Below, piece after piece: positions 1 through 64,000 of a stretch of 64,000 nt of DNA (position 1 is its first letter; each line of letters begins with the position of its first letter). The DNA comes from Thiomicrospira aerophila AL3. GTDB lineage: Bacteria; Pseudomonadota; Gammaproteobacteria; Thiomicrospirales; Thiomicrospiraceae. The DNA lies in the NCBI RefSeq assembly GCF_000227665.2, contig NZ_CP007030.1:620001-684000 (forward strand), read 5' to 3'. The notes beneath the pieces were generated by a model. That model did no database searches, was not told the origin of the DNA, and worked only from the letters and a program-made list of their open reading frames with translations. Both the position numbers and the translations under genes were made by a program.

Positions 1-477
1 GAGTTCAGCCATTTTTTGTTCAATAGCTTCTCGGTTCGCCAGCACTTGACTTTGTTCCGACACCAGCGCGCCAAGCTGACTATCAAGTGGCCGACTTTGG
101 AAGTAGCGGTCTGACGCTTCAGCACTTATTTTAGTGACCTTGCCTTCAATGCGAATTTGGCGCTCAAGCTGTGGCCAAAAGAAGTTCAGTGCTGCAAAGG
201 GGTTATGAGCAAGCTCTTCACCTTTATCGCTGGCATAGTTGGTGTAAAACACCAGGCCTGCTTGATCAAGCTGTTTTAGTAATACGATGCGGCTGTGGGG
301 ACGTCCCTGTGCATCGACAGTGGCTAGGTTCATCGCTGTGGGCTCATCAATCTTGTGATTAAACGCATCGTCAAACCAGGTTTGTAACAATAGCAAGGGT
401 GATTGCGCGATAAAACTATCGTCTAGCGCGCCCATTTCATAGCTTTTACGTTCGGCATGATAATCACGATTTGGCAT
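1..477 (-). CDS. pdxH: Pyridoxine 5'-phosphate oxidase (partial, 3' end outside window)
   Basis: FMN-dependent cytosolic oxidase that makes pyridoxal 5'-phosphate from pyridoxine or pyridoxamine phosphate, the last step of vitamin B6 synthesis and salvage. I translated 159 codons by hand from the ATG at 475-477. They begin MPNRDYHAERKSYEMGALDD and contain the family blocks MNLATVDAQGRPHSRIVLLK (FMN-binding fold), VFYTNYASDKGEEL and FFWPQLERQIRIEG. The C-terminal FMN/PLP-binding part is beyond position 1. It is transcribed away from parE. The match to PdxH is strong; only the missing end keeps it from being complete. Confidence 0.93.
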   Translation of the reverse strand, partial: MPNRDYHAERKSYEMGALDDSFIAQSPLLLLQTWFDDAFNHKIDEPTAMNLATVDAQGRPHSRIVLLKQLDQAGLVFYTNYASDKGEELAHNPFAALNFFWPQLERQIRIEGKVTKISAEASDRYFQSRPLDSQLGALVSEQSQVLANREAIEQKMAEL

Positions 478-575
478 GGTTCACCTCAGTTAGAACAGTT
501 AGGTTTTGGATGATCATCATACTGAGCGAAATCACAAAATGCTAGAGGCCCGCGCAAGCGCAGGCGTTTTTAGTC

Positions 576-581
576 TATAAT
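576..581 (+). promoter_or_regulatory. Candidate -10 box for parE
   Basis: A perfect TATAAT lies 31 bases before the parE ATG, in the 135-base divergent gap between pdxH and parE. No convincing -35 is visible at the usual distance, so this is only a -10 candidate. A good ribosome site (GGGAGA) precedes the parE start. Confidence 0.4.
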
Positions 582-612
582 TTGGATATATAAACACCTT
601 GGGAGACGTGCT

Positions 613-2496
613 ATGGCGCAGGGCTACAATGCAGCGGAAATTGAAGTGTTAACCGGTTTAGATCCGGTGCGCAAGCGTCCCGGTATGTATACCGATACGA
701 CACGCCCCAATCATCTTGCGCAAGAAGTCATCGACAATAGTGTCGATGAAGCCTTAGCGGGTTTTGCCAATCGTATTGAAGTGATTCACTATCCAGATGG
801 TTCAATGAGTGTTGAAGATAATGGTCGTGGGATGCCTGTTGATTTACATCCTGAAGAGGGCGTACCGGGTGTTGAGGTGATCTTGACCCGACTCCATGCC
901 GGTGGCAAGTTTTCTAATAAAGCTTACCAGTTTTCAGGTGGTTTGCATGGTGTCGGGGTATCGGTAGTGAATGCCCTTTCGAAGCGAGTTGAGGTAGAAA
1001 TTAAGCGCGATGGGCTGATTCATCATATTGCCTTTGAACAAGGGCTTCGAGTCAGTCCACTGACGGTGACTGGTAAAGTCGCTAAAAAACAAACCGGTAC
1101 ACGGGTCACTTTTTGGCCAGAAGCGCAGTTTTTTGATAGCCCTAAATATGCCTTGTCACGATTAAAGCATTTATTGCGTGCGAAGGCGGTGTTATGTCCA
1201 GGCCTGCTGATTCGTTTTGAGGACCAGCAAAGTCAAGACGTGCAAGAGTGGTGTTATGAATCCGGTTTGCAAGACTATTTAGTGCAGTCAATGGCTGATC
1301 AAGAGGTCTATCCAGCGGAGGGATTTGTCGGTGAGCACCGTGGTGAGCAAGAGGCGGTTGCTTGGGCGCTGGCTTGGCAGGTAGGCGGGGAAGCCCTGGC
1401 TGAAAGCTATGTCAATTTGATTCCGACCCCGCAAGGTGGCACCCATGTGAATGGTTTGCGCCAAGGGGCAACGGATGCGGTGCGGGAGTTTTGTGAGTTT
1501 CGTAATATGTTACCGCGTGGTTTAAAACTCTCTCCTGAGGATGTTTGGCAAAACGTCGCCTACGTACTGTCGGCCAAAATGCGTGATCCGCAGTTTGCCG
1601 GTCAAACTAAAGAGCGCTTGTCATCACGTGAAGCAGCAGTTTACATAGGTGGCGTGGTAAAAGATGCCTTGAGTCTCTGGTTGAATCAGCATACCGATGT
1701 TGCTGAAAAAATTGCTGAACTTGCGATTCAGAATGCGCAGTCGCGGCAACGTAAATCTAAGCAAGTGACCCGCAAAAAAATCACCATGGGACCGGCTTTG
1801 CCTGGCAAGTTGGCCGATTGTACTGAATCGGATTTAACCCTTACCGAGTTGTTTTTGGTTGAGGGGGATTCCGCTGGCGGTTCGGCCAAGCAAGCTCGTG
1901 ATAAACGTTTTCAGGCGATTATGCCGTTACGCGGTAAAATTCTTAATACTTGGGAGGTCGCTTCTGACCAGGTGTTGGCATCACAAGAAGTGCATGACAT
2001 TAGCGTGGCGATTGGGGTGGATCCTGGTAGCGATGATTTATCCGGTTTGCGCTATGGCAAAATTTGTATTTTGGCCGATGCCGATTCGGATGGCGCGCAT
2101 ATTGCAACGTTGATCTGTGCGTTATTTGTTAAGCATTTTCCAAAGCTCGTTGAACAAGGCCATGTCTATGTGGCTATGCCGCCGCTGTATCGTATTGATT
2201 GGGGCAAAAATGTGTCTTATGCGTTGGATGAAGCGGAGCGGCAAGGAATCTTTGATAAGATAGCAAATCAAAAATCTGCAGGGAAAGTTCAAGTTACGCG
2301 CTTTAAAGGTTTGGGTGAAATGAATCCATTGCAATTGCGGGAAACCACCATGGCGCCAGCAACACGCCGCTTAGTTCAGTTGCAATTAGACCCAAGTCAT
2401 GCCTTTGCCAAAATGGATATGATGTTGGCCAAAAAACGGTCGGCTGATCGTAAAGCTTGGTTGGAAGAAAAAGGCGATCTCGCTGAGGTCGTATAG
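613..2496 (+). CDS. parE: DNA topoisomerase IV subunit B
   Basis: ATPase subunit of topoisomerase IV, which with ParC decatenates daughter chromosomes. At 627 residues it has ParE size, shorter than most gammaproteobacterial GyrB proteins. The GHKL ATPase motifs are DNSVDEA at 41-47, DNGRGMP at 69-75 and GGLHGVG at 109-115. The TOPRIM motifs are EGDSAGG at 417-423 and the metal-binding DADSDG at 489-494. The ATG has a clear GGGAGA ribosome site. The TPR lipoprotein gene follows after 9 bases and is probably co-transcribed. parC is not in the window. Assignment as ParE rather than GyrB rests on length and the N-terminal pattern. Confidence 0.95.
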   Translation: MAQGYNAAEIEVLTGLDPVRKRPGMYTDTTRPNHLAQEVIDNSVDEALAGFANRIEVIHYPDGSMSVEDNGRGMPVDLHPEEGVPGVEVILTRLHAGGKFSNKAYQFSGGLHGVGVSVVNALSKRVEVEIKRDGLIHHIAFEQGLRVSPLTVTGKVAKKQTGTRVTFWPEAQFFDSPKYALSRLKHLLRAKAVLCPGLLIRFEDQQSQDVQEWCYESGLQDYLVQSMADQEVYPAEGFVGEHRGEQEAVAWALAWQVGGEALAESYVNLIPTPQGGTHVNGLRQGATDAVREFCEFRNMLPRGLKLSPEDVWQNVAYVLSAKMRDPQFAGQTKERLSSREAAVYIGGVVKDALSLWLNQHTDVAEKIAELAIQNAQSRQRKSKQVTRKKITMGPALPGKLADCTESDLTLTELFLVEGDSAGGSAKQARDKRFQAIMPLRGKILNTWEVASDQVLASQEVHDISVAIGVDPGSDDLSGLRYGKICILADADSDGAHIATLICALFVKHFPKLVEQGHVYVAMPPLYRIDWGKNVSYALDEAERQGIFDKIANQKSAGKVQVTRFKGLGEMNPLQLRETTMAPATRRLVQLQLDPSHAFAKMDMMLAKKRSADRKAWLEEKGDLAEVV

Positions 2497-2505
2497 GACG
2501 TTAAG

Positions 2506-4269
2506 ATGCAAAAATTATCAACCCGGGTAATCTTGTCTTTGCTGATGGGCGGAGGCTTAACTTTATCTGGTCTTACCGGTTGTCAGGGTCAAAGCGTTGG
2601 TGTAAAAAACGCTGAAGCTGCCGCTAGCACGGCTAGTCCAACCGAAGTATCGGCGACAACGCGTATTAATCCAGCTTGGATGTATGACATCTTAGTCGCT
2701 GAAATGTTGGCTACGCGCGGTGATTTTGTGAACGCTTATCATGTCATGATGCGTGTGGCGACGCAAAGTCAGGATGTCGCCTTGGCAGAGCGGGCATTTC
2801 ATTTTGCGATGAGTGGTTATGAGCCTCGCGGTATAGAGCAAAGCGCGGCTTTATGGCGTTCTTTGGAACCGGCGAATGCCACGCCATGGCGTATAGGTTA
2901 TATCATGGCCTTGCGTGAGGGTCAGCTTGAACAAGCGCTTGATAATTGGCAAGCTTATCGTCAGCGTTCCCCCGATTCGCTAGAAGCCGATTTAAAAAAT
3001 GCCGCTAGTCAGATTGGGCAGGGTATGGAGCCAGAGATTTCACTGGCATTTTTTGAACGACTTTATCAGCGATACCCAGATGAATGGAGTGCTGGCTATG
3101 TCTATGGTTTTGTGGCTGATCATTATCAACAACCTGAAATAGCGGCTGACGTATTAGAGCGAGTCATCTTACATCGTCAAGCAGAACGGGATGTGTTTTT
3201 TGCGCTGATAAATATTTATCTTGAACAAGATTGGTATGAGCGTGGGATTGAGGTATTAGCGGATTACATGGTAGCGCATCCTGATGACTGGACCATGCAA
3301 GAGCGCTATGCCAGACTTGAAGTACGTGCACAACGCTATGATGAGGCTGAAGCGCGCTACAAACGAATTGTGAGTAACAACCCGCAGGCGCGTGCTTCAC
3401 AATTATCTTTGGCCTTGTTGTTATTAGATCGAGGCGATTTTGAAACGGCGATTGGCCATTTTCATGCCTTGCTGCGCCAACAGGCCTACCAGGATATTGC
3501 CAATTACTATTTAGGTCTGATTTATCACGGGCAACAGGATGCGTCTCTAGCGCGTCAGCATTTAAGTCGTGTGGTGGATCCAGCTTACTATGTCGATGCC
3601 CAATTAGTACTTGCTCAACTTGATTTTGATAGTTTGGGGCTTGAAGCCGCTTTAGCGCGTTTAGCGCCCTTGTCATCACCCGATGAAACAACGCAGTTAA
3701 AACTTTGGCGTGCGCAAGGTTCGTTTTATTCACAAGCCCAGCGGTGGGACGATGCTGTGCGCGTATATCGTCAAGCCTATTCTCAAAACGCTGAATTGTT
3801 AACCTTAATTTATGCTTATGCGCTTAGTCTCTATAACGCGGGTTTGGATGATGAGTATGAGTTTGTTATCAAGCGCGCATTACAATTTTATCCTGATGAA
3901 GCAGATTTATTAAATGCGTTGGGTTATTTTTATGCTGAAAAAGGCATTAATCTAGCCGAAGCGAAAGTGTTGCTTGATCGTGCATTGGAAATCGCGCCTG
4001 ATGCATTTCATATTATTGATAGTCGCGGTTGGTTAGCTTACCAGCAGGGTGAGTTTGAATTAGCCGAGAAGCTGATTACCCAGGCCTGGTCAATGCAGCA
4101 GGATGAAGAAGTTTTGTTGCATTTGATTAAGGTGAAGTGGGCTTTGCGTAAGTTTGAGGAGGCAGAAGCCTTATGGCAGCGTTATCACCATCAATATGCT
4201 GATAACGAAGCGGTGCAAAATCTGCTGATTAAGTTGCGGGCTGATTCAAAAAAATCAGCCACACAGTAG
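2506..4269 (+). CDS. TPR-repeat lipoprotein of unknown role
   Basis: A 587-residue protein with a lipoprotein signal: basic start, hydrophobic core (residues 8-20), lipobox LTGC with the lipidated Cys at 26, so probably outer-membrane anchored. The rest is a chain of helical tetratricopeptide repeats. The clearest lie near the C-terminus, with motifs such as ALGYFYAEKGINLAEAKVLL and GWLAYQQGEFELAEKLI. TPR proteins are scaffolds; no enzyme motif is seen. It is 9 bases downstream of parE and may share its transcript, although a functional link is not obvious. Related large TPR lipoproteins are widespread in Gammaproteobacteria, mostly uncharacterised. It is too long for NlpI. Confidence 0.85.
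   Translation: MQKLSTRVILSLLMGGGLTLSGLTGCQGQSVGVKNAEAAASTASPTEVSATTRINPAWMYDILVAEMLATRGDFVNAYHVMMRVATQSQDVALAERAFHFAMSGYEPRGIEQSAALWRSLEPANATPWRIGYIMALREGQLEQALDNWQAYRQRSPDSLEADLKNAASQIGQGMEPEISLAFFERLYQRYPDEWSAGYVYGFVADHYQQPEIAADVLERVILHRQAERDVFFALINIYLEQDWYERGIEVLADYMVAHPDDWTMQERYARLEVRAQRYDEAEARYKRIVSNNPQARASQLSLALLLLDRGDFETAIGHFHALLRQQAYQDIANYYLGLIYHGQQDASLARQHLSRVVDPAYYVDAQLVLAQLDFDSLGLEAALARLAPLSSPDETTQLKLWRAQGSFYSQAQRWDDAVRVYRQAYSQNAELLTLIYAYALSLYNAGLDDEYEFVIKRALQFYPDEADLLNALGYFYAEKGINLAEAKVLLDRALEIAPDAFHIIDSRGWLAYQQGEFELAEKLITQAWSMQQDEEVLLHLIKVKWALRKFEEAEALWQRYHHQYADNEAVQNLLIKLRADSKKSATQ
4239..4260 (+). terminator. Weak terminator-like hairpin at end of TPR gene
   Basis: Perfect 8-base inverted repeat GGCTGATT / AATCAGCC with a CAAAAA loop, inside the last codons of the TPR gene. 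There is no following T-run, so it is not a classical intrinsic terminator. It could end or protect transcripts of the two convergent genes that meet here (stops 6 bases apart). Confidence 0.3.
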
Positions 4270-4274
4270 TCACC

Positions 4275-5906
4275 TCAAGTTGGGCAAACCATTTGACCGA
4301 GACGCTCAGTGAGTTTCAGGTTTTCAGAATAGTCAACCGGGCAGTCAATAATCACCACCCCAGGGATGTTTAGCGCGCGCTCAAGCGCGTGTTGCAAAGA
4401 GTAGTCGGCGGAAACACGTAAACCGGTTGCGCCAAACGCATCTGCGAGTTTGACGAAGTCTGGGTTATTGAAAGCGATATTACTTTCGCGGCCAAATTCA
4501 TTGAGTTGCTTCCACTTGATCAAGCCATAGCCACTGTCATTCCAAATTAAAATGACCATATCCAGCTTGAGCCTAACGGCTGTTTCTATCTCCTGCACAT
4601 TCATTAAAAAGCCCGCATCACCGGTCAAGGCAACGACTTTGCGCTCGGGATAAGCTAGTTTAGCGGCCATGGCGCCAGGTAATGCAATGCCCATCGAGGC
4701 AAAACCGTTCGATATAATGCAGGTATTCGGTGCTTGAGCAGGATAGAGTCGCGCCATCCACATTTTATGGGCGCCGACATCACATATCACAATGTCTTGA
4801 TCATCAAGTGCTTCACGCAGGTCATAAATCGCTTTTTGAGGTTTGACTGGAAAACTGGCATCGTCAGCATATTGGCTTAACTCGTTATCTATCAGGCGTT
4901 TGATCGGACTCACATCGGTGATATGGGTGCGATTAACCTGTTGGCACAGTTGGTTGAGGCTTTCGTTTAAGTCGGCCACCACACCGACCGCCAGACTATA
5001 GAACTCATCCACTTCAGCGGGTTGCGAGTCAAGGTGGATAATGTGACAATCTGGACAGTGGTTCCAAAGATGTGGGTGGTATTCAACAATATCATAGCCA
5101 ATACAAATAATGACATCGGCCCGATCAATACCGCAGGCGATGTAATCACGAGCTTGCAATCCAATTGTACCTAGTGCCAAAGGATGGCGACAAGGTAGAA
5201 TACCTTTCGCCATAAAGGTATTAGCTACCGGTATTTGATGCGTTTCAGCAAAGCTGGCCAGTGCATCGGAGGCATGATTGCGTACAATGCCATTGCCAGC
5301 GAGGATAATGGGATAGCGGGCTTGGTTAATCAGCTCAGCCGCTTGGGCTATTTTATCCGGATGCGGAAAAGGCGCTTTAGGGGCCTGTGGCTTTAAGGGC
5401 AGTTTGTTAACAGGCATGGGGGCTATATTTTCGGGAAAGTCTATAAATGAGCAGCCAGGCTTTTCCATTTGTGCCACTTTAAACGCTTTACGAACGACTT
5501 CAGGCACAATTTCGGGACTTAAGATTTGTGTACTGTATTTAGTAATGGGTTGAAATAAATTTACTAGATCAAGCACTTGGTGGCTTTCTTTGTGCAAACG
5601 TGTTGTCGAGGCCTGACCCGCAATTGCAACGACTGGCGCGTGATCCATATTAGCATCGGCCACACCAGTGACTAGATTAGTCGCCCCTGGCCCTAGGGTA
5701 GATAAACAGACACCTGCTTTACCGGTTAAACGACCATAGACATCGGCCATAAACGCGCCGCCTTGCTCGTGACGAGTTAAGATAAATTGAATCGGACTAT
5801 CCAGTAATGCATCCATAATATCGAGATTTTCTTCTCCGGGGATGCCAAAAATATACTCGACCCCTTCATTTTCAAGGCACTTTACAAAGAGTTCTGCTGC
5901 GTTCAT
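4275..5906 (-). CDS. Acetolactate synthase-like ThDP-dependent enzyme
   Basis: A pyruvate-condensing thiamine diphosphate enzyme of the acetohydroxyacid synthase family, 543 residues. The N-terminal pyrimidine-binding domain has the catalytic Glu47 in RHEQGGAFMADVYGRLTGKAG. The C-terminal cofactor domain has GDAGF at 429-433 and the metal ligand Asn456 in WNDSGYG. The motifs GYDIVEYHP and PVDYSEN recall the catabolic (AlsS-type, FAD-independent) branch rather than the biosynthetic IlvB/IlvI branch, and no small subunit gene (ilvH/N) is adjacent. A GTG three codons upstream (5915) is possible, but AAGGGTGGG is well placed for the ATG at 5906. The physiological product is inferred. No acetolactate decarboxylase is seen. 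Confidence 0.85.
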   Translation of the reverse strand: MNAAELFVKCLENEGVEYIFGIPGEENLDIMDALLDSPIQFILTRHEQGGAFMADVYGRLTGKAGVCLSTLGPGATNLVTGVADANMDHAPVVAIAGQASTTRLHKESHQVLDLVNLFQPITKYSTQILSPEIVPEVVRKAFKVAQMEKPGCSFIDFPENIAPMPVNKLPLKPQAPKAPFPHPDKIAQAAELINQARYPIILAGNGIVRNHASDALASFAETHQIPVANTFMAKGILPCRHPLALGTIGLQARDYIACGIDRADVIICIGYDIVEYHPHLWNHCPDCHIIHLDSQPAEVDEFYSLAVGVVADLNESLNQLCQQVNRTHITDVSPIKRLIDNELSQYADDASFPVKPQKAIYDLREALDDQDIVICDVGAHKMWMARLYPAQAPNTCIISNGFASMGIALPGAMAAKLAYPERKVVALTGDAGFLMNVQEIETAVRLKLDMVILIWNDSGYGLIKWKQLNEFGRESNIAFNNPDFVKLADAFGATGLRVSADYSLQHALERALNIPGVVIIDCPVDYSENLKLTERLGQMVCPT

Positions 5907-5944
5907 GGTTCCCACCCTTGTGTTTGAATGGTGATAAATCTAAC

Positions 5945-5972
5945 AATATAATTCCACATTTAATAATAGCAA
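5945..5972 (-). promoter_or_regulatory. Candidate sigma-70 promoter for acetolactate synthase-like gene
   Basis: On the minus strand TTGCTA (5972-5967) and TATATT (5950-5945) are separated by 16 bases, in an AT-rich divergent gap shared with murJ. The predicted start would leave a leader of about 30 bases before the ATG at 5906. Confidence 0.5.
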
Positions 5973-6111
5973 TTTTTCGGTGTTTTCGTGTTTAAAGTCT
6001 AATATTTTCCATCATTAGCCTTCATGAAAATTTTTAAGTGGGCAAGCTGTTTAATTGCAGATCTAAGCCTTTATACTGCGTTAATTAATTAAAAAAAACA
6101 GGATCGGATGT

Positions 6112-7683
6112 TTGGCCAATATTGTTAAAGCGACGTTGAGTGTAGGGGGCATGACTTTCATATCACGCATTTTGGGGTTTGTGCGCGATATGGTGATTGC
6201 TCGATTGTTTGGCGCATCGGCAGGCGCTGATGCGTTCTTTGTCGCCTTTAAAATCCCTAACTTTTTTCGACGCTTATTTGCTGAGGGTGCGTTTTCACAA
6301 GCCTTTGTGCCGGTGTTGGCAGAAACCAAAGAGCATCGTGGCCATGAGGCGGTGCGCCATCTCGTTGCGGCTATTGGCCTGCGACTGGGTTTTATTTTAT
6401 TGATCTTAACCCTGTTTGGGGTGTTTGGTGCATCCTTGTGGATGACCGTCTTTGCACCAGGCTTTCGCAGTGATCCGGAAAAATTTGCGCTTGCGACTGC
6501 TATGTTACAACTCACTTTCCCCTATTTGTTATTAATCTCCTTAGTGGCCTTGTCTTCGGCGCTGATGAATACCTACAACAAATTTGCTGTACCGGCGTTT
6601 ACACCGGTTTGGTTAAATCTGGTGTTAATTGGCTGTGCGATATGGTTGGCGCCACAACTTGAAGAACCGGTGATGGCCTTGGCTTGGGGGGTATTATTAG
6701 CAGGCCTGGTGCAGTTGTTGTTTCATTTGCCATTTTTGTGGCAGATGAACTTATTACCGAAACCTACTTTGGCCTCGGATCCAGGTGTTGGTGAAGTCAA
6801 ACGTTTAATGTTGCCAGCCTTGTTTGGCGTGTCAGTGGCACAGATTAATCTATTGGTCGATACGATTTTAGCCTCGTTTTTGGTGACCGGTAGCGTGTCT
6901 TGGCTCTATTACTCCGACCGGTTAATGGAGTTTCCGCTGGGGGTGTTTGGTGTGGCATTAGCTACCGTGGTATTGCCGGGTTTATCAAAAAAAGCGGCCC
7001 GGGCTGATTGGGCGGGTTTTAAACGCGATCTTGATTTTGCGCTCAAGCTCGTGGTGTTGATTGCACTACCCGCTATGTTAGGTTTGTTATTGCTTGCGCA
7101 CCCATTACTGGTTACTTTATTTTTTTACGGTGAATTTACGGCCTTTGATGCGCTGATGTCGAGTCAAAGTTTAATGGCCTATTCACTCGGTTTACTGGGG
7201 TTCATTTTGGTAAAGGTACTCGCGCCCGCGTTTTATGCCCGCAAAGAGATGAAAACCCCGGTCAAAATCGCGGTGGTAGCCCTGGTCAGTAATATCATGT
7301 TGAATTTAATCTTGATTGGTCCTTTGGCCCATGTTGGTTTGGCCTTGGCGACGTCAATCTCGGCGATGCTAAATGCTGGGTTGCTCTATTATTTTTTGCT
7401 TAAACAAGGCGTGTTTAGTTTGCAAACCCCTTGGCGAGCTTTTTTGCTGCAAGTGAGTTTCGGCTTAATTGCGATGATTGCGGTGATTCTACTGATCAAT
7501 CCAGAGCAGCAGGCCTGGTTAGCTTTTAATGCTTGGCAGCGGGTCAGTTGGTTATTAGGTATGATTGTACTGGCGATGCTGGCGTATTTAGCGACCATGA
7601 TGGTGGTCGGTTTTCGGCCAAGAGCGTTTTTGCGCCAGCTTAAAGCTGGCAAAGATAAGCCAGAAAACCTTGACCTGACGTGA
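6112..7683 (+). CDS. murJ: Lipid II flippase MurJ
   Basis: Inner-membrane flippase of the MOP superfamily (MviN) that exports lipid II for peptidoglycan synthesis. The 523 residues are strongly hydrophobic with about 14 membrane segments. The N-terminal block GGMTFISRILGFVRDMVIAR and the segment GADAFFVAFKIPNFFRRLFAEGAFSQAF are diagnostic. The start is a TTG at 6112 with AGGA at 6100-6103; the ATG at 6108 is out of frame. ribF follows after a gap that has its own promoter candidate. The murJ-ribF-ileS-lspA order is common in Gammaproteobacteria. Confidence 0.96.
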   Translation: MANIVKATLSVGGMTFISRILGFVRDMVIARLFGASAGADAFFVAFKIPNFFRRLFAEGAFSQAFVPVLAETKEHRGHEAVRHLVAAIGLRLGFILLILTLFGVFGASLWMTVFAPGFRSDPEKFALATAMLQLTFPYLLLISLVALSSALMNTYNKFAVPAFTPVWLNLVLIGCAIWLAPQLEEPVMALAWGVLLAGLVQLLFHLPFLWQMNLLPKPTLASDPGVGEVKRLMLPALFGVSVAQINLLVDTILASFLVTGSVSWLYYSDRLMEFPLGVFGVALATVVLPGLSKKAARADWAGFKRDLDFALKLVVLIALPAMLGLLLLAHPLLVTLFFYGEFTAFDALMSSQSLMAYSLGLLGFILVKVLAPAFYARKEMKTPVKIAVVALVSNIMLNLILIGPLAHVGLALATSISAMLNAGLLYYFLLKQGVFSLQTPWRAFLLQVSFGLIAMIAVILLINPEQQAWLAFNAWQRVSWLLGMIVLAMLAYLATMMVVGFRPRAFLRQLKAGKDKPENLDLT

Positions 7684-7693
7684 ATGCGAAAGG

Positions 7694-7722
7694 GTTACAG
7701 CCTGAGCTGAATCCGTTATAAT
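7694..7722 (+). promoter_or_regulatory. Candidate promoter for ribF-ileS
   Basis: GTTACA (7694-7699) and a perfect TATAAT (7717-7722) are spaced by 17 bases, just after the murJ stop. The leader would be about 28 bases. There is no room for an FMN riboswitch. Confidence 0.55.
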
Positions 7723-7756
7723 CGCGGTTTATTTTTAAAGCGACTTGCCGTTTGCT

Positions 7757-8746
7757 ATGCGTTTAATTCGTGGCCTTCATAATATAAGCCAGTTTACTGC
7801 CGATTTTGCACAGGGCAGCGTGGTCACCATTGGCAATTTCGATGGCGTTCACCTCGGTCATCAATGTGTGTTGGCGCAGGTAAAACAGCAAGCACAAGCG
7901 CTGAATTTACCGAGTGTGGCGATGGTGTTTGAACCGTTTCCGATTGAGTATTTTCGACCGGAACAGGCGCCGGTTCGGTTGATGAATTTGCGCGAAAAAG
8001 TACGTGCGCTGGCAGACGTGGGCATTGATTATTTGCTGTGTGTCAGCTTTAATCGCCAATTTGCCGCCCAAAGCGCGGTCGATTTTGTCACGCAGATTTT
8101 GCACCAGCAGTTACAGGTGCGCCATTTGGTGATAGGCGATGACTTTAAGTTTGGTTATCAGCGTCAGGGCGATTTTGCTTTTTTGCGCCAATGCGGTGAG
8201 CAAATGGGATTCAGTGTCAGCGCCATGCCGACCTTTAATCTTGACGGCGCGCGCGTGAGCAGTACGCGGGTACGCCAGGTGCTGGCCAAGCCGGATTTGG
8301 CCGAGGCCGCAAGGCTGATGGGGCAGGGCTTTCGGTTTGAAGGGCGTGTCATTCACGGTCAAAAACTGGGGCGCACCATTGGTTTTCCGACCTTAAACCT
8401 GAACCCTAAGCGCTTGCAAATGCCCGTCAGCGGCGTGTTTACCGTCAGGGTTGCAGGCCTGAGTGAGCAACCTTGGCCGGGCGTAGCCAATATAGGGGTG
8501 CGCCCCACGGTACATGGTCAGCGGCCTTCAATTGAAGTACATTTATTTGACTGGCATAAAATGGTATACGGCGCCCACGTTGAAGTGCGCCTTGAGGCGT
8601 TTATCCGCCCAGAAATGAAATTCAGTGGTTTGCCCGCGCTGCAAGCGCAAATTGCGCAAGATGCCGAGCAGGCCAAATTGTTATTAATCAATTCAAATCA
8701 TTCAATTTTGAGTAGCGAACATGACCGATTACAAAGCAACGCTTAA
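7757..8746 (+). CDS. ribF: Bifunctional riboflavin kinase / FAD synthetase
   Basis: Makes FMN and then FAD from riboflavin in the cytosol. The N-terminal FAD synthetase domain has [14 protein letters not shown] (nucleotidyltransferase HxGH-like motif) and the central ISSTR-like VSSTRVR. The C-terminal riboflavin kinase domain has [11 protein letters not shown] and [11 protein letters not shown]. The ATG at 7757 gives [11 protein letters not shown], the normal RibF start; an in-frame TTG at 7745 is less likely. Length is 329 residues. The 3' end overlaps the start of ileS by 26 bases, so the two are translationally coupled. Confidence 0.95.
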
Positions 8747-11549
8747 CCTTCCTGAAACCGACTTCCCGATGCGTGGCGGGTTGCCACAGCGCGAGCCTAA
8801 GCAGGTGCAGGCCTGGTTGGATGACGATCTGTATCAAACCGTGCGTCAGGCGATGGCGGGGCGGCCAAAATTTATTCTGCACGATGGGCCACCCTATGCC
8901 AATGGTGATATTCATATCGGTCACGCGGTCAATAAAGTGTTGAAAGACATGATTGTTAAATCTAAAGGTTTGAGTGGCTTTGATGCGCCGTTTGTGCCGG
9001 GCTGGGATTGTCATGGTTTGCCGATTGAATTGAATGTTGAGAAAAAACACGGCAAGGTCGGCGTCAAGCTTAATGAGCGTGAATTCCGCCAGGCCTGCCG
9101 CGATTATGCGCAAAGCCAGGTTGAAGGTCAGATGAAGGATTTTCAACGCTTAGGGATTATGGCGGATTGGAACAATCCTTATTTAACCAAGGCGTTTGAT
9201 TTTGAAGCCAATGAAGTGCGTGCGCTGGCTAAAATCATTGAAAAAGGTCATCTGGTCAAAGGCACCAAGCCGGTTTATTGGTCGATTGGTGGCCGTTCGG
9301 CACTCGCGGAAGCGGAAGTGGAATACGATGAAAAACGCTCCAATGCAATTGATGTCCGCTTTAAGGTGATGGACGAAGCCGCGTTTTTTGAGCGCTGTCA
9401 CCATATTGAGGACCATACAGGCGAAGGCCCGATTTCGGTGGTGATTTGGACGACCACGCCCTGGACACTGCCTGCTAACCAGGCGGTGGCGATTCACCCT
9501 GAACTTGAATATGCGTTGGTACAGGTCGAAACCGAGCAGGGCAAAGAGCGCCTGTTTATGGCGGAAGCCTTGATTAAAGATGTGATGGCGAAATGCGATA
9601 TCGAGCATTATCGTGTGGTGGCCTATGGTCGCGGCGATCAGTTTGATTTAATCCGTTTGCAGCATCCGTTTTATGAGCGCATTGTGCCGATGATTTTGGG
9701 TGAGCATGTCACCACCGATGCCGGTACCGGCTGTGTGCATACCGCGCCGGGTCATGGTCAAGACGACTTTATTGTTGGCTTAAAATACGATTTAGAGGTG
9801 GATTGCCCGGTCGATGGTTCGGGCAATTTCGTCGCCGGCACCCCCTTGTTTGAAGGCTTGAATGTACTTAAAGCCGATGAGGCGGTGTTGGACGTTTTGC
9901 GTGAGCGCGGTGCGTTATTGCATCATGAAGCGATTCGTCATAGCTATCCGCATTGCTGGCGTACCAAAACGCCATTGATTTTCCGCGCCACGCCGCAATG
10001 GTTTATTAGCATGGATCAACAAGGTCTGCGTGCCAGTGCGATGGAGGCGATTAAAACCGTGGAATGGGTGCCGGATTGGGGTCAAAACCGGATTGAAGGC
10101 ATGATTGACGGCCGTCCGGATTGGTGTATTTCGCGCCAGCGTTTATGGGGTGTGCCGATTTGTATTTTTGTACATAAAGTCAGCGGCGAAATGCACCCAC
10201 GCACCACCGAACTGATGGAGTTGGTCGCGCAACGGATCGAACAGCAGTCGATTGATGCCTGGTATGACTTGGATGCCCGCGAGTTGCTGGGTGATGAAGC
10301 CAACGACTATGAAAAAGTACAGGATATTTTGGATGTCTGGTTTGATTCTGGCGTGACCCATTATGCGGTTTGTCAGCAGCGTGATGAACTCCATGCGCCA
10401 GCGGATTTGTATTTAGAAGGGTCGGATCAGCATCGTGGTTGGTTCCAGTCGTCACTCTTGACCGGCATGGCGATGAACAATGCCGCACCTTACAAACAAG
10501 TGCTAACCCACGGCTTTACGGTGGATAAAGACGGCAAAAAAATGTCCAAGTCGAAAGGTAATGTGGTCGCGCCGCAAAAAATCGCCGACACCTTGGGCGC
10601 AGATATTTTACGTCTGTGGATTTCGGCCGCCGATTACCGTTATGAAATGACGGTGTCGGACGAAATTATCAGCCGCACCGCTGATGCCTATCGCCGTATT
10701 CGCAATACTGCACGTTTCTTATTGGCGAACTTGAACGGCTTTAATCCGGCTACCGATTTGGTGGCCTATGAGGATTTATTGCCACTCGATAAATGGGCGG
10801 TCGGGCATGCGCATCAATTGCAGCAGCAGATTGTTGAATCTTATGAACAGTATCATTTCCATCAGATTTATCAGGCGGTGTCACATTTCTGCTCGATAGA
10901 AATGGGGGCGTTTTATTTAGACGTGATTAAAGACCGTCAGTACACCTGCAAAACCGACGGCTTAGCACGGCGTTCGGCACAAACCGCCTTGTATCATATT
11001 ATCGAAGCCATGACGCGCTGGATTGCGCCGATCTTAAGTTTTACCGCCGAAGAACTTTGGCAGTATATTCCGGGTGAGCGTGAAAAAACCGTGTTTGTGG
11101 CGACCTGGTACGAAGGTTTAACCGCGTTAGATGAAAGCGCTGAGATGAACTCGGCTTATTGGGCGCAGATGATTGAGGTGCGTTCTGCGGTCTCTAAGCG
11201 CCTGGAAGAGTTGCGTAATGCTGGAGAAATTAAAGCCAGCCTCACCGCACAGGTTAAACTCTATGCTGATGGCGAGCTGTATAACGCATTAGCCAAGTTG
11301 CAAGACGAATTGCGTTTTGTATTGATTACCTCCTACGCGCAAGTCTTGCCACTGGCAGAGAAATCCGCCACCGCCGTCGAATCCGAATTAGACGGCTTAT
11401 GGCTTGATGCACAAGCGGTACAGGCCGAAAAATGCCCGCGCTGCTGGCATCATCGTGAAGATATCGGTGCCGATGCCGATCATCCTGACTTGTGCCAGCG
11501 TTGCGTTGATAACGTCGTTGGGGATGGCGAAGTGCGCCATTTTGCTTGA
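8721..11549 (+). CDS. ileS: Isoleucyl-tRNA synthetase
   Basis: Class I aminoacyl-tRNA synthetase charging tRNA-Ile, with an editing domain for valine. The 942 residues are full length. HIGH is at 65-68 in [16 protein letters not shown] at 607-611, and the editing-domain block [15 protein letters not shown] is present. A C-terminal zinc module has Cys905, Cys908, Cys925 and Cys928 (CPRC...CQRC). These features fit the bacterial (mupirocin-sensitive type) IleS. It overlaps ribF and is followed by lspA after a 200-base gap that contains a long hairpin. Confidence 0.97.
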
Positions 11550-11575
11550 TATTGGCTTTAACCGATCAACTCTGC

Positions 11576-11651
11576 GCGGCTGGGTTATGCCCTTGCTCCT
11601 TCGGCTTTTTTCTTCGAAAAAAGAGGCGTCGCAAGAGCACAACCTAGCCGC
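11576..11651 (+). repeat. Long imperfect hairpin between ileS and lspA
   Basis: The outer arms at 11576-11596 and 11631-11651 pair over 21 positions with three imperfections, one of them a G-U wobble. An inner stem CTTTTTT (11605-11611) pairs with AAAAAAG (11617-11623). I found no second copy in the window. It could be an attenuator or processing site in the ileS-lspA transcript, or a dispersed palindromic element. Confidence 0.55.
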
Positions 11652-11749
11652 TTACAAGTTAGAGCAAGTCGAAAGCGCAAGATGCAAATCTTTAGTACAA
11701 CTTTATAGTCCAAGACAAAACAGCAAGACTTATCACGCAAGGTAATGAT

Positions 11750-12289
11750 ATGCCAAATCTAAAATCTATCGTTTCGCAAACCGGGTTGCGCTATCTGTGG
11801 TTAGCAGGCCTGGTATTGGTGCTGGATCAAATCACCAAGTATCTGGCGGTCAGCTATTTGACCTTTGGTGAGCCCTTGGCTGTGATGCCGCATTTTAATC
11901 TGACGCTAGTCTATAACTATGGCGCGGCCTTTAGTTTTTTAGCCGATATGGGCGGCTGGCAGCGTTGGTTTTTTGTGACCTTGGCAGTCGGTATTAGCAT
12001 CGGCTTGCTGTTTTGGTTAAGTAAGCTAAAAGCTAAACCGACTTTTGAAGTATTAGGTTTGCAGTTAATTTTGGCCGGTGCAATCGGCAATTTGATTGAT
12101 CGGTTGCTGTTTGGCAAGGTCACCGATTTTCTTGATTTCTATTATGGCAGTTGGCACTATGCTACCTTTAATATCGCTGACGTGGGCATTACGGTCGGTG
12201 CGGCGATGTTGATTATCTATGAGTTCTTTTTGCGTCCCAAAGACACACCAAAATCTACCGATACAACCCAGCAACCTAATTCAAATTGA
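11750..12289 (+). CDS. lspA: Lipoprotein signal peptidase II
   Basis: Inner-membrane aspartyl protease that removes signal peptides from prolipoproteins after diacylglyceryl transfer. The 179 residues have four hydrophobic segments. Conserved blocks are NYGAAFSF at 56-63, GNLIDRLLFGKVTDFLDFY with catalytic Asp126, and FNIADVGITVGA with catalytic Asp144. It follows ileS, the usual place for lspA. The last codons and the stop lie in a perfect palindrome shared with the convergent diguanylate cyclase gene. Its substrates would include the TPR lipoprotein, the secretin and the fusion protein annotated in this window. Confidence 0.96.
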   Translation: MPNLKSIVSQTGLRYLWLAGLVLVLDQITKYLAVSYLTFGEPLAVMPHFNLTLVYNYGAAFSFLADMGGWQRWFFVTLAVGISIGLLFWLSKLKAKPTFEVLGLQLILAGAIGNLIDRLLFGKVTDFLDFYYGSWHYATFNIADVGITVGAAMLIIYEFFLRPKDTPKSTDTTQQPNSN

Positions 12290-12297
12290 ATTAGGTT
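12273..12297. terminator. Palindrome holding both stop codons of convergent genes
   Basis: AACCTAATTCAA and TTGAATTAGGTT form a 12-base inverted repeat around a single central base. The lspA stop (12287-12289) and the minus-strand diguanylate cyclase stop (12293-12291) both lie inside it. With the outer CCCA/TGGG-like bases it may act as a bidirectional end of transcription, although no T-run follows on either strand. Confidence 0.5.
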
Positions 12298-13241
12298 GGG
12301 TTATGGATGCACTGAATGGCATCTGCTAAAACGGCTTCCAAATCTAATTCAGCCGTTGGCTTAAATTCTAGCGCACCTATACAAAAGTCAATATTGATAG
12401 CTTGGGGTAAGTCTAATGGCCTGAGTTGCGCAATGGCGGTTTTCAAGCGATCACGAACTTTGTAAAGGTCGTCACTGTGTTTATCAATACTTAATATGAC
12501 AAATTCATCGCCGCCAAAACGTGCAACTAAATCGGTTTTTCGTGTCGATTGGGTGAGTGCGTCAGCAAAAATTCGCAGTACTCGGTCACCAAATGCATGA
12601 CCAAACTCATTATTAATATCCTTGAATCTATTAAGATCAATAATGGCTAAAGAAGCGTGTAATTCAGAACGCATGGCGAGATCGAGGTGCTTGCGAGCCT
12701 GACCATAAAAACCGCGTCTATTAAGCAGGCCTGTTAAATCGTCGGTTGTTGTGTCGGCTATATATTTGATTTGGTTTTCGGCAATCATGGCGAGGTCTTG
12801 CAGATTGCGCAATTCATTGTGCTCAAACTTTTTGGGTTTTGAATCAAGAATACAAAGGGTGCCAATAATAAAACCAGATGGTGATTTTATTGGCTGCCCA
12901 GCATAAAACCGAATAAAAGGCGCATCCTTTACCAAAGGGAGCTCGCTAAACCGCTTATCTTGAAAACAATCTTCTATAACAAGTGGTTGTTCATGGAAAA
13001 TCGCCTCATTACAAAAAGAATCCTGTCTTGGAATCTCTGCAATGTTGGTACCAAAAGCAGAGATAAATAGTTGTTTATCTCTGGTCATAATCGTGATTAA
13101 TGCAATCTCTGTATTAAACAGACGGGCAGTAAGTTCGGTAATGCGATCTAAGCCTGGATCTTGAGTCGGCTGGGTCAAGCATAGATCTTTGACGGCTTGC
13201 AGCCTTTGAGGCTCGATGTTGGGGAGTTTGATTTGGTCCAT
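12291..13241 (-). CDS. GAF-GGDEF diguanylate cyclase
   Basis: A soluble 316-residue protein predicted to make cyclic di-GMP from GTP. A GAF-type sensor domain covers about residues 25-155. A GGDEF domain follows from DDLTGLLNRRGF (168-178), with an intact GGDEF active site at 243-247 in RFGGDEFVIL. An inhibitory I-site RKTD (234-237) lies five residues upstream, so product inhibition is expected. No membrane segment is seen. It begins 12 bases after the RND pump gene and probably shares its transcript. The ligand of the GAF domain is unknown. Confidence 0.88.
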   Translation of the reverse strand: MDQIKLPNIEPQRLQAVKDLCLTQPTQDPGLDRITELTARLFNTEIALITIMTRDKQLFISAFGTNIAEIPRQDSFCNEAIFHEQPLVIEDCFQDKRFSELPLVKDAPFIRFYAGQPIKSPSGFIIGTLCILDSKPKKFEHNELRNLQDLAMIAENQIKYIADTTTDDLTGLLNRRGFYGQARKHLDLAMRSELHASLAIIDLNRFKDINNEFGHAFGDRVLRIFADALTQSTRKTDLVARFGGDEFVILSIDKHSDDLYKVRDRLKTAIAQLRPLDLPQAINIDFCIGALEFKPTAELDLEAVLADAIQCIHNPT

Positions 13242-13253
13242 ACAAGGATTTCT

Positions 13254-16200
13254 TTATGTTGATTTAGCTATTTTGAACCAGGCACTATACAAGGCCGGCA
13301 AAAATAACAGTGTTAAGAGCGTGCCTACCGTGATGCCACCTATGAGAACATAGGCTAATGGTCCCCAAAAAGTGGACGTGGTAAGCGGTATAAACGCCAG
13401 CACGGCTGCAAGTGCAGTCAGTACGACTGGACGAGCTCGTCGCACCGTCGCATCGACGACGGCATCATAATCATTGAGTCCATGACGTTTATTATCATTA
13501 ATTTGCCCCACTAGGATTAAGGTGTTTCGCATTAGGATACCGGCAAGACCTATTAAGCCAAGGGTGGCGACAAACCCGAAAGGTTGCGAAAACAGTAGCA
13601 ATGCCGCCACTGCCCCAATCAAGCCTAGCGGTGCAGTAAGCAAGACCATCAAGGTGCCACTAAATGAGCGCATCATCAGCATAATCAAGGTAATCATTAA
13701 AATCACCATCACCGGCATCAAGGCGCGGATTGAACCTTGCGCTTTGGCCGATTCTTCAATTGTGCCGCCGATTTCAATCCGATAGCCTGGTGGTAAGGTC
13801 TGATTAAGCGTTTCAAGTTTTGGCCAGATTTCAAAGGTCACATCGGGTGGCTGCGCACCGGATTTAATTTCACTGTTGACCGACAAATAAGGAGTGCGAT
13901 TACGGCGTTTTAATACCGGGTCTTCATAGGCGATGACCAGTTCGGCGAGTTGCGACAATGGCAGGCTTTGCCCGGTAGGTGTAGTGACTAATAAGCTGAC
14001 GAGTTGTTCGAGGTTGATCATCTCGCGTTTATCGGCGCGTGCAACCAGCGCAACACTTCGGGTATCGATACGTAGTTCGGTAAGGCTTTGTCCTTGTAGC
14101 GCAAATTGCAGTTGCTGGTGCAAGGTTTGACGCGTAAAACCAAGTTGTGCCAAGCGTTGTAGGTCAAATTCAAGCTGCACCACTGGCGCACGTTGACCAT
14201 AATCCAAGTGAGGTTCAAGCGTGGCAGGGTGATCCGCAACAATATCGCGCACCTGATTAGCGATATCGCGCAAGATTAATGGGTCATCGCCCATCACGCG
14301 AAATGTAATGGGCCAGGCTACGGGTGGACCATAGAGCAGGGGATGAACACGCACGCGGGCATCAGGGAAGGCGCCGTCATTAATTATGCTCTGCAAACGC
14401 GCTTGCAGTTGGTCGCGCTCATAGCGGTCACCGGTGATGGCAATAATTTTGGCAAAAGCCGGATTGGGTAGTTCGGGATTAAGTGCCATAAAAAAGCGCG
14501 GTGCGCCTGCGCCAATGTAGCTTGCCAGCGATTGCACTTCAGGTTGTTCATTTAAAATGGCTTCCATCCGTTGGGCAACCGCATCGGTGGTGGCAAATGC
14601 AGAGCCTTCGGGAAGATACAAGTCGATCATCAGTTCAGGTCGGTCAGAGCTGGGAAAAAACTGTTTCTCAACTTTTTTGGCCATGCCGATGATGGCCAGC
14701 ACCAATAGTACAAAGGTAAATATTATGATGCTTTTACGATAGTTTACACAGCCTTGTACAATCCGGCGCAGTAGTTGATAACCTTTGGTTTGGTAGGCTT
14801 GATCTGCGGCAACCTTGTCGGTATCGAGGTGCGTCGGTGCGCCAGGATGGTTTTTTAATAATTTAACTCCAAGGTAGGGGGTGAAAATAACCGCAACAAT
14901 CCAAGAGGCCACGAGGGAAATCGCGAGTACCCAAAAAATATTGCCGGCATATTCACCTACATTGGAAGCGGCAAACCCAATCGGGACAAACCCTGCGGCG
15001 GTAATGAGGGTGCCGACTAACATCGGCATGGCGGTCACCGACCAGGCATAGGAAGCGGCCTTAACCTTATCCAAGCCTTCTTCAATTTTAACTAACATCA
15101 TTTCAATCGCGATAATCGCATCATCGACAAGTAATCCCAGTGCCAGGATTAACGCACCAAGCGTAATGCGATCCAAGTTTTTGCCGGTCAACATCATAAT
15201 AAAGAATGTAATCGCTAAAGTCAGCGGCACCGCGAGCGCGACCACCAGGCCTGCTCGTAGGCCGAGGGCTAAAAAGCTGACTAGCATCACGACACCCAAT
15301 GCCATTAAAAACTTGAGCTGAAACTCATCTACAGCCATGCGGATGGCGTTGGCTTGATTGGTTATTTGCTCGAAAATAATGTCCGCAGGCAGTTGTGCTT
15401 GCAGGCTTGCTTCAATTGCGTGCAGGTTTTTGCCAAGAGTTAAACCATTAAAACCGGGTTGCATCACCACGCCAAGCATTAAGGCTTCTTGGCCTTGATC
15501 ACGAATGATATAGCCGGGTGGATCTTGAAAGGCACGCGTCACTTCAGCAATCTCACCCAGGGCAATGACTTGATTGCCAAGTTGAATAGGCAGTTGGCGC
15601 AACTGGTCTAAATCACCCATGTCTTGGTTAAGACGCAAATAGGTTCGACCGGCAGCGGTTTCAATAAAGCCGGCGGGCAGTAATTGATTTTGGGCCGCGA
15701 GGGCATCAAAAACGCTTTGCGGTGCGAGATTAAGTTGCGCTAATCGATCCAGGTTTAAATCAACCTGCACTTGTTGTGGTCGTTCGCCCAATAGATTGAC
15801 TTTTTGGACACCGGGTACGCGTAATAATTGATCACGTAGTTGTTCGGCCGGTTGAATCAGTTCATATTGCGGGCGATTCGCTGAGGTGAGTGCATAGAGA
15901 CTAAAATAAACATCGGCAAAGTCATCGTTGACCACGGGTCCAATAACACCGCGTGGCAATCGAGGAGCTTCATCGAGCATACGTTTGCGCACTTCATAAA
16001 ACACATTTTGTACTTCAGCGGCCGGGGTTTCATCGAGGAATTGAATTTGCATGACCACCAGGCCTGGTCGTGCCGTGGTTTCAACGCGATCAAAAAAAGG
16101 CACTTCTTGAATGCGCTTTTCTAACCGGTCGGCCACTTGTTGTTGCATCTCTAATGCCGATGCGCCCGGCCATTGTGCTGATACGGTCATCACTTTAATC

Positions 16201-16334
16201 GTAAAGCTTGGATCTTCTGCGCGACCTAAACTTACAAAGGCATATAAGCCTGCTAGTGAAACGAGGATAATAAAATAGAGCGTGATGGCGCGTTCACGCA
16301 CCGCCCATGCCGATAGATTAAAGCGTTCAAACAT
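13254..16334 (-). CDS. RND efflux transporter, inner-membrane pump
   Basis: Proton-driven pump of the AcrB/HAE1 family, 1026 residues. It has the usual two halves of one plus five membrane segments around large periplasmic loops. The N-terminus reads SAWAVRERAITLYFIILVSL. The proton-relay region GLLVDDAIIAIEMM carries the paired Asp residues of membrane segment 4. Hydrophobic, drug-type substrates are more likely than metal ions because CzcA-type motifs are not obvious, but the substrate cannot be told from sequence. It lies 14 bases after its fusion protein. No TolC-type outer-membrane channel gene is in the cluster, so one must be borrowed from elsewhere. Confidence 0.92.
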   Translation of the reverse strand: MFERFNLSAWAVRERAITLYFIILVSLAGLYAFVSLGRAEDPSFTIKVMTVSAQWPGASALEMQQQVADRLEKRIQEVPFFDRVETTARPGLVVMQIQFLDETPAAEVQNVFYEVRKRMLDEAPRLPRGVIGPVVNDDFADVYFSLYALTSANRPQYELIQPAEQLRDQLLRVPGVQKVNLLGERPQQVQVDLNLDRLAQLNLAPQSVFDALAAQNQLLPAGFIETAAGRTYLRLNQDMGDLDQLRQLPIQLGNQVIALGEIAEVTRAFQDPPGYIIRDQGQEALMLGVVMQPGFNGLTLGKNLHAIEASLQAQLPADIIFEQITNQANAIRMAVDEFQLKFLMALGVVMLVSFLALGLRAGLVVALAVPLTLAITFFIMMLTGKNLDRITLGALILALGLLVDDAIIAIEMMLVKIEEGLDKVKAASYAWSVTAMPMLVGTLITAAGFVPIGFAASNVGEYAGNIFWVLAISLVASWIVAVIFTPYLGVKLLKNHPGAPTHLDTDKVAADQAYQTKGYQLLRRIVQGCVNYRKSIIIFTFVLLVLAIIGMAKKVEKQFFPSSDRPELMIDLYLPEGSAFATTDAVAQRMEAILNEQPEVQSLASYIGAGAPRFFMALNPELPNPAFAKIIAITGDRYERDQLQARLQSIINDGAFPDARVRVHPLLYGPPVAWPITFRVMGDDPLILRDIANQVRDIVADHPATLEPHLDYGQRAPVVQLEFDLQRLAQLGFTRQTLHQQLQFALQGQSLTELRIDTRSVALVARADKREMINLEQLVSLLVTTPTGQSLPLSQLAELVIAYEDPVLKRRNRTPYLSVNSEIKSGAQPPDVTFEIWPKLETLNQTLPPGYRIEIGGTIEESAKAQGSIRALMPVMVILMITLIMLMMRSFSGTLMVLLTAPLGLIGAVAALLLFSQPFGFVATLGLIGLAGILMRNTLILVGQINDNKRHGLNDYDAVVDATVRRARPVVLTALAAVLAFIPLTTSTFWGPLAYVLIGGITVGTLLTLLFLPALYSAWFKIAKST

Positions 16335-16348
16335 ACGCGAATTTCCTT

Positions 16349-17440
16349 TTAATCATTGAGGATGCGAACAGCTTGATCAGGTTGCAGGCGATGCACGCCA
16401 TGTCGAACAATTTTGCTGTCCTCGGCTAAGGTGGGTTGGATAAGTGCCACCCCGTTATGCAGCCGAACTAGCGAAACGTCAGTTAGTTGCGCTTTATTAT
16501 CAATGACTTGCCAGACATGAGGGCCTTGACCAAGATCAATCAGGGCGCTGCCAGGTATTTGTTGTAAGCGATTGGGTAAGGGTTGCTCAAAGGTTACCGA
16601 ATAGCGTTCACCTAATGGGAGCTTCGCTAGGGCTTGCTTCGCGTTGGTATCATCAGCAATAGGTTGATAGCGAACTGCAAATAGACCGGTTACAGGATCG
16701 GCCAGGGGTTCTTGCTCAAATAAGCGCAATTCAATTGCACCTGTTGGGGTGATGAGCTTAGCCTGCTTTGGCAGCGCGGCCATGCGATGCGCGGGCAGAT
16801 GCGTGAGGACAATGAGCGCATCGGTTTGGATAAGTTCAAGTAAAATTTGACCGGGTTGGACTTGTTGGCCGGGTTCAATCATAACTTGGTTAATGCGGCC
16901 TGAAATCGGTGCCTTGAGCTGGGTGTAGTTAATTTGGCGCTCAGCGAGGGCACGCTCTTGGTTGAGGCGTGCAAGTTGTGCCGCTAGGCTTTCGATGCGG
17001 GTTTCGATTTGATCGACATCTTGCTGTGATACCAGTTCACGTTTAAGCATCGCCTTTAAGCGATCACGATCACTAAAAGCTAAACGCTGATCGGCTGCAA
17101 GTTGTTTGATGCTAGCATCAAGACTATTGCGCTTGAGGACAAAATCCTCGGCATCCAAGCGTATCAGTGTGGTGCCTTGATTCACCTGATCACCTCGTGT
17201 TACAGGCCGTTCATTTACCCGGCCACCGACTTCCATGCTCAGTAAAATTTGTTGCGCGGGCAGCAGTTGCCCGAGTGCTTGCCATTGCTCATGTTCAACG
17301 AACATCACATCGCTGACCTCAACAGGGAGGCTGGTGTGCTGCTGTGATGATGAGGTGTCCGTGACTTGTTCGTCAGCTGAACAACCCGCTAAGGTAAACA
17401 TCAGTAGCATCACGCCCGCAGTTAAGGTTTTAGTTGCCAT
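16349..17440 (-). CDS. RND efflux periplasmic adaptor (membrane fusion protein)
   Basis: HlyD/AcrA-family adaptor joining the RND pump to an outer-membrane channel. From the ATG at 17440 it has 363 residues. A lipoprotein signal MATKTLTAGVMLLMFTLAGC gives a lipid-anchored Cys. A coiled-coil hairpin of alternating charged heptads lies around residues 95-155, flanked by the biotinyl-lipoyl halves (GGRVNERPVTRGDQV and APISGRINQVMIEPGQQV). GAGGT precedes this ATG at the right distance, so the longer start seven codons upstream at 17461 is unlikely. It sits between the mltB-like gene (24-base gap) and the pump. Confidence 0.9.
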   Translation of the reverse strand: MATKTLTAGVMLLMFTLAGCSADEQVTDTSSSQQHTSLPVEVSDVMFVEHEQWQALGQLLPAQQILLSMEVGGRVNERPVTRGDQVNQGTTLIRLDAEDFVLKRNSLDASIKQLAADQRLAFSDRDRLKAMLKRELVSQQDVDQIETRIESLAAQLARLNQERALAERQINYTQLKAPISGRINQVMIEPGQQVQPGQILLELIQTDALIVLTHLPAHRMAALPKQAKLITPTGAIELRLFEQEPLADPVTGLFAVRYQPIADDTNAKQALAKLPLGERYSVTFEQPLPNRLQQIPGSALIDLGQGPHVWQVIDNKAQLTDVSLVRLHNGVALIQPTLAEDSKIVRHGVHRLQPDQAVRILND

Positions 17441-17464
17441 ACTTACCTCTCTAACTATCATAAT

Positions 17465-18697
17465 TTAGCCTGGTGAAGGGGTTTGTTGTAAAACCTGCAG
17501 CATGCGCGGACTTGGAAACCCGTCTGCCGGTAGTCCTTTTTGGACTTGAAATTCGCGTAAACCCTGCCGGGTGCGCTGTCCAGCAATGCCATCGGCACGT
17601 CCGACATCAAAGCCGAGTCGGTTTAAGTGATTTTGTAAGGCAATGACGTCTTCTCGGCTCATGGCGGCATCATCAGCAGGTACTCTGGCAACCAGGCCTG
17701 GTTGATGCCGAATTTGGTCAGCGATTATGCCGACTGCAAGGGCATAGTTGTTTGAGTTATTCCAGCGTTTGATGACATTAAAATTATGAAACACGAGGAA
17801 GGCAGGACCACGATAGTCGCCGGGTAGCAGCAGGGCAGCTGGCATATCTTCAGGTGAAGCATTCGTCAGTTTGGTACCTGTTGCACTGGTAATACCAAGC
17901 GACGCCCATTCAGCTATAGTGCGTTGCGTGCGACCGTCTGCAAGCGCATAGTTAAAACCTTTTGGTAGTCGAACCTCATAGCCCCAGTCTTGACCTGTGC
18001 GCCAACCTAGACGATTTAAAAAATGCCCAGCGGAATGAAACACATCGTCGAGACTATTAAAAAGATCTTTGCGACCACTGCCGTCACCATCCACCGTGTA
18101 GTGAATATAATTTGATGGCATAAACTGAGTATGTCCTAGGGCACCCGCCCAAGAGCCTTTCATTTGTTCTAGGGTTAAATGCCCTTCCTCAAGAATGCGT
18201 AAGGCATACAAAAGTTGTTCAGTAAAAAATGCACTGCGACGTGGGTCATAGGCTAGGGTGGCCAGGGCTTCAATAGTGGGGGTATTCCCGGTAAAGCTGC
18301 CAAAATTGGTTTCCATCGCCCAAAATGACAATAAATAGGCGTCGGGGATGCCATAGCGTGCAGTGACAGTGCCAAGCAGTTCGGCATGTTGTTGCCTGAG
18401 TAATCGCCCGCGCTCAATGCGAAGTGGGGTGACTGTCATATCAATGTACTGCCAGAAAGTACGGGTAAATTCCGGCTGGCGTCGGTCGAGTTCAAGAACA
18501 CGTTCATTGAGTTGAACATTCGCAAAAGCCATATCAAAGGTTGCTTCGCTAATGCCGGCACTGAGCGCTTGGGGTTTAAACTCTTGGACCCAGCGTTGGA
18601 ATTCGGCTTGATTTTGTGCCGTTTGCGCGCCAACCTGCCAAGGGAGTAATAAGCTAATTAAAACAAATCCGTACTGAATAAATCGCGTGTAAGCCAT
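17465..18697 (-). CDS. Lytic murein transglycosylase, MltB family, with peptidoglycan-binding domain
   Basis: Periplasmic enzyme that cleaves peptidoglycan between MurNAc and GlcNAc with formation of 1,6-anhydro ends. It has 410 residues, with a signal peptide ending near VGAQ (about residue 25). The catalytic Glu lies in FWAMETNFGSF and the family block SWAGALGHTQFMPSNY is present. A C-terminal PG_binding_1 domain (about 340-405) contains LNRLGFDVGRADGIAGQRTR. No lipobox is seen, so it is probably soluble. GGACAG precedes the ATG. It is the first gene of the minus-strand cluster with the efflux genes; a link to pump insertion through the cell wall is only speculation. Confidence 0.9.
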   Translation of the reverse strand: MAYTRFIQYGFVLISLLLPWQVGAQTAQNQAEFQRWVQEFKPQALSAGISEATFDMAFANVQLNERVLELDRRQPEFTRTFWQYIDMTVTPLRIERGRLLRQQHAELLGTVTARYGIPDAYLLSFWAMETNFGSFTGNTPTIEALATLAYDPRRSAFFTEQLLYALRILEEGHLTLEQMKGSWAGALGHTQFMPSNYIHYTVDGDGSGRKDLFNSLDDVFHSAGHFLNRLGWRTGQDWGYEVRLPKGFNYALADGRTQRTIAEWASLGITSATGTKLTNASPEDMPAALLLPGDYRGPAFLVFHNFNVIKRWNNSNNYALAVGIIADQIRHQPGLVARVPADDAAMSREDVIALQNHLNRLGFDVGRADGIAGQRTRQGLREFQVQKGLPADGFPSPRMLQVLQQTPSPG

Positions 18698-18816
18698 AGA
18701 CTGTCCAGTTTATTAACATATTTTGATTGGTAATGACGCTTATTCTAACGAAAGCCAAAGCCAAAAAAGGTAAAATTAACACAAGTTAGTCAATCATTGA
18801 AAGTTAAGAAGGGTAA

Positions 18817-21015
18817 ATGAAATTTTTTGCGACCGCGCCAAACGGGTTATCTGAGTTATTAAAAGAAGAGTTACAAGCCTTAGGCGCGCAAGCGGTCAAA
18901 GCACAACCCCGCGGTGTCAGCTTTGAGGGTGGATTAATTGATGGCTATCGTGCCTGTTTATGGTCACGCCTGGCCAATCATGTGTATTTAGTCCTGTTGG
19001 AAACCGAGCTGGATACCCAAGAAGATCTGTATGCCAGCGTTCGCGCAATAGACTGGTCATGCCATATGACCGAAGATCATAGTTTTTCGATTTCGTTTAC
19101 CGGCAAAGGCATGGGAATTGAGCATACCCACTTTGGCGCGCTCAAAATCAAGGATGCGTTGGTCGATTATTTCCGCGATAACACCGGCCATCGTCCGGCG
19201 GTAGATCGTGATTATCCCGATATTCAATTACACGGCCATTTAAACCGTAATCAATTTACCTTGAGTTTAGATTTGTCCGGTCATAGTTTGCACCAGCGAG
19301 GTTATCGTGAAGGTCAGCAGGTTAAGGCACCGTTAAAAGAAAACGTCGCAGCGGCGATTTTGATTCGCGCCGGTTGGCCGGAGTTGGCCGCGCAGGGCGC
19401 ACCCTTATTTGATCCGATGTGTGGTTCGGGTACGTTTTTAATTGAAGCAGCTATGATTGCATCGGATACGGCACCAGGCCTGGCTAAGGCGCAAGATATG
19501 GGCTTTTTATCCTGGTTAGGCCATCAGCGTGAGATTTGGGATGGCTTGGTCAAGGATGCGGTGCAACGTGAAGCTGCAGGCCTGGCAAAAATTCCAAAAA
19601 TCTATGGTTCGGATGCCCATGCGGGTGCGGTCAAAATCGCTCGTCAGGCGGTGCAGCAAGCCGGTTATGCCGATGTGATTCAAGTACAGGTGTTGGCGGT
19701 TAATCAAGCTCAACCTGAAGCCGATCTTCAAGTTGGTTTAGTAGTGACTAATCCACCCTATGGCGAACGCCTAGGCGAAGAAGATGAAGTCAAAGCCCTA
19801 TATGTGCAAATTGGCGAGATGTTGAAACGTCATTTTGTTGGCTGGCAAGCGGCCGTATTAACCTGCAATAAGGAGTTAGGACTCTATTTAGGTTTAAAAG
19901 CCAAGCGCGACCATGCGTTTTTTAATGGTGCAATGGAATGTAAGCTATTTCGTTTTGAGGTTGAAGAAGAGTTTTTCCGTCAACCCGCGCTTAAAGCCGG
20001 TGCGGATTTGGCCACAGAAGTTGAAATGTCGATGGCCGATCTGGCACAAAGCGAAGGCGCGCAGATGTTTGCCAATCGGTTACGCAAGAACTTAAAAACC
20101 CTGCGTAAATGGGCTGATCGCAATAAGGTGTTGGCCTATCGAGTCTATGATGCCGATATGCCAGAATATGCCTTGGCGATTGATTATTACCATACGCTTG
20201 AAGCCGGTGAATGGTTGGTGGTGAATGAGTATGCCGCACCGAAAACGGTAAATGCGGCGAAAGCCAAGCGTCGTTTGTATGAGGCGATGGCGGTCTTGCC
20301 AGAGGTGTTTGGCATAACCGCTGAAAAAGTGGTGTATAAGGTTCGCCAAAAACAAAAAGGTACAAGCCAATACGAGAAGCTCGAAGAGCGCAAAGATTAT
20401 TTTACGATTATCGAAAACGACACCAATGTGCGGGTTAACTTTACCGATTACTTAGATACCGGTTTATTTTTAGATCACCGCGATGTCCGTGCGTTGGTAG
20501 CGAAGCTCGCGAAGGGCAAGGATTTACTGAACCTGTTTTGTTATACCGCCACCGCGACCGCACAAGCGGCGGTGGCGGGCGCTAAAAACTCGTTGAGTGT
20601 CGATATGTCGAAAACCTATCTTTATTGGGCCAAACATAACTTTATGACCAACAATATTGACTTGCGCCATCATCAATTGCTACAAGAGGATGTGGTCGCT
20701 TGGTTAAAAAATCCGCCCAAAATGGAACCGTTTGATGTCATTTTTCTTGATCCGCCTTCATTCTCGACTTCCAAGCGGATGGAAGGGGTGTTGGATATTC
20801 AACGTGATCATGTTGAGTTGATTGAGCAGGCCGGTGCGTTATTAGCCGAAGGTGGTGTGTTGGTGTTTTCGAATAACATGCAGAAGTTTAAACTCGATAC
20901 CGAGGCGTTAAGTGACTGGCAGATTGAAGATATCACCCGTAAAACCCTGCCGGAAGATTTTAAACGCAGCCCGAAAATTCACCAGGCCTGGTTGTTACGT
21001 AAAGTTGGGAGCTGA
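18817..21015 (+). CDS. rlmL: Fused 23S rRNA methyltransferase RlmL/RlmK
   Basis: Methylates 23S rRNA at G2445 (RlmL half, m2G) and G2069 (RlmK half, m7G). The 732 residues match the fused gammaproteobacterial form. The N-terminal part has a THUMP domain, then the SAM motif FDPMCGSGTFLIEAA and the catalytic NPPYGERLG. The C-terminal part has a second Rossmann methyltransferase with NLFCYTATATAQAAVAGA and FDVIFLDPPSFSTSKRM. GAAGGG is suitably placed before the ATG. The next gene starts 2 bases after its stop, so they are probably co-transcribed. Confidence 0.96.
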   Translation: MKFFATAPNGLSELLKEELQALGAQAVKAQPRGVSFEGGLIDGYRACLWSRLANHVYLVLLETELDTQEDLYASVRAIDWSCHMTEDHSFSISFTGKGMGIEHTHFGALKIKDALVDYFRDNTGHRPAVDRDYPDIQLHGHLNRNQFTLSLDLSGHSLHQRGYREGQQVKAPLKENVAAAILIRAGWPELAAQGAPLFDPMCGSGTFLIEAAMIASDTAPGLAKAQDMGFLSWLGHQREIWDGLVKDAVQREAAGLAKIPKIYGSDAHAGAVKIARQAVQQAGYADVIQVQVLAVNQAQPEADLQVGLVVTNPPYGERLGEEDEVKALYVQIGEMLKRHFVGWQAAVLTCNKELGLYLGLKAKRDHAFFNGAMECKLFRFEVEEEFFRQPALKAGADLATEVEMSMADLAQSEGAQMFANRLRKNLKTLRKWADRNKVLAYRVYDADMPEYALAIDYYHTLEAGEWLVVNEYAAPKTVNAAKAKRRLYEAMAVLPEVFGITAEKVVYKVRQKQKGTSQYEKLEERKDYFTIIENDTNVRVNFTDYLDTGLFLDHRDVRALVAKLAKGKDLLNLFCYTATATAQAAVAGAKNSLSVDMSKTYLYWAKHNFMTNNIDLRHHQLLQEDVVAWLKNPPKMEPFDVIFLDPPSFSTSKRMEGVLDIQRDHVELIEQAGALLAEGGVLVFSNNMQKFKLDTEALSDWQIEDITRKTLPEDFKRSPKIHQAWLLRKVGS

Positions 21016-21017
21016 AA

Positions 21018-23165
21018 ATGTTGATCACTTTATTTGTTATTACGCTATTGTTCTTGGTTATGGCTATTGCTGCTGTGATTTGGCAGCGTCGTCACCTAGT
21101 GAAAATAAAAGCCGACCAGCGCGTTTATGAGGTTTTATTTGAGCGTTTGCGAGAAGGGGTTATTTTTACTGACAAAGAACGGAATATTGTTAGAACCAAC
21201 CCAGCTTTTAGCAAAATCACCGGTTATGAGTTTGCAGAAGTGATGAATAAAAACCCCAATGTCTTGAGTTCGGGTATGCAAGATGCCAGTTTTTATCAAA
21301 AGGTCTGGGATGCCATTAATCAACAAGGTTTTTGGGAGGGGCGACTTTGGAACCGTAACAAGTCTGGCGAAGCCTATTTACAAAAAACCTCTATTATTGA
21401 TTTGGCTTCGTTGAATCATCCCAAGCTGGGCTTTATGGCGATTCAGTCAGACATTACCAGTCTGGTTACGCATGAACAAGAGCTTAATAAGTTATTACAT
21501 TATGATGCTTTAACTGGATTGCCTAATCGTTTGCAGTTAACCAAACATTTAGAGGTGGTGCTAAAAAACGCGCAGGCCAATAGCGATATGGTTGCGGTGT
21601 TGTTCATTGACTTAGATGGCTTTAAGACCATTAATGATAAATTCGGTCACGAAGTAGGTGACAAAGTCCTGATTCAAACAGCCCAGGCACTCAAAACAAC
21701 CTTAGGAGAGCATGCGATCGTATCGCGGGTAGGGGGTGATGAGTTTGTTGCGGTGATTAGTCACCTTAAAAATGAGCATTTGCTTAATAATCTTTTAAAC
21801 AGAGTGCAGCGTTCTATTAGCGAAGTGGGTTATAGCCAAGATGTGCTTCTTGAATTGTCTGCCAGTATTGGCGTTACCCTCACCCCTGAAAATCAAAGTG
21901 AAGCAGAGCAGTTAATTCGGCACGCTGATTTAGCCATGTATCAAGCTAAACAGGCTGGCGTGGGTTTTATTAGGTTTTTTGATTTAGATGAGGATCGCGA
22001 AACTAAACATTATCGTCGCATTTGGTTGGAAGTTGAAAATGGCTTTAAAGAGGGTGAGTTTGAACTTTTTTATCAACCCAAAATCAATATGCGCACGGGT
22101 GAAATTGTTGGGGCAGAAGCTTTAATCCGTTGGCATCACCCTCAGAAAGGCTTAGTTATGCCCGATAGCTTTTTACCCTTTATTGAGCGTAGTTATTTGT
22201 CAGAAACCTTGGACAAATGGGTGATAGTTCAGGCGCTTAATCAATTGAGTGAATGGCGGTCAATGGGGCTAGAGTGGCAATTGAGCATCAATATTACTTC
22301 ACGTTCATTGCAACAAGCCCATTTTGTGTCGAACTTGGCAAAACGGCTTAAAGAATATGGCACTGAATTGGCGCCTTATTTGGAGATTGAGGTACTTGAA
22401 ACGAGTGCGCTAGAAGATATGGAGCACGTCATTGCAGTTATTGGTCAGTGTCATGCATTGGGTATAAGTTTTGCATTGGATGATTTTGGGACGGGGTATT
22501 CGTCATTACAATATCTTCGCGACTTACCGGTTGATATCATTAAGATTGATCAAAGTTTTGTTCGTAAAATGTTGCATGACCCAAATGACTTATCTATTGT
22601 CGGCGGTGTGATCAGTTTGTGTCGTGTCTTCAACCGTCAAGTGATTGCCGAAGGGGTGGAAACGGCTGAGCACGGCGAAGTTTTACTATTATTAGGTTGT
22701 GATTTTGCGCAAGGATATGGCATTGCCCGTCCAATGGATGCAGGAGCATTAATGGTTTGGCAAGCCCAGTGGCAAGTAAAACCATTTGGTTTAGTGCATA
22801 ATCAAGCGATGTTTGGCCGAGGCGATACGAGCTTATTACGAGCTGAAGTGATTCATCGTTTGTGTGTTGATCAAGTCGAAGATTACATATTGGGCAAGCA
22901 CGAAGCGGCGCCTGATGTAAATTCGAAACAGTGTGATCTTGGTAAATGGCTTGGTCATTACAGCTTAAAACATGACCAAATCTGTCATGAGTTAAAGCAA
23001 GTGCACAGTGAGTTACTATTCACGGCAGCTGAACTCATTAAACTATGCCAAAAGGGACAGCAGTCTGCTGCACAAGACCAACTCCCTAAACTATTTAATA
23101 GGCGAGATGGTTTTATTAAAGTCATGCGCAAACTGCACAATGCTGTGGTAAACATAACCGAATAA
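21018..23165 (+). CDS. Membrane-anchored PAS-GGDEF-EAL protein with C-terminal CZB domain
   Basis: A 715-residue c-di-GMP enzyme. Residues 2-18 form one membrane segment. A PAS domain follows (about 37-150, YEVLFERLREGVIFTD). The GGDEF motif is intact at 239-243, but the I-site is absent (GEHA at the RxxD position). The EAL motif is at 367-369 in EALIRWHHP, with DDFGTGYSSLQYLRDLP and EGVET, so phosphodiesterase residues also appear intact. The C-terminal 105 residues look like a chemoreceptor zinc-binding (CZB) domain, with His613, Cys639 in CDLGKWL and His663 as probable ligands. Zinc control as in DgcZ is inferred. Which activity dominates cannot be told. Confidence 0.88.
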   Translation: MLITLFVITLLFLVMAIAAVIWQRRHLVKIKADQRVYEVLFERLREGVIFTDKERNIVRTNPAFSKITGYEFAEVMNKNPNVLSSGMQDASFYQKVWDAINQQGFWEGRLWNRNKSGEAYLQKTSIIDLASLNHPKLGFMAIQSDITSLVTHEQELNKLLHYDALTGLPNRLQLTKHLEVVLKNAQANSDMVAVLFIDLDGFKTINDKFGHEVGDKVLIQTAQALKTTLGEHAIVSRVGGDEFVAVISHLKNEHLLNNLLNRVQRSISEVGYSQDVLLELSASIGVTLTPENQSEAEQLIRHADLAMYQAKQAGVGFIRFFDLDEDRETKHYRRIWLEVENGFKEGEFELFYQPKINMRTGEIVGAEALIRWHHPQKGLVMPDSFLPFIERSYLSETLDKWVIVQALNQLSEWRSMGLEWQLSINITSRSLQQAHFVSNLAKRLKEYGTELAPYLEIEVLETSALEDMEHVIAVIGQCHALGISFALDDFGTGYSSLQYLRDLPVDIIKIDQSFVRKMLHDPNDLSIVGGVISLCRVFNRQVIAEGVETAEHGEVLLLLGCDFAQGYGIARPMDAGALMVWQAQWQVKPFGLVHNQAMFGRGDTSLLRAEVIHRLCVDQVEDYILGKHEAAPDVNSKQCDLGKWLGHYSLKHDQICHELKQVHSELLFTAAELIKLCQKGQQSAAQDQLPKLFNRRDGFIKVMRKLHNAVVNITE

Positions 23166-23187
23166 CCTAAAATCATAGAGGACGAGT

Positions 23188-24570
23188 GTGGAACAAGGAA
23201 TTCAATTTGATGCGGACTTAATTAAACGCTATAACCAAACCGGGCCGCGCTATACCTCCTATCCGACCGCGGTACAGTTTGACGAGTCATTCGGTATCGC
23301 CGATTATGAAGCCGCTGCTGAACGTTCAAACGCATCCGGGCGCGGGTTGTCACTGTATTTTCATATTCCGTTTTGCGACACCATTTGTTTTTATTGCGCC
23401 TGCAATAAAGAATGGACCCGTGACCGTAAAAAAACCACGCCCTATTTAGAGCGTCTGTTTAAAGAAATCGAATCGCAAGCCAAGTTATTTGATCCGAATC
23501 GCAAAGTGGAGCAATTACATTGGGGCGGCGGCACTCCGACGTTTATTAATCACGATGAAATGCGTCAGTTAATGGCGAAAACCCGCCAACATTTCAATTT
23601 GTACGATGACGACAGCGGCGAATATTCGATTGAAATAGACCCGCGTGAAGCGACGGCTGAAACGATTAAACTCTTGCGTGAACTCGGCTTTAACCGCATG
23701 AGTTTAGGGGTGCAGGATTTTGATCCGAAAGTGCAAAAGGCGGTCAATCGTATTCAGAGTGAAGAAGAAACCTTTACCGTATTAAACGCGGCGCGTGCCG
23801 AAGGCTTTTTGTCGGTGAATGTCGATTTGATTTACGGTTTGCCGTTTCAAACCCAAGACAGTTTTTTGCAAACGCTGGATAAATTATTAGCAGTCGAACC
23901 GGATCGTTTCTCGGTCTTTAATTACGCGCACATGCCCAGCATGTTCCCGACGCAGAAAAAAATGCGTGAAGAAGATATGCCGACCCCGGATCAAAAACTG
24001 GCGATTTTGCAGGCGACCACCGAACGTTTATTGCAAGCGGGTTATGTGTATATCGGCATGGATCATTTTGCCAAGCCGGATGATGAGCTGGCGGTAGCGC
24101 AGCGTAGTGAAACCCTTTATCGCAATTTCCAAGGTTATTCCACCCACGCCGATTGTGACTTGATTGGCATGGGCGCGACCTCGATTGGTTTGGTGGATAA
24201 CACCTATTCACAAAACCGCAAAGACTTGGAAAGTTATTATGCGGCGATTGATGCTGGCAAATTGGCGATTTTCCGCGGGGTGCATTTAACGGAAGATGAC
24301 GAGTTGCGCCGTAACGTGATCACGCGGTTAATCAGCCATTTCCATTTGAATTTTGCTACGGTGAATCAGCAATGGGGTATTCGATTTGACGAATACTTTG
24401 CCAAGGAATTGATGGCGGTACAACAGTTTGCCAAAGACGGTTTACTGACGCTGGATGCGCAGGATATTTATATTACCGCCAAAGGACGGTTATTGATTCG
24501 TAATATATGCATGGCGTTTGATGCCTATATCAAACCCGGTACCACCAATCGCTTCTCGAAAGTTATATAG
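23188..24570 (+). CDS. hemN: Oxygen-independent coproporphyrinogen III dehydrogenase
   Basis: Radical SAM enzyme that decarboxylates coproporphyrinogen III to protoporphyrinogen IX without oxygen in haem synthesis. At 460 residues it has full HemN length. The 4Fe-4S cluster motif is Cys63, Cys67, Cys70 with Cys72 beside it (CDTICFYCAC). The start MEQGIQFDADLIKRYNQTGP with RYTSYPTA is typical of true HemN rather than HemW. The start is GTG, with AGAGGA a few bases upstream. Presence of this enzyme indicates haem synthesis at low oxygen. Confidence 0.95.
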   Translation: MEQGIQFDADLIKRYNQTGPRYTSYPTAVQFDESFGIADYEAAAERSNASGRGLSLYFHIPFCDTICFYCACNKEWTRDRKKTTPYLERLFKEIESQAKLFDPNRKVEQLHWGGGTPTFINHDEMRQLMAKTRQHFNLYDDDSGEYSIEIDPREATAETIKLLRELGFNRMSLGVQDFDPKVQKAVNRIQSEEETFTVLNAARAEGFLSVNVDLIYGLPFQTQDSFLQTLDKLLAVEPDRFSVFNYAHMPSMFPTQKKMREEDMPTPDQKLAILQATTERLLQAGYVYIGMDHFAKPDDELAVAQRSETLYRNFQGYSTHADCDLIGMGATSIGLVDNTYSQNRKDLESYYAAIDAGKLAIFRGVHLTEDDELRRNVITRLISHFHLNFATVNQQWGIRFDEYFAKELMAVQQFAKDGLLTLDAQDIYITAKGRLLIRNICMAFDAYIKPGTTNRFSKVI

Positions 24571-24592
24571 TAAGTATTTTTAATTATTTTAA

Positions 24593-24639
24593 TTGCAAGC
24601 CCAAGTAAACTTACGTATATTATGTAAGTAAATTTACTT
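24593..24639 (+). promoter_or_regulatory. Promoter with overlapping repeat operators before the pilus operon
   Basis: TTGCAA (24593-24598) and TATATT (24616-24621) are spaced by 17 bases. AAGTAAACTTAC (24603-24614) recurs as AAGTAAATTTACTT (24626-24639), a perfect 14-base palindrome, with start-to-start spacing of 23 bases. A further inverted pair ACTTAC (24609-24614) / GTAAGT (24624-24629) brackets the -10. One copy is in the spacer and one at the predicted transcription start, the layout of a repressor site. Confidence 0.6.
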
Positions 24640-24650
24640 GAGTTTTGCTT

Positions 24651-26162
24651 ATGCGGTTTATTCGTCTTCGTTTCATTCATTTGTGCGGTATTTCTTGTTT
24701 AAGTCTTGGGTTATTAGGCGGCTGTAATACTACACCTCATCAGCTTAATGCTGATTTTGATTTGCCTAATACCGTACCGGCCTTTTCAACGCCGCAGGAA
24801 AAGACAAACGCTCTAGTCGATCAACGCCGCCAAGCCAGCTTAGCCAATAAAGAGCTTGTGGAGCCTTCGGTCACGCCCAGATACAGTTTGCACCTCCAAG
24901 ACCAGTCGGTTGCGGATGTGCTCCAACAGCTGGCTTGGATGGCAGATAAAGAGCTGGAAATCTGGCCTCATCAGGCACCGCCTATTAGTCTCAGAGCAGA
25001 TAATTTAACCTTGAATGAGCTATTACACCGTGTAGCGGTGGCGAGTGGCTTACAGGTGTTATTACAACAACAACGTATTATTGCGCGCCCTGATCAGTTG
25101 TATTGGCAAGCCTATCCGGTTGGCCTGCTCAATTTGCAGCGTTCTAAGGTTGATAACCTCGTTACCAATCTCAATATTGGGCAAGTGAGTTTAATGGCGG
25201 CGCAGCAAAACTCCAGCCAATCCAGTATGAAGATGAGCAGTGATACCCATATTTGGGGTAGCCTAACGAATCATCTTGCACAATTATTAATCAACGAACC
25301 TCTAGCTAGCGAACTTCCATTGCAGCAACGAGTGATGGCGCAACCTGAAGCGGGTCTGGTCATGGTGCTTGCCAGCTATCAGCAACAACAACAGGTCGCC
25401 GACTGGTTGGCCCAGCTGCAATCAAGAACCAGCCGACAAGTCTTAATTGAAGCGGTGATTGCTGAAGTGACTTTGTCACAAGACTATCAAACGGGTATTG
25501 ACTGGAGCCTAGATGGTTTCAAAAATCGTAGTGGTATGAGTCAAGTCAGCCATGACCGGATTTTTAGTGCTAGTTTGGGAGCGGTGGGCTTAGATGTGAT
25601 GTTGGGCTTGCGGTGGTTAGAAAATTTTGGCCAAGTTAGTGTGCTGTCAAGTCCGCGCGTTATGGCGCTAAATAATCAGCCAGCGATGCTTAAGGTGGTG
25701 GATAACTTTGTGTATTTTACGATCGGTGTCGTGCGCACGACTAATCAGAATGTGACTGAAGTAACCTATGGCTCTAATTTGAACTCTGTTCCGGTAGGGT
25801 TGATTTTAAACGTTCAGCCGATGATTACCGAGCAACAGCAGGTATTACTGAATGTGCGCCCCAGTGTGACACGGATTATTGGGCAGGTTCAGGATCCAAA
25901 CCCTGATTTAGCGGCTGTGGGGGTGAAAAATTTTGTGCCTTTAATTCAAGAGCGGGAAATGGAAACCTTATTACGCTTAAACAATCAGGAAACGGTGATG
26001 ATTGGTGGCTTGATTCAGCAACGCCAAGATGAGCAGCAGTCAGGTTTGTATGGCCTGGCGCGTCAACCCAGTACGTTGGCACGTTTATTTGGCTTGCAGC
26101 AAGCGACGCAAAGCAAGACTGAACTTGTGGTGTTGTTACGTGCCACCCTGGTGGAGGATTAG
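24651..26162 (+). CDS. mshL: MSHA-type pilus secretin lipoprotein (MshL-like)
   Basis: Outer-membrane secretin through which a type IV pilus would leave the cell. From the ATG at 24651 it has 503 residues. A lipobox LGGC puts the lipidated Cys at 25. An STN/N0-like domain follows (YSLHLQDQSVADVLQQLAWM). The C-terminal secretin domain has RQVLIEAVIAEVTLSQDYQTG, VLSSPRVMALNNQPAMLKV and the final block ETVMIGGLIQQRQ. A TTG two codons earlier is a less likely start. The domain order and size fit MshL/PilQ-like secretins rather than GspD. mshE follows with no gap. Confidence 0.85.
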   Translation: MRFIRLRFIHLCGISCLSLGLLGGCNTTPHQLNADFDLPNTVPAFSTPQEKTNALVDQRRQASLANKELVEPSVTPRYSLHLQDQSVADVLQQLAWMADKELEIWPHQAPPISLRADNLTLNELLHRVAVASGLQVLLQQQRIIARPDQLYWQAYPVGLLNLQRSKVDNLVTNLNIGQVSLMAAQQNSSQSSMKMSSDTHIWGSLTNHLAQLLINEPLASELPLQQRVMAQPEAGLVMVLASYQQQQQVADWLAQLQSRTSRQVLIEAVIAEVTLSQDYQTGIDWSLDGFKNRSGMSQVSHDRIFSASLGAVGLDVMLGLRWLENFGQVSVLSSPRVMALNNQPAMLKVVDNFVYFTIGVVRTTNQNVTEVTYGSNLNSVPVGLILNVQPMITEQQQVLLNVRPSVTRIIGQVQDPNPDLAAVGVKNFVPLIQEREMETLLRLNNQETVMIGGLIQQRQDEQQSGLYGLARQPSTLARLFGLQQATQSKTELVVLLRATLVED

Positions 26163-27722
26163 GTGGTGAGAGTACATGAAGAAGCACAACGCAATTACTT
26201 ACTACAACATAATGTGCTTAATGACGCGCAATTGGCTCTGACCGAGCAAGCACAGCAATTGCAAGGTGGTAGCCTGCTCGATAATAGTGTTAAGTTAGGT
26301 TTTTTAACCCGGGAGCAGGCCAGTTTTTACCAGGGGCAGCAACTCGGGTTAAGTTATTTAAAGTTGGCTAAGCTTATTCCAGACCCTGAAGCGCTCGCCC
26401 TGTTTGAACCGGTACTGTTGCGAAAATGGCAAGCGGCGCCCATTAAGTTGCAACAGCAAAAATTGACTTTAGGAGTGGTGAATCCCGATGATCTCTGGGT
26501 ACAAGATCAAATTGAACACTATTGTGCTTCACGATTACCGTCCCTTCAGCTTAACTGGGTATTGATTAACCGGGATGAGTTGCCGGATTTTCTTGCGCGC
26601 AGTTATCAATATCAGCGTGCAATTCCAGCGCTGATTAATGAGGCACTTGAATTATCTCCGCAGCAGGCGAGTCTTAATGATCAGGATGATTTTCGTCACC
26701 CGATTGTGCGTTTGGTGGATAGCTTGTTAAGTGAGGCAGTCAAACAGGGCGCATCAGATTTACACTTTGAGCCAGAGCAGGCGTTTGTGCAATTACGCTA
26801 TCGTATTGATGGTTTATTAGTCTTGCAGCATTATCTTCCGAAGGTGTTGTGGTTACCTATTTTGGCACGTATCAAGATTTTAAGCGGTTTGGATGTCACC
26901 GAACAGCGGCGGCCACAAGATGGGCGTTTTGCAATGATGTTAATCGGCAAAGCCATTGATTTTAGGGTGAGCAGTTTACCTGGCGCTCAGGGCGAAAATT
27001 TGGTGCTACGCGTGTTGGATCAACAAAAAAGTGTCTTGGATTTGGCGGCCTTGGGATTAGATACGGCGCGCGAACAGGCGTTACGGCGTTGGTTAGCGCA
27101 ACCAGCAGGGGTTATTTTAGTTGTGGGGCCGACCGGATCCGGCAAAACGACCAGTTTATATGCGATGTTAGCCAGCCTGAATCAACCGGGTGTCAATATT
27201 ATGACGCTGGAAGATCCGATTGAATATCGCCTAATCGGTTTGCGCCAGACTCAAGTTAATAGCGAGTTTGGGGTTAGTTTTCAACAGGGTTTGCGGGCGA
27301 TTTTGCGGCAAGACCCAGACATTATTTTAGTCGGTGAAATTCGTGATGCCGAAACGGCTCGCTTGGCTTTTCAAGCTGCGATGACCGGGCATTTGGTGTT
27401 ATCTACCCTGCATTGTGACCGTGCCAGCCAGGCCCGTTATCGGCTAATAGATTTAGGGGTCAGTGAAACGGTGATGAATGAATGTTTAGTGGGGGTGATG
27501 GCGCAGCGTTTAGTCCGGCGCTTAGCACCGGAGCAGGCCAGTCAGGCTGACTATGCTGGCCCAAGTCAAGCTCGTCAATATGCCGGTCGGCAAGCTTTGA
27601 TCGAAATGGTGTCACGTTGGCCTAGTGATCAACAGCTCGGTGATTTTTTTGATCATGGTGCGCAATTAGTGGCTAATCAGCGTACTGATCAGGCTGAGTT
27701 GCAGCGGGTGTTAGGGGTATAG
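26163..27722 (+). CDS. mshE: Pilus extension ATPase, GspE/PilB/MshE family
   Basis: Hexameric cytoplasmic ATPase powering pilus assembly, about 519 residues. A degenerate MshEN-type N-terminal domain (about 40-130) precedes the motor. The motor has Walker A GPTGSGKTT at 322-330, the Asp box MTLEDPIEYRL, Walker B PDIILVGEIRD and the His box GHLVLSTLH. The tetracysteine zinc element seen in many PilB/MshE proteins after RLVRRL is missing; that stretch (EQASQADYAGPSQARQY) has no Cys. The start is one of two adjacent GTG codons (26163 or 26166), with GGAGG at 26153-26157. mshG follows after 1 base. Confidence 0.88.
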   Translation: MVRVHEEAQRNYLLQHNVLNDAQLALTEQAQQLQGGSLLDNSVKLGFLTREQASFYQGQQLGLSYLKLAKLIPDPEALALFEPVLLRKWQAAPIKLQQQKLTLGVVNPDDLWVQDQIEHYCASRLPSLQLNWVLINRDELPDFLARSYQYQRAIPALINEALELSPQQASLNDQDDFRHPIVRLVDSLLSEAVKQGASDLHFEPEQAFVQLRYRIDGLLVLQHYLPKVLWLPILARIKILSGLDVTEQRRPQDGRFAMMLIGKAIDFRVSSLPGAQGENLVLRVLDQQKSVLDLAALGLDTAREQALRRWLAQPAGVILVVGPTGSGKTTSLYAMLASLNQPGVNIMTLEDPIEYRLIGLRQTQVNSEFGVSFQQGLRAILRQDPDIILVGEIRDAETARLAFQAAMTGHLVLSTLHCDRASQARYRLIDLGVSETVMNECLVGVMAQRLVRRLAPEQASQADYAGPSQARQYAGRQALIEMVSRWPSDQQLGDFFDHGAQLVANQRTDQAELQRVLGV

Positions 27723-27723
27723 C

Positions 27724-28947
27724 ATGCCTAATTTTCGGTTGACCTTTATTACGACAGATGGACGGGTTAAAACGGATGAGTGGGAGATGCCCTCTGAGGC
27801 AAGTGTGCGCCAGCTACTTGACGAGCAGGGCCGTGTGCTGATTCGGCTAAAACGCATTGATCTTGACCTTAAACAGCGCGGGTTATCAGGGTTAATGCGT
27901 CGATTTAACTTAACTCGCAGCCGCCAGTTTGATTGTGTGCAACTGACTGAAGACTGGGTGGCCTTGCTCGCCTCGGGATTGAGCGTTAGCGATTCTCTTC
28001 AAACCCTATTAGAGTGGCAGCAAGATAGCGCCACCACGGCAAATTCAGTATTAGGTTCGGCACTCCAGCAAGTGGTGGTGCGGCTGCATGAGGGGATGCC
28101 ACTTGACCAGGCCTGGCAAGCATCAGGATTGCGCTTAGAGGCGACTTGGTTATTGAGTATTAAGCTAGGTATGCAAACCGCTCAATTGGTGGACGTATTG
28201 CGCCATTGGTTGGCTTTACAGCATTGGCGTCGGAGTTTTCGAGGACGGCTTAAGAAGCTGTTAACTTACCCACTGATTGCTTCGAGCATTTTAATGTTGG
28301 TATTAGGCTTTATGTTGGTTTGGGTTCTGCCTGATTTGATTGGATTTTTAATCGATATGAACGCCCCGATTAATCAGGCGACGCGCTCGATGTATGTTGT
28401 TTCTAATTTGTTGATATCGCAACCATGGCTTTTGTTAACCGGTTTGTTAGGCACGGCGCTGGCCTTTTGGCTAGGAATTAAATTACTTGGATCACAACGT
28501 ATTCCTTATATAGGGCGTGTGACTTTAGCGCTTGAACGGGCCTATTTAATGCGTCAATTTCATTGGTTGCTCGCCACAGGTACTACGCTACACGATGCGG
28601 TAGGGCAAATGATCGCTAATAATCCTTCAACTGAGCGAAAAACTCAGTTGCAAGCCCTGCACGATCAACTGGCACAAGGGGTGCCTATGCCGCAGGCTGT
28701 GGCACAAAACTTGGCCTTACCTGGATTTAGTCAGAAGCTATTAACCCTGGCTGAAAAAACCGGTCAGCTCGCGCCGGTGATGCAGCAACTCGCTGATTAT
28801 TTTGAAGCGCAGGCCAAGCAGCAACTGGACCGTTTGGAACCTTGGGTTGAACCTATTACGACGCTAGTGCTTGGAGGTGTTGTAGTCTGGATGATCTTGG
28901 CTATTTTAGGCCCAGTTTATGGGATGATGGCGCATGCGATTTTTTAA
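27724..28947 (+). CDS. mshG: Pilus inner-membrane platform protein, GspF/MshG family
   Basis: Polytopic platform protein that couples the ATPase to pilin assembly. The 407 residues contain two repeats of the GspF domain (first FDCVQLTEDWVALLASGLSV, second MRQFHWLLATGTTLHDAVGQ) and three main hydrophobic segments near 180-205, 230-250 and 375-400. The start ATG is 2 bases after the mshE stop. Its end overlaps the next gene by 14 bases, so translation is coupled. Family assignment is firm; MshG is chosen over PilC because of the neighbouring secretin and ATPase. Confidence 0.88.
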   Translation: MPNFRLTFITTDGRVKTDEWEMPSEASVRQLLDEQGRVLIRLKRIDLDLKQRGLSGLMRRFNLTRSRQFDCVQLTEDWVALLASGLSVSDSLQTLLEWQQDSATTANSVLGSALQQVVVRLHEGMPLDQAWQASGLRLEATWLLSIKLGMQTAQLVDVLRHWLALQHWRRSFRGRLKKLLTYPLIASSILMLVLGFMLVWVLPDLIGFLIDMNAPINQATRSMYVVSNLLISQPWLLLTGLLGTALAFWLGIKLLGSQRIPYIGRVTLALERAYLMRQFHWLLATGTTLHDAVGQMIANNPSTERKTQLQALHDQLAQGVPMPQAVAQNLALPGFSQKLLTLAEKTGQLAPVMQQLADYFEAQAKQQLDRLEPWVEPITTLVLGGVVVWMILAILGPVYGMMAHAIF

Positions 28948-30295
28948 ATCTAAAACAACCTTAGCGTTAAGTTGGTTTGATGGTCGAGAACTCAGCTCAG
29001 TTAGTACAGTATCGTCTGATAGCAGGTCATTGGTGGTGCTGTTGAGTAGCGATGAATCTTGTCAGTGGCAAGTACGCCCTAAGTTGCAGCTATGGCAGGC
29101 CTGGTCTTGGATGCGTGCGCTAGTGCGGCGCGCGCGCTATAGCGCTATAGATTCAGCCTCGCGTCGTTTCTATGCCTGGCCGATTATGCGTCGCTGGCAA
29201 GGGCAAGCGGTGTATTTGCAGCAACAATGGGAGCCGCACCAGGTTGATCTGTGCAACCTTAATGACCAGCTTGGCATTGGGTTATATGGTTTTAATCAAT
29301 GGTGGCAGGCCTGGTGGCCACAAAGTGCCTTGCAATCGTTATTGGTGGGGCAGCCAAAACAAGCATGGGTAATGGTGCATTTACAGCTGGCGCCTAAGCG
29401 GTGGGTGCAAGTTGCCCATTACCAGCAGCAGGCCTGCTGGTGGCGAGTGCTCAGTGAACGCGAGGCAATCAACTGGTCGTTTGAATATCAACGTTTTGTC
29501 GATTATTTGCAACAACAACCGCTACCGCCTGCGCAAGGCCCCTCATGTTTAATTTGGATAGATCAGCAGGGATATCGGGTGATATCAAATCCAGATGACA
29601 AAGCGGTTTGGATGCCCGATTCAACTTCTGCTATAACGCATGCTGTTCCACACGCCTGTGCGTTTGATGCACCTCAGGTGCTGACTCGTTTACAGCGCGT
29701 AAAACCGATTTATGCCTTGGCACCTTGGTTTCAAACTTATTTGACCCAGTTAAGACGCAGGAGTTTGATCAAGTTGAATGTGTTCTTAGCCGTTTGGTTA
29801 ATCTTATGGCTTGTGGCATTAATGCTGTTTGATCCGCTTTGGCGTACTGATAGCAATAAAGGACATCCGCTCCAGTATTCGTTTAAACAGAGTGCTCAGC
29901 TTGATCCGCCTCTTACTCGTCAGCAACAACAGCAAATTACCAGTGAGTTACTGGCATTTCAACAACGCTACCAGGCCTGGCAATCCCAATCTGTTAAGGA
30001 GTATACCCAGGCTATATGGCAACACTTGACTGACTATGGCATGGGCGTTGAAAAAGTGCAGTGGGCTTGGCAGTCTGAAGGCTATTGGCAGTGGCAGGTT
30101 AAAGCGCAATTAGCCGGATCTCAGCGTCATCAGCTAGTTGAGATTTTAGAGGACTTTGCGCATCAACAGTCCTTAACCGGACGGTTGGAGCAGTGGAGTG
30201 TGGATTTGCAGGGTTTAGAGATTGAATTGGGGCGATTACATGACCCTCAGCAGGGTAGCGTTATGGTTAATTGGACGTGGCAATTATGGCCTTAA
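28934..30295 (+). CDS. Trp/Gln-rich single-pass pilus assembly protein (possible MshI or GspL/PilM-PilN equivalent)
   Basis: Not recognised by sequence. It is a 453-residue protein with one clear membrane segment at about 278-300 (NVFLAVWLILWLVALMLF). A basic RRRS just before the segment puts the long N-terminal part in the cytoplasm and about 150 C-terminal residues in the periplasm. That is the topology of MshI/GspL, which combines a PilM-like cytoplasmic domain with a PilN-like periplasmic domain, and the gene sits where mshI-like genes would be expected. Composition is extreme: by hand count about 33 Trp and about 60 Gln. It overlaps both neighbours, so it belongs to the operon. Function is inferred from position and topology only. 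Confidence 0.75.
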   Translation: MRFFKSKTTLALSWFDGRELSSVSTVSSDSRSLVVLLSSDESCQWQVRPKLQLWQAWSWMRALVRRARYSAIDSASRRFYAWPIMRRWQGQAVYLQQQWEPHQVDLCNLNDQLGIGLYGFNQWWQAWWPQSALQSLLVGQPKQAWVMVHLQLAPKRWVQVAHYQQQACWWRVLSEREAINWSFEYQRFVDYLQQQPLPPAQGPSCLIWIDQQGYRVISNPDDKAVWMPDSTSAITHAVPHACAFDAPQVLTRLQRVKPIYALAPWFQTYLTQLRRRSLIKLNVFLAVWLILWLVALMLFDPLWRTDSNKGHPLQYSFKQSAQLDPPLTRQQQQQITSELLAFQQRYQAWQSQSVKEYTQAIWQHLTDYGMGVEKVQWAWQSEGYWQWQVKAQLAGSQRHQLVEILEDFAHQQSLTGRLEQWSVDLQGLEIELGRLHDPQQGSVMVNWTWQLWP

Positions 30296-31182
30296 AAACC
30301 TTGGCTAAACCGCTGGCGGTAACCATGTTGCTAAGCAGTGGTTTAGCGCTATTGGGTAGTTGGCACGGATTAGCCTATCAACAGACGCGTGTGCAACAGC
30401 AAGCTACCGCTCAATACCAACAGCAATTAGCCGCGCAAGCCGAATATCAAACCTGGTTAGCGAGCGTGCAAGCCATGCAGCCTGCACTGAGTTTGTTACA
30501 GCTCGATGCAACGGCCAATGACTGGTTAACCGCCTTAAACAAGTGGCAGCAGGCGCATCAGCAGGCCTGGCCAGACCTTGAACTCACTCAGTCGCAACCC
30601 GCTTACAATTGGCAGCGTTATCAGTTGCACAAGCAGTTGCGGATTAAGGATCTGGCTGATTACCAGGCTTGGTTGGTTTGGCAGGCCGAGCCATTTCATC
30701 CTGGTTTATTACCTGTGCAATGTCGTTGGCTAAGTCAAGGGCATCGTCTGAAAGTTGATCAGCCTAGTCAAGCGTTTAAAGGTACGATTGACTGTATTTG
30801 GCAACTGGATGTTTGGCAGCGGTTAATCGGTTCTGAACACGCTATCTCTGTGTCACCTCAAGCGCTACAGGATGATGATATTTATCAAGCGTTTGTGCCT
30901 GATACGCCAACTGCTAGTCTCGTTAAATCTTCACAAGCTGCTACAACAGCACCTGTCTCTGCCACACCTATTCCGGCGGCGGTTTTTTCCGGAGTGGTCG
31001 CGGATGGACAGCAGCAGTATGTCAATATTGACAATGTTTGGTCGAAGTTGCCAATGAATTGGTGTCATTGGCAGATTAAGCATTACGATGGTTATGCGCT
31101 ATGGCTTAGTTCATCCGAAGCGTCCGGCAGGCCCCAGCTTATTCCGCTAGGGCAGCCTTTGCCGAATTGCACAAGGGATTAA
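30286..31182 (+). CDS. Pilus assembly protein, possible PilO/PilP-like fusion (MshJ+MshK-like)
   Basis: Not clearly recognised. From the ATG at 30286 it has 298 residues. A membrane segment at about 10-28 (VTMLLSSGLALLGSW) is followed by a Gln-rich coiled coil (about 32-65), as in PilO/GspM/MshJ proteins. The C-terminal 70 residues (VFSGVVADGQQQYVNIDNVW...GYALWLSS) resemble the PilP/GspC/MshK beta domain that docks on the secretin. It may therefore combine two proteins that are separate in Vibrio. Trp and Gln are abundant. It starts inside the preceding gene; TTG 30271 and GTG 30277 are alternative starts. Its stop overlaps the convergent prepilin stop. Confidence 0.65.
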   Translation: MALKTLAKPLAVTMLLSSGLALLGSWHGLAYQQTRVQQQATAQYQQQLAAQAEYQTWLASVQAMQPALSLLQLDATANDWLTALNKWQQAHQQAWPDLELTQSQPAYNWQRYQLHKQLRIKDLADYQAWLVWQAEPFHPGLLPVQCRWLSQGHRLKVDQPSQAFKGTIDCIWQLDVWQRLIGSEHAISVSPQALQDDDIYQAFVPDTPTASLVKSSQAATTAPVSATPIPAAVFSGVVADGQQQYVNIDNVWSKLPMNWCHWQIKHYDGYALWLSSSEASGRPQLIPLGQPLPNCTRD

Positions 31183-31805
31183 ATCTCAAAACAGACGGTG
31201 CGATGATTGTCATCTGCAGCAAAATTACTATCACTACTCGATATGAGCGTGGAGTTGTGCACCAGGCGCGCGCGCCCACTGCCTAGGCTTTCAGTACCAT
31301 CTATAAGGCGAATCAGGTGGTTAATATGACTGTCGTCGTTGATTTCTGCGTAACACACTGCCCAGTTAAAGCTATTACTGCCATTGTTAGCAAGGTTGGC
31401 ACTACCTAGGGTGCCATTGGGGCTGCCGCTACTCGTACCGTTTTTAACCAAGTAAATTGGTCCCCCCAAGCTGTGTTGTGATTTAGGGTTGATAAAACCG
31501 GTGTTATTGAGTTCGCTAAGTAAACGCTGACTATCAGCTTGCCAGCCGTTACCATCGGTTTGGGCGCGAGTGAGGATGTTGCCATAACGTTGTTCATAAC
31601 TCACCAAGGCCATAGCGTAATTGTTGACATCATTGGCGGCGGTGCTGATTCTGGCATTGGTAATAAGTTCAGCGCCTTTCATAATACCGGCAATCAGTAA
31701 GCCGATGATAACCAATACGATAGCGATTTCAATTAACGAAAAACCGCCTTGGCGTTTTAATGATTTGTGATGTTTGAGTAAAGTGAAGCGAGTTGTTTTG
31801 GTCAT
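31179..31805 (-). CDS. Type IV prepilin-like protein
   Basis: A 208-residue prepilin. The class III leader ends in RQGG (Gly20-Gly21), and the mature protein starts FSLIEIAIVLVIIGLLIAGI with the conserved Glu5 (Glu26 of the precursor). The long hydrophobic helix and an alpha-C stretch with YEQRYG follow. The C-terminal part has two Cys (in WAVCYAE and RTVCFEI) that can form the usual D-loop disulphide. GGAG is seven bases before the ATG at 31805; an earlier in-frame ATG pair is less suitable. It faces the pilus operon and overlaps its last stop codon by 4 bases. No prepilin peptidase or minor pilins are in the window. Confidence 0.88.
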   Translation of the reverse strand: MTKTTRFTLLKHHKSLKRQGGFSLIEIAIVLVIIGLLIAGIMKGAELITNARISTAANDVNNYAMALVSYEQRYGNILTRAQTDGNGWQADSQRLLSELNNTGFINPKSQHSLGGPIYLVKNGTSSGSPNGTLGSANLANNGSNSFNWAVCYAEINDDSHINHLIRLIDGTESLGSGRARLVHNSTLISSSDSNFAADDNHRTVCFEI

Positions 31806-31827
31806 AATTATCTCCATCATATAAATA

Positions 31828-31843
31828 TAAGCAATATTGCTTA
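31828..31843. promoter_or_regulatory. Perfect 16-base palindrome upstream of the prepilin gene
   Basis: TAAGCAATATTGCTTA is its own reverse complement and lies 22 bases upstream of the prepilin start codon. It could be a regulator site or a short leader hairpin. It does not match the repeats in front of the secretin gene. Confidence 0.45.
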
Positions 31844-32004
31844 AATTTAATTGTAATTAAAAATAAGTATAAATACTAATAAATTTATAGGGAAATAATT
31901 TAAATCCAGTGCGATAAGTTTTACTGTTGCAGATTAATTAACAGACTCAATCGCTTTATCTGCGGGTTTGTTAGTGTTTTTCTTTGTAGGTGTGGTAATA
32001 TTGA

Positions 32005-32170
32005 AATCGTGGAATGGGGCGCGAGACCCTCGAGCCGATAAGTACAACTTTGGGGCCAGATGTTATTTGTGGTGAGTACCTCGCTTATGTCCGAGGAACC
32101 TAAACTTATAGCCTAGGCTGCCACCTTGAACCCCCGGGTTCAGGGACCGCAGCCCCATTTCACTTCTATT
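32005..32170 (+). ncRNA. ssrS: 6S RNA
   Basis: Regulatory RNA that binds sigma-70 RNA polymerase in stationary phase. The closing stem pairs 32009-32020 (GTGGAATGGGGC) with 32152-32163 (GCCCCATTTCAC), complete with one G-U pair. The conserved 6S blocks GAGCCGATA, GGTGAGTACCTCG, TCCGAGGAACC and CACCTTGAAC with GGGTTCAGGG follow in the same order as in E. coli. An extended -10 (TGGTAATAT, 31993-32001) stands just before the 5' end. ygfA begins 16 bases downstream, the classic ssrS-ygfA arrangement. The ends are estimates to within a few bases. Confidence 0.93.
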
Positions 32171-32186
32171 ATCGCTATGGACAATT

Positions 32187-32825
32187 ATGAGTCTTACGCC
32201 TACCCAACTTCGTCAATTTCTTCGACATGCCCGTCAATGCTTATCTACTCTAGAGCAAGAACAGCACGCCGATCTGGCATTTAATCACTTTAAACACTAT
32301 TGGCCTTGGTTAGCCGCGCGACCGCATGCAGCAGAAAAGAAAATACTGTTAGGTTTTATTTCAGCCGATGGTGAGTTGGCAACGGCTAAGGTGCTTGAGT
32401 GGGTGTTGGCGCAAGCAGATTGGCAATTAGCCTTACCGGTGCTGGGTGATCAACCGGGTGAAATGACCTGTGTTTTATGGGATGGACAGACGCCCTTGCA
32501 AGCTAATCGTTTTGGTATTTTAGAGCCGCAGAGTGAACGTGGACAACCAGGCCTGGCAATTCAAGCGATCAGTTGTGTATTAATGCCACTGGTTGCATTT
32601 GACCGTTATGGCCACCGAATAGGCATGGGTGGGGGCTACTATGACCGTATGCTAGCCGATCTCCGCAGTCTGCCGGAGCAACAGCGTCCTTGGTTGCTGG
32701 GGTGGGCGCATAGTTTGCAGCAGGTTGATCATCTAATACCTCAGCCATGGGATATTGCGTTAGATGCCTGTATCACCGAGCAGGCCTGTCATCATTTCAG
32801 TGCAAGTTACCGTTCTAGTCGATAA
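32187..32825 (+). CDS. ygfA: 5-formyltetrahydrofolate cyclo-ligase
   Basis: Converts 5-formyl-THF to 5,10-methenyl-THF using ATP, salvaging folate in the cytosol. It has 212 residues. The diagnostic C-terminal block DRYGHRIGMGGGYYDRML binds nucleotide and folate. The N-terminus is weaker but the length fits. It lies directly after 6S RNA, as in most Gammaproteobacteria, and is probably expressed from the 6S promoter. Its 3' end overlaps the convergent tamB gene by 19 bases. Confidence 0.92.
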   Translation: MSLTPTQLRQFLRHARQCLSTLEQEQHADLAFNHFKHYWPWLAARPHAAEKKILLGFISADGELATAKVLEWVLAQADWQLALPVLGDQPGEMTCVLWDGQTPLQANRFGILEPQSERGQPGLAIQAISCVLMPLVAFDRYGHRIGMGGGYYDRMLADLRSLPEQQRPWLLGWAHSLQQVDHLIPQPWDIALDACITEQACHHFSASYRSSR

Positions 32826-35800
32826 ATCAAGTCAATCGCATTACTGTTTTCACCACTTTCACTTTTAATCAGCCAGTTTGGCGTTAAGTTAAAAAACAGT
32901 TGCACTGCGTTTTGACCGACACCTGATAAGTTGTGGGCATAGTTGATGTAAATTTGGTCGTTAATTGCACGACCTAAAATCAAACTATTGACTTCACGAT
33001 CTTGCACATCAAAGTAGATGTCTTCTATTCCCAAGCCTCGGGTAAGATCATTCAGAATGGGCAGGTTATTTTGTAGTCCCAGTTTATACAGGGCGGTTAG
33101 CATTTGTGATTCATAGTTAGGCTCATTTTGTAGATCGCCTGCGCGACCAAAAATTAATAAATTCACAATTCTCGCTTGCGATTGAGTGGGTGTTGAATAG
33201 AACACAAATTGAGGACGCGTGGCCTGACCCGTAATATTCAATCTAGCGGTGGTCTGATCCACCACGCGGAACAGGTTGACGTCAAGACGAGGATTGTCGA
33301 GTGGGCCATTAAAATTAAATCGTGATTGATCAATTTCAATACGATTGCGTCGGTCAATATTTAAATGGCCACGTTCGATACGCACTTGACCAAAGCCTTG
33401 TGGTTCAGGCTGTTGTGGCGTTTGCACTAAATTAAGTTCACCCCCTAACCAAACCCGGGCATCCAGTCCGCGGATCTGTACATTGTCGCCAAAACCGACC
33501 GTGAAATCTAAGAATATCGGCAGGTCGGAATCCTCAACCTTAATTGGTTGCCCCTGTGCATCGAGCAGGATTTCATCACCACTGATCGCGGTGCGTGATT
33601 GCCCCGTTTCAAGAGCCAGATTGAGCTGGGTGTTTTGTAATTTTACCCCCCCCAAAATTTGAATGGCATGGGGGTGATAATTTAACCGAATGCCAATTTG
33701 ACTGTTGATGTCACCTAATGAGGTGTTCAATAACTGGAAGTTGTCACTATCGAGTCGAACGAAAATGGGTGCCATGGCCGATGGCGCATCAGGGGATTGG
33801 GTCAGCAAGCTTGGATCATAGGTGATGGCTAAGTCCAATTGGTTATTGTCGGGTTGCAGCCAACGGCCACTGATTAATAATGGCTTTGTTGCCGGGATAG
33901 GATAGATGATGTCACTGACGATGCTGATACTTTGCTCACTCAGTCCAAGCAAGGGTAAATCAAAATCCAAGGCTAAACCAAGGTTCGCACTCAGTTTCGG
34001 GGCGTCCACTGTACCGTCTAGGTCGGCCTTGAAACTGAGGTTTTGTTGATGGATTGTAATAATATTTTGCCAGTCTTTAGCAAGGTAGAGATCAACAATA
34101 TCGACTAAAAAGTGACCGCTTAAATCCGCATTAGACCAGGCCTGGTCAGGCGTTTTAGTGAGGCTGATCTGGCTGTCAAGTTGTCCATGTTGATTGAGTT
34201 GGGCTTGGCTGGTGAGATCGAGTTGATTCGGCGAGGCTTGAAGCTCATTGCGCCAGTTAAGCACGGTGAGCGGCAGCGCGGCCTCGGCGGTTTGTACATT
34301 GATAAAAAAGTAAGGCCAATTCAGGCTATTGTGCAAGGTCCAATCAAGTGTTGGGGTTTGATTGCCTTGTGGTTTAGTTAGGCGCCAATCTAGCCGTCCT
34401 TGTATAGCGAATTCGCCTAATAAAGTGATGTTGTCAGGTTGGAAGGGTGCTAACCAGGCCTGCCAAGGCAAATGCTGTGCCTGCCAACGAATTTGTTGTT
34501 GGTTACTTTCAACACAAAAGGAGGCTAGGCTATCTTGTTGCAAACACAGCGGACTGAGCGTCAGCCCCTGCTGGATACCTTGCCAGTGCCCCTGGGCGGG
34601 TTGAGCCAGTTGCCACCTATCAATAATGGGCGCATCTAACAGGAGCTCATCAATCATAAATCGAGGTTGTAAGCCGGTTACTTGCCAAGCGGACCAATCC
34701 ATTATGGCTGCCAGGTTCAGTGGTTCTGGCCAGTGATCAGTGAGGCTTAATGCCAATGATAAATCGGGTTGCGTGAGCTCCAAGCGGTTCTGGGTTTGAC
34801 CAGCTTGGGGCGACTTGTCGATGGCTTGACGGCTAAAGCTGAGCTGCTCGATGATGGGGGAGGTGGCCGTTTGTTGTCCTAGGTGGACTAAATGCAATTC
34901 AATTTGATGGCTTAATAGGTTATCCAAGTCACCGTTGGTGGTTAACTGGGCTTCAGTGAGTTGCCAGTCCTGCCAAGTGAGCGCATGGATTTGCCAACTT
35001 TGCGCTAGTCTAGCGCGACTTAGACTGCTCAGCAAGTCTTGGCTAGGGCTGGCTTGTCGAAGGGTCAATTCCCCCTTCAGTTGACCTGAGAGGTCAGGAT
35101 GAAACTGTTCTAAACGAGGTGCATTAAGCTGTAAGTCTAAGGAGAGGTTTTCGTTCAACTGCGCAGCGAGTTCGAGTTGGTTATCACCTAGATAAAAACG
35201 CAACTTATCGAGGATAAGCTGACTGCGATCTTTGGCAAGACTTAAGGCCAAATCAAACTGACCATCAATGTCACCATAACGCACTTCGCTTGCTAACCAA
35301 TCAAGTTGATAAAGATCAGGCCTGCTAAGACGGCTTAGCGCATGGCCACTAAATTCGAACTTGGACGGTAGGCCTGTCAAACTCAGCTTGGGTACATTTA
35401 AAATAATACTTCGCTCATCCCAATCGAGTAGCTGGATGCCACTATCTAAGCTGAATAACCAGGCCTGCTGATCCTCTTTGTCGTTGTTACTTAGCGTGCC
35501 GGGTAGGATGAAATCTTGCGTATTGATGCGCAGCTGGCCGGTTTTGTTGTCGGCATTCCACAGCATGACTTGGTGCAGGGTGCCGTGATCTTGAAGGGTT
35601 AGCGCGGTTTGTGCATTAATTTCTGTTTGGTGATTCACGTTGGGGGTGAAGGCAATTCGGTTTGCCAACTTAATTTCAGGAAGATTATGGCTTTGGATAC
35701 GCAGCTTCTGATGGGTTTCAAGCGCTTGCACAAACCAACTGCCTTGGCCGTGACTGCTAAATTCAATTGCCTGTAGCTCAATAGGTAATGTGAGAGCTGC

Positions 35801-36775
35801 AAATGGGTCGTTAGCAGGCCTGGTGATGTTTAATTGCGTATCCCAATCTAGCGCCTGTTCGTTGCCGACCAACTGCTGTTGCCAGTCTAACTCAATGGGG
35901 CCGGATAAAGTGAGGTGCATGGCGAGGCGTGCTTCGTGAAGGTCTAGCCGCCCCTTTAGGGTGAGGGCGGGGATTTCGCTGTCAAGTGTCTGCAGGGGTT
36001 CTTGTACTGAGGCAGGCAGCAGACTAAAGTCTTGCCATTGATCGAGAGCTGCTTGCCACTCAATCTGTGTATGCTGGGCATGATGATAGTGCAGCATTGC
36101 TTCAAGAGTAAGTTGACTATTGAAAGCGTTGATATCTAACTGTTTGAGCCTAAGCCGTTGTTGGTGCCAAGTTAGGGAGAGCAAAGCCTGATCGATCAAC
36201 CAGTCTTGCTCGCCTTGTTGTATCAAGGCATCATTAACCTGCAGCTGTTGTAAATTGATATCCCATGAGATGGCCGAGAAGGGCGCAAATAATTGATGCA
36301 GATCGCGAGTATCAAAGGCTAAATTTTGCAGACTTTGCCAGTCTAAAGGCTGCTCTGCTGCTGGCTTATCAGCAGTAATGATGCGAAGCTGAGGTGCTTT
36401 AATCTCTAAGCGTTTGATATTGATGTCTTGCTGGAATAGGCGATGAGGCAACCATTTAATGCTTAATTCACTGATCGTTACAGTCGCGGTGAGATCATCA
36501 TCAGCTGAATGAGCCGGAAAGTAAAAATCTTTTAACCTAATACCTTGATAAAGTGGCCCTTCAAGTTTACCAATGCTAAGACCCTTTGGCCAATAATCGG
36601 CTACTAGTGGCGATTCACTGGCCCAGTCGTATAAAGCCTGGGGTGCTTGTGGATGTGAAATGACCCACAAGATGGCTAAGCTTAGCAGGCCTGCTAAAAT
36701 CAAAGTGACCGACGCTAAAAAGCTTATCAGCGCTAACAGGGTGCGTAGGATGATTTTTTTGAGGTTTAGGACCAT
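32807..36775 (-). CDS. tamB: Translocation and assembly module protein TamB
   Basis: Large AsmA-like protein of 1322 residues spanning the periplasm as a long beta groove. It works with TamA in outer-membrane biogenesis, now thought to include phospholipid transport. The N-terminal membrane anchor (about 9-35, LLALISFLASVTLILAGLLS) is followed by low-identity beta repeats. The C-terminal DUF490 domain has VRIERGHLNIDRRNRIEI and GPLDNPRLDVNLFR and the usual ending AIDLIYRLER. It starts 10 bases after tamA. Its end overlaps ygfA on the other strand. Confidence 0.93.
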   Translation of the reverse strand: MVLNLKKIILRTLLALISFLASVTLILAGLLSLAILWVISHPQAPQALYDWASESPLVADYWPKGLSIGKLEGPLYQGIRLKDFYFPAHSADDDLTATVTISELSIKWLPHRLFQQDINIKRLEIKAPQLRIITADKPAAEQPLDWQSLQNLAFDTRDLHQLFAPFSAISWDINLQQLQVNDALIQQGEQDWLIDQALLSLTWHQQRLRLKQLDINAFNSQLTLEAMLHYHHAQHTQIEWQAALDQWQDFSLLPASVQEPLQTLDSEIPALTLKGRLDLHEARLAMHLTLSGPIELDWQQQLVGNEQALDWDTQLNITRPANDPFAALTLPIELQAIEFSSHGQGSWFVQALETHQKLRIQSHNLPEIKLANRIAFTPNVNHQTEINAQTALTLQDHGTLHQVMLWNADNKTGQLRINTQDFILPGTLSNNDKEDQQAWLFSLDSGIQLLDWDERSIILNVPKLSLTGLPSKFEFSGHALSRLSRPDLYQLDWLASEVRYGDIDGQFDLALSLAKDRSQLILDKLRFYLGDNQLELAAQLNENLSLDLQLNAPRLEQFHPDLSGQLKGELTLRQASPSQDLLSSLSRARLAQSWQIHALTWQDWQLTEAQLTTNGDLDNLLSHQIELHLVHLGQQTATSPIIEQLSFSRQAIDKSPQAGQTQNRLELTQPDLSLALSLTDHWPEPLNLAAIMDWSAWQVTGLQPRFMIDELLLDAPIIDRWQLAQPAQGHWQGIQQGLTLSPLCLQQDSLASFCVESNQQQIRWQAQHLPWQAWLAPFQPDNITLLGEFAIQGRLDWRLTKPQGNQTPTLDWTLHNSLNWPYFFINVQTAEAALPLTVLNWRNELQASPNQLDLTSQAQLNQHGQLDSQISLTKTPDQAWSNADLSGHFLVDIVDLYLAKDWQNIITIHQQNLSFKADLDGTVDAPKLSANLGLALDFDLPLLGLSEQSISIVSDIIYPIPATKPLLISGRWLQPDNNQLDLAITYDPSLLTQSPDAPSAMAPIFVRLDSDNFQLLNTSLGDINSQIGIRLNYHPHAIQILGGVKLQNTQLNLALETGQSRTAISGDEILLDAQGQPIKVEDSDLPIFLDFTVGFGDNVQIRGLDARVWLGGELNLVQTPQQPEPQGFGQVRIERGHLNIDRRNRIEIDQSRFNFNGPLDNPRLDVNLFRVVDQTTARLNITGQATRPQFVFYSTPTQSQARIVNLLIFGRAGDLQNEPNYESQMLTALYKLGLQNNLPILNDLTRGLGIEDIYFDVQDREVNSLILGRAINDQIYINYAHNLSGVGQNAVQLFFNLTPNWLIKSESGENSNAIDLIYRLER

Positions 36776-36785
36776 AACATCATCT

Positions 36786-38570
36786 TTATAAATCTAGGCC
36801 AAGTGAAAAATGAATCCGATAGCCGCGTTCAGGCTCGCTCAACGGCCAAGCTATATCGAGTTTTGCCGTACCAATTGGAGTAAAACCGCGAATCCCAAAG
36901 CCAGCTCCTATCAAATATTGTTCATTAGGTACGTCTTCATAAACCTGTCCGGCATCAACAAAAATGCCACTGCCAAGCCAGCGACTAAAACGATAGTCGG
37001 CTTCAACCGAGCCTTGTACCATATTGGCACCGCCTTCAAGTCCTCGCTCAGTGCGAATCCCAATACTTTCAAAGCCATAGCCGCGTAAGGATTCGCCGCC
37101 TAGCAAATAGCGATAGGTCGCTGGAATTTTGCGTAAGTCATCACTAAAAGTGTAGGCGGCTTGAATCCGGCCATGTAAACGTAAAGAAGTAAGGGGTGAG
37201 TAAATACCGCGACTACCTAGTTCAAGTTGTTGAAAATCGGCATTGGATAAAAAGCTGTCACTACTGACCCTAAAGCTAGCGGTATGGCGGTAGCCACTAT
37301 TGACATAACCTTCTTGGTTGACCCATCGGTATTGCAAATTCACCCCACCAAGTAACGATTGAATAACTTCGTTATCTTGATTGGCGTAATTAAAGCTTTC
37401 TGTTTCTAAGGATATAAATGGGTTAATTCGAAATTTAGGTGTCAGTTGATAAACATATTCAGGTGAAATGAGACTACGGTTTCGTTTGAGTGCGGAGGAT
37501 TGGGTGGCATCGACCCCCAGGTTAATATTCCAATATTGCACCGCCGGGCGCTTTCCTGGTAAACGATAACGAAAGGTTGCATTTTGCAGCTGCTGACCGA
37601 TGATGCTTTCAATTTCATAATTATGCCCCCAGCGATTAAGCAGACGATTTTGAAAGCCAAAGATCAAACGCGCGCCAGTATCGGTCCCATAGCCGACCCC
37701 CACCGCATAACGGTGTTTTAGGTTATCTTCAACTTCGATGTCAATTGGAATGCGTCGGTCAATTATCCGATCAAAGTCCGGGTTAATCCGCACCATGCCA
37801 AAATATTGACTCGATACCAGTTGGGTTTGTAATTCGGTTAAGGGTGCTTGTTCAAACTGCTGTCCGGGTTCGAACTCAACATAGCTTTGCAAAAAACGTG
37901 GGTGGAGCTGTTCACTGCCTTTAAAAGTGACTTCACCAAACTGATAGGCCGCACCGGTATCGAGTTCAATGATAATAAACACCTCACCGCTATGGGGATT
38001 GACCCGAAATTCACGTTGAACAAATTGTGCGTCCAAAAAACCATTATTATGTGCTAGTGTGCGTAGGTCGCTTAGCGTATTGATGTAGTGGTCATGACGA
38101 AATACCTCACCTTCGGTAAGGCGTTGATTAAATTGACGATATTCACGCCAGACATTGAGGCGTCGGCCATCACCGCGAATTCGAAGTTGATAATCTTTAA
38201 TTCTTACCGGCTCACCTAGCGTCAAATTAAAGCGGGCGCGAGTACGATCAGTAAAACGATCAAGTGATGATTCAACGCTTGCTTGGTAGAAGCCTAAACC
38301 CCTCAGGATGCGCAAAATTTCTTCATCAGTGCGATTAAATAAAAAGTCAGTTTGTGCTGGAAATTGATCGTGACTGAGTAGGTTCAAGCGGAGTTCTTGC
38401 AGTAGGCGTCGCTCAATATCTGGGTTAGCGGTATCGGTAAAACGAATTTGTACCTCAAGCTCAGGGTACGCTGACGCGATAGGGCTCATAGCCAAACCTA
38501 TAATCATCAGCCACAGCGCTGCAAGACTGCGCCAGTCAAGTGATGTGGAAAGATAACAGTGCGCTTTCAC
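36786..38570 (-). CDS. tamA: Translocation and assembly module protein TamA
   Basis: Outer-membrane Omp85-family protein of 594 residues. A signal peptide ends near residue 35 (SPIASAYP). POTRA domains follow (about 38-280), with the family pattern LRTLAHNNGFLDAQFVQREF. The C-terminal 16-stranded barrel contains GGESLRGYGFESIG, the substrate-channel lid motif region, and ends IHFSLGLDL. It is 9 bases after zapA and 10 before tamB, so zapA-tamA-tamB is probably one transcript, an arrangement that puts tamAB between 6S-ygfA and zapA. Confidence 0.93.
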   Translation of the reverse strand: MKAHCYLSTSLDWRSLAALWLMIIGLAMSPIASAYPELEVQIRFTDTANPDIERRLLQELRLNLLSHDQFPAQTDFLFNRTDEEILRILRGLGFYQASVESSLDRFTDRTRARFNLTLGEPVRIKDYQLRIRGDGRRLNVWREYRQFNQRLTEGEVFRHDHYINTLSDLRTLAHNNGFLDAQFVQREFRVNPHSGEVFIIIELDTGAAYQFGEVTFKGSEQLHPRFLQSYVEFEPGQQFEQAPLTELQTQLVSSQYFGMVRINPDFDRIIDRRIPIDIEVEDNLKHRYAVGVGYGTDTGARLIFGFQNRLLNRWGHNYEIESIIGQQLQNATFRYRLPGKRPAVQYWNINLGVDATQSSALKRNRSLISPEYVYQLTPKFRINPFISLETESFNYANQDNEVIQSLLGGVNLQYRWVNQEGYVNSGYRHTASFRVSSDSFLSNADFQQLELGSRGIYSPLTSLRLHGRIQAAYTFSDDLRKIPATYRYLLGGESLRGYGFESIGIRTERGLEGGANMVQGSVEADYRFSRWLGSGIFVDAGQVYEDVPNEQYLIGAGFGIRGFTPIGTAKLDIAWPLSEPERGYRIHFSLGLDL

Positions 38571-38579
38571 GTTATAGTC

Positions 38580-38888
38580 TTAATTAGAATTTACCGTCGT
38601 GACGGTGCCATCTGCTTGAGTCGTATCCTGTTGCACAACCGCGTTCATCAGTGCTTCAAGTTGTTCTTCAAGGTGATTAGAGTAGTTGAGTGTGTCTTGG
38701 CGTAAACGAATATAGTCATAACAAAGGTTTAGCGCGACCATCAGCACTTTATTTTCACCTTTTAAGTGGGGCACTTGGTCTAACTTATCCTCAAGTAAGG
38801 TAGCGGCTTGAATGAGTATTGGGCGATCCTCTTCGGTGCAGGGCACGTCAAAATGATGGTTCAGCAGGGTGAGGGTTACGTGGGTCAT
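38580..38888 (-). CDS. zapA: Cell division protein ZapA
   Basis: Small FtsZ-binding protein that bundles FtsZ filaments in the division ring. It has 102 residues: an N-terminal globular part (VTLTLLNHHFDVPCTEEDRP) and a C-terminal coiled coil (about 60-90, YSNHLEEQLEALMNAVVQ). ZapA commonly lies next to 6S RNA and ygfA and divergent from ygfB. Here it is divergent from ygfB but separated from 6S-ygfA by the tamAB genes. Confidence 0.9.
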   Translation of the reverse strand: MTHVTLTLLNHHFDVPCTEEDRPILIQAATLLEDKLDQVPHLKGENKVLMVALNLCYDYIRLRQDTLNYSNHLEEQLEALMNAVVQQDTTQADGTVTTVNSN

Positions 38889-39015
38889 AGTATTAACCTG
38901 GTGTTATGAAGTCGCTAAAAGGATAGAAAAACAAACGGCTAACATTGGCCTAACCTTTAACAGAGCTATGCTATTATTAAAGGCTTTATTAATTGTAACA
39001 AAAGACGTTTATTTA

Positions 39016-39588
39016 ATGAGTACAAAGTTAGATTTTGATCACTACAATCAATGGATCGCCCCGATTTCACAGCTTGAATCACCGGCCTTTGTGCAAGGGT
39101 TGATGATTGGACAAATTTGCGCTGACACTAGTTTAACTGAAGCCTTATGGTTAAAGCAGTTTTTGACCGAAGCCGGTATCACTAAAATCAAAGAAAGCTG
39201 GTTGCATGATTTGCATCAGCTCTACGAACAAACCCTGCTAGGCCTCAACAGTGACGCATTTGAGTTAGAGTTGTTATTACCTGATGATACGAGTAGTTTA
39301 GCGCAACGTGTTCACCACTTAGCTCTGTGGTCAGAAGGGGTGCTGCATGGCTTAGGATTAGGCCAATTGCCAGAACTCAATACCGAGTTGACCGAACTGA
39401 TTCAGGATTTGAGCGAATTGGCGATGGTCGCACCGCCTGAAGACGCAGACGATATGGCTGAGGAGCAGTATATGCAACTCTATGAATTTGCCCGCTTAGC
39501 GGCGATGATGTTTTATGATCAGCTGCACCCAATGGCGACCAAAGCGCCGGCCAAAGCAGCGTCGGATGCAGCGGTCACATTGCATTAA
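39016..39588 (+). CDS. ygfB: UPF0149 family protein YgfB
   Basis: A 190-residue alpha-helical protein of the YgfB/YecA group. The pattern SPAFVQGLMIGQICAD, WSEGVLHGLGL and the C-terminal YMQLYEFARLAAMMFYDQL fit the family. The ATG at 39016 is chosen; the reading frame is open 49 codons further up but that part looks non-coding. Its position before pepP-ubiH-ubiI is the conserved gammaproteobacterial order. In Pseudomonas aeruginosa YgfB has been linked to control of ampDh3 expression; the role here is unknown. Confidence 0.88.
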   Translation: MSTKLDFDHYNQWIAPISQLESPAFVQGLMIGQICADTSLTEALWLKQFLTEAGITKIKESWLHDLHQLYEQTLLGLNSDAFELELLLPDDTSSLAQRVHHLALWSEGVLHGLGLGQLPELNTELTELIQDLSELAMVAPPEDADDMAEEQYMQLYEFARLAAMMFYDQLHPMATKAPAKAASDAAVTLH

Positions 39589-39629
39589 AATATTGATTTA
39601 AAACGAGGTCATCTTAAGTTAGGTTATAT

Positions 39630-41015
39630 ATGAATATTGAGCCATCTCAGATTGCGTTTTCTTGCGCACAACGTCAAGCGTTACTGGCATCTTTACCGCC
39701 TTGCTCGATTTGGTTGGTTTTTGCCGGCCAAGAGCAGATTCGTAATCGGGATGTCGATTTTCCTTTTCGCCCCCAGAGTGATTTTTGGTACTTAACCGGA
39801 TTCAATGAACCTGATGCCACTTTGGCGCTGGTCAGTGCAGATTTAATTGCACGTTTGCCCGCTGAATGGCAAACCCAGTATGTAATTAACGATACAGCGC
39901 AATCTCAGGCCTGGTTGTGGCTTAGACCAAAAGACCCACTGCAAGAACGTTGGCAGGGTCGGCGTTTAGGCGTTGATGCCGCTGTTGCCGAACTAAAGGT
40001 GCAGCAAGCCTGGTCGCATGAGCAGCGTGATGAGATGCTCGCGCAGTTGGTTGGTTTTGCTGATCAAATTCATATAAGTTTCAGTATGATGGACTATTGG
40101 TCGCCCTGTTTACCAGATTGGATGGCGAAAGCACAGCGCAAGATTCGTCAGGGCGGTCAAGTTCCCAGTCAGATTGTTAATGCCGATGACAAGTTACATG
40201 GCTTGCGGCTCATTAAATCCCCTTACGAAATAGTCCAGTTGCGTCATGCGGCGCAACTATCGGTGCAGGTCCATTTAGCGGCGATGCAAGCGACGTGTCC
40301 AGGCGTGCAGGAGTATCAGGTGCAAGCTGCTTTGGAGGCCAAGGCGCACCAGCTGGGTGCAAGACGCATGGCGTTCAACTCGATCGTGGCAGGTGGCGAG
40401 CGCGCTTGTATTTTGCATTACACCGAGAACCAGGCCTGCTTAAGTGAGGGTGAGTTGGTGCTGATTGATGCAGGCGCTGAATGGCAGGGTTATGCGGGTG
40501 ATATTAGTCATACCTATCCTGTCTCTGGGCGCTTTACTGAGCCACAACGCCAACTCTACGAGTTGGTGTTAGCCGCGCAGCAGGCCGTTATCGCGATGAT
40601 CAAGCCCGGTATTGCCTATGAAACCCTGCATGATACGGCGGCACGCGTTATAACTGAAGGATTGCTAAAGCTAGGTATCTTAACGGGTGAGTTAGAGGAA
40701 TCGCTCAAAAGTCAGGCTTACAAAGCCTACTTTATGCATGGTACTGGACACTGGCTCGGCTTAGATGTTCATGATGTAGGGCCTTACAAATTGCAAGGCC
40801 AATCGATTCAATTGCAGCCTGGGATGCTGGTAACGGTTGAGCCTGGGTTATATATCGATCAGGATGCGGCTGAAGTGGCTGCACGCTGGCGGGGTATCGG
40901 TATTCGCATTGAAGATGATGTGTTGGTAACTGAGCAGGGGTGCGAGGTGTTGACCCTTGGACTACCACGATCTTGTGAGGAGATAGAGCAATGGATGCAA
41001 CAGAATCGTCAATAA
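39630..41015 (+). CDS. pepP: Xaa-Pro aminopeptidase
   Basis: Cytosolic manganese aminopeptidase that removes N-terminal residues before proline. It has 461 residues: an N-terminal creatinase-like domain (FPFRPQSDFWYLTGFNEPDA) and a pita-bread catalytic domain. The dinuclear metal ligands are all present: Asp in LIDAGAE, Asp in GYAGDISHTYPVSG, His in MHGTGHWLGLDVHD, Glu in TVEPGLYI and Glu in IGIRIEDDVLV. It lies between ygfB and ubiH, and ubiH starts inside its last 25 bases. Confidence 0.95.
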   Translation: MNIEPSQIAFSCAQRQALLASLPPCSIWLVFAGQEQIRNRDVDFPFRPQSDFWYLTGFNEPDATLALVSADLIARLPAEWQTQYVINDTAQSQAWLWLRPKDPLQERWQGRRLGVDAAVAELKVQQAWSHEQRDEMLAQLVGFADQIHISFSMMDYWSPCLPDWMAKAQRKIRQGGQVPSQIVNADDKLHGLRLIKSPYEIVQLRHAAQLSVQVHLAAMQATCPGVQEYQVQAALEAKAHQLGARRMAFNSIVAGGERACILHYTENQACLSEGELVLIDAGAEWQGYAGDISHTYPVSGRFTEPQRQLYELVLAAQQAVIAMIKPGIAYETLHDTAARVITEGLLKLGILTGELEESLKSQAYKAYFMHGTGHWLGLDVHDVGPYKLQGQSIQLQPGMLVTVEPGLYIDQDAAEVAARWRGIGIRIEDDVLVTEQGCEVLTLGLPRSCEEIEQWMQQNRQ

Positions 41016-42214
41016 AGGCTTCGGAGCCTTTGCCGATGGTCATTGCCGGAGGCGGGCCTGTAGGCTTGAGCTTGGCATTGGGTTTGGTGAAGCAGGGCTA
41101 TCAGGTTTGTTTGGTCGATCCGACCGAGCCACAACAGGTTTTAAGTGAAAGCTTTGATGGCCGGATGTTGGCCTTATCGGCTAGCTCTATCGAGTTATTT
41201 CGTCAGGTGGGTGTTTGGGATGCGCTAAAGGCGTGTTGTACGCCCATTAAGCATATTCATGTATCGCAAAAAGGTTACTTGGGTTTGACGCTAATCCATG
41301 CTGAAGAACTTGGACTAGCAGCCTTGGGTTATGCGATTCGTGCCGCTGATTTAGGGCGCGTATTATGGCAAGCGGTGTTAGCTGAACCGGCGATTCAGGG
41401 CTATTACCAGGCACGGGTAACCGACGCTGAAGTCGAGGAAGATCAGGGCTTAGCGGTGATGATTGAAACCCCAGCAGGTTTAACAACGATTAGCGCGCAG
41501 ATGCTGATCGGAGCCGATGGCACCGAGTCGAAAGTGCGCGAACTGATGGGCGTGGCGTTTGAAAAAACGCATTACCAGGCCTGGGCTTTTTTAGCGCAAG
41601 CGACCAGTCGCGAGCCTCACCAAGGCTGGGCGTATGAGCGCTTTACACAACAGGGTCCAGTTGCCTTGCTGCCTATTGATAGCCATGATCATAAGCTGGT
41701 TTATGTGGTACCCGACGCTGAAAAAGCGCGCGTAGCGGCTTTAGATGATGAGGCTTTTTTAGCTGAGTTCTACCAGCAGATGGGGGTCAGGATGGGTGGT
41801 TTTAGCCGTATTTCAGGTCGCATGGCTTACCCTCTCACCGAAGGACGCACGGCACAATTAGTTAAAGGGCGGATGTTGCTGATGGGGAATGCCTGTCACA
41901 CCCAGCATCCAGTTGCAGCCCAGGGTTTAAATCTTGGCTTACGCGATGTCAGTGATTTTTTGGCTATCAGTGCCGATCATAAGCTGTCTTCCAGTGCCTT
42001 AGCCGACTATGAATCTACGCGACTGGCTGATCATCAACAAGTGATGCGTTTAACCGATGGCCTGATACGGGTATTTCAACATCCATCGCCTTTAGTGGGT
42101 CATTTACGAGGTTTAGGTTTGATGGCCTTACAAGCGCTGCCGCCGCTAAAAAAACGCCTAGCCAAATTTGCCAGTCGTGGTCGCGCCGCGGTGAAAGTAA
42201 ACGGAAGGACTTAG
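40991..42214 (+). CDS. ubiH: 2-octaprenyl-6-methoxyphenol hydroxylase
   Basis: FAD-dependent monooxygenase of aerobic ubiquinone synthesis. It has 407 residues, with an N-terminal FAD-binding Rossmann motif IAGGGPVGLSLAL (about 18-30). The second FAD motif is MGNACHTQHPVAAQGLNLGL, where GD is replaced by GN as in many UbiH proteins. UbiH is assigned over UbiF/UbiI because it directly follows pepP, as in E. coli ygfB-pepP-ubiH-visC. The two flavin hydroxylases next to each other are paralogues. Confidence 0.9.
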   Translation: MDATESSIKASEPLPMVIAGGGPVGLSLALGLVKQGYQVCLVDPTEPQQVLSESFDGRMLALSASSIELFRQVGVWDALKACCTPIKHIHVSQKGYLGLTLIHAEELGLAALGYAIRAADLGRVLWQAVLAEPAIQGYYQARVTDAEVEEDQGLAVMIETPAGLTTISAQMLIGADGTESKVRELMGVAFEKTHYQAWAFLAQATSREPHQGWAYERFTQQGPVALLPIDSHDHKLVYVVPDAEKARVAALDDEAFLAEFYQQMGVRMGGFSRISGRMAYPLTEGRTAQLVKGRMLLMGNACHTQHPVAAQGLNLGLRDVSDFLAISADHKLSSSALADYESTRLADHQQVMRLTDGLIRVFQHPSPLVGHLRGLGLMALQALPPLKKRLAKFASRGRAAVKVNGRT

Positions 42215-42216
42215 TT

Positions 42217-43455
42217 ATGCAATCAAATGCTTATGATGTCGTGGTGGTTGGCGGGGGCATGGTCGGTGCGGCCTTGGCTTTGGCACTTAAAACGCAGGCG
42301 CAGTTAAGTGTAGCGCTGATTGAGCAAGATCCTGGCAGTGAACATTGGCCTAACACGGATTTGGCGGCTTATCCTACCCGAGTCAGTGCGATTAGTCGTG
42401 CGTCGGAAAACTTGTTAAAGAATTTAGGCGTTTGGTCTTGGTTGCTTGAGCAACAGCAGCTTTATCCATTTGTCGGCATGCAGGTATGTGATGCTGACAT
42501 GACGGGTGAAGTTCATTTTGATGCAATGGATATTGATGAACCTAATCTGGGTCATTTGGTCGCCAATCAAGCGATTCAAATGGCGCTTTGGCATGGCTTG
42601 CGTCAGCATGGCATCACGGTGATGAGCGGTCAAACTATCACGGCTTTATCGGTTGATACCGAATGGGCGGAAGTGGGTTTTGCTAATCATGCCCCGTTAA
42701 ATGCCAAGTTAGTCGTTGGGGCGGATGGCGCCTTTTCAAAGGTTCGCCAACTGGCAGGTATTGGGCTTGATCAACATGATTATCAACAAATTGCGCTAGT
42801 GGGTTGTGTGCAAACTCAAGCGGATCATCAGCAGACTTGTTGGCAACGCTATACGCCAACCGGCCCGTTTGCATTTTTACCCATGGCACCTAAGATTAGC
42901 TCGATTGCTTGGTATATGCCTGCCGATCAGCAGGCCTGGGCCATGTCGCTATCAAAAGACGCCTTTCATCAACAGCTGTATCAGGCGAGTGCCGGTCATT
43001 TAGGCGAGATAGTCGACTCGTGGGAACGTGCCTCTTTTCAACTCAGTCGTCGCCATGCGCAAGCCTATGTTAAACCGCGCGTAGCCTTGGTGGGCGATTC
43101 GGCGCACACCATTAACCCACAAGCAGGCCAAGGGGTCAATTTAGGGTTGTTGGATGTGGCGAGTTTAGTGGATGTGATCATACAGGCACAAATAGCGTTG
43201 GACGATCCTATGATCTTTGATCCAGGTTGTTTTAGTTTGTTGCGCCAGTATGAGCGGTGGCGACGGGGAGATAATGCCCTTATGCAGCGTGCAATGGAGG
43301 TGTTTGATTGGGGATTGGGTCAACAAGCAGGCCTGCTGAACCAAGTGCGCCCTGAATTGATGAAGTTGGCTAATATTGCCCAGCCAGTTAAAAATAAATT
43401 GATGCGTGAAGCGCTTTATGGGCGACAGCCTTTTCCAAGGCTGACACAACACTAA
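42217..43455 (+). CDS. ubiI: UbiI/VisC-type ubiquinone hydroxylase
   Basis: FAD-dependent monooxygenase of the UbiH/F/I family, probably the C5-hydroxylase of ubiquinone synthesis. It has 412 residues, with the FAD motif VVVGGGMVGAALALAL near the start and the second motif LVGDSAHTINPQAGQGVNLG. It starts 2 bases after ubiH. The choice of UbiI rests on gene order; close paralogues UbiF and UbiM cannot be separated by eye. No terminator-like hairpin is seen after it. Confidence 0.82.
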   Translation: MQSNAYDVVVVGGGMVGAALALALKTQAQLSVALIEQDPGSEHWPNTDLAAYPTRVSAISRASENLLKNLGVWSWLLEQQQLYPFVGMQVCDADMTGEVHFDAMDIDEPNLGHLVANQAIQMALWHGLRQHGITVMSGQTITALSVDTEWAEVGFANHAPLNAKLVVGADGAFSKVRQLAGIGLDQHDYQQIALVGCVQTQADHQQTCWQRYTPTGPFAFLPMAPKISSIAWYMPADQQAWAMSLSKDAFHQQLYQASAGHLGEIVDSWERASFQLSRRHAQAYVKPRVALVGDSAHTINPQAGQGVNLGLLDVASLVDVIIQAQIALDDPMIFDPGCFSLLRQYERWRRGDNALMQRAMEVFDWGLGQQAGLLNQVRPELMKLANIAQPVKNKLMREALYGRQPFPRLTQH

Positions 43456-43478
43456 TCATAGAATTAACTATTAATACT

Positions 43479-43529
43479 TTGACATTTGAAATTCAAGGTT
43501 TTATAGTTTGTGCAATAATAAAAATTATT
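43479..43529 (+). promoter_or_regulatory. Strong promoter and palindromes before the LysR gene
   Basis: TTGACA (43479-43484) and TATAGT (43502-43507) are spaced by exactly 17 bases. The spacer contains the perfect palindrome TTGAA-A-TTCAA (43486-43496). At the predicted start lies AATAAT-AAAA-ATTATT (43514-43529). Either could be an autoregulatory site of the LysR protein; the second is AT-only and so weaker evidence. The leader would be about 115 bases. Confidence 0.6.
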
Positions 43530-43629
43530 TATACCGCTTAATTAACTCTGCCACAATCGCTTTGAAAAAGTGAATTTGTGAATAAACAGAAATTAAGTGC
43601 GTATCTTACCAAACGAGGGATGAACGGGC

Positions 43630-44577
43630 ATGGCAGATAGACGACTTCAAGTATTTCACACCGTTGCAAAAGTAATGAGCTTTACCAAGGCGGCAGAAAC
43701 TTTGCACATGACCCAGCCCGCCGTCACCTTTCAGGTCAAACAGTTAGAAGACTTCTTTAACACCCGTCTTTTTGACCGTACTCATAACAAGATTACCCTG
43801 ACTGAAGCCGGTCGAATTGTCTATGACTATTCAGAAAACATACTTGAACAATATGACAAGATGAACGCTGAGGTGCGTGACCTCACAGGTGAAGTGTCGG
43901 GAAGCTTGGTGATTGGCGCCAGTACCACAATTGCAGAATACATGTTGCCGTTTTTATTAGGCGCATTTAAAAACCAATTTCCTGATGTTACGATTCGGTT
44001 GCAAGTGGGTAACACCGATGCTGTGGTGTCGATGGTTGAAAACAATATGATTGACTTAGGTTTGGTGGAAGCGCCAGTTAATAATAAAAACCTAGATGTT
44101 GAAGTCTGCCGTATTGATGAGATGCAATTGATTTGCTCGGTCAATCATCCTTTAGCGAAGCGGGAAAAGGTATCGGTTGAGGATTTCCGTAAATATCCGT
44201 TTATTGTCCGTGAAGAAGGTTCAGGATCACGTGCGGTCATTGATAATTACATTCGCGAGCAGGGCTTGAGTCTTAGCGATTTAAATATTGTGATGGAGCT
44301 TGGTGCGCCTGAATCGGTGAAAATGGCGGCAGAAGCCGAAGTGGGTTTGGCAATTGTGTCGCGCTCCACCTTAATGAAAGAGCTTAAGTTGGGCACCATT
44401 AAAGCGATTCCACTTGATCCACCCTTGACTCGTCCTTTCTCTCATGTGCGCCAAAAACAAAAATTCCGTCATCGCGCAGTGGGTGAGTTACTAGATTTTG
44501 CTATAGATTATTGCAAGCGCCGCGCTTTGGAATTTGGCTTCGAAGTGCCTAATCCACCGAAAGGATTTAAAAAATAA
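43630..44577 (+). CDS. LysR-family transcriptional regulator
   Basis: A 315-residue DNA-binding regulator. The N-terminal winged helix-turn-helix is FTKAAETLHMTQPAVTFQVKQLED (helix region about 18-42). The C-terminal substrate-binding domain begins near residue 90 (GSLVIGASTTIAEYMLPFLLG). The sequence style resembles the CysB/YeiE-like group sometimes annotated as selenium-metabolism-associated; it could also be CbbR-like. No target operon is adjacent, since the downstream gene is on the other strand, so its regulon and co-inducer are unknown. ATG at 43630 with GAGGGA about 10 bases upstream. Confidence 0.88.
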   Translation: MADRRLQVFHTVAKVMSFTKAAETLHMTQPAVTFQVKQLEDFFNTRLFDRTHNKITLTEAGRIVYDYSENILEQYDKMNAEVRDLTGEVSGSLVIGASTTIAEYMLPFLLGAFKNQFPDVTIRLQVGNTDAVVSMVENNMIDLGLVEAPVNNKNLDVEVCRIDEMQLICSVNHPLAKREKVSVEDFRKYPFIVREEGSGSRAVIDNYIREQGLSLSDLNIVMELGAPESVKMAAEAEVGLAIVSRSTLMKELKLGTIKAIPLDPPLTRPFSHVRQKQKFRHRAVGELLDFAIDYCKRRALEFGFEVPNPPKGFKK

Positions 44578-44593
44578 ATTTGGATTGCCTAGC

Positions 44594-45052
44594 CTAGCTT
44601 GGATAGATCCAGATTTGCCATTTAGACTGGATTTGGAGTGAGGTGGGGCTGTTATGGTCCATAAGTCTTTCAAAACCCAGTCGTTGATAAAACCCATCTA
44701 ATTGATTTGTTGCCATCGCATAGATTGGTAGCGGATTTATATTTTGTATATCCTTGATGGCAGATGCCACTAGATAACTTCCTAGTCCTTGCTCACGCCA
44801 TGCCGGATGTACCCACAGTCCTCTCAGTAGCCAGCCTTGGTCAGGACCATCTAATGGACGTAACCTAAGCAACCCTAACGCCTGGCTATCATGTTCTAAC
44901 CAGAAAACCTGATCACCTTGTTGCGGCTTGCGTTGTTTGGCTTGTTTGCAGAGTTGAGCCAGTTTAGGACTAAAACGAATAGTTTCATGGTGTAGACTAT
45001 AGTTCGATTTTTCTTGGTTAAATGAGCCGTTATGCGTCAAATTTGTGGTCAT
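44594..45052 (-). CDS. GNAT-family N-acetyltransferase
   Basis: A 152-residue acetyl-CoA-dependent acetyltransferase. The acetyl-CoA loop is at the motif EQGLGSYLVASAI (R/Q-x-x-G-x-G/A), preceded by the strand LLRGLWVHPAWR and followed by IYAMATNQLDGFYQRLGFERL. The substrate is unknown. The ATG at 45052 makes its 5' end overlap the divergent tapT gene by 21 bases; a TTG at codon 5 (L5) would shorten this to about 9 bases. AGGT lies at a reasonable distance before the ATG. Confidence 0.78.
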   Translation of the reverse strand: MTTNLTHNGSFNQEKSNYSLHHETIRFSPKLAQLCKQAKQRKPQQGDQVFWLEHDSQALGLLRLRPLDGPDQGWLLRGLWVHPAWREQGLGSYLVASAIKDIQNINPLPIYAMATNQLDGFYQRLGFERLMDHNSPTSLQIQSKWQIWIYPS

Positions 45053-45631
45053 TGTAAATTACCTATACCAACTTGTTTGTGTCGATGGGTGCAGCCTATT
45101 GAGCCAGCTCTTGACTGGGCCGTTTGGCAGCATCCTGTTGAAGCAAAGCATGCTAAAAACACCTTAAGGTTGCTGTCATTATGCTGGCCTCAGTTGAGGG
45201 TTTGGACAAGGCAGCAGTTAGATGAGGCATTAGATTTTGAAGCCTGGCTAGCCAAGGGTCCAGTCTATCTTGTTTTTCCTGCTGATAAAGCCTGCCTGTC
45301 AGGTCAAGCCATACCCGTAACCTATCAGCTTGCTGATTGGGTTGCGAGCGATAGGCCAAGACTGCTTTTTATTGATGCGACATGGCGAAAGGCGACGGCG
45401 ATGTTACTCACTCACCCAAGGATTGCTGCCTTGCCACGATTACATTTAACATTACCCGAGCGTGCACATTATATTATCCGTAAAAGTCCTAGCCCAGAAA
45501 GCTTATCAACTTTTGAAGCAGTGGTGGGGTGTTTAGAAGCGGGTGGCATGATTAATGAGGAGAGTGCTAGATTATGGCAGACATATCATGATTGGCAAGC
45601 CAGTCTAATGGCTTATCGCGAAAGGTCTTAA
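45032..45631 (+). CDS. tapT: DTW-domain tRNA-uridine aminocarboxypropyltransferase
   Basis: Enzyme that forms acp3U in tRNA from SAM. It has 199 residues. The N-terminal Cys-rich zinc-like motif CGHCKLPIPTCLC is at 5-17. The DTW signature appears as DATWRKATAML, followed by LTLPERAHYIIRKSPSPESLSTFEA, all typical of TapT/YfiP. The start cannot be moved in without losing the Cys motif. It runs divergently from the GNAT gene with overlapping 5' ends and converges on rne, from which a strong hairpin separates it. Confidence 0.88.
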   Translation: MRQICGHCKLPIPTCLCRWVQPIEPALDWAVWQHPVEAKHAKNTLRLLSLCWPQLRVWTRQQLDEALDFEAWLAKGPVYLVFPADKACLSGQAIPVTYQLADWVASDRPRLLFIDATWRKATAMLLTHPRIAALPRLHLTLPERAHYIIRKSPSPESLSTFEAVVGCLEAGGMINEESARLWQTYHDWQASLMAYRERS

Positions 45632-45664
45632 ATAAAAAGCCAACACAGCGAGTGTGTGTTGGCT
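45631..45664 (-). terminator. Intrinsic terminator of rne
   Basis: On the minus strand AGCCAACACA and TGTGTTGGCT form a 10-base stem (45664-45638), followed at once by TTTTTATTT (from 45637 down). It lies about 10 bases after the rne stop. The stem may also slow transcripts from tapT. Confidence 0.85.
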
Positions 45665-45674
45665 AACTAGAGGC

Positions 45675-48374
45675 TTAAACCTGCTCAGTTTGTTTGACTT
45701 TTTCGGTCACTTCAGCGGGTTTGTCTTCGTGGTTATCGGTGCTATTTGCTGCAGCACTATCTGCATTGGATATAACAGCAGCGTCATCTGTTACAGTAGT
45801 GGCCTCACGGGTTGAGGGTTCCGCAACTTCTGATGTGGCTTGTGAGGCAACTTCAGACGCAACTTCAGACGCTTCCGACACCTCATTAGTGCTTTGAGCG
45901 GTTTGCTCAACTTGTGCTTGAACAGCGGTTGAAGCCATTTCTGCTGGCGACGGGTCAGCAGGCCCGTTATCAGTATTTAACTGCTCAACGGGTGTTGTTT
46001 CAGTGGACGGCGCACTCGCTTGCGATGTCTCTGGCGCCAGAGACGTTGCGGCTACTGACGCCACTGTTGTGGTGGCCACTAGTTTAGCGGTATTCACAGC
46101 ATCATCGTTTAGCGCATTAAAGTCATGAATACTTAGATTCTCAGCATCGCGCGGTGCTCTGCGACGATTGAGGCTGGTACGAGTGTTGTAGCGACTACGG
46201 CGACGGCGCGGTTCTGCACTGTCTTTAGTATCGGCCGTTTCAGCTTGTTCCACCTTAGCACGCTTGTCAGTTTCGTCGTTATCTTGAGTGTCCTGACGTC
46301 TAGTGCGTTCGCTGCGCTCTGGTCTAGATGACGTCTTTACAGATGGCTTTGGCGTATCATTGAGTTCTATGTCACTTTGTGCAGCAGGAGTATCACGCTC
46401 TTGGATCGGCGCATCAACTGAATTTTGCTCAGTTTGATTGTTACCACGACTATTGCGTGAGCGGTTACGACGACGCGGCTCAGAAGACTTTTCAGTCTCA
46501 GTTTGCGCTGTTTCATGTTTAGCGGTTGTTTCAGCTGCTGTACTATCGTTATCAGCGCCATTGCGACGACGACCATTACGACGACGGTTATTGTTGCGAC
46601 GACCGCCATCTTGACCTTCTTCAGTGCGAGCTGTTTTAGTAGCCGGTTTGGCCGCTGTGCTAGGTGTTTCTTCTGGCTGATCCTTGAATAGCCAACCCCA
46701 GAGCTTACTTAACAGGCCTGGTTCTGTTTTAGCACTTGCCGCCGCAGCCGTTTGTTGGCTAGGTTGCTCAGTAGGCTGAGGCATCGAAGGAAGATTGATG
46801 TTTTTGAGCACCGGCTCTTCTTTCTTTTGCTCAGGTTGTTCAAGCAAGGGCAAATCAGGTTGGATAAAGGTTTTAGTTTGATAGCTAGTTTCGCGACCTA
46901 ACTGCTCACCAATACGAGAACGTTCAATAATGTATTGCGGCGTTTCCATGTGCTCATTAGGCACAATCAGTATGTGCAGGTTATAGCGGTCTTCGGTCTT
47001 AATGATTTGCGCGCGCTTTTCATTTAATAAGAAGGTGGCCACATCGACTGGAATTTGGATGGTAATGCGCTTAGTGCCTTCCTTCATAGCTTCCTCTTCT
47101 ATCAGACGCAAAATAGAGAGCGCTAAAGATTCAACTCCACGAATCACGCCGACGCCTTTACAGCGCGGGCAAACAATTTGGGTTGACTCTTCAATCGAAG
47201 GGCGTAGGCGTTGACGCGACATTTCAAGCAAACCAAAGCGTGAAATTTTGCCAATCTGAACCCGTGCACGATCGTTCTTAACGGCATCGCGCATTTGGTT
47301 TTCTACTTCGCGTTGATGGCGTGACGAGTGCATATCAATGAAGTCAATCACCACGAGGCCGCCAAGGTCACGTAAACGTAATTGGCGCGCAATTTCAACG
47401 GCGGCTTCCATGTTGGTGTGATAAGCCGTTTCTTCAATATCGCCGCCTTTAGTGGAGCGACTTGAGTTGATATCGATTGCGGTTAGGGCTTCGGTGATAT
47501 CAATTACAATCACGCCACCCGATGGTAAGACAACTTCTCGTTGATAGGCGGACTCTATTTGCGATTCAATCTGAAAGCGCGTGAAGAGCGGGATTTTGTC
47601 TTGGTAAGGTTTGACTTTGTTGACATGTTGCGGCATCACCTGCTGAATAAAGTCACGCGCACGGTGAAAGGTATCCATGTCATCAATGAGGATTTCACCT
47701 ATGTCTTGACGCAGGTAATCACGGATGGCTAGAGTGACTATGTCAGATTCTTGATGAATCAAAATCGGCGCGGCACGCTCTTTGGCCGCATGCTGAATAG
47801 CATCCCAAAGTTTAACGAGGTAATTAATACCCCATTGCAATTCTTCAGGGCTTTTGCCCACACCGGCGGTGCGCACGATTAATCCCATGCCATCAGGAAT
47901 ATCGATGTTACGCAGGGTTTCTTTTAAATCTGAGCGTTCGTCACCTTCAATACGACGTGAAATACCACCTGATTTAGGGTTGTTTGGCATCATCACTACG
48001 TAAGGGCCGGCTAGGGTGATTTGGGTAGTAAGGGCTGCGCCTTTGTTGCCGCGTTCTTCTTTTTGAACTTGGACGATAACATCCTGCCCTTCTTTTAGAA
48101 CTTGTTGGATGTTGAGTTGAGGATCATAGTCCCCGTTGGGGTAGTATTCTTCAGCGATTTCTTTAAAGGGTAAAAAGCCATGTCGCTCTGCGCCGTAATC
48201 TACAAATGCAGCTTCTAAGCTGGGTTCGATTCGGGTAATCGTGCCTTTGTAAATATTCGCTTTTTTCTTTTTTTGTTGCGGGGTTTCAATGTCTAGGTCA
48301 TATAAATTTTGACCATCAACTAGGGCAACGCGCAGCTCTTCTTGCTGGGTTGCGTTGATTAGCATTCTTTTCAT
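45675..48374 (-). CDS. rne: Ribonuclease E
   Basis: Essential endoribonuclease for mRNA decay and rRNA/tRNA maturation and scaffold of the degradosome. It has 899 residues. The S1 domain (about 36-120), 5' sensor, DNase I-like domain with catalytic Asp in [13 protein letters not shown] and [18 protein letters not shown], and the Zn-link CPRCKG are intact. From about 520 on the protein is disordered: an Arg-rich RNA-binding patch ([15 protein letters not shown]), a second one near [17 protein letters not shown], then a Glu/Ser/Val/Ala-rich tail. The long leader upstream fits autoregulation. Confidence 0.95.
45847..45870 (-). repeat. Tandem 12-base repeat in the rne tail
   Basis: GCAACTTCAGAC occurs twice in tandem and encodes part of the low-complexity EVASEVAS tail of RNase E. 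It is in frame and harmless to the reading frame; copy number may vary between strains. Confidence 0.7.
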
Positions 48375-48542
48375 GCTCTTCTCTTTGTTGGGTTAAGGGC
48401 GCAGGCACAGGCAGAGTTGGATGCAATAGAATGCAGCAAGGAGGGTCAACGTTTTGACATCTTGAAATACTTATATTCAACAAGCAAGCACAAGGGGCGT
48501 TGCCTAAAACCAAGTGGTTAGTAAATAAGTTTCGTTTTTGTC

Positions 48543-48573
48543 GAGCTAGACGATTTTGTGCACTCGCTAGCTC
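48543..48573 (-). promoter_or_regulatory. Hairpin in the rne leader region
   Basis: GAGCTAG (48543-48549) and CTAGCTC (48567-48573) form a 7-base stem, extended by CG pairs across one bulge, about 170 bases upstream of the rne ATG. RNase E genes are autoregulated through structured leaders in other Gammaproteobacteria; that this stem has that role is inference. Confidence 0.4.
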
Positions 48574-48892
48574 TTAGTCTTCTATCGGTTGATTACAATG
48601 CGTATTCATTCAACTCAACGATTGTGGCGTCTTATATTCAAATTTAACGATAAAATTGCGCGACAAATCGAAAAGTGGGTGGGGTTTTCTGCCCCGAGTC
48701 ATCCAAATAACACTGTGGCCTTAGCCAGGTTATCTATAAAGTTAAATTTTTTACTAAATTCTGTATCATTCTTCAGCAGTTTCGTGAGCCAGTCGGTTGA
48801 CACACATTGTTATTGATCCTCAACATGAAGGTTCAAAATAACTGGCTGAATATAGCACCCATTTAGTTATTGCGCAATCTAAAAAATAAGGC

Positions 48893-48920
48893 TTGATGAA
48901 GCTATATCAGTTAATATAAG
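48893..48920 (+). promoter_or_regulatory. Candidate promoter for rluC
   Basis: TTGATG (48893-48898) and TATAAG (48915-48920) with a 16-base spacer, giving a start about 20 bases before the rluC GTG. Confidence 0.5.
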
Positions 48921-48947
48921 CGAAATTTTAATGGATGAGGTTGGGTT

Positions 48948-49898
48948 GTGGCTGAGGTGCGTTTTATTGAAGTTGATGCTGAAGAAGCGGGTCAGCGCCT
49001 AGATAATTTTTTGCTCAAGCATTTGAGGAAAGCACCACGTCCACTGATTTACCGTATCGTGCGTAAAGGCGAGGTCCGAGTCAATAAGGGGCGAGCTCAG
49101 GTTTCTCAGCGTTTGAAGGCTGGTGATGTCGTGAGGGTGCCACCGGTCAAGTTGCCTGATAGTGCTGAACAGGTTCGACCTCCAGTAGCGCAGTTACCGC
49201 GTATTGAGCAGGCCATATTATTTGAAGATGATGATTTGATCGTGATTAATAAACCACCGGGTATGGCGGTGCATGGTGGAAGTGGTGTCAGCTGGGGGTT
49301 AATTGAGTTGGTGCGTAATGCTCGTCCACTTGCTAAGCGGGTGGAGTTAGTGCATCGTTTGGATCGCGATACGTCAGGTGCGATTATCCTAGCCAAAAAA
49401 ATGTCGGTGTTGCGAGACTTGCATCAGCAGGTGCGCGATCATCAGGTGACGAAGGTCTATTGGGCGTTGGTCAAAGGTCAGTGGCCCAAAGCGCGTACCA
49501 AGGTCGAGCAGCCATTGCGTAAGTTTACCTTGCCATCTGGCGAGCGTCGCGTTGAGGTGCATCCAGAGGGCAAGCCCAGTTTAAGTTATGTGCGGGTATT
49601 AGCGGATCTAGCTCAAGCCAGTTTGTTGGAAGTTAACTTGGCAACCGGTAGAACGCATCAAATTCGTGTTCATTGTGCTGCGAATGATCACCCCATTGCG
49701 GGTGATGATAAGTATGGTGATGCCGACTTTGATCGTTGGCAACGACAGCAGGGTATGACATCTTTAGCCTTGCATGCTAGGCTGGTGAGCTTTAAGCACC
49801 CTAAAACGGGCGAGCAGATGACCCTAACCGCGCCCTTATATCCCGATTTTGATAAGTTATTGATGGGTCAGCGTATTAATCAGAAGGATGTAGTGTGA
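48948..49898 (+). CDS. rluC: 23S rRNA pseudouridine synthase RluC
   Basis: Forms pseudouridines in 23S rRNA (955, 2504 and 2580 in E. coli numbering). It has 316 residues: an N-terminal S4 RNA-binding domain (QRLDNFLLKHLRKAPRPLIY, about 15-75) and the RluA-family catalytic domain with the active-site Asp in VHRLDRDTSGAIILAK. The C-terminal motif TGRTHQIRVH is present. The start is GTG with GAGG upstream. It is divergent from rne, as in many Gammaproteobacteria, and overlaps the HAD gene by 4 bases. Confidence 0.94.
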   Translation: MAEVRFIEVDAEEAGQRLDNFLLKHLRKAPRPLIYRIVRKGEVRVNKGRAQVSQRLKAGDVVRVPPVKLPDSAEQVRPPVAQLPRIEQAILFEDDDLIVINKPPGMAVHGGSGVSWGLIELVRNARPLAKRVELVHRLDRDTSGAIILAKKMSVLRDLHQQVRDHQVTKVYWALVKGQWPKARTKVEQPLRKFTLPSGERRVEVHPEGKPSLSYVRVLADLAQASLLEVNLATGRTHQIRVHCAANDHPIAGDDKYGDADFDRWQRQQGMTSLALHARLVSFKHPKTGEQMTLTAPLYPDFDKLLMGQRINQKDVV

Positions 49899-50566
49899 GT
49901 AGAGCTCAGTATCGTGGGGTGATTTTTGATTGGGATGGCACCTTAATGAATTCAGAGGCCCGAATTGTGGCGGCTATTCAATATGCTGCCATGCAAAATG
50001 GGTTGCCCGTGTTGAGTGAGCATGACTCTAAACAAATTATTGGGTTGAGTTTGCACAACGCGGTGGCGCGTCTTTATCCCGACATTGCGGATAAAAATGG
50101 TGCCATTCAAGCGGTAGCTGATGCCTATACGGAGCACTTTCTTCATCAATCTACTGTGCCTATGATGCCGTTTCCGTTTGCAGGTGAAATGCTAGAAGCT
50201 TTGCTTGATCATGGTTATAAACTGGCGGTCGCGACAGGTAAGAGTCGTCGTGGTTTGGATGAGGTCTTGAAGTTGACTGGGTTTGGGCGATTTTTCGATA
50301 TTACCCGTACCCCGGTGGAATCGGCCTCTAAACCCGACCCATTGATGTTGCGGCAGATTTTAACCCATTGGAATTGGGCGCCTGAGCAAGCTGTCATGGT
50401 GGGCGATACGACCTTTGATATGGAAATGGCGGCCAATTTAGGTATGGATCGTATTGCCCTGCATCACGGTGTTCATCAGCCTGCACAATTGGCTGAATTT
50501 AAGCCGGTGGCTTCATTTAATGACTTGTCGGCGCTGCAGAATTACTTGTTAGAATCTGCCGTTTAG
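49895..50566 (+). CDS. HAD-superfamily phosphatase (Gph-like)
   Basis: A 223-residue HAD-IA hydrolase. Motif I is FDWDGTLMNS with nucleophile Asp, motif II VATGKSRRG, motif III Lys in ASKPDPLML and motif IV GDTTFDMEMA. The alpha-helical cap lies between about 20 and 85. Such genes often follow rluC; they resemble phosphoglycolate phosphatase, but the substrate is unproven. The start is GTG, overlapping the rluC stop by 4 bases. Its 3' end overlaps the convergent yceF gene by 18 bases. Confidence 0.88.
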   Translation: MSRAQYRGVIFDWDGTLMNSEARIVAAIQYAAMQNGLPVLSEHDSKQIIGLSLHNAVARLYPDIADKNGAIQAVADAYTEHFLHQSTVPMMPFPFAGEMLEALLDHGYKLAVATGKSRRGLDEVLKLTGFGRFFDITRTPVESASKPDPLMLRQILTHWNWAPEQAVMVGDTTFDMEMAANLGMDRIALHHGVHQPAQLAEFKPVASFNDLSALQNYLLESAV

Positions 50567-51202
50567 TGGCATTTGCAGGCCTGCTGAGTTCAATAAATTA
50601 CACAATTTAATGAGAGGTAGGCCGATTAACGCATTCGGGTCTTGGCTGTGAATTGCGCTAAATAGCATAATGCCTAAGCCTTCTGATTTAAAGCTGCCGG
50701 CACAATCGTAGGGCTGTTCCTGTAATAAGTAGTTGTTAAGGGTTTCGGCGGGTAGGGAGCGAAAGATAACCTCAGTAGGTTCGTGTGCGTAATGATAGGT
50801 TTGTTGCTCAGGATTGTATAGACACACCCCGGTATGGTAAATGAGCGTTTGGCCTTGTTGTTTTTTGAGTTGCTCAAGCGCTTGTGCATGTTCATGGGCT
50901 TTGCCAAGGATGTCATCACCGAGTGCGGCGCTTTGATCAGATGCAATAATCCAACTATTTGGAAAGTGTGTGGCAATGGCCTGCGCTTTTTGTTGACTGA
51001 GGCGCGCCACAAGATCGGCAACCGACTCACCAGGCTGGCGAGTTTCATCTATATCGGGGCTGTGACAGTCAAAATTTGCAATGAGCTTTTTTAACAGCAG
51101 TTTGCGATAAGGCGATTGTGATGCCAATATGAAATGAGGTTCAGATTGATCGTGTGCGTGGTTCATAGTGAATAAAATTTTATTTGTTTGGGTATTTGGC
51201 AT
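50549..51202 (-). CDS. yceF: Maf-family nucleotide pyrophosphatase YceF
   Basis: House-cleaning pyrophosphatase, in E. coli acting on 7-methyl-GTP. It has 217 residues from the ATG at 51202. The Maf motif appears as ASQSPYRKLLLKKL, then DETRQPGES, SDQ in IIASDQSA, and the YceF-type block CAGSFKSEGLGI with LIGLPLIKLC. An internal ATG at 51166 would give 205 residues and a start closer to E. coli YceF, but it has no ribosome site, while GGAC precedes 51202. It diverges from the yceD promoter. Confidence 0.9.
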   Translation of the reverse strand: MPNTQTNKILFTMNHAHDQSEPHFILASQSPYRKLLLKKLIANFDCHSPDIDETRQPGESVADLVARLSQQKAQAIATHFPNSWIIASDQSAALGDDILGKAHEHAQALEQLKKQQGQTLIYHTGVCLYNPEQQTYHYAHEPTEVIFRSLPAETLNNYLLQEQPYDCAGSFKSEGLGIMLFSAIHSQDPNALIGLPLIKLCNLLNSAGLQMPLNGRF

Positions 51203-51241
51203 TTTAGTCCATTAGGCTCGTTGTTCAAGTTATTATTATTT

Positions 51242-51270
51242 TTGACAAAATTATCGACAAGAGGTATTAT
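51242..51270 (+). promoter_or_regulatory. Strong promoter for yceD-rpmF-plsX-fab genes
   Basis: A perfect TTGACA (51242-51247), 17-base spacer and TATTAT (51265-51270). The predicted transcription start (51276-51279) falls on or 1-3 bases before the yceD ATG at 51279, so the main transcript may be leaderless. Confidence 0.75.
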
Positions 51271-51278
51271 CTCGCGCC

Positions 51279-51800
51279 ATGTTTACTAGACTTCCAGATT
51301 TAGTCGATCCGCAGTTTTATGCAGAGCAAAAACGGCAGATTAAAGCTAAGGTGGCGCAAGCGCAGTTGCCTCGACTTGTACAGGCTGTTGCGTCGCCGCA
51401 GGGCGATGTCTTTGTTGAAATGCGTTTTTTTAAACAAAAACAAACGGGTGCGCCCGCCTTTGAATTGCAGCTAAAAACAGAACTTACGCTGACTTGTCAG
51501 CGAACCTTGGGTAGTTATACTCAGCCTGTTGAGAGTGCCATCAGGGGCGTGTTTTTACCTGCTATGCAATTGGCAGAAGAGTTAGATGCTGATTGGGAAG
51601 TCTATAATTTGCCCGAGGATAAGATTTCACTCATTCCCATCATAGAAGATGAGGTGTTGTTAGCGATTCCCATGGTGCCAAGAGTTGAGGGTGAGGTTTT
51701 GACATGGTCAGCGTCGGCTGAACCAGCTGAATTATCACCGGATGAAGATAAAGCGAACCCATTTTTGGCATTAGCAAAGTTAAAATCCAAACCAGAATAA
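51279..51800 (+). CDS. yceD: YceD / DUF177 family protein (23S rRNA accumulation protein)
   Basis: A 173-residue protein of the DUF177 family, encoded next to rpmF in most bacteria and reported to be needed for normal 23S rRNA levels. The block [16 protein letters not shown] has the single Cys of the family, and the C-terminal [10 protein letters not shown] is conserved. No ribosome site stands at the usual place: the only GAGG is 14 bases from the ATG and lies between the promoter elements, which suggests leaderless initiation. rpmF follows after 64 bases. Confidence 0.9.
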
Positions 51801-51864
51801 TGCTAGTTTGAATTTATTTAATAGTTTAAGTGCAGAATTTTCTGCTTATTTAGGAGTAATAACC

Positions 51865-52041
51865 ATGGCTGTTCAACAAAACAAAAAATCACCTGCTAAG
51901 CGTGGTATGCGTCGTTCACATGATGGATTAACGGCTACAGCAATCACAACTGACCAAACTACCGGTGAATTACACCGTCGTCATCATGTAACTGCAGACG
52001 GCTACTACAAAGGCAAAAAAGTCGTTCAAGATAAGGCTTAA
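51865..52041 (+). CDS. rpmF: 50S ribosomal protein L32
   Basis: Small basic ribosomal protein of 58 residues, [20 protein letters not shown] at the N-terminus, typical of L32. No zinc-binding Cys pairs are present, as is normal for Gammaproteobacteria. TAGGAG precedes the ATG at 51865; the longer reading frame upstream is non-coding. It is followed 6 bases later by plsX, the conserved rpmF-plsX link between ribosome and phospholipid synthesis. Confidence 0.96.
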
Positions 52042-52047
52042 TTTGTC

Positions 52048-53094
52048 TTGAATATTCGTATTGCTATCGATGCGATGGGCGGGGATAAGGGGCTTGATGT
52101 TACCATCCCTGCCAGTATAAACGCGCTAAACACCTTTGCAGACCTCCACTTAATTCTTGTCGGTGACGAGCCGCAAATCAGTCAAGCCCTATCACAGCAC
52201 AGCAAGGTTCCTCTTCAAAGAGTCACTATTCAGTCTGCTTCGCAAGTAGTTGATATGGATGAGTTGCCTTCACAAGCCCTTCGTAACAAGAAAGATTCCT
52301 CAATGCGCGTGGCGCTGGATCTGGTGAAGCAAGATCAAGCTCAGGCCTGTGTGAGTGCGGGTAATACCGGGGCTTTGATGGCTACAGCGAAATTTGTGCT
52401 TAAAACTCTGCCAGGTATTCATCGCCCCGCCATTTGTACGGCGATGCCGACCATGAAAAAGCCGGTTTATATGCTGGATTTGGGTGCCAATGTCGGTGCA
52501 GATGGCGAGAGTTTAGCGCAGTTTGCGATTATGGGATCGGTGCTGGCTAAAACACTTCATCCAGATATGACCCCACGTGTTGGTTTGCTCAATATTGGTG
52601 AAGAAGAGATGAAGGGGCATGATCGTATTAAGCTTGCTCAGCAGTTGTTGCGTCAAACACCGATCAATTATGTCGGCTATGTTGAAGGTGATGATATTTT
52701 CAAAGGTAATGTCGATGTGATTGCCTGCGATGGTTTTGATGGCAACATTGCACTAAAAGCGAGTGAAGGTGTCGCTAAGATGATTAGCTATTATCTTAAA
52801 CAAGCCTTTATGCGTAATGCGTTAACCAAGGTCATCGGTTTAATGGCCGCACCGGTATTGAAAGCCTTTAAGGCGAAAGTGGATCCACGCAACTACAATG
52901 GCGCTTCATTTTTAGGTTTACGAAAATGCGTCATCAAAAGCCATGGTGGTGCGGATAGTTTAGCCTTTGAAAATGCGATTAAAGTCGCACGCATAGAGGT
53001 TTTACATGATGTGCCTAGTCGAATTCGTGATGAAGTCGCCCGGTTATTGGATGAGCAAAATCACACTACTCACAAGGACGGATTAGATGACTAG
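52048..53094 (+). CDS. plsX: Phosphate acyltransferase PlsX
   Basis: Converts acyl-ACP to acyl-phosphate for phosphatidic acid synthesis at the membrane. It has 348 residues. The motifs AIDAMGGDKG at the start, SAGNTGALMA in the middle and CDGFDGNIALKASEG are diagnostic. The start is TTG, 6 bases after rpmF. Its 3' end overlaps fabH by 8 bases. The acyltransferase partner PlsY is not in the window. Confidence 0.95.
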   Translation: MNIRIAIDAMGGDKGLDVTIPASINALNTFADLHLILVGDEPQISQALSQHSKVPLQRVTIQSASQVVDMDELPSQALRNKKDSSMRVALDLVKQDQAQACVSAGNTGALMATAKFVLKTLPGIHRPAICTAMPTMKKPVYMLDLGANVGADGESLAQFAIMGSVLAKTLHPDMTPRVGLLNIGEEEMKGHDRIKLAQQLLRQTPINYVGYVEGDDIFKGNVDVIACDGFDGNIALKASEGVAKMISYYLKQAFMRNALTKVIGLMAAPVLKAFKAKVDPRNYNGASFLGLRKCVIKSHGGADSLAFENAIKVARIEVLHDVPSRIRDEVARLLDEQNHTTHKDGLDD

Positions 53095-54088
53095 CTCACG
53101 GATAAGTCGGATTATCGCAACAGGAAGCTATCTACCTGAGCGGGTTATGTTAAACGCAGACCTTGAAGCCATGGTAGAAACAACGGATGCCTGGATTCAA
53201 GAGCGTACAGGTATTAAACAGCGCCATATTATTGCCGATGATCAGGTCACCAGTGACTTGGCGGTGGCGGCTGCCAAGCAAGCGATAGCGCGTGCAGGCT
53301 TAACGCCAAATGATATTGATTTGGTATTGGTTGCGACCACTACACCTGACAAAATTTTTCCAAGTACTGCGACGATTGTCCAGCGCGAGCTTGGCATTAC
53401 TAATAGCTGTCCTGCCTTCGATTTACAGGCCGTTTGTACTGGATTTGTCTATGCATTGAGTGTCGCTGATCAATTTATCAAAACAGGCATGGTGAAGCGT
53501 ACGCTCGTTATTGGTGCTGAAAGCTTATCACGGATTACCAATTGGTCAGATCGCAGTAATTGCATTTTATGGGGTGATGGTGCCGGTGCGGTGATACTAG
53601 AGGCGGTTGCACAGCAAGATGGCCAGCCGGTAAAGTCTGGCATTATTGCCACGCACATTCATGCTGATGGTCAGTACGAGCAGCTGTTGCACGTCCCATC
53701 TGGACCATCGCGCGTTGCTCAAACCGACGATGTTGCCGAACGTACGATGACAATGAAAGGCAATGAGGTTTTTAAAGTTGCGGTGAATACCCTAAGTCGT
53801 ATTGCAACTGAGACCCTAGCCAAAAATCAGATTGATGCCAGTGAACTGGATTGGCTCGTTCCCCATCAAGCTAACTTGCGTATTATTAAAGCGACCGGTA
53901 AAAAACTAGGTTTAGATGATAGTCAAGTCGTTGTTACTGTCGATCAGCACGGTAATACCTCCAGCGCGTCCATTCCACTCGCCCTAGATCAGGCAATTAC
54001 TGATGGGCGTATTCGGCGCGGCCAATTAATGCTACTAGAAGCCTTTGGTGGTGGCTTTACTTGGGGTTCAGCACTGATTCGCTACTAG
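53087..54088 (+). CDS. fabH: Beta-ketoacyl-ACP synthase III
   Basis: Starts fatty acid synthesis by condensing acetyl-CoA with malonyl-ACP. It has 333 residues, with the catalytic triad visible: Cys in QAVCTGFVYAL, His in VPHQANLRI and Asn in GNTSSASIP. ATG at 53087 lies inside the end of plsX. The order plsX-fabH-fabD-fabG-acpP-fabF is the standard one. Confidence 0.96.
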   Translation: MTSSRISRIIATGSYLPERVMLNADLEAMVETTDAWIQERTGIKQRHIIADDQVTSDLAVAAAKQAIARAGLTPNDIDLVLVATTTPDKIFPSTATIVQRELGITNSCPAFDLQAVCTGFVYALSVADQFIKTGMVKRTLVIGAESLSRITNWSDRSNCILWGDGAGAVILEAVAQQDGQPVKSGIIATHIHADGQYEQLLHVPSGPSRVAQTDDVAERTMTMKGNEVFKVAVNTLSRIATETLAKNQIDASELDWLVPHQANLRIIKATGKKLGLDDSQVVVTVDQHGNTSSASIPLALDQAITDGRIRRGQLMLLEAFGGGFTWGSALIRY

Positions 54089-54140
54089 GTTGTGAATATA
54101 CAATCTGATACCAAATTTTAACGTTAAACAGAGGGTTGTT

Positions 54141-55082
54141 ATGAAAACTGCGGTCGTTTTTCCTGGTCAAGGTGCACAGTCAGTCGGTATGTTGTCGGAT
54201 TTGGCGGCAACAAATCCTGCCGTGGGTGAGTATTTTTCACGTGCCTCTGCTGTACTGGGATATGACTTATGGCAGGTGGTTTCGGCAGGGCCAGAAGATA
54301 AGTTAAATGATACTGCGGTGACTCAGCCCGCTATGCTAGTGGCCGGTTATGCCTGTTACGCCAGTTTAAAAGCGCAGTTGCCCGATTGGCAGCCCAGTTA
54401 CTTTGCGGGTCATTCGTTAGGTGAATACACCGCTTTGGTGGCCGCTGAGGCGTTATCGTTGGAACAGGCTGTGGCCTTAGTTGCCAAGCGAGGGAGTTTG
54501 ATGCAGCAAGCGGTCGCACCCGGTGCGGGTGCAATGGCTGCCGTACTTGGTTTAACCGATGAGCAGGTTGAGCAGGCCTGCTTATCAGCTGCACAGGGCG
54601 CAGTAGTGTCGGCGGTTAACTATAACTCGCCGGGTCAAGTCGTGATAGCGGGAGAAACGGCTGCAGTAGAGCGTGCAATGGCTCAAGCAAGTGAGTTGGG
54701 TGCTAAGCGGGTAGTCCCTTTAGCGGTTAGTGTGCCATCTCATTGTGCTTTGATGAAACCGGCGGCAGATGAATTAGCGAAAGCGATTGCGGCCGCAGAC
54801 TGGCAGATGCCTAGGATTCCTGTTTTGCACAATGTGAATACGCAGGCCTCAACGTCTATTGTGGATTTACAAGCCGCATTAGTTGCGCAACTTTATCAGC
54901 CAGTGCAATGGGTTAAAACCATTGAATATTTGGCGGCAGACGGTGTGACACAACTGGTTGAATGCGGACCAGGCAAGGTATTAGCCGGTTTAAATCGCCG
55001 CATTGATAAGAACATGGCGGTTGCAAGTATTTACGATTCTGCTACATTAGCCAACACAGTTAACGCAATAAAGGACAACTAA
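54141..55082 (+). CDS. fabD: Malonyl-CoA:ACP transacylase
   Basis: Loads malonate onto acyl carrier protein. It has 313 residues, with the active-site Ser in GHSLGEYTALVAA, the N-terminal FPGQGAQSVGM and catalytic His in VSVPSHCALM. AGAGGG precedes the ATG at a suitable distance. fabG starts at the base right after its stop. Confidence 0.96.
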   Translation: MKTAVVFPGQGAQSVGMLSDLAATNPAVGEYFSRASAVLGYDLWQVVSAGPEDKLNDTAVTQPAMLVAGYACYASLKAQLPDWQPSYFAGHSLGEYTALVAAEALSLEQAVALVAKRGSLMQQAVAPGAGAMAAVLGLTDEQVEQACLSAAQGAVVSAVNYNSPGQVVIAGETAAVERAMAQASELGAKRVVPLAVSVPSHCALMKPAADELAKAIAAADWQMPRIPVLHNVNTQASTSIVDLQAALVAQLYQPVQWVKTIEYLAADGVTQLVECGPGKVLAGLNRRIDKNMAVASIYDSATLANTVNAIKDN

Positions 55083-55823
55083 ATGCTGGAAGGACAAATC
55101 GCATTAGTGACGGGCGCAAGCCGCGGTATTGGTAAGGCTATCGCACTTGAATTAGCGCAACAAGGCGCGACGGTTATTGGTACGGCTACCAGTGAAGCCG
55201 GTGCGGCGCAAATTAGTCACTATTTAGCAGAGGCCGGTTTGCAAGGTGAAGGGCGTGCGCTTAACGTCACTGAGCCAGCGCAGATTAGTTCATTAATGGA
55301 TTGGATAGCCACCAGCCACGCTACTCCTACTATTCTAGTGAATAATGCGGGTATCACCCGCGATAATTTGCTGATGCGTATGAAAGATGATGAATGGGAT
55401 GACATTATTCAGACTAACCTAAATTCAGTTTATCGGATGTCAAAAGCCTGTTTGCGCGGCATGATGAAACAAAAACATGGTCGGATTATCAATGTGGCTT
55501 CGGTAGTGGGCGTGATGGGTAATGCCGGTCAAACCAACTATGCTGCCGCTAAAGCCGGTATTATCGGTTTTGCCAAATCCTTGGCTCGAGAAGTCGGTAC
55601 GCGTGGTATCACTGTAAACACCGTTGCGCCTGGCTTCATCGATACGGATATGACGCGTGATCTGGCTGAAGAACATCGTCAGCAATTAATTAATCAAATT
55701 CCACTTGCTCGTTTAGGTCAGCCAGAGGACATAGCTAAAGCCGTGGCATTTTTAGCTTCCCCTGGTGCCGCATACATTACGGGTCAAACGATTAATGTCA
55801 ACGGTGGGATGGTGATGGTTTAA
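55083..55823 (+). CDS. fabG: 3-oxoacyl-ACP reductase
   Basis: NADPH-dependent reductase of fatty acid elongation, short-chain dehydrogenase family, 246 residues. The cofactor motif GASRGIGKAIA, NNAGITRDN, the catalytic Ser near INVASVVG and the YAAAKAG motif are intact, and the C-terminal GQTINVNGGMVM matches FabG. AAGGAC, inside the end of fabD, serves as ribosome site. Confidence 0.96.
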   Translation: MLEGQIALVTGASRGIGKAIALELAQQGATVIGTATSEAGAAQISHYLAEAGLQGEGRALNVTEPAQISSLMDWIATSHATPTILVNNAGITRDNLLMRMKDDEWDDIIQTNLNSVYRMSKACLRGMMKQKHGRIINVASVVGVMGNAGQTNYAAAKAGIIGFAKSLAREVGTRGITVNTVAPGFIDTDMTRDLAEEHRQQLINQIPLARLGQPEDIAKAVAFLASPGAAYITGQTINVNGGMVMV

Positions 55824-55825
55824 GG

Positions 55826-55850
55826 CTTATAAGCGTTTATAAGTCCTTTT
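55826..55850 (+). terminator. Weak hairpin between fabG and acpP
   Basis: CTTATAA / TTATAAG (55826-55832 and 55837-55843) with a GCGT loop, followed by TCCTTTT. The stem is AT-rich, so partial termination or attenuation is more likely than a full stop. Confidence 0.4.
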
Positions 55851-55895
55851 AAACCCTGCTATGTATATCCTTGTGATGGCATAAAAATAAAAAGC

Positions 55896-55924
55896 TTGAA
55901 AAAAGCAGGCGAGCAGTACAAAAT
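55896..55924 (+). promoter_or_regulatory. Candidate internal promoter for acpP
   Basis: TTGAAA (55896-55901), 17-base spacer, CAAAAT (55919-55924), about 40 bases before the acpP start. ACP is needed in large amounts, and a separate acpP promoter is common. Confidence 0.45.
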
Positions 55925-55965
55925 AAGCGAAATTTTTTCATTATTATTAATTCGGAGAGAAATCC

Positions 55966-56202
55966 ATGAGCAGCATTGAAGATCGCGTAAAGAAAATCGT
56001 AGTAGAACAATTGGGTGTTGAAGAAGCACAAGTTACTCCAGATGCGTCTTTTGTTGATGACTTAGGTGCCGATTCACTTGATACTGTTGAGTTGGTGATG
56101 GCCCTAGAAGAAGAATTTGATTGCGAAATTCCTGATGAAGAAGCAGAAAAGATTGCGACTTTGGCGCAAGCTGTTGCTTACATCAACGAGAATCTAGAAT
56201 AA
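55966..56202 (+). CDS. acpP: Acyl carrier protein
   Basis: Carries growing acyl chains on a 4'-phosphopantetheine arm. It has 78 residues and is very acidic. The modified Ser is in [25 protein letters not shown] precedes the ATG. It is followed by a strong terminator, so much of the acpP message probably ends there. Confidence 0.97.
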
Positions 56203-56225
56203 GTTTCTAGCAAATCTTGTCAAGA

Positions 56226-56251
56226 AAAGCCGTGAAAACGGCTTTTTTTTT
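56226..56251 (+). terminator. Intrinsic terminator after acpP
   Basis: AAAGCCGT / ACGGCTTT stem with a GAAA tetraloop, running into a nine-base T-run, 24 bases after the acpP stop. A textbook intrinsic terminator; fabF downstream then depends on read-through or its own promoter. Confidence 0.9.
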
Positions 56252-56301
56252 GTCTAAAATCATAAAGTATCGCCTTCTAATCGGAAAAAAGGAGAACTGC
56301 C

Positions 56302-57546
56302 TTGTCAAAGCGTCGTGTAGTTATTACGGGTATGGGCTTAGTGACCCCACTTGGGTTAAACGTTGAGCAAACATGGCAGAATATTCTGGCCGGAAAAAGT
56401 GGCATCAGTAAGATTGAAAAATTCGATACTAGCGCCTTCTCGGTGGGCTTTGCCGGCATGATTAAGGACTTTGATGTCACTGATTATATTTCGGCTAAAG
56501 AAGCGAAGAAAATGGATCCCTTTATTCACTATGGTATTGCCGTAGGGAGTCAAGCTTTTGAAGACAGTGGACTGGTGGTAACCGAACAGAATGCCGAACG
56601 TATCGGTGTGTCGATTGGTTCGGGAATTGGCGGGATTGGCACCATCGAAGCGCAGCATAGTGTGTATGCGGCATCAGGACCCCGTCGTGTGTCACCTTTT
56701 TTTGTGCCCAGTGCTATTATCAATATGATTTCGGGTCATGTATCGATTAAATATGGTTTAAAAGGCCCCAATCTTTCGATTGTAACGGCCTGTGCAACCG
56801 GTACGCATAGCATTGGGGATGCGGCGCGTTTAATTGAATACGGCGATGCCGATGTCATGATTGCGGGTGGAGCCGAGTATGCGACCACAGAACTCGGTTT
56901 GGCTGGTTTTGCTGCGGCACGTGCATTATCGACCCGTAATGATGATCCGCAAGCGGCAAGTCGTCCATGGGATAAGGGCAGAGATGGCTTTGTATTAGGT
57001 GATGGTGCTGGTGCCGTGGTACTTGAAGAATATGAGCATGCTAGGGCTCGTGGCGCCAAAATCTATGGTGAAGTGCTTGGTTTTGGCCTCAGTGGTGATG
57101 CGTATCACATGACGCTGCCTGCAGAAGGTGGGGCTGGCGCCGCGCGGTGTATGGCTATGGCGCTGAAAAATGCGCAATTACGTCTAGAGCAGATCGGTTA
57201 TATCAATGCGCATGGTACCTCTACGCCGGCAGGGGATGTCTGTGAAAATGCCGCGGTTAAATCGGTATTTGGTGACCATGCCTATAAGCTAGCGATGAGT
57301 TCAACTAAGTCAATGATTGGGCACGCGCTGGGCGCGGCAGGTGCGATTGAGGCGATTTTGACTACCTTAGCATTGCAAGATCAAATGTTACCGCCAACCA
57401 TTAATCACGATAATCCAGAAGAGGGATGTGACTTGGACTATGTGCCTAATCAAGCCCGTGCGGCGCAGTTTGATTATGCGCTATCCAATTCATTTGGTTT
57501 TGGTGGCACGAATGCCACGCTCGTGCTTGGACGAGTCGCTAATTGA
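56302..57546 (+). CDS. fabF: Beta-ketoacyl-ACP synthase II
   Basis: Elongating condensing enzyme of fatty acid synthesis, 414 residues. The catalytic Cys is in [16 protein letters not shown] and the two His are in [11 protein letters not shown] and [11 protein letters not shown]; the glycine-rich end [10 protein letters not shown] is present. The start is TTG with a perfect AAGGAG seven bases upstream. Its stop overlaps the pabB TTG start. Confidence 0.96.
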
Positions 57547-58961
57547 TTGTTCAGCCGTTAAATAGTGTTGGTGTGACGCTAGTACGTCAACCTTGGGCCG
57601 CGCAGGATTTATTGCCCTTGCATCGACTGGCTCCGCAGCGCTATCAACAGCTGCTAGAAAGTGTTGCTAAATCAGACGCCACGCTAGTTGACTCAGCCGC
57701 CTTAGGGCGGTTTGATATTTTATTCGCCTATTGTGAAGCGCCGTTGCGTTTAGATGTGCTGGAGCAAGCGACTCGTTTTCGTCATCGCTTTGAGCAGGCC
57801 TGGTTGTCTGAGCAACGTCAGCTTTCAAAAGTGGATCGTGAGTTGCTTGGGGATGTGCCTTTTTGGGGGGGCTGGTTTGGTTATTTTGCGTATGAGTATG
57901 CGGCGGTCATTGAACCCAGTTTAAACCTAACCACCAGTGATTTGCCGCTAGCGTGGCTGGCTAAAGCACCGGCAGCGATTATCCTTGATCATGCTAAACA
58001 TGACGTCATTTTTGTGGCTCCAACGGACCAACCCGCGATGCTAGCGCAGTTGCAAACGGATTATGCTGAACTGTCGGCACAGACCCAAACACCTTCACCA
58101 TCAACCCAGCTTGTTGCCGGTGCGTGGCAGGAAGATCCGCCTGCTCGCTATACCGACAGTGTGTTAAAAATTCGTGACTACATTTTGGCCGGCGATGTGT
58201 TTCAGGTCAATATATCGCGGTTATGGCAGCAAGCTCGGGTGGACTTTACGCCTGCTGAGCTGTATGCCCAGTTGCGAGTACATAATCCGGCACCGTTTGC
58301 TTGCTTGGTCAACCTAGACCAAGCTAATGGCCAGGCCTGGTCGATTATCTCATCTTCGCCCGAACGCTTGGTGAGAGTGCGGGATCAATGGGTAGATACC
58401 CGTCCTATTGCTGGGACGCGCAAGCGTAGCGATTCTCTAGCGGCAGACCAAGCGCTGATGGCTGAGCTGATCGCGCACCCTAAAGAGCGAGCTGAACATA
58501 TCATGTTAATTGATCTTGAACGCAATGATTTAGGGCGTATTTGTCAACCGGGCAGTGTTGAAGTCAATGAGCTGATGGTGATTGAAAGTTATCAGCATGT
58601 TCATCATATTGTGTCCAACGTGCGCGGCAAACTACAAGCTCAGTTGACGCCTTTACAGGTTATTGAGGCGATGTTTCCAGGTGGCACGATTACGGGTTGT
58701 CCAAAAGTGCGTTGTATGGAGATTATTGCCGAGCTTGAAATGTCGCCACGTGAAGCCTATACCGGTTCTGTGGGTTATATCAATTATGATGGCAGTATGG
58801 ATTTTAATATTTTGATCCGCAGTTTTCTTCAGCAAGGACAAGCATTACGTTTTCGAGCCGGTGCGGGCATTGTTATAGACTCGGATCCCGATGCTGAACT
58901 CGCTGAAACCCGTCATAAAGCAAAGGGCCTGTTAAAAGCCCTTAGCCCGCATGAATGCTGA
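57543..58961 (+). CDS. pabB: Aminodeoxychorismate synthase component I (PabB-like)
   Basis: Chorismate-binding enzyme that, with a glutaminase subunit, makes 4-amino-4-deoxychorismate for folate. It has 472 residues. Conserved blocks are [40 protein letters not shown] and [16 protein letters not shown]. The catalytic-Lys motif PIKGT of E. coli PabB reads PIAGT here, as in anthranilate synthase TrpE. The pabC neighbour and the RFDILFAY segment argue for PabB; TrpE is the alternative. The start is TTG overlapping fabF, and the gene overlaps pabC by 7 bases. The usual fabF-pabC pair is here interrupted by this gene. Confidence 0.82.
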
Positions 58962-59842
58962 TGAAACAGCTCTGGTATCAAGGACAAGCTCAAACCGATG
59001 CACAAGCGAACAGATTGTTCAGTCGTGCTTGTCATTATGGCGATGGCTGTTTTACTACCGGTGTGGTGGTGCAAGGAAAATGGTTGGATGGTCAGACGCA
59101 TTTAGCCCGCATGGATAAGCAGTTGGCGCGGCTAAAATTTGCGCCAATCGCCTATGATGATTGGTATGCCAGTATTGAACCTGCCTTGCAAGCTAGTTTA
59201 ACAAGTGAACAGCCTCAGGTTATCAAGCTTTGGGTTGCACGTCTTGGACCGCTTGGTTATCTGCCGGAACCGAATAGTCAGGCGGCTATTATGGTCAGTC
59301 TTGCCGCTATGCCAGCACAGCTGAACAACCCTGCACTGAAGCTGGGTGTCTGTCAGACACCCGTTTCAGAAAACGCGGCCTTAGCAGGTATCAAGCACCT
59401 GAATCGTTTAGATAGCGTATTGGCGCGAGCAGAACTCCCCGTTTATGGTTGGGATGAGGGCATTATGCTCAACCAACATCAGCAGCCTGTTTGTGCCACG
59501 CAGGGTAATCTGGTCTGGTATGCGCAAGGGCAATTTTTTACCCCTGCGATTACGCAGGCGGGTGTGGCAGGATTAGGTTTACAGCTTTGGCAGCACACTG
59601 AAGCGGCCAGTAATTGGTTGTGTGTTTCAGCGGCTATGGAGCAATTATTAGCCGCCGAATGTCTGTGTGTCTGTAATGCAGTACGTGGCATTCAGTGGGT
59701 CGAGTCGCTAGAATTACCGACAGCATCAAACAAAATGAATAAAATTTGGCCGGTTGCGGCGCAAGACTTGGCTAGGCGCTGGCAACATAATTGGTTGCAA
59801 GCTCGCGCTGCAGCGCCAGCGTTATGTTTGAATAATCGATAA
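58955..59842 (+). CDS. pabC: 4-amino-4-deoxychorismate lyase
   Basis: PLP enzyme that releases pyruvate to give 4-aminobenzoate. It has 295 residues and is a class IV aminotransferase fold. The Schiff-base Lys is in GIKHLNRLDSVLARAE; the motifs CHYGDGCFTTGVV and ITQAGVAGL are in place. The start is the ATG at 58955 or 58961, both overlapping the pabB end. Together with pabB it completes p-aminobenzoate synthesis apart from the glutaminase PabA, which is not here. Confidence 0.9.
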   Translation: MLMKQLWYQGQAQTDAQANRLFSRACHYGDGCFTTGVVVQGKWLDGQTHLARMDKQLARLKFAPIAYDDWYASIEPALQASLTSEQPQVIKLWVARLGPLGYLPEPNSQAAIMVSLAAMPAQLNNPALKLGVCQTPVSENAALAGIKHLNRLDSVLARAELPVYGWDEGIMLNQHQQPVCATQGNLVWYAQGQFFTPAITQAGVAGLGLQLWQHTEAASNWLCVSAAMEQLLAAECLCVCNAVRGIQWVESLELPTASNKMNKIWPVAAQDLARRWQHNWLQARAAAPALCLNNR

Positions 59843-59856
59843 GTGACTATTAGAGC

Positions 59857-60957
59857 ATGACAAACGCAAAGCATTCAGATTCGAACCCCCGTTCAGGGGT
59901 AACATTCCGCTGGATAAAATTGCTGCAGTGGATGTTAGTTATTAGTGGATTACTGGTGCTGTTAGCAGGCCTAGGAACCGCGATTTCAGTGTGGCATTGG
60001 TGGCACGCGCCGATTGCCGGCACAATTCATACCCAGCAGGCAGGTGACGCTGAGCTGGTACGTATTAAATTGCAACCAGGTCAGTCTGCGCAGCGCATAG
60101 CCAATGAACTCGCCAGTCAGAATTTACTTGAACGTCCAGAATGGTTTGTCTGGTGGTTACGTTGGCAAGATCAAGCGCACCTAATTCGGGCTGGTGAGTA
60201 TGATATCAATCCACACTGGACACCAGCACAACTGCGAGATGCGTTACTGGCTGGTGGCAGGGTGCGCCATCCTTTTACAATTGTGCCGGGAGAAACCTTG
60301 GCGCAAGTGCGGCAAAAGATACAAGGCTTGGAGAATATTCGTCACACTCTAAACGACGAGGAGTGGCTAAAGCTTGGCGAACGCTGGGCTGCCATGGGCG
60401 TGACGCCTTTTCTAGAAGGCTGGTTACTACCTGAAACTTATTTTTATCAAGCCGGCGAAGCGGATTGGCAGCTTGTTGAACGTGCAGTGCTGGCCATGGT
60501 CGCCACCCTTAACCAGGCCTGGTCATCATCGAATGAGGCTGAAGGCCTGCCGTTGCGATCGCCTTATGAGGTATTAATCTTGGCATCGATTATCGAAAAA
60601 GAAACCGGGGTTGCACACGAGCGTGAGATGATTAGTGGCGTGTTTGTGCGTCGCTTACAGCGTAATATGCGCTTGCAAACCGATCCCACGGTGATTTATG
60701 GCATGGGTGATGCCTACCAGGGCCGGATTGGGCGCGCAGGCTTAGATACCCCTACGCCCTATAATACCTACATTATCAGAGGCTTGCCGCCCACGCCTAT
60801 AGCCATGCCATCCGCAGCAGCGGTCATGGCAGCGGTGAATCCAGATCAGGGCGATTACTTGTTTTTTGTCGCCAAAGGCGGTGGCGAGCATCATTTTTCG
60901 GTGACCTATGAAGAACATCGTCGAGCTGTGCGACGTTATATTCTCAATCGTCCATAA
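59857..60957 (+). CDS. mltG: Endolytic murein transglycosylase MltG
   Basis: Single-pass inner-membrane enzyme that cuts nascent glycan strands and limits their length. It has 366 residues, with a membrane segment at about 22-45 (LQWMLVISGLLVLLAGLGTA), a LysM-like domain and the YceG catalytic domain with LEGWLLPETYFY and the catalytic Glu in ASIIEKETG. The final block LPPTPIAMPSAAAVMAAVNP is typical. It follows pabC by 14 bases, the standard order. Confidence 0.94.
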   Translation: MTNAKHSDSNPRSGVTFRWIKLLQWMLVISGLLVLLAGLGTAISVWHWWHAPIAGTIHTQQAGDAELVRIKLQPGQSAQRIANELASQNLLERPEWFVWWLRWQDQAHLIRAGEYDINPHWTPAQLRDALLAGGRVRHPFTIVPGETLAQVRQKIQGLENIRHTLNDEEWLKLGERWAAMGVTPFLEGWLLPETYFYQAGEADWQLVERAVLAMVATLNQAWSSSNEAEGLPLRSPYEVLILASIIEKETGVAHEREMISGVFVRRLQRNMRLQTDPTVIYGMGDAYQGRIGRAGLDTPTPYNTYIIRGLPPTPIAMPSAAAVMAAVNPDQGDYLFFVAKGGGEHHFSVTYEEHRRAVRRYILNRP

Positions 60958-60980
60958 TTAATTAGGCGCAAAGGAAAGAG

Positions 60981-61607
60981 ATGATAGGAAAATTTATCGC
61001 GTTAGAAGGCGGCGAAGGCGCCGGAAAATCCACCAATGCGCAGTTTATTAAGCAGCAACTTGAGGCGCGCGGTCTTGAGGTGCTGTTGACACGAGAGCCG
61101 GGGGGGACGCCACTTGGCGAAAAGGTGCGAGCGATTTTGTTGGATACAACCTTACCAGCAATGACACCGACCACCGAAGCCCTGCTGATGTTTGCTGCCC
61201 GCGCTGAGCATTATGCGCAAGTGATTGCGCCGGCATTGGCCGCTGGGCAGTGGGTGATCAGTGATCGATTTGTCGATGCCAGTTTTGCCTATCAAGGCGC
61301 GGCGAGAGGACTTGGCAGTAACAAAATCGCTGAATTGGCCGACTGGACCTTGCCGAATGTGCAAGCCGATTTGACTTTGGTCTTTGATTTGCCAGTTGAA
61401 GTCGGCATGATGCGGGTACAAGCACGCGGTGGGGTCATTGATCGTTTTGAACAAGAGCCCCCCGCGTTTTTTGAGCAGGTACGTCAAGCCTATCTTGAGC
61501 GAGCAGTGAAAGCACCTAGCCATTATTGTGTGTTGGATGCCAGCCAAGATTTAAGCGCCGTGCAGCGGGTGATTGCTGAACAATTGGATCGTCTATGTCT
61601 AGGCTAG
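60981..61607 (+). CDS. tmk: Thymidylate kinase
   Basis: Phosphorylates dTMP to dTDP. It has 208 residues: P-loop EGGEGAGKSTN at 9-19, substrate motif TREPGGTPLGE and SDRFVDASFAYQGAARG. The lid region lacks extra features. AAAGGAAAG precedes the ATG, and holB begins 13 bases before its end. Confidence 0.96.
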   Translation: MIGKFIALEGGEGAGKSTNAQFIKQQLEARGLEVLLTREPGGTPLGEKVRAILLDTTLPAMTPTTEALLMFAARAEHYAQVIAPALAAGQWVISDRFVDASFAYQGAARGLGSNKIAELADWTLPNVQADLTLVFDLPVEVGMMRVQARGGVIDRFEQEPPAFFEQVRQAYLERAVKAPSHYCVLDASQDLSAVQRVIAEQLDRLCLG

Positions 61608-62569
61608 CGGCCTTAACAGACTATCCTTGGTTAACCCCGGCCTGGCAGGCCTGGTTACAAGCCAAAACGCGATTAGGTCATGCCTACTTGTTGACCGGCT
61701 CTATGGGTATTGGTATGGATATCTTGTTGCGTCAAATGGCGCATTCGTTAATGTGTGACCAAGTGGGTGAGGGTGGCCATCCATTAGAACTTGATCAACA
61801 TCCTGATTTTATGACCCTGACGCCCCTAGAAGGTAAAAAAGAACTGACAATCGATCAAGTGCGCAACCTGCAACAATGGTTAAATCAAACCGCGCATCAG
61901 GGCGGTCGCAAACTGGTGGTCATTGAGCAGTTGGAGCGCCTTAATTTAGCGGCGTTTAATGCCTTGTTGAAAAGTCTTGAAGAACCGCCGGCTAATTGTA
62001 TTTTTTTATTATCTACCTATCAGCCTGGGCGTTTGCCGGCCACGATTCGTAGTCGCTGTCAGTGGCTAAAAATCGCCTCTCCCACGATGGATCAGGCCAA
62101 AAATTGGTTAGCCACTCAGCAGCCTCTTGCGGATGCCCAACTTGAACGCGCACTTTTGATGAATTGGCAAGCGCCCTTAGCCGCATTAAGCTGGTTGGAA
62201 CAGGGGTATTTAGAGTTAGATGCGCAATGGCAAGCCGATTTAGCAGGGCTGGTGGCACGCCAAAAAACTGTTACAAATGTTGTACAGAGTTGGTTAAAAT
62301 GGGATGAAAATTTTAATATACTGCAGGCTTTTCAGGTTGCGGTGCAACAAGCCTTATGGGCGAGTTTGGCGGATGAAGGGCCGCAGCAGGCCTGGTTAGA
62401 CCTTGCGCAGCAGCTATTGTGGGCCGAAAAAGATCTGCGCGGCAACGCCAATAAAACACTGTTGTATGAAAGCATTACCATGGCTTACTTAATGGCTCAC
62501 CAACAACCAACCCAGCCCTTAACTCGAATTGATTTTAGTCCGATTCCGAGCCAGGGTTTTGGGTTATAG
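61595..62569 (+). CDS. holB: DNA polymerase III subunit delta'
   Basis: Stator subunit of the clamp loader, 324 residues. The AAA+ core has HAYLLTGSMGIG, a P-loop remnant lacking the Lys as in E. coli delta', and the SRC motif in ATIRSRCQWL. FNALLKSLEEPPANCIFLL is the highly conserved block. The four-Cys zinc module normally inserted near residues 50-65 is absent; only one Cys remains there. It is in the conserved tmk-holB-tatD order and overlaps tmk. Confidence 0.92.
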   Translation: MSRLAALTDYPWLTPAWQAWLQAKTRLGHAYLLTGSMGIGMDILLRQMAHSLMCDQVGEGGHPLELDQHPDFMTLTPLEGKKELTIDQVRNLQQWLNQTAHQGGRKLVVIEQLERLNLAAFNALLKSLEEPPANCIFLLSTYQPGRLPATIRSRCQWLKIASPTMDQAKNWLATQQPLADAQLERALLMNWQAPLAALSWLEQGYLELDAQWQADLAGLVARQKTVTNVVQSWLKWDENFNILQAFQVAVQQALWASLADEGPQQAWLDLAQQLLWAEKDLRGNANKTLLYESITMAYLMAHQQPTQPLTRIDFSPIPSQGFGL

Positions 62570-62578
62570 AGGGACGTT

Positions 62579-63361
62579 ATGATTATCGATTCACACTGTC
62601 ATTTAAATATTCTCGATCCTGATGTGGTGGGCACCACCGAACAGGTTATTGCTCAAGCGGCTGATTTGGGCGTTCATAAAATGATGTGTGTCGCGATAGG
62701 CCCTGATGCTTGGGATGATGTGCTGGGTTTGTGTGATCGTCACGACCCAGTTTATGCCAGTATTGGTGTGCATCCTTGTAGCGGACCGGAGGTCGTGGTC
62801 AGCGATGAGCAATTGCGATCAGCATTGGCGCACCCTAAAGTCTTGGCGGTAGGCGAAGTCGGCTTAGATTATTTTCATCAAAAACCTGATGAGGTGGACT
62901 TGAGCTATCAGCATGCTCGTTTTCGCCAGCATATTCGGATTGCAAAAGAAATCAATAAGCCGCTGGTGATTCATACTCGCGCCTCCACGCCCGATGTATT
63001 GCAGATTTTGCAACAAGAGGGTGCCGATCAAGTTGGTGGCATCATGCATTGCTTTGTCGAAGATTTAGCCACGGCTGAAGCAGCGATCGCACTGGGTTTT
63101 TATATTTCCTTCTCGGGGATTGTGACCTTTAAAAACGCCAAAGCGCTGCATGAAGTTGCGAAAGCCTTGCCATTAGAGCGGATTTTGGTCGAAACCGATG
63201 CGCCTTATTTAGCGCCTGTGCCTTATCGAGGCAAAACCAATCAACCGGGTTATACCCGTTATGTGGTAGAACAACTCGCGGAATTGCGCGGTGAATCTTT
63301 TGAAACCGTTGCTCAGGCCACCACGGCCAATTTTGCGCGTCTATTCCGCCTGGAGGCCTAA
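62579..63361 (+). CDS. TatD-family metal-dependent hydrolase (YcfH)
   Basis: A 260-residue TIM-barrel hydrolase. Metal ligands: DSHCHLN at 3-9, Glu in GEVGLDYFHQKP, His in PLVIHTRAS, His in IMHCFVED and Asp in ETDAPYLAP. Members are deoxyribonucleases or related hydrolases; E. coli places ycfH after holB as here. GAGGGA precedes the ATG. The in vivo substrate is unknown. Confidence 0.92.
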   Translation: MIIDSHCHLNILDPDVVGTTEQVIAQAADLGVHKMMCVAIGPDAWDDVLGLCDRHDPVYASIGVHPCSGPEVVVSDEQLRSALAHPKVLAVGEVGLDYFHQKPDEVDLSYQHARFRQHIRIAKEINKPLVIHTRASTPDVLQILQQEGADQVGGIMHCFVEDLATAEAAIALGFYISFSGIVTFKNAKALHEVAKALPLERILVETDAPYLAPVPYRGKTNQPGYTRYVVEQLAELRGESFETVAQATTANFARLFRLEA

Positions 63362-63364
63362 GTC

Positions 63365-64000
63365 ATGAGTCAGTCATCAACGCTTAACATCAAAGACGAG
63401 CAAGTGACCTTAGCGGCTGATGCGATTGGTACGCAAGGTACTCCGCCTTATTCATGGCAGCGTATTTTCGATTTAGTCCTGCAGCACAAGGGTTTGTTGA
63501 TTAAAGCGCATATTATTGCGATTTTAGCGACGCTGGCCACCGTGCCCCTGCCGTTATTACTGCCCTTGTTGGTTGATGAGGTGTTGTTAAATGATCCTGG
63601 TTGGATTGTAGCAGGCCTGCAAGCCATCGCACCGGAGACATGGTATGGGGCGATTTATTATATTGTTGCGATAACGGTGATTACCATTCTGCTACGCGCT
63701 ATCGGCGTGGGTCTTGGAGTGTGGCAAATGCAGCAATTTACCGTGATTGCCAAGGATGTAACCTATCGTATTCGCAGGGATTTATTGGCGCGGGTGCAGG
63801 GCGTATCCATGGCGCAATATGAAACCTTGGGTACAGGGTCGGTGAATGCCACTCTGGTTAATGATGTAAATACCATCGATACTTTTATTGGTACCACGGT
63901 GGGCAAGTTAATTGTCGCTGTGCTCAGTTTGGTGGGTATGACGTTGATTTTGTTATGGTTACATTGGCAACTGGCGGTGTTTATTTTGTTGATGAACCCG
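63365..64000 (+). CDS. ABC transporter, membrane domain (partial, 3' end outside window)
   Basis: I translated 212 codons from the ATG at 63365 to the window edge. The start MSQSSTLNIKDEQVTLAADA is followed by the first membrane helices (about 50-70, AHIIAILATLATVPLPLLLP; about 98-118; about 190-210) and the coupling region RIRRDLLARVQGVSMAQYE typical of exporter-type ABC transporters. Position 4 bases after tatD suggests co-transcription. The ATPase half is not visible, so MsbA-like or multidrug-type cannot be decided. Confidence 0.8.
   Translation, partial: MSQSSTLNIKDEQVTLAADAIGTQGTPPYSWQRIFDLVLQHKGLLIKAHIIAILATLATVPLPLLLPLLVDEVLLNDPGWIVAGLQAIAPETWYGAIYYIVAITVITILLRAIGVGLGVWQMQQFTVIAKDVTYRIRRDLLARVQGVSMAQYETLGTGSVNATLVNDVNTIDTFIGTTVGKLIVAVLSLVGMTLILLWLHWQLAVFILLMNP

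Follow-up and report, generated by a model that had tools for sequence, protein, structure and literature searches.

Genome-wide words in bacteria

Cyanobacterial genomes carry HIP1 (GCGATCGC) and alternate HIPs, which are palindromic, G+C-rich words present at approximately 500 to 2,500 copies per Mb; across related genomes, they are absent from some and swapped for another palindrome in others (PMC4390886). At least one putative matching methyltransferase was reported for every cyanobacterial genome with HIP words, and the relation between the two is called a mystery (Elhai 2015, PMC4390886). The DUS of Neisseriaceae reach about 1,900 copies in genomes of 2.2 to 2.3 Mb, exist as dialects, and are found within genes, in terminator hairpins, and also in intergenic excess (Frye 2013, PMC3630211). 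Dyad pairs of DUS occur in Simonsiella and Kingella: Frye et al. described 1,294 sim/kingDUS arranged as overlapping dyads in Simonsiella, which may indicate dimer-based recognition, and the kingDUS of K. oralis is sharp, with 5,918 copies and 21% more with one mismatch (PMC3630211). The USS of Pasteurellaceae is a non-palindromic nine-base core with A/T-rich regions downstream only; it also exists as dialects, and its predicted receptor is PpdA/ComN (PMC12616744). Known uptake sequences have been described as not palindromic, the drive created by uptake is expected to leave a graded excess of near words, and the octamer Chi has about a thousand copies (1,008 in E. coli) (PMC1939737).

A palindromic octamer repeated throughout the genome

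In the window (i.e., the whole 64-kb stretch of DNA analyzed here), exact matching confirmed the iterated palindrome of the original prediction, with the same count and positions. The 45 copies of CAGGCCTG between positions 253 and 63619, all of which are exact matches, are as follows.

253..260, unstranded, copy 1
1199..1206, unstranded, copy 2
4081..4088, unstranded, copy 3
6701..6708, unstranded, copy 4
7510..7517, unstranded, copy 5
8454..8461, unstranded, copy 6
8808..8815, unstranded, copy 7
9090..9097, unstranded, copy 8
11805..11812, unstranded, copy 9
12726..12733, unstranded, copy 10
15246..15253, unstranded, copy 11
16059..16066, unstranded, copy 12
17693..17700, unstranded, copy 13
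19475..19482, unstranded, copy 14
19577..19584, unstranded, copy 15
20983..20990, unstranded, copy 16
28108..28115, unstranded, copy 17
29096..29103, unstranded, copy 18
29306..29313, unstranded, copy 19
29429..29436, unstranded, copy 20
29972..29979, unstranded, copy 21
30562..30569, unstranded, copy 22
32548..32555, unstranded, copy 23
32781..32788, unstranded, copy 24
34137..34144, unstranded, copy 25
34455..34462, unstranded, copy 26
35317..35324, unstranded, copy 27
35460..35467, unstranded, copy 28
35815..35822, unstranded, copy 29
36686..36693, unstranded, copy 30
39906..39913, unstranded, copy 31
40431..40438, unstranded, copy 32
41576..41583, unstranded, copy 33
42931..42938, unstranded, copy 34
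43328..43335, unstranded, copy 35
46713..46720, unstranded, copy 36
50576..50583, unstranded, copy 37
52342..52349, unstranded, copy 38
54573..54580, unstranded, copy 39
57795..57802, unstranded, copy 40
58332..58339, unstranded, copy 41
60514..60521, unstranded, copy 42
61646..61653, unstranded, copy 43
62387..62394, unstranded, copy 44
63612..63619, unstranded, copy 45

CAGGCCTG is the top octamer of the window, where the runner-up palindromic octamer has 8 copies, and it also has the highest ratio in a 464-kb sample of this genome (the window and 20 further 20-kb stretches). A genome-wide count near the Markov expectation, which the original prediction had named as grounds for its own rejection, was not what we found: the 2.16-Mb genome, assigned to Thiomicrospira by its ParE, has 1,128 copies (523 per Mb, or one per 1.9 kb) versus 1 copy of the reversed control word, and 270 copies were observed in the 464-kb sample versus 6.8 expected under a third-order Markov model with sites masked (40-fold). 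Synonymous-codon shuffling gave an 11- to 12-fold excess, with 45 genic copies versus a mean of 3.9 in the window (maximum of 9 in 200 shuffles) and 255 copies versus a mean of 22.0 in the 464-kb sample (maximum of 37). The density of the word climbs with the G+C content of the stretch (Spearman correlation of 0.64 for 21 stretches), and the stretch with the lowest G+C content (L149, 0.40) contains a single site over its 20 kb.

AGGCCT occurs 53 times in the window, and only the 8 occurrences outside the octamer (about eight had been estimated) have other flanks; the octamer rather than the hexamer is thus the enriched unit, as had been proposed. Words with one mismatch are near background (188 versus 156). 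As 258 of the 270 copies in the sample lie inside open frames that are 100 codons or longer, the word is not confined to intergenic DNA, and a REP/BIME-type intergenic repeat is ruled out. The predicted use of all three reading frames was borne out, with 133, 109, and 16 of the 258 coding copies starting at codon positions 1, 2, and 3, respectively; the third frame, which requires an AGG codon, is rare yet present. Spacing is random-like (coefficient of variation [CV], 0.98). Chi is asymmetric and is read in one direction, and CAGGCCTG, being an exact palindrome, is ruled out as a Chi site.

Extended site and dialects

A longer palindrome, approximately ACCAGGCCTGGT, surrounds CAGGCCTG as its core, and its two-fold symmetry spans 12 bp. 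The constraint on the flanks noted earlier was upheld, and the site is ASCAGGCCTGST in this genome (G000), G053, and G060; the earlier figure of about 41 of 45 copies with G or C flanks holds for each side singly (41 of 45), whereas both sides together are G or C in 38 of 45. Another dialect, CACCAGGCCTGGTG, is used by G056, G057, and G058, and the inner flank positions are 69% A or G in G024, G047, and G048, whereas they are C in most other groups. A/T tracts lie outside the core in six of eight carrier groups (85 to 97% A/T at position -6), and G006 and G009, with DNA that is 44% A/T, show 95 to 97% A/T at positions -7 to -5. The two half-sites have flanks that change almost independently of each other, and symmetric pairs are slightly over-represented. 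Flank profiles of individual genomes match the clades of the parE tree, as judged by eye and with several groups represented by 5 to 19 sites.

One genome, G027, uses ACCGGCCGGT instead of the CAGGCCTG-based word. In 80 kb of G027, CCGGCCGG occurs 37 times (33 with A..T flanks) and CAGGCCTG is absent; the whole genome holds 12 copies of CAGGCCTG. The replacement is another G+C-rich palindrome with an unchanged GGCC center (CAGGCCTG itself is 75% G+C). The dialect search covered 56 of 62 genomes, i.e., all except G002, G004, G016, G020, G036, and G044, which had no stretch. Among non-carriers, an alternative palindrome was found only in G027, and none was prominent in 24 others sampled at 4 to 60 kb each, a depth at which words that are less frequent or not palindromic could have escaped notice. 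Decay relics were not seen in non-carriers, where one-mismatch words were near expectation.

Distribution across the family

Among 62 genomes of the family, 32 have 236 to 1,173 copies and are here called carriers (>200 copies of CAGGCCTG), while the other 30 have 0 to 74 and include genomes with G+C contents like those of carriers. Other sampled families of the class had at most 338 copies. On a parE tree of 54 genomes (the gene was lacking or too partial in G001, G002, G004, G016, G020, G036, G044, and G051), the carrier label switches at least seven times by parsimony, which gives gains or losses without direction; four switches are forced by well-supported branches, and near-complete genomes stand on both sides of the split. 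Sites are kept between species beyond the control level.

An intergenic excess was observed in three of five groups: G056 to G058 (21 of 45 sites versus 12% non-coding DNA), group g3 with G061 (15 of 45 versus 8%), and group g6 (27 of 77 versus 10%). In these groups, some sites are the center of longer hairpins. The clade of the window shows no excess (14 of 335 sites versus 6.7%), and G054, G055, and G059 show a slight one (7 of 50 versus 8.4%).

Effect on proteins

The tripeptide Gln-Ala-Trp (QAW) occurs 111 times in this genome versus 12.9 expected (8.6-fold), and 103 of these occurrences are spelled CAGGCCTGG. Counts were 146 versus 22.3 (6.6-fold) in 28 of the 31 other carriers (G034, G035, and G036 out) and 17 versus 15.9 (1.1-fold) in 23 of the 29 non-carriers besides G027 (G002, G004, G016, G020, G037, and G044 out), and the control tripeptides WAQ and AQW ranged from 0.6 to 1.1 across all three sets. 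In G027, PAG, which is spelled by the word of that genome, was found 22 times versus 3.5 expected. The word is kept strongly enough to alter the proteins that it crosses, and the earlier claim that the force acts on DNA rather than protein is upheld. The proteome effect provides a gauge of the force behind such words.

Search for uptake machinery, a reader, and a methyltransferase

The channel gene comEC was detected in 31 of 32 carriers and 25 of 30 non-carriers, a distribution that rules out ComEC as the switch for the word. Because 24 of the 30 non-carriers retain ComEC without visible truncation (one split over contigs), a missing word does not require a missing channel. The non-carrier G023 lies within a clade of carriers, and its comEC breaks off at approximately residue 599 of 867, with phage-like genes alongside. 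An MSHA-type secretin was detected in 31 of 32 carriers (none in G049; a partial match with a stop in G021) and 23 of 30 non-carriers; the secretin located in the window was rejected as a candidate, since it is found in carriers and non-carriers alike. ComP (PF16732) had no match above the cutoff in the 62 genomes, and the same search also returned none in 14 control genomes. GspH/FimT (PF12019) matched no carrier and three non-carriers. Among gene families seen in at least four genomes, none beside comEC or the MSHA pilus was confined to carriers (11 carriers versus 10 others for each); the best was present in 7 of 11 carriers versus 4 of 10 others.

A search for a matching methyltransferase, as the original prediction had suggested, covered PF00145, PF01555, PF02086, and PF07669 in all 62 genomes, and none of these families tracks the word. 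None of the nine genomes of the window's genus matched PF00145 (m5C), and 10 of 32 carriers had no match to PF00145, PF01555, or PF02086. In the near-complete carriers G022, G050, and G061, as well as G049 (86% complete), the only PF07669 frames were of 287 to 335 amino acids, a length typical of protein methyltransferases such as PrmC and PrmB; longer frames (525 to 1,093 amino acids) are present in at least five genomes (G006, G024, G026, G058, and G060). Within these four families, G022, G050, and G061 thus show nothing plausible, the methyltransferase link of cyanobacterial HIPs is not upheld, and a methylation mark is unlikely.

Comparison with known systems

As proposed originally, HIP1 and uptake sequences are fitting parallels. 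CAGGCCTG resembles HIPs as a G+C-rich palindrome in its density, excess, patchy presence across related genomes, and replacement by another palindrome in G027. It differs in its spelling, in the several carriers for which the four families searched gave no plausible matching methyltransferase, and in the A/T flanks of several lineages, and its effect on the proteome has been measured. With DUS and USS, it shares a frequency of approximately one per 1 to 2 kb, its rank as the most over-represented word, dialects common to related species, and the presence of uptake machinery (ComEC and the MSHA-type secretin); intragenic copies and few near words, as in the densest DUS case, are further similarities to DUS, as are hairpins at some sites in part of the groups. 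It differs from DUS in occurring as a palindrome only, in the lack of a match to the receptor pilin ComP, and in its gammaproteobacterial chemolithotroph hosts, and its uptake role is suggested by analogy. The kingDUS is AGGCAGCCTGAA, and its dyad contains CAGGC-N-GCCTG, close to CAGGCCTG. A search of the text of PMC3630211 did not find this spelling of kingDUS. The USS resembles it in having a core beside A/T-rich regions, although the USS is non-palindromic and has such regions on one side; Chi is similar in copy number.

Possible function of the word

We consider the chance to be close to even that CAGGCCTG forms the core of a palindromic signal for self-DNA that works like the uptake sequences of Neisseriaceae and Pasteurellaceae. 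The site is ASCAGGCCTGST in this genome, and in several other carrier lineages it is approximately ACCAGGCCTGGT, flanked by A/T tracts. DNA with the site would be preferred by a receptor at the cell surface, which presumably acts as a symmetric dimer on a type IV pilus. Site-bearing alleles would then displace site-less ones through transformation and recombination, and replacement would continue until the genome contained a site approximately every 2 kb. In this scheme, competence and biased uptake are inferred, as are the receptor and the drive. The near-DUS density (1,128 copies, one per 1.9 kb), the shared dialects, the A/T tracts outside the core, the DNA-level force that rewrites proteins (QAW, and PAG in G027), the surplus of intergenic sites in three of the five groups, the single site in L149, and the detection of ComEC in 31 of 32 carriers versus 25 of 30 non-carriers, with the cut comEC of G023, all count for an uptake signal, and the overlapping dyads of Simonsiella provide a precedent for uptake sites being palindromic. 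Counting against it are the non-palindromic nature of known uptake sequences, the lack of a ComP match above the cutoff in 62 genomes, the retention of ComEC in 24 of 30 non-carriers, the absent or slight intergenic excess in the window's clade and in G054, G055, and G059, the sharpness of the word (188 versus 156 one-mismatch words, rather than a graded excess), and the lack of a carrier-confined gene beside comEC or the MSHA pilus. Among the literature matches listed, none was a transformation test of these bacteria, and none described the word as an element of bacterial genomes.

The main rival, which we regard as serious but less likely, is a dimeric cytoplasmic DNA-binding protein (for nucleoid, segregation, recombination, or repair functions) for which selection keeps approximately one site per 2 kb, which is what HIP1 might be, minus methylation. 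The 12-bp symmetry, bordered in other lineages by A/T tracts, the nearly independent half-site flanks with their slight excess of symmetric pairs, the all-or-none core, the random-like spread, the conservation of sites between species, and the retention of ComEC by most non-carriers are all consistent with such a protein. It fits less well with the seven or more changes of the carrier label, with near-complete genomes on both sides, and with the respelling in G027; moreover, no candidate protein was found, and altered proteins would have to be a price worth paying at every one of a thousand sites. An arrangement of the kind described by Elhai, in which DNA is marked by a methyltransferase for GGCC, AGGCCT, or CAGGCCTG and the word accumulates through methyl-directed repair or some other use of the mark, would account for a palindrome of this composition and density and for the substitution in G027 with its GGCC center kept, and it has the cyanobacterial precedent. 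Given the nine genomes of the window's genus without a PF00145 match, the 10 carriers without a match to three families, and the short PF07669 frames of G022, G050, G061, and G049, we consider it improbable; the long PF07669 frames in at least five genomes soften the case against it. The role as a methylation mark proposed originally is thus disfavored, while an uptake signal and the site of a dimeric protein remain, so that the earlier interpretation is partly supported.

Site-specific gene conversion or Vsr-like mismatch repair might instead convert near words to CAGGCCTG with no use to the cell. Nine of 12 one-base differences from an aligned relative have G in the window where the relative has A (undirected). 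The near word with the strongest enrichment is TAGGCCTG (27 versus 9.3), which arises by decay of the first C; a system removing TAGGCCTG should, however, make it rare rather than common, and near words together are not depleted, which makes this process more doubtful still. It is scarcely credible that the word owes its abundance to composition or codon usage with no direct action on it: density does rise with G+C content, but the Markov model and the codon shuffles rule out this cause, one-mismatch words stay near background, and 30 relatives, some of like G+C content, have 0 to 74 copies.

Implications

Beyond the original prediction, the word is shared by much of one bacterial family, exists as dialects, lies in a longer site between A/T flanks in other lineages, has been gained or lost several times, and alters the proteome. 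The family consists of sulfur-oxidizing bacteria, many of which have hundreds to approximately a thousand copies while others lack or respell the word. In cyanobacteria, word and methyltransferase are found together, whereas here a HIP-like word is present in some carriers in which no plausible methyltransferase was found. Since carriers, non-carriers, and a dialect switch stand side by side in one family, the reader can be sought by using whole gene sets. Somewhat less likely than not, the word represents a further, independently evolved genome-saturating self-DNA tag beside DUS and USS and apart from methylation-linked HIPs, i.e., a methylation-free palindrome that would be read by a symmetric dimer, switch dialects by losing one base pair per half-site (ACCAGG to ACCGG), and write its own tripeptides. 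If the word is an uptake signal, recognition of self-DNA would have a new origin in chemolithotrophs, beyond the two families that live with hosts, and its dimer-on-palindrome geometry would be one suggested before only for dyad DUS.

Abundance and structure of the octamer

The palindromic octamer CAGGCCTG occurs 45 times in the window, from 253 to 63619, the number given in the original prediction, and the runner-up palindromic octamer occurs 8 times. The AL3 genome (G000; a single contig of 2,158,359 bases) contains 1128 copies and a single copy of the reversed word, used as a control. A third-order Markov model built with CAGGCCTG sites masked predicted 6.8 copies in 464 kb of G000 (the window plus 20 stretches of 20 kb), against 270 observed, which bears out the predicted enrichment. 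Synonymous-codon shuffling left a mean of 3.9 copies in the window genes (45 observed) and 22.0 in genes of the 464 kb (255 observed). Chance and codon usage were thus ruled out as the source of the abundance. The 12 one-mismatch classes total 188 in the 464 kb (156 expected by the Markov model), with TAGGCCTG (27 versus 9.3 expected) and CAGTCCTG (11 versus 5.0) the most raised.

Spacing between sites is near random (coefficient of variation, 0.98 in the 464 kb), and 20-kb stretches of G000 hold 1 to 20 copies. The single copy is in L149 (G000:C1:1242001-1262000; G+C, 0.40), a stretch low in both G+C and CAGGCCTG that is perhaps an acquired island; it also encodes a PF01555 methyltransferase. 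L151 (G+C, 0.408) holds 6. Another stretch, L150 (G000:C1:1350001-1370000), carries at 7964-12470 an array of about 76 units, one every 60 bases, whose repeat contains CTGCCTGTGCGGCAG; by its look, this is probably a CRISPR array.

The predicted constraint on the flanks also held, with C or G beside the octamer in 95% of cases, then A in 79%, and a weak T at -4 (41%). Of the 270 copies, 158 have the form ASCAGGCCTGST, and the left and right flanks vary almost independently of each other. Other lineages carry an extended site, ACCAGGCCTGGT plus A/T-rich positions from about -8 to -5. At -6, six of eight groups of related genomes have an A/T share of 85 to 97%; G056-58 have 68% and the window's clade 50%. 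Profiles of groups other than the window's clade comprise 5 to 56 sites each. In G006 and G009, the A/T share is 95 to 97% at -7 to -5, in DNA that is 44% A/T.

Distribution, placement, and conservation

Among the 62 genomes of the order (one family), 32 carriers have 236 to 1173 copies and 30 noncarriers have 0 to 74; the control word never exceeds 36. The carriers include all nine genomes from the window's genus. In a class-wide sample of 369 genomes, the maximum among the 365 from other families is 338 (G283; control, 20; 4.1 Mb), followed by 320 in G167 (control, 34), both of family f107. Copies were counted over entire genomes, and the data on dialects, tripeptides, and gene placement come from 4 to 464 kb sampled in each genome. 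Kinship was taken into account for the carrier label alone: on a tree built from the parE of 54 genomes, the label requires 7 changes (gains or losses) versus 17.7 in shuffles, and well-supported branches force 4 of the 7. The window ParE shares 93% identity with its counterpart in Thiomicrospira sp. ALE5, which places the genome in or very close to Thiomicrospira.

The noncarrier G027 has just 12 CAGGCCTG in its whole genome; an 80-kb sample holds 37 CCGGCCGG, of which 33 extend to ACCGGCCGGT; one-mismatch copies number only 7. The half-site of this word is that of CAGGCCTG with one base pair removed.

Placement of sites in carrier groups (genes are delimited as open frames of 100 codons or more rather than by curation; arms are perfect for at least 8 bp from the centre)
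Group; intergenic sites; non-coding DNA; intergenic sites with arms; coding sites with arms
Window's clade; 14/335; 6.7%
G054/55/59; 7/50; 8.4%
G056-58; 21/45; 12.3%; 9/21; 2/24
g3 plus G061; 15/45; 7.9%; 4/15; 3/30
g6; 27/77; 10.3%; 5/27; 4/50

Examples of the intergenic hairpin sites look like terminators. With gap-spanning sites omitted (1 in G060 and 2 in G053), window sites are intact at 33 of 40 aligned positions in G060, versus 399 of 868 same-letter octamers (binomial P = 2e-6), and at 18 of 35 in G053, versus 82 of 841 (P = 6e-10).

Effect on proteins

CAGGCCTG alters protein sequences. The tripeptide QAW was found 111 times in G000 (12.9 expected), 103 times encoded as CAGGCCTGG, and 146 times in 28 other carriers (22.3 expected), versus 17 times in 23 noncarriers (15.9 expected); the permuted controls WAQ and AQW had ratios of 0.6 to 1.1 in all three sets. 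QAC is raised in G000 (38 versus 7.2 expected) and the 28 carriers (41 versus 12.2), and mildly in the noncarriers too (17 versus 10.2). PAG, which G027's own word spells, was found 22 times there (3.5 expected), with ratios of 0.9 to 1.1 elsewhere. In G000, the octamer spells 70 of 184 AGL and 34 of 70 PGL, against 2.1 and 1.0, respectively, predicted from codon usage. It spells 0 of 77 SGL and 3 of 64 TGL, as expected if C or G is required next to the octamer.

Search for a reader of the octamer

The DNA channel ComEC was found in 31 of 32 carriers (the exception, G036, is 82% complete) and in 25 of 30 noncarriers; none was found in G051 (99% complete) or in G037 (92% complete), the sister of G023. 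The latter, one of the 25 and a noncarrier (74 copies) nested in a carrier clade, has a comEC cut short near residue 599 of 867, with phage-like genes next to it:
L221 (G023:C1:78501-98500), about 8600-11330: cut comEC; neighbours, phage-like genes and a D12 methyltransferase
This fits a loss of competence but proves nothing, because the word is already at background there (0 in 80 kb, 2.5 expected) and most noncarriers retain ComEC.

No gene switching with the carrier label emerged from GspH and MSHA secretin searches of the 62 genomes, from the comEC and MSHA pilus neighbourhoods (11 carriers versus 10 others each), or from a ComP profile search of the 62 genomes, whose control genomes gave no match either. 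The window itself encodes pilus genes:
24645-31820: MSHA-type pilus cluster (secretin, MshE-like ATPase, T2SSF platform protein, two proteins without a Pfam match)
Within 24645-31820, opposite strand: protein with a prepilin N-terminus
The MSHA secretin match lies in two frames in G027 (G027:C1:2177305-2178668) and is partial with a stop in G021 (G021:C1:1755649-1756098).

Possible roles of the octamer

According to Elhai (PMC4390886), cyanobacterial highly iterated palindromes (HIPs) each have a putative methyltransferase. The search for a matching enzyme, proposed with the original prediction, turned up none that tracks the word in four methyltransferase families: the PF00145 profile has zero matches across the nine genomes of the window's genus, and 10 of 32 carriers lack a match in all of three profiles:
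No PF00145, PF01555, or PF02086 match: G006, G022, G024, G026, G047, G049, G050, G058, G060, G061
PF07669 matches in G022, G049, G050, and G061 are frames of 287 to 335 aa only, a length like that of PrmC/PrmB. Longer frames (525 to 1093 aa) occur in G006, G024, G026, G058, and G060, and G047 has two PF07669 matches, at least one of them among the matches listed. An unusual enzyme outside these four families, e.g., PF02384 or a rare family, may serve. A methylation-linked HIP is a very improbable reading. At a PF01555 match in G059 (L086, G059:C1:407271-411209), CCAGCTGG is repeated 7 times at exact 117-base (39-codon) steps at 600-1309, a tandem repeat.

The symmetry and all-or-none core of CAGGCCTG favor a putative site for an intracellular (cytoplasmic) dimer protein, which we consider rather unlikely. 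The objection that symmetry raises to an uptake signal is weakened by Simonsiella, for which Frye et al. (PMC3630211) describe 1294 dyad-paired DUS and raise recognition by a dimer. Density, dialects, A/T tracts, hairpins, proteome change, the low count where A+T is highest, and the patchy occurrence among genomes, taken together, most resemble an uptake signal. We therefore tentatively propose, at close to even chances, that CAGGCCTG is a putative uptake signal in these bacteria.
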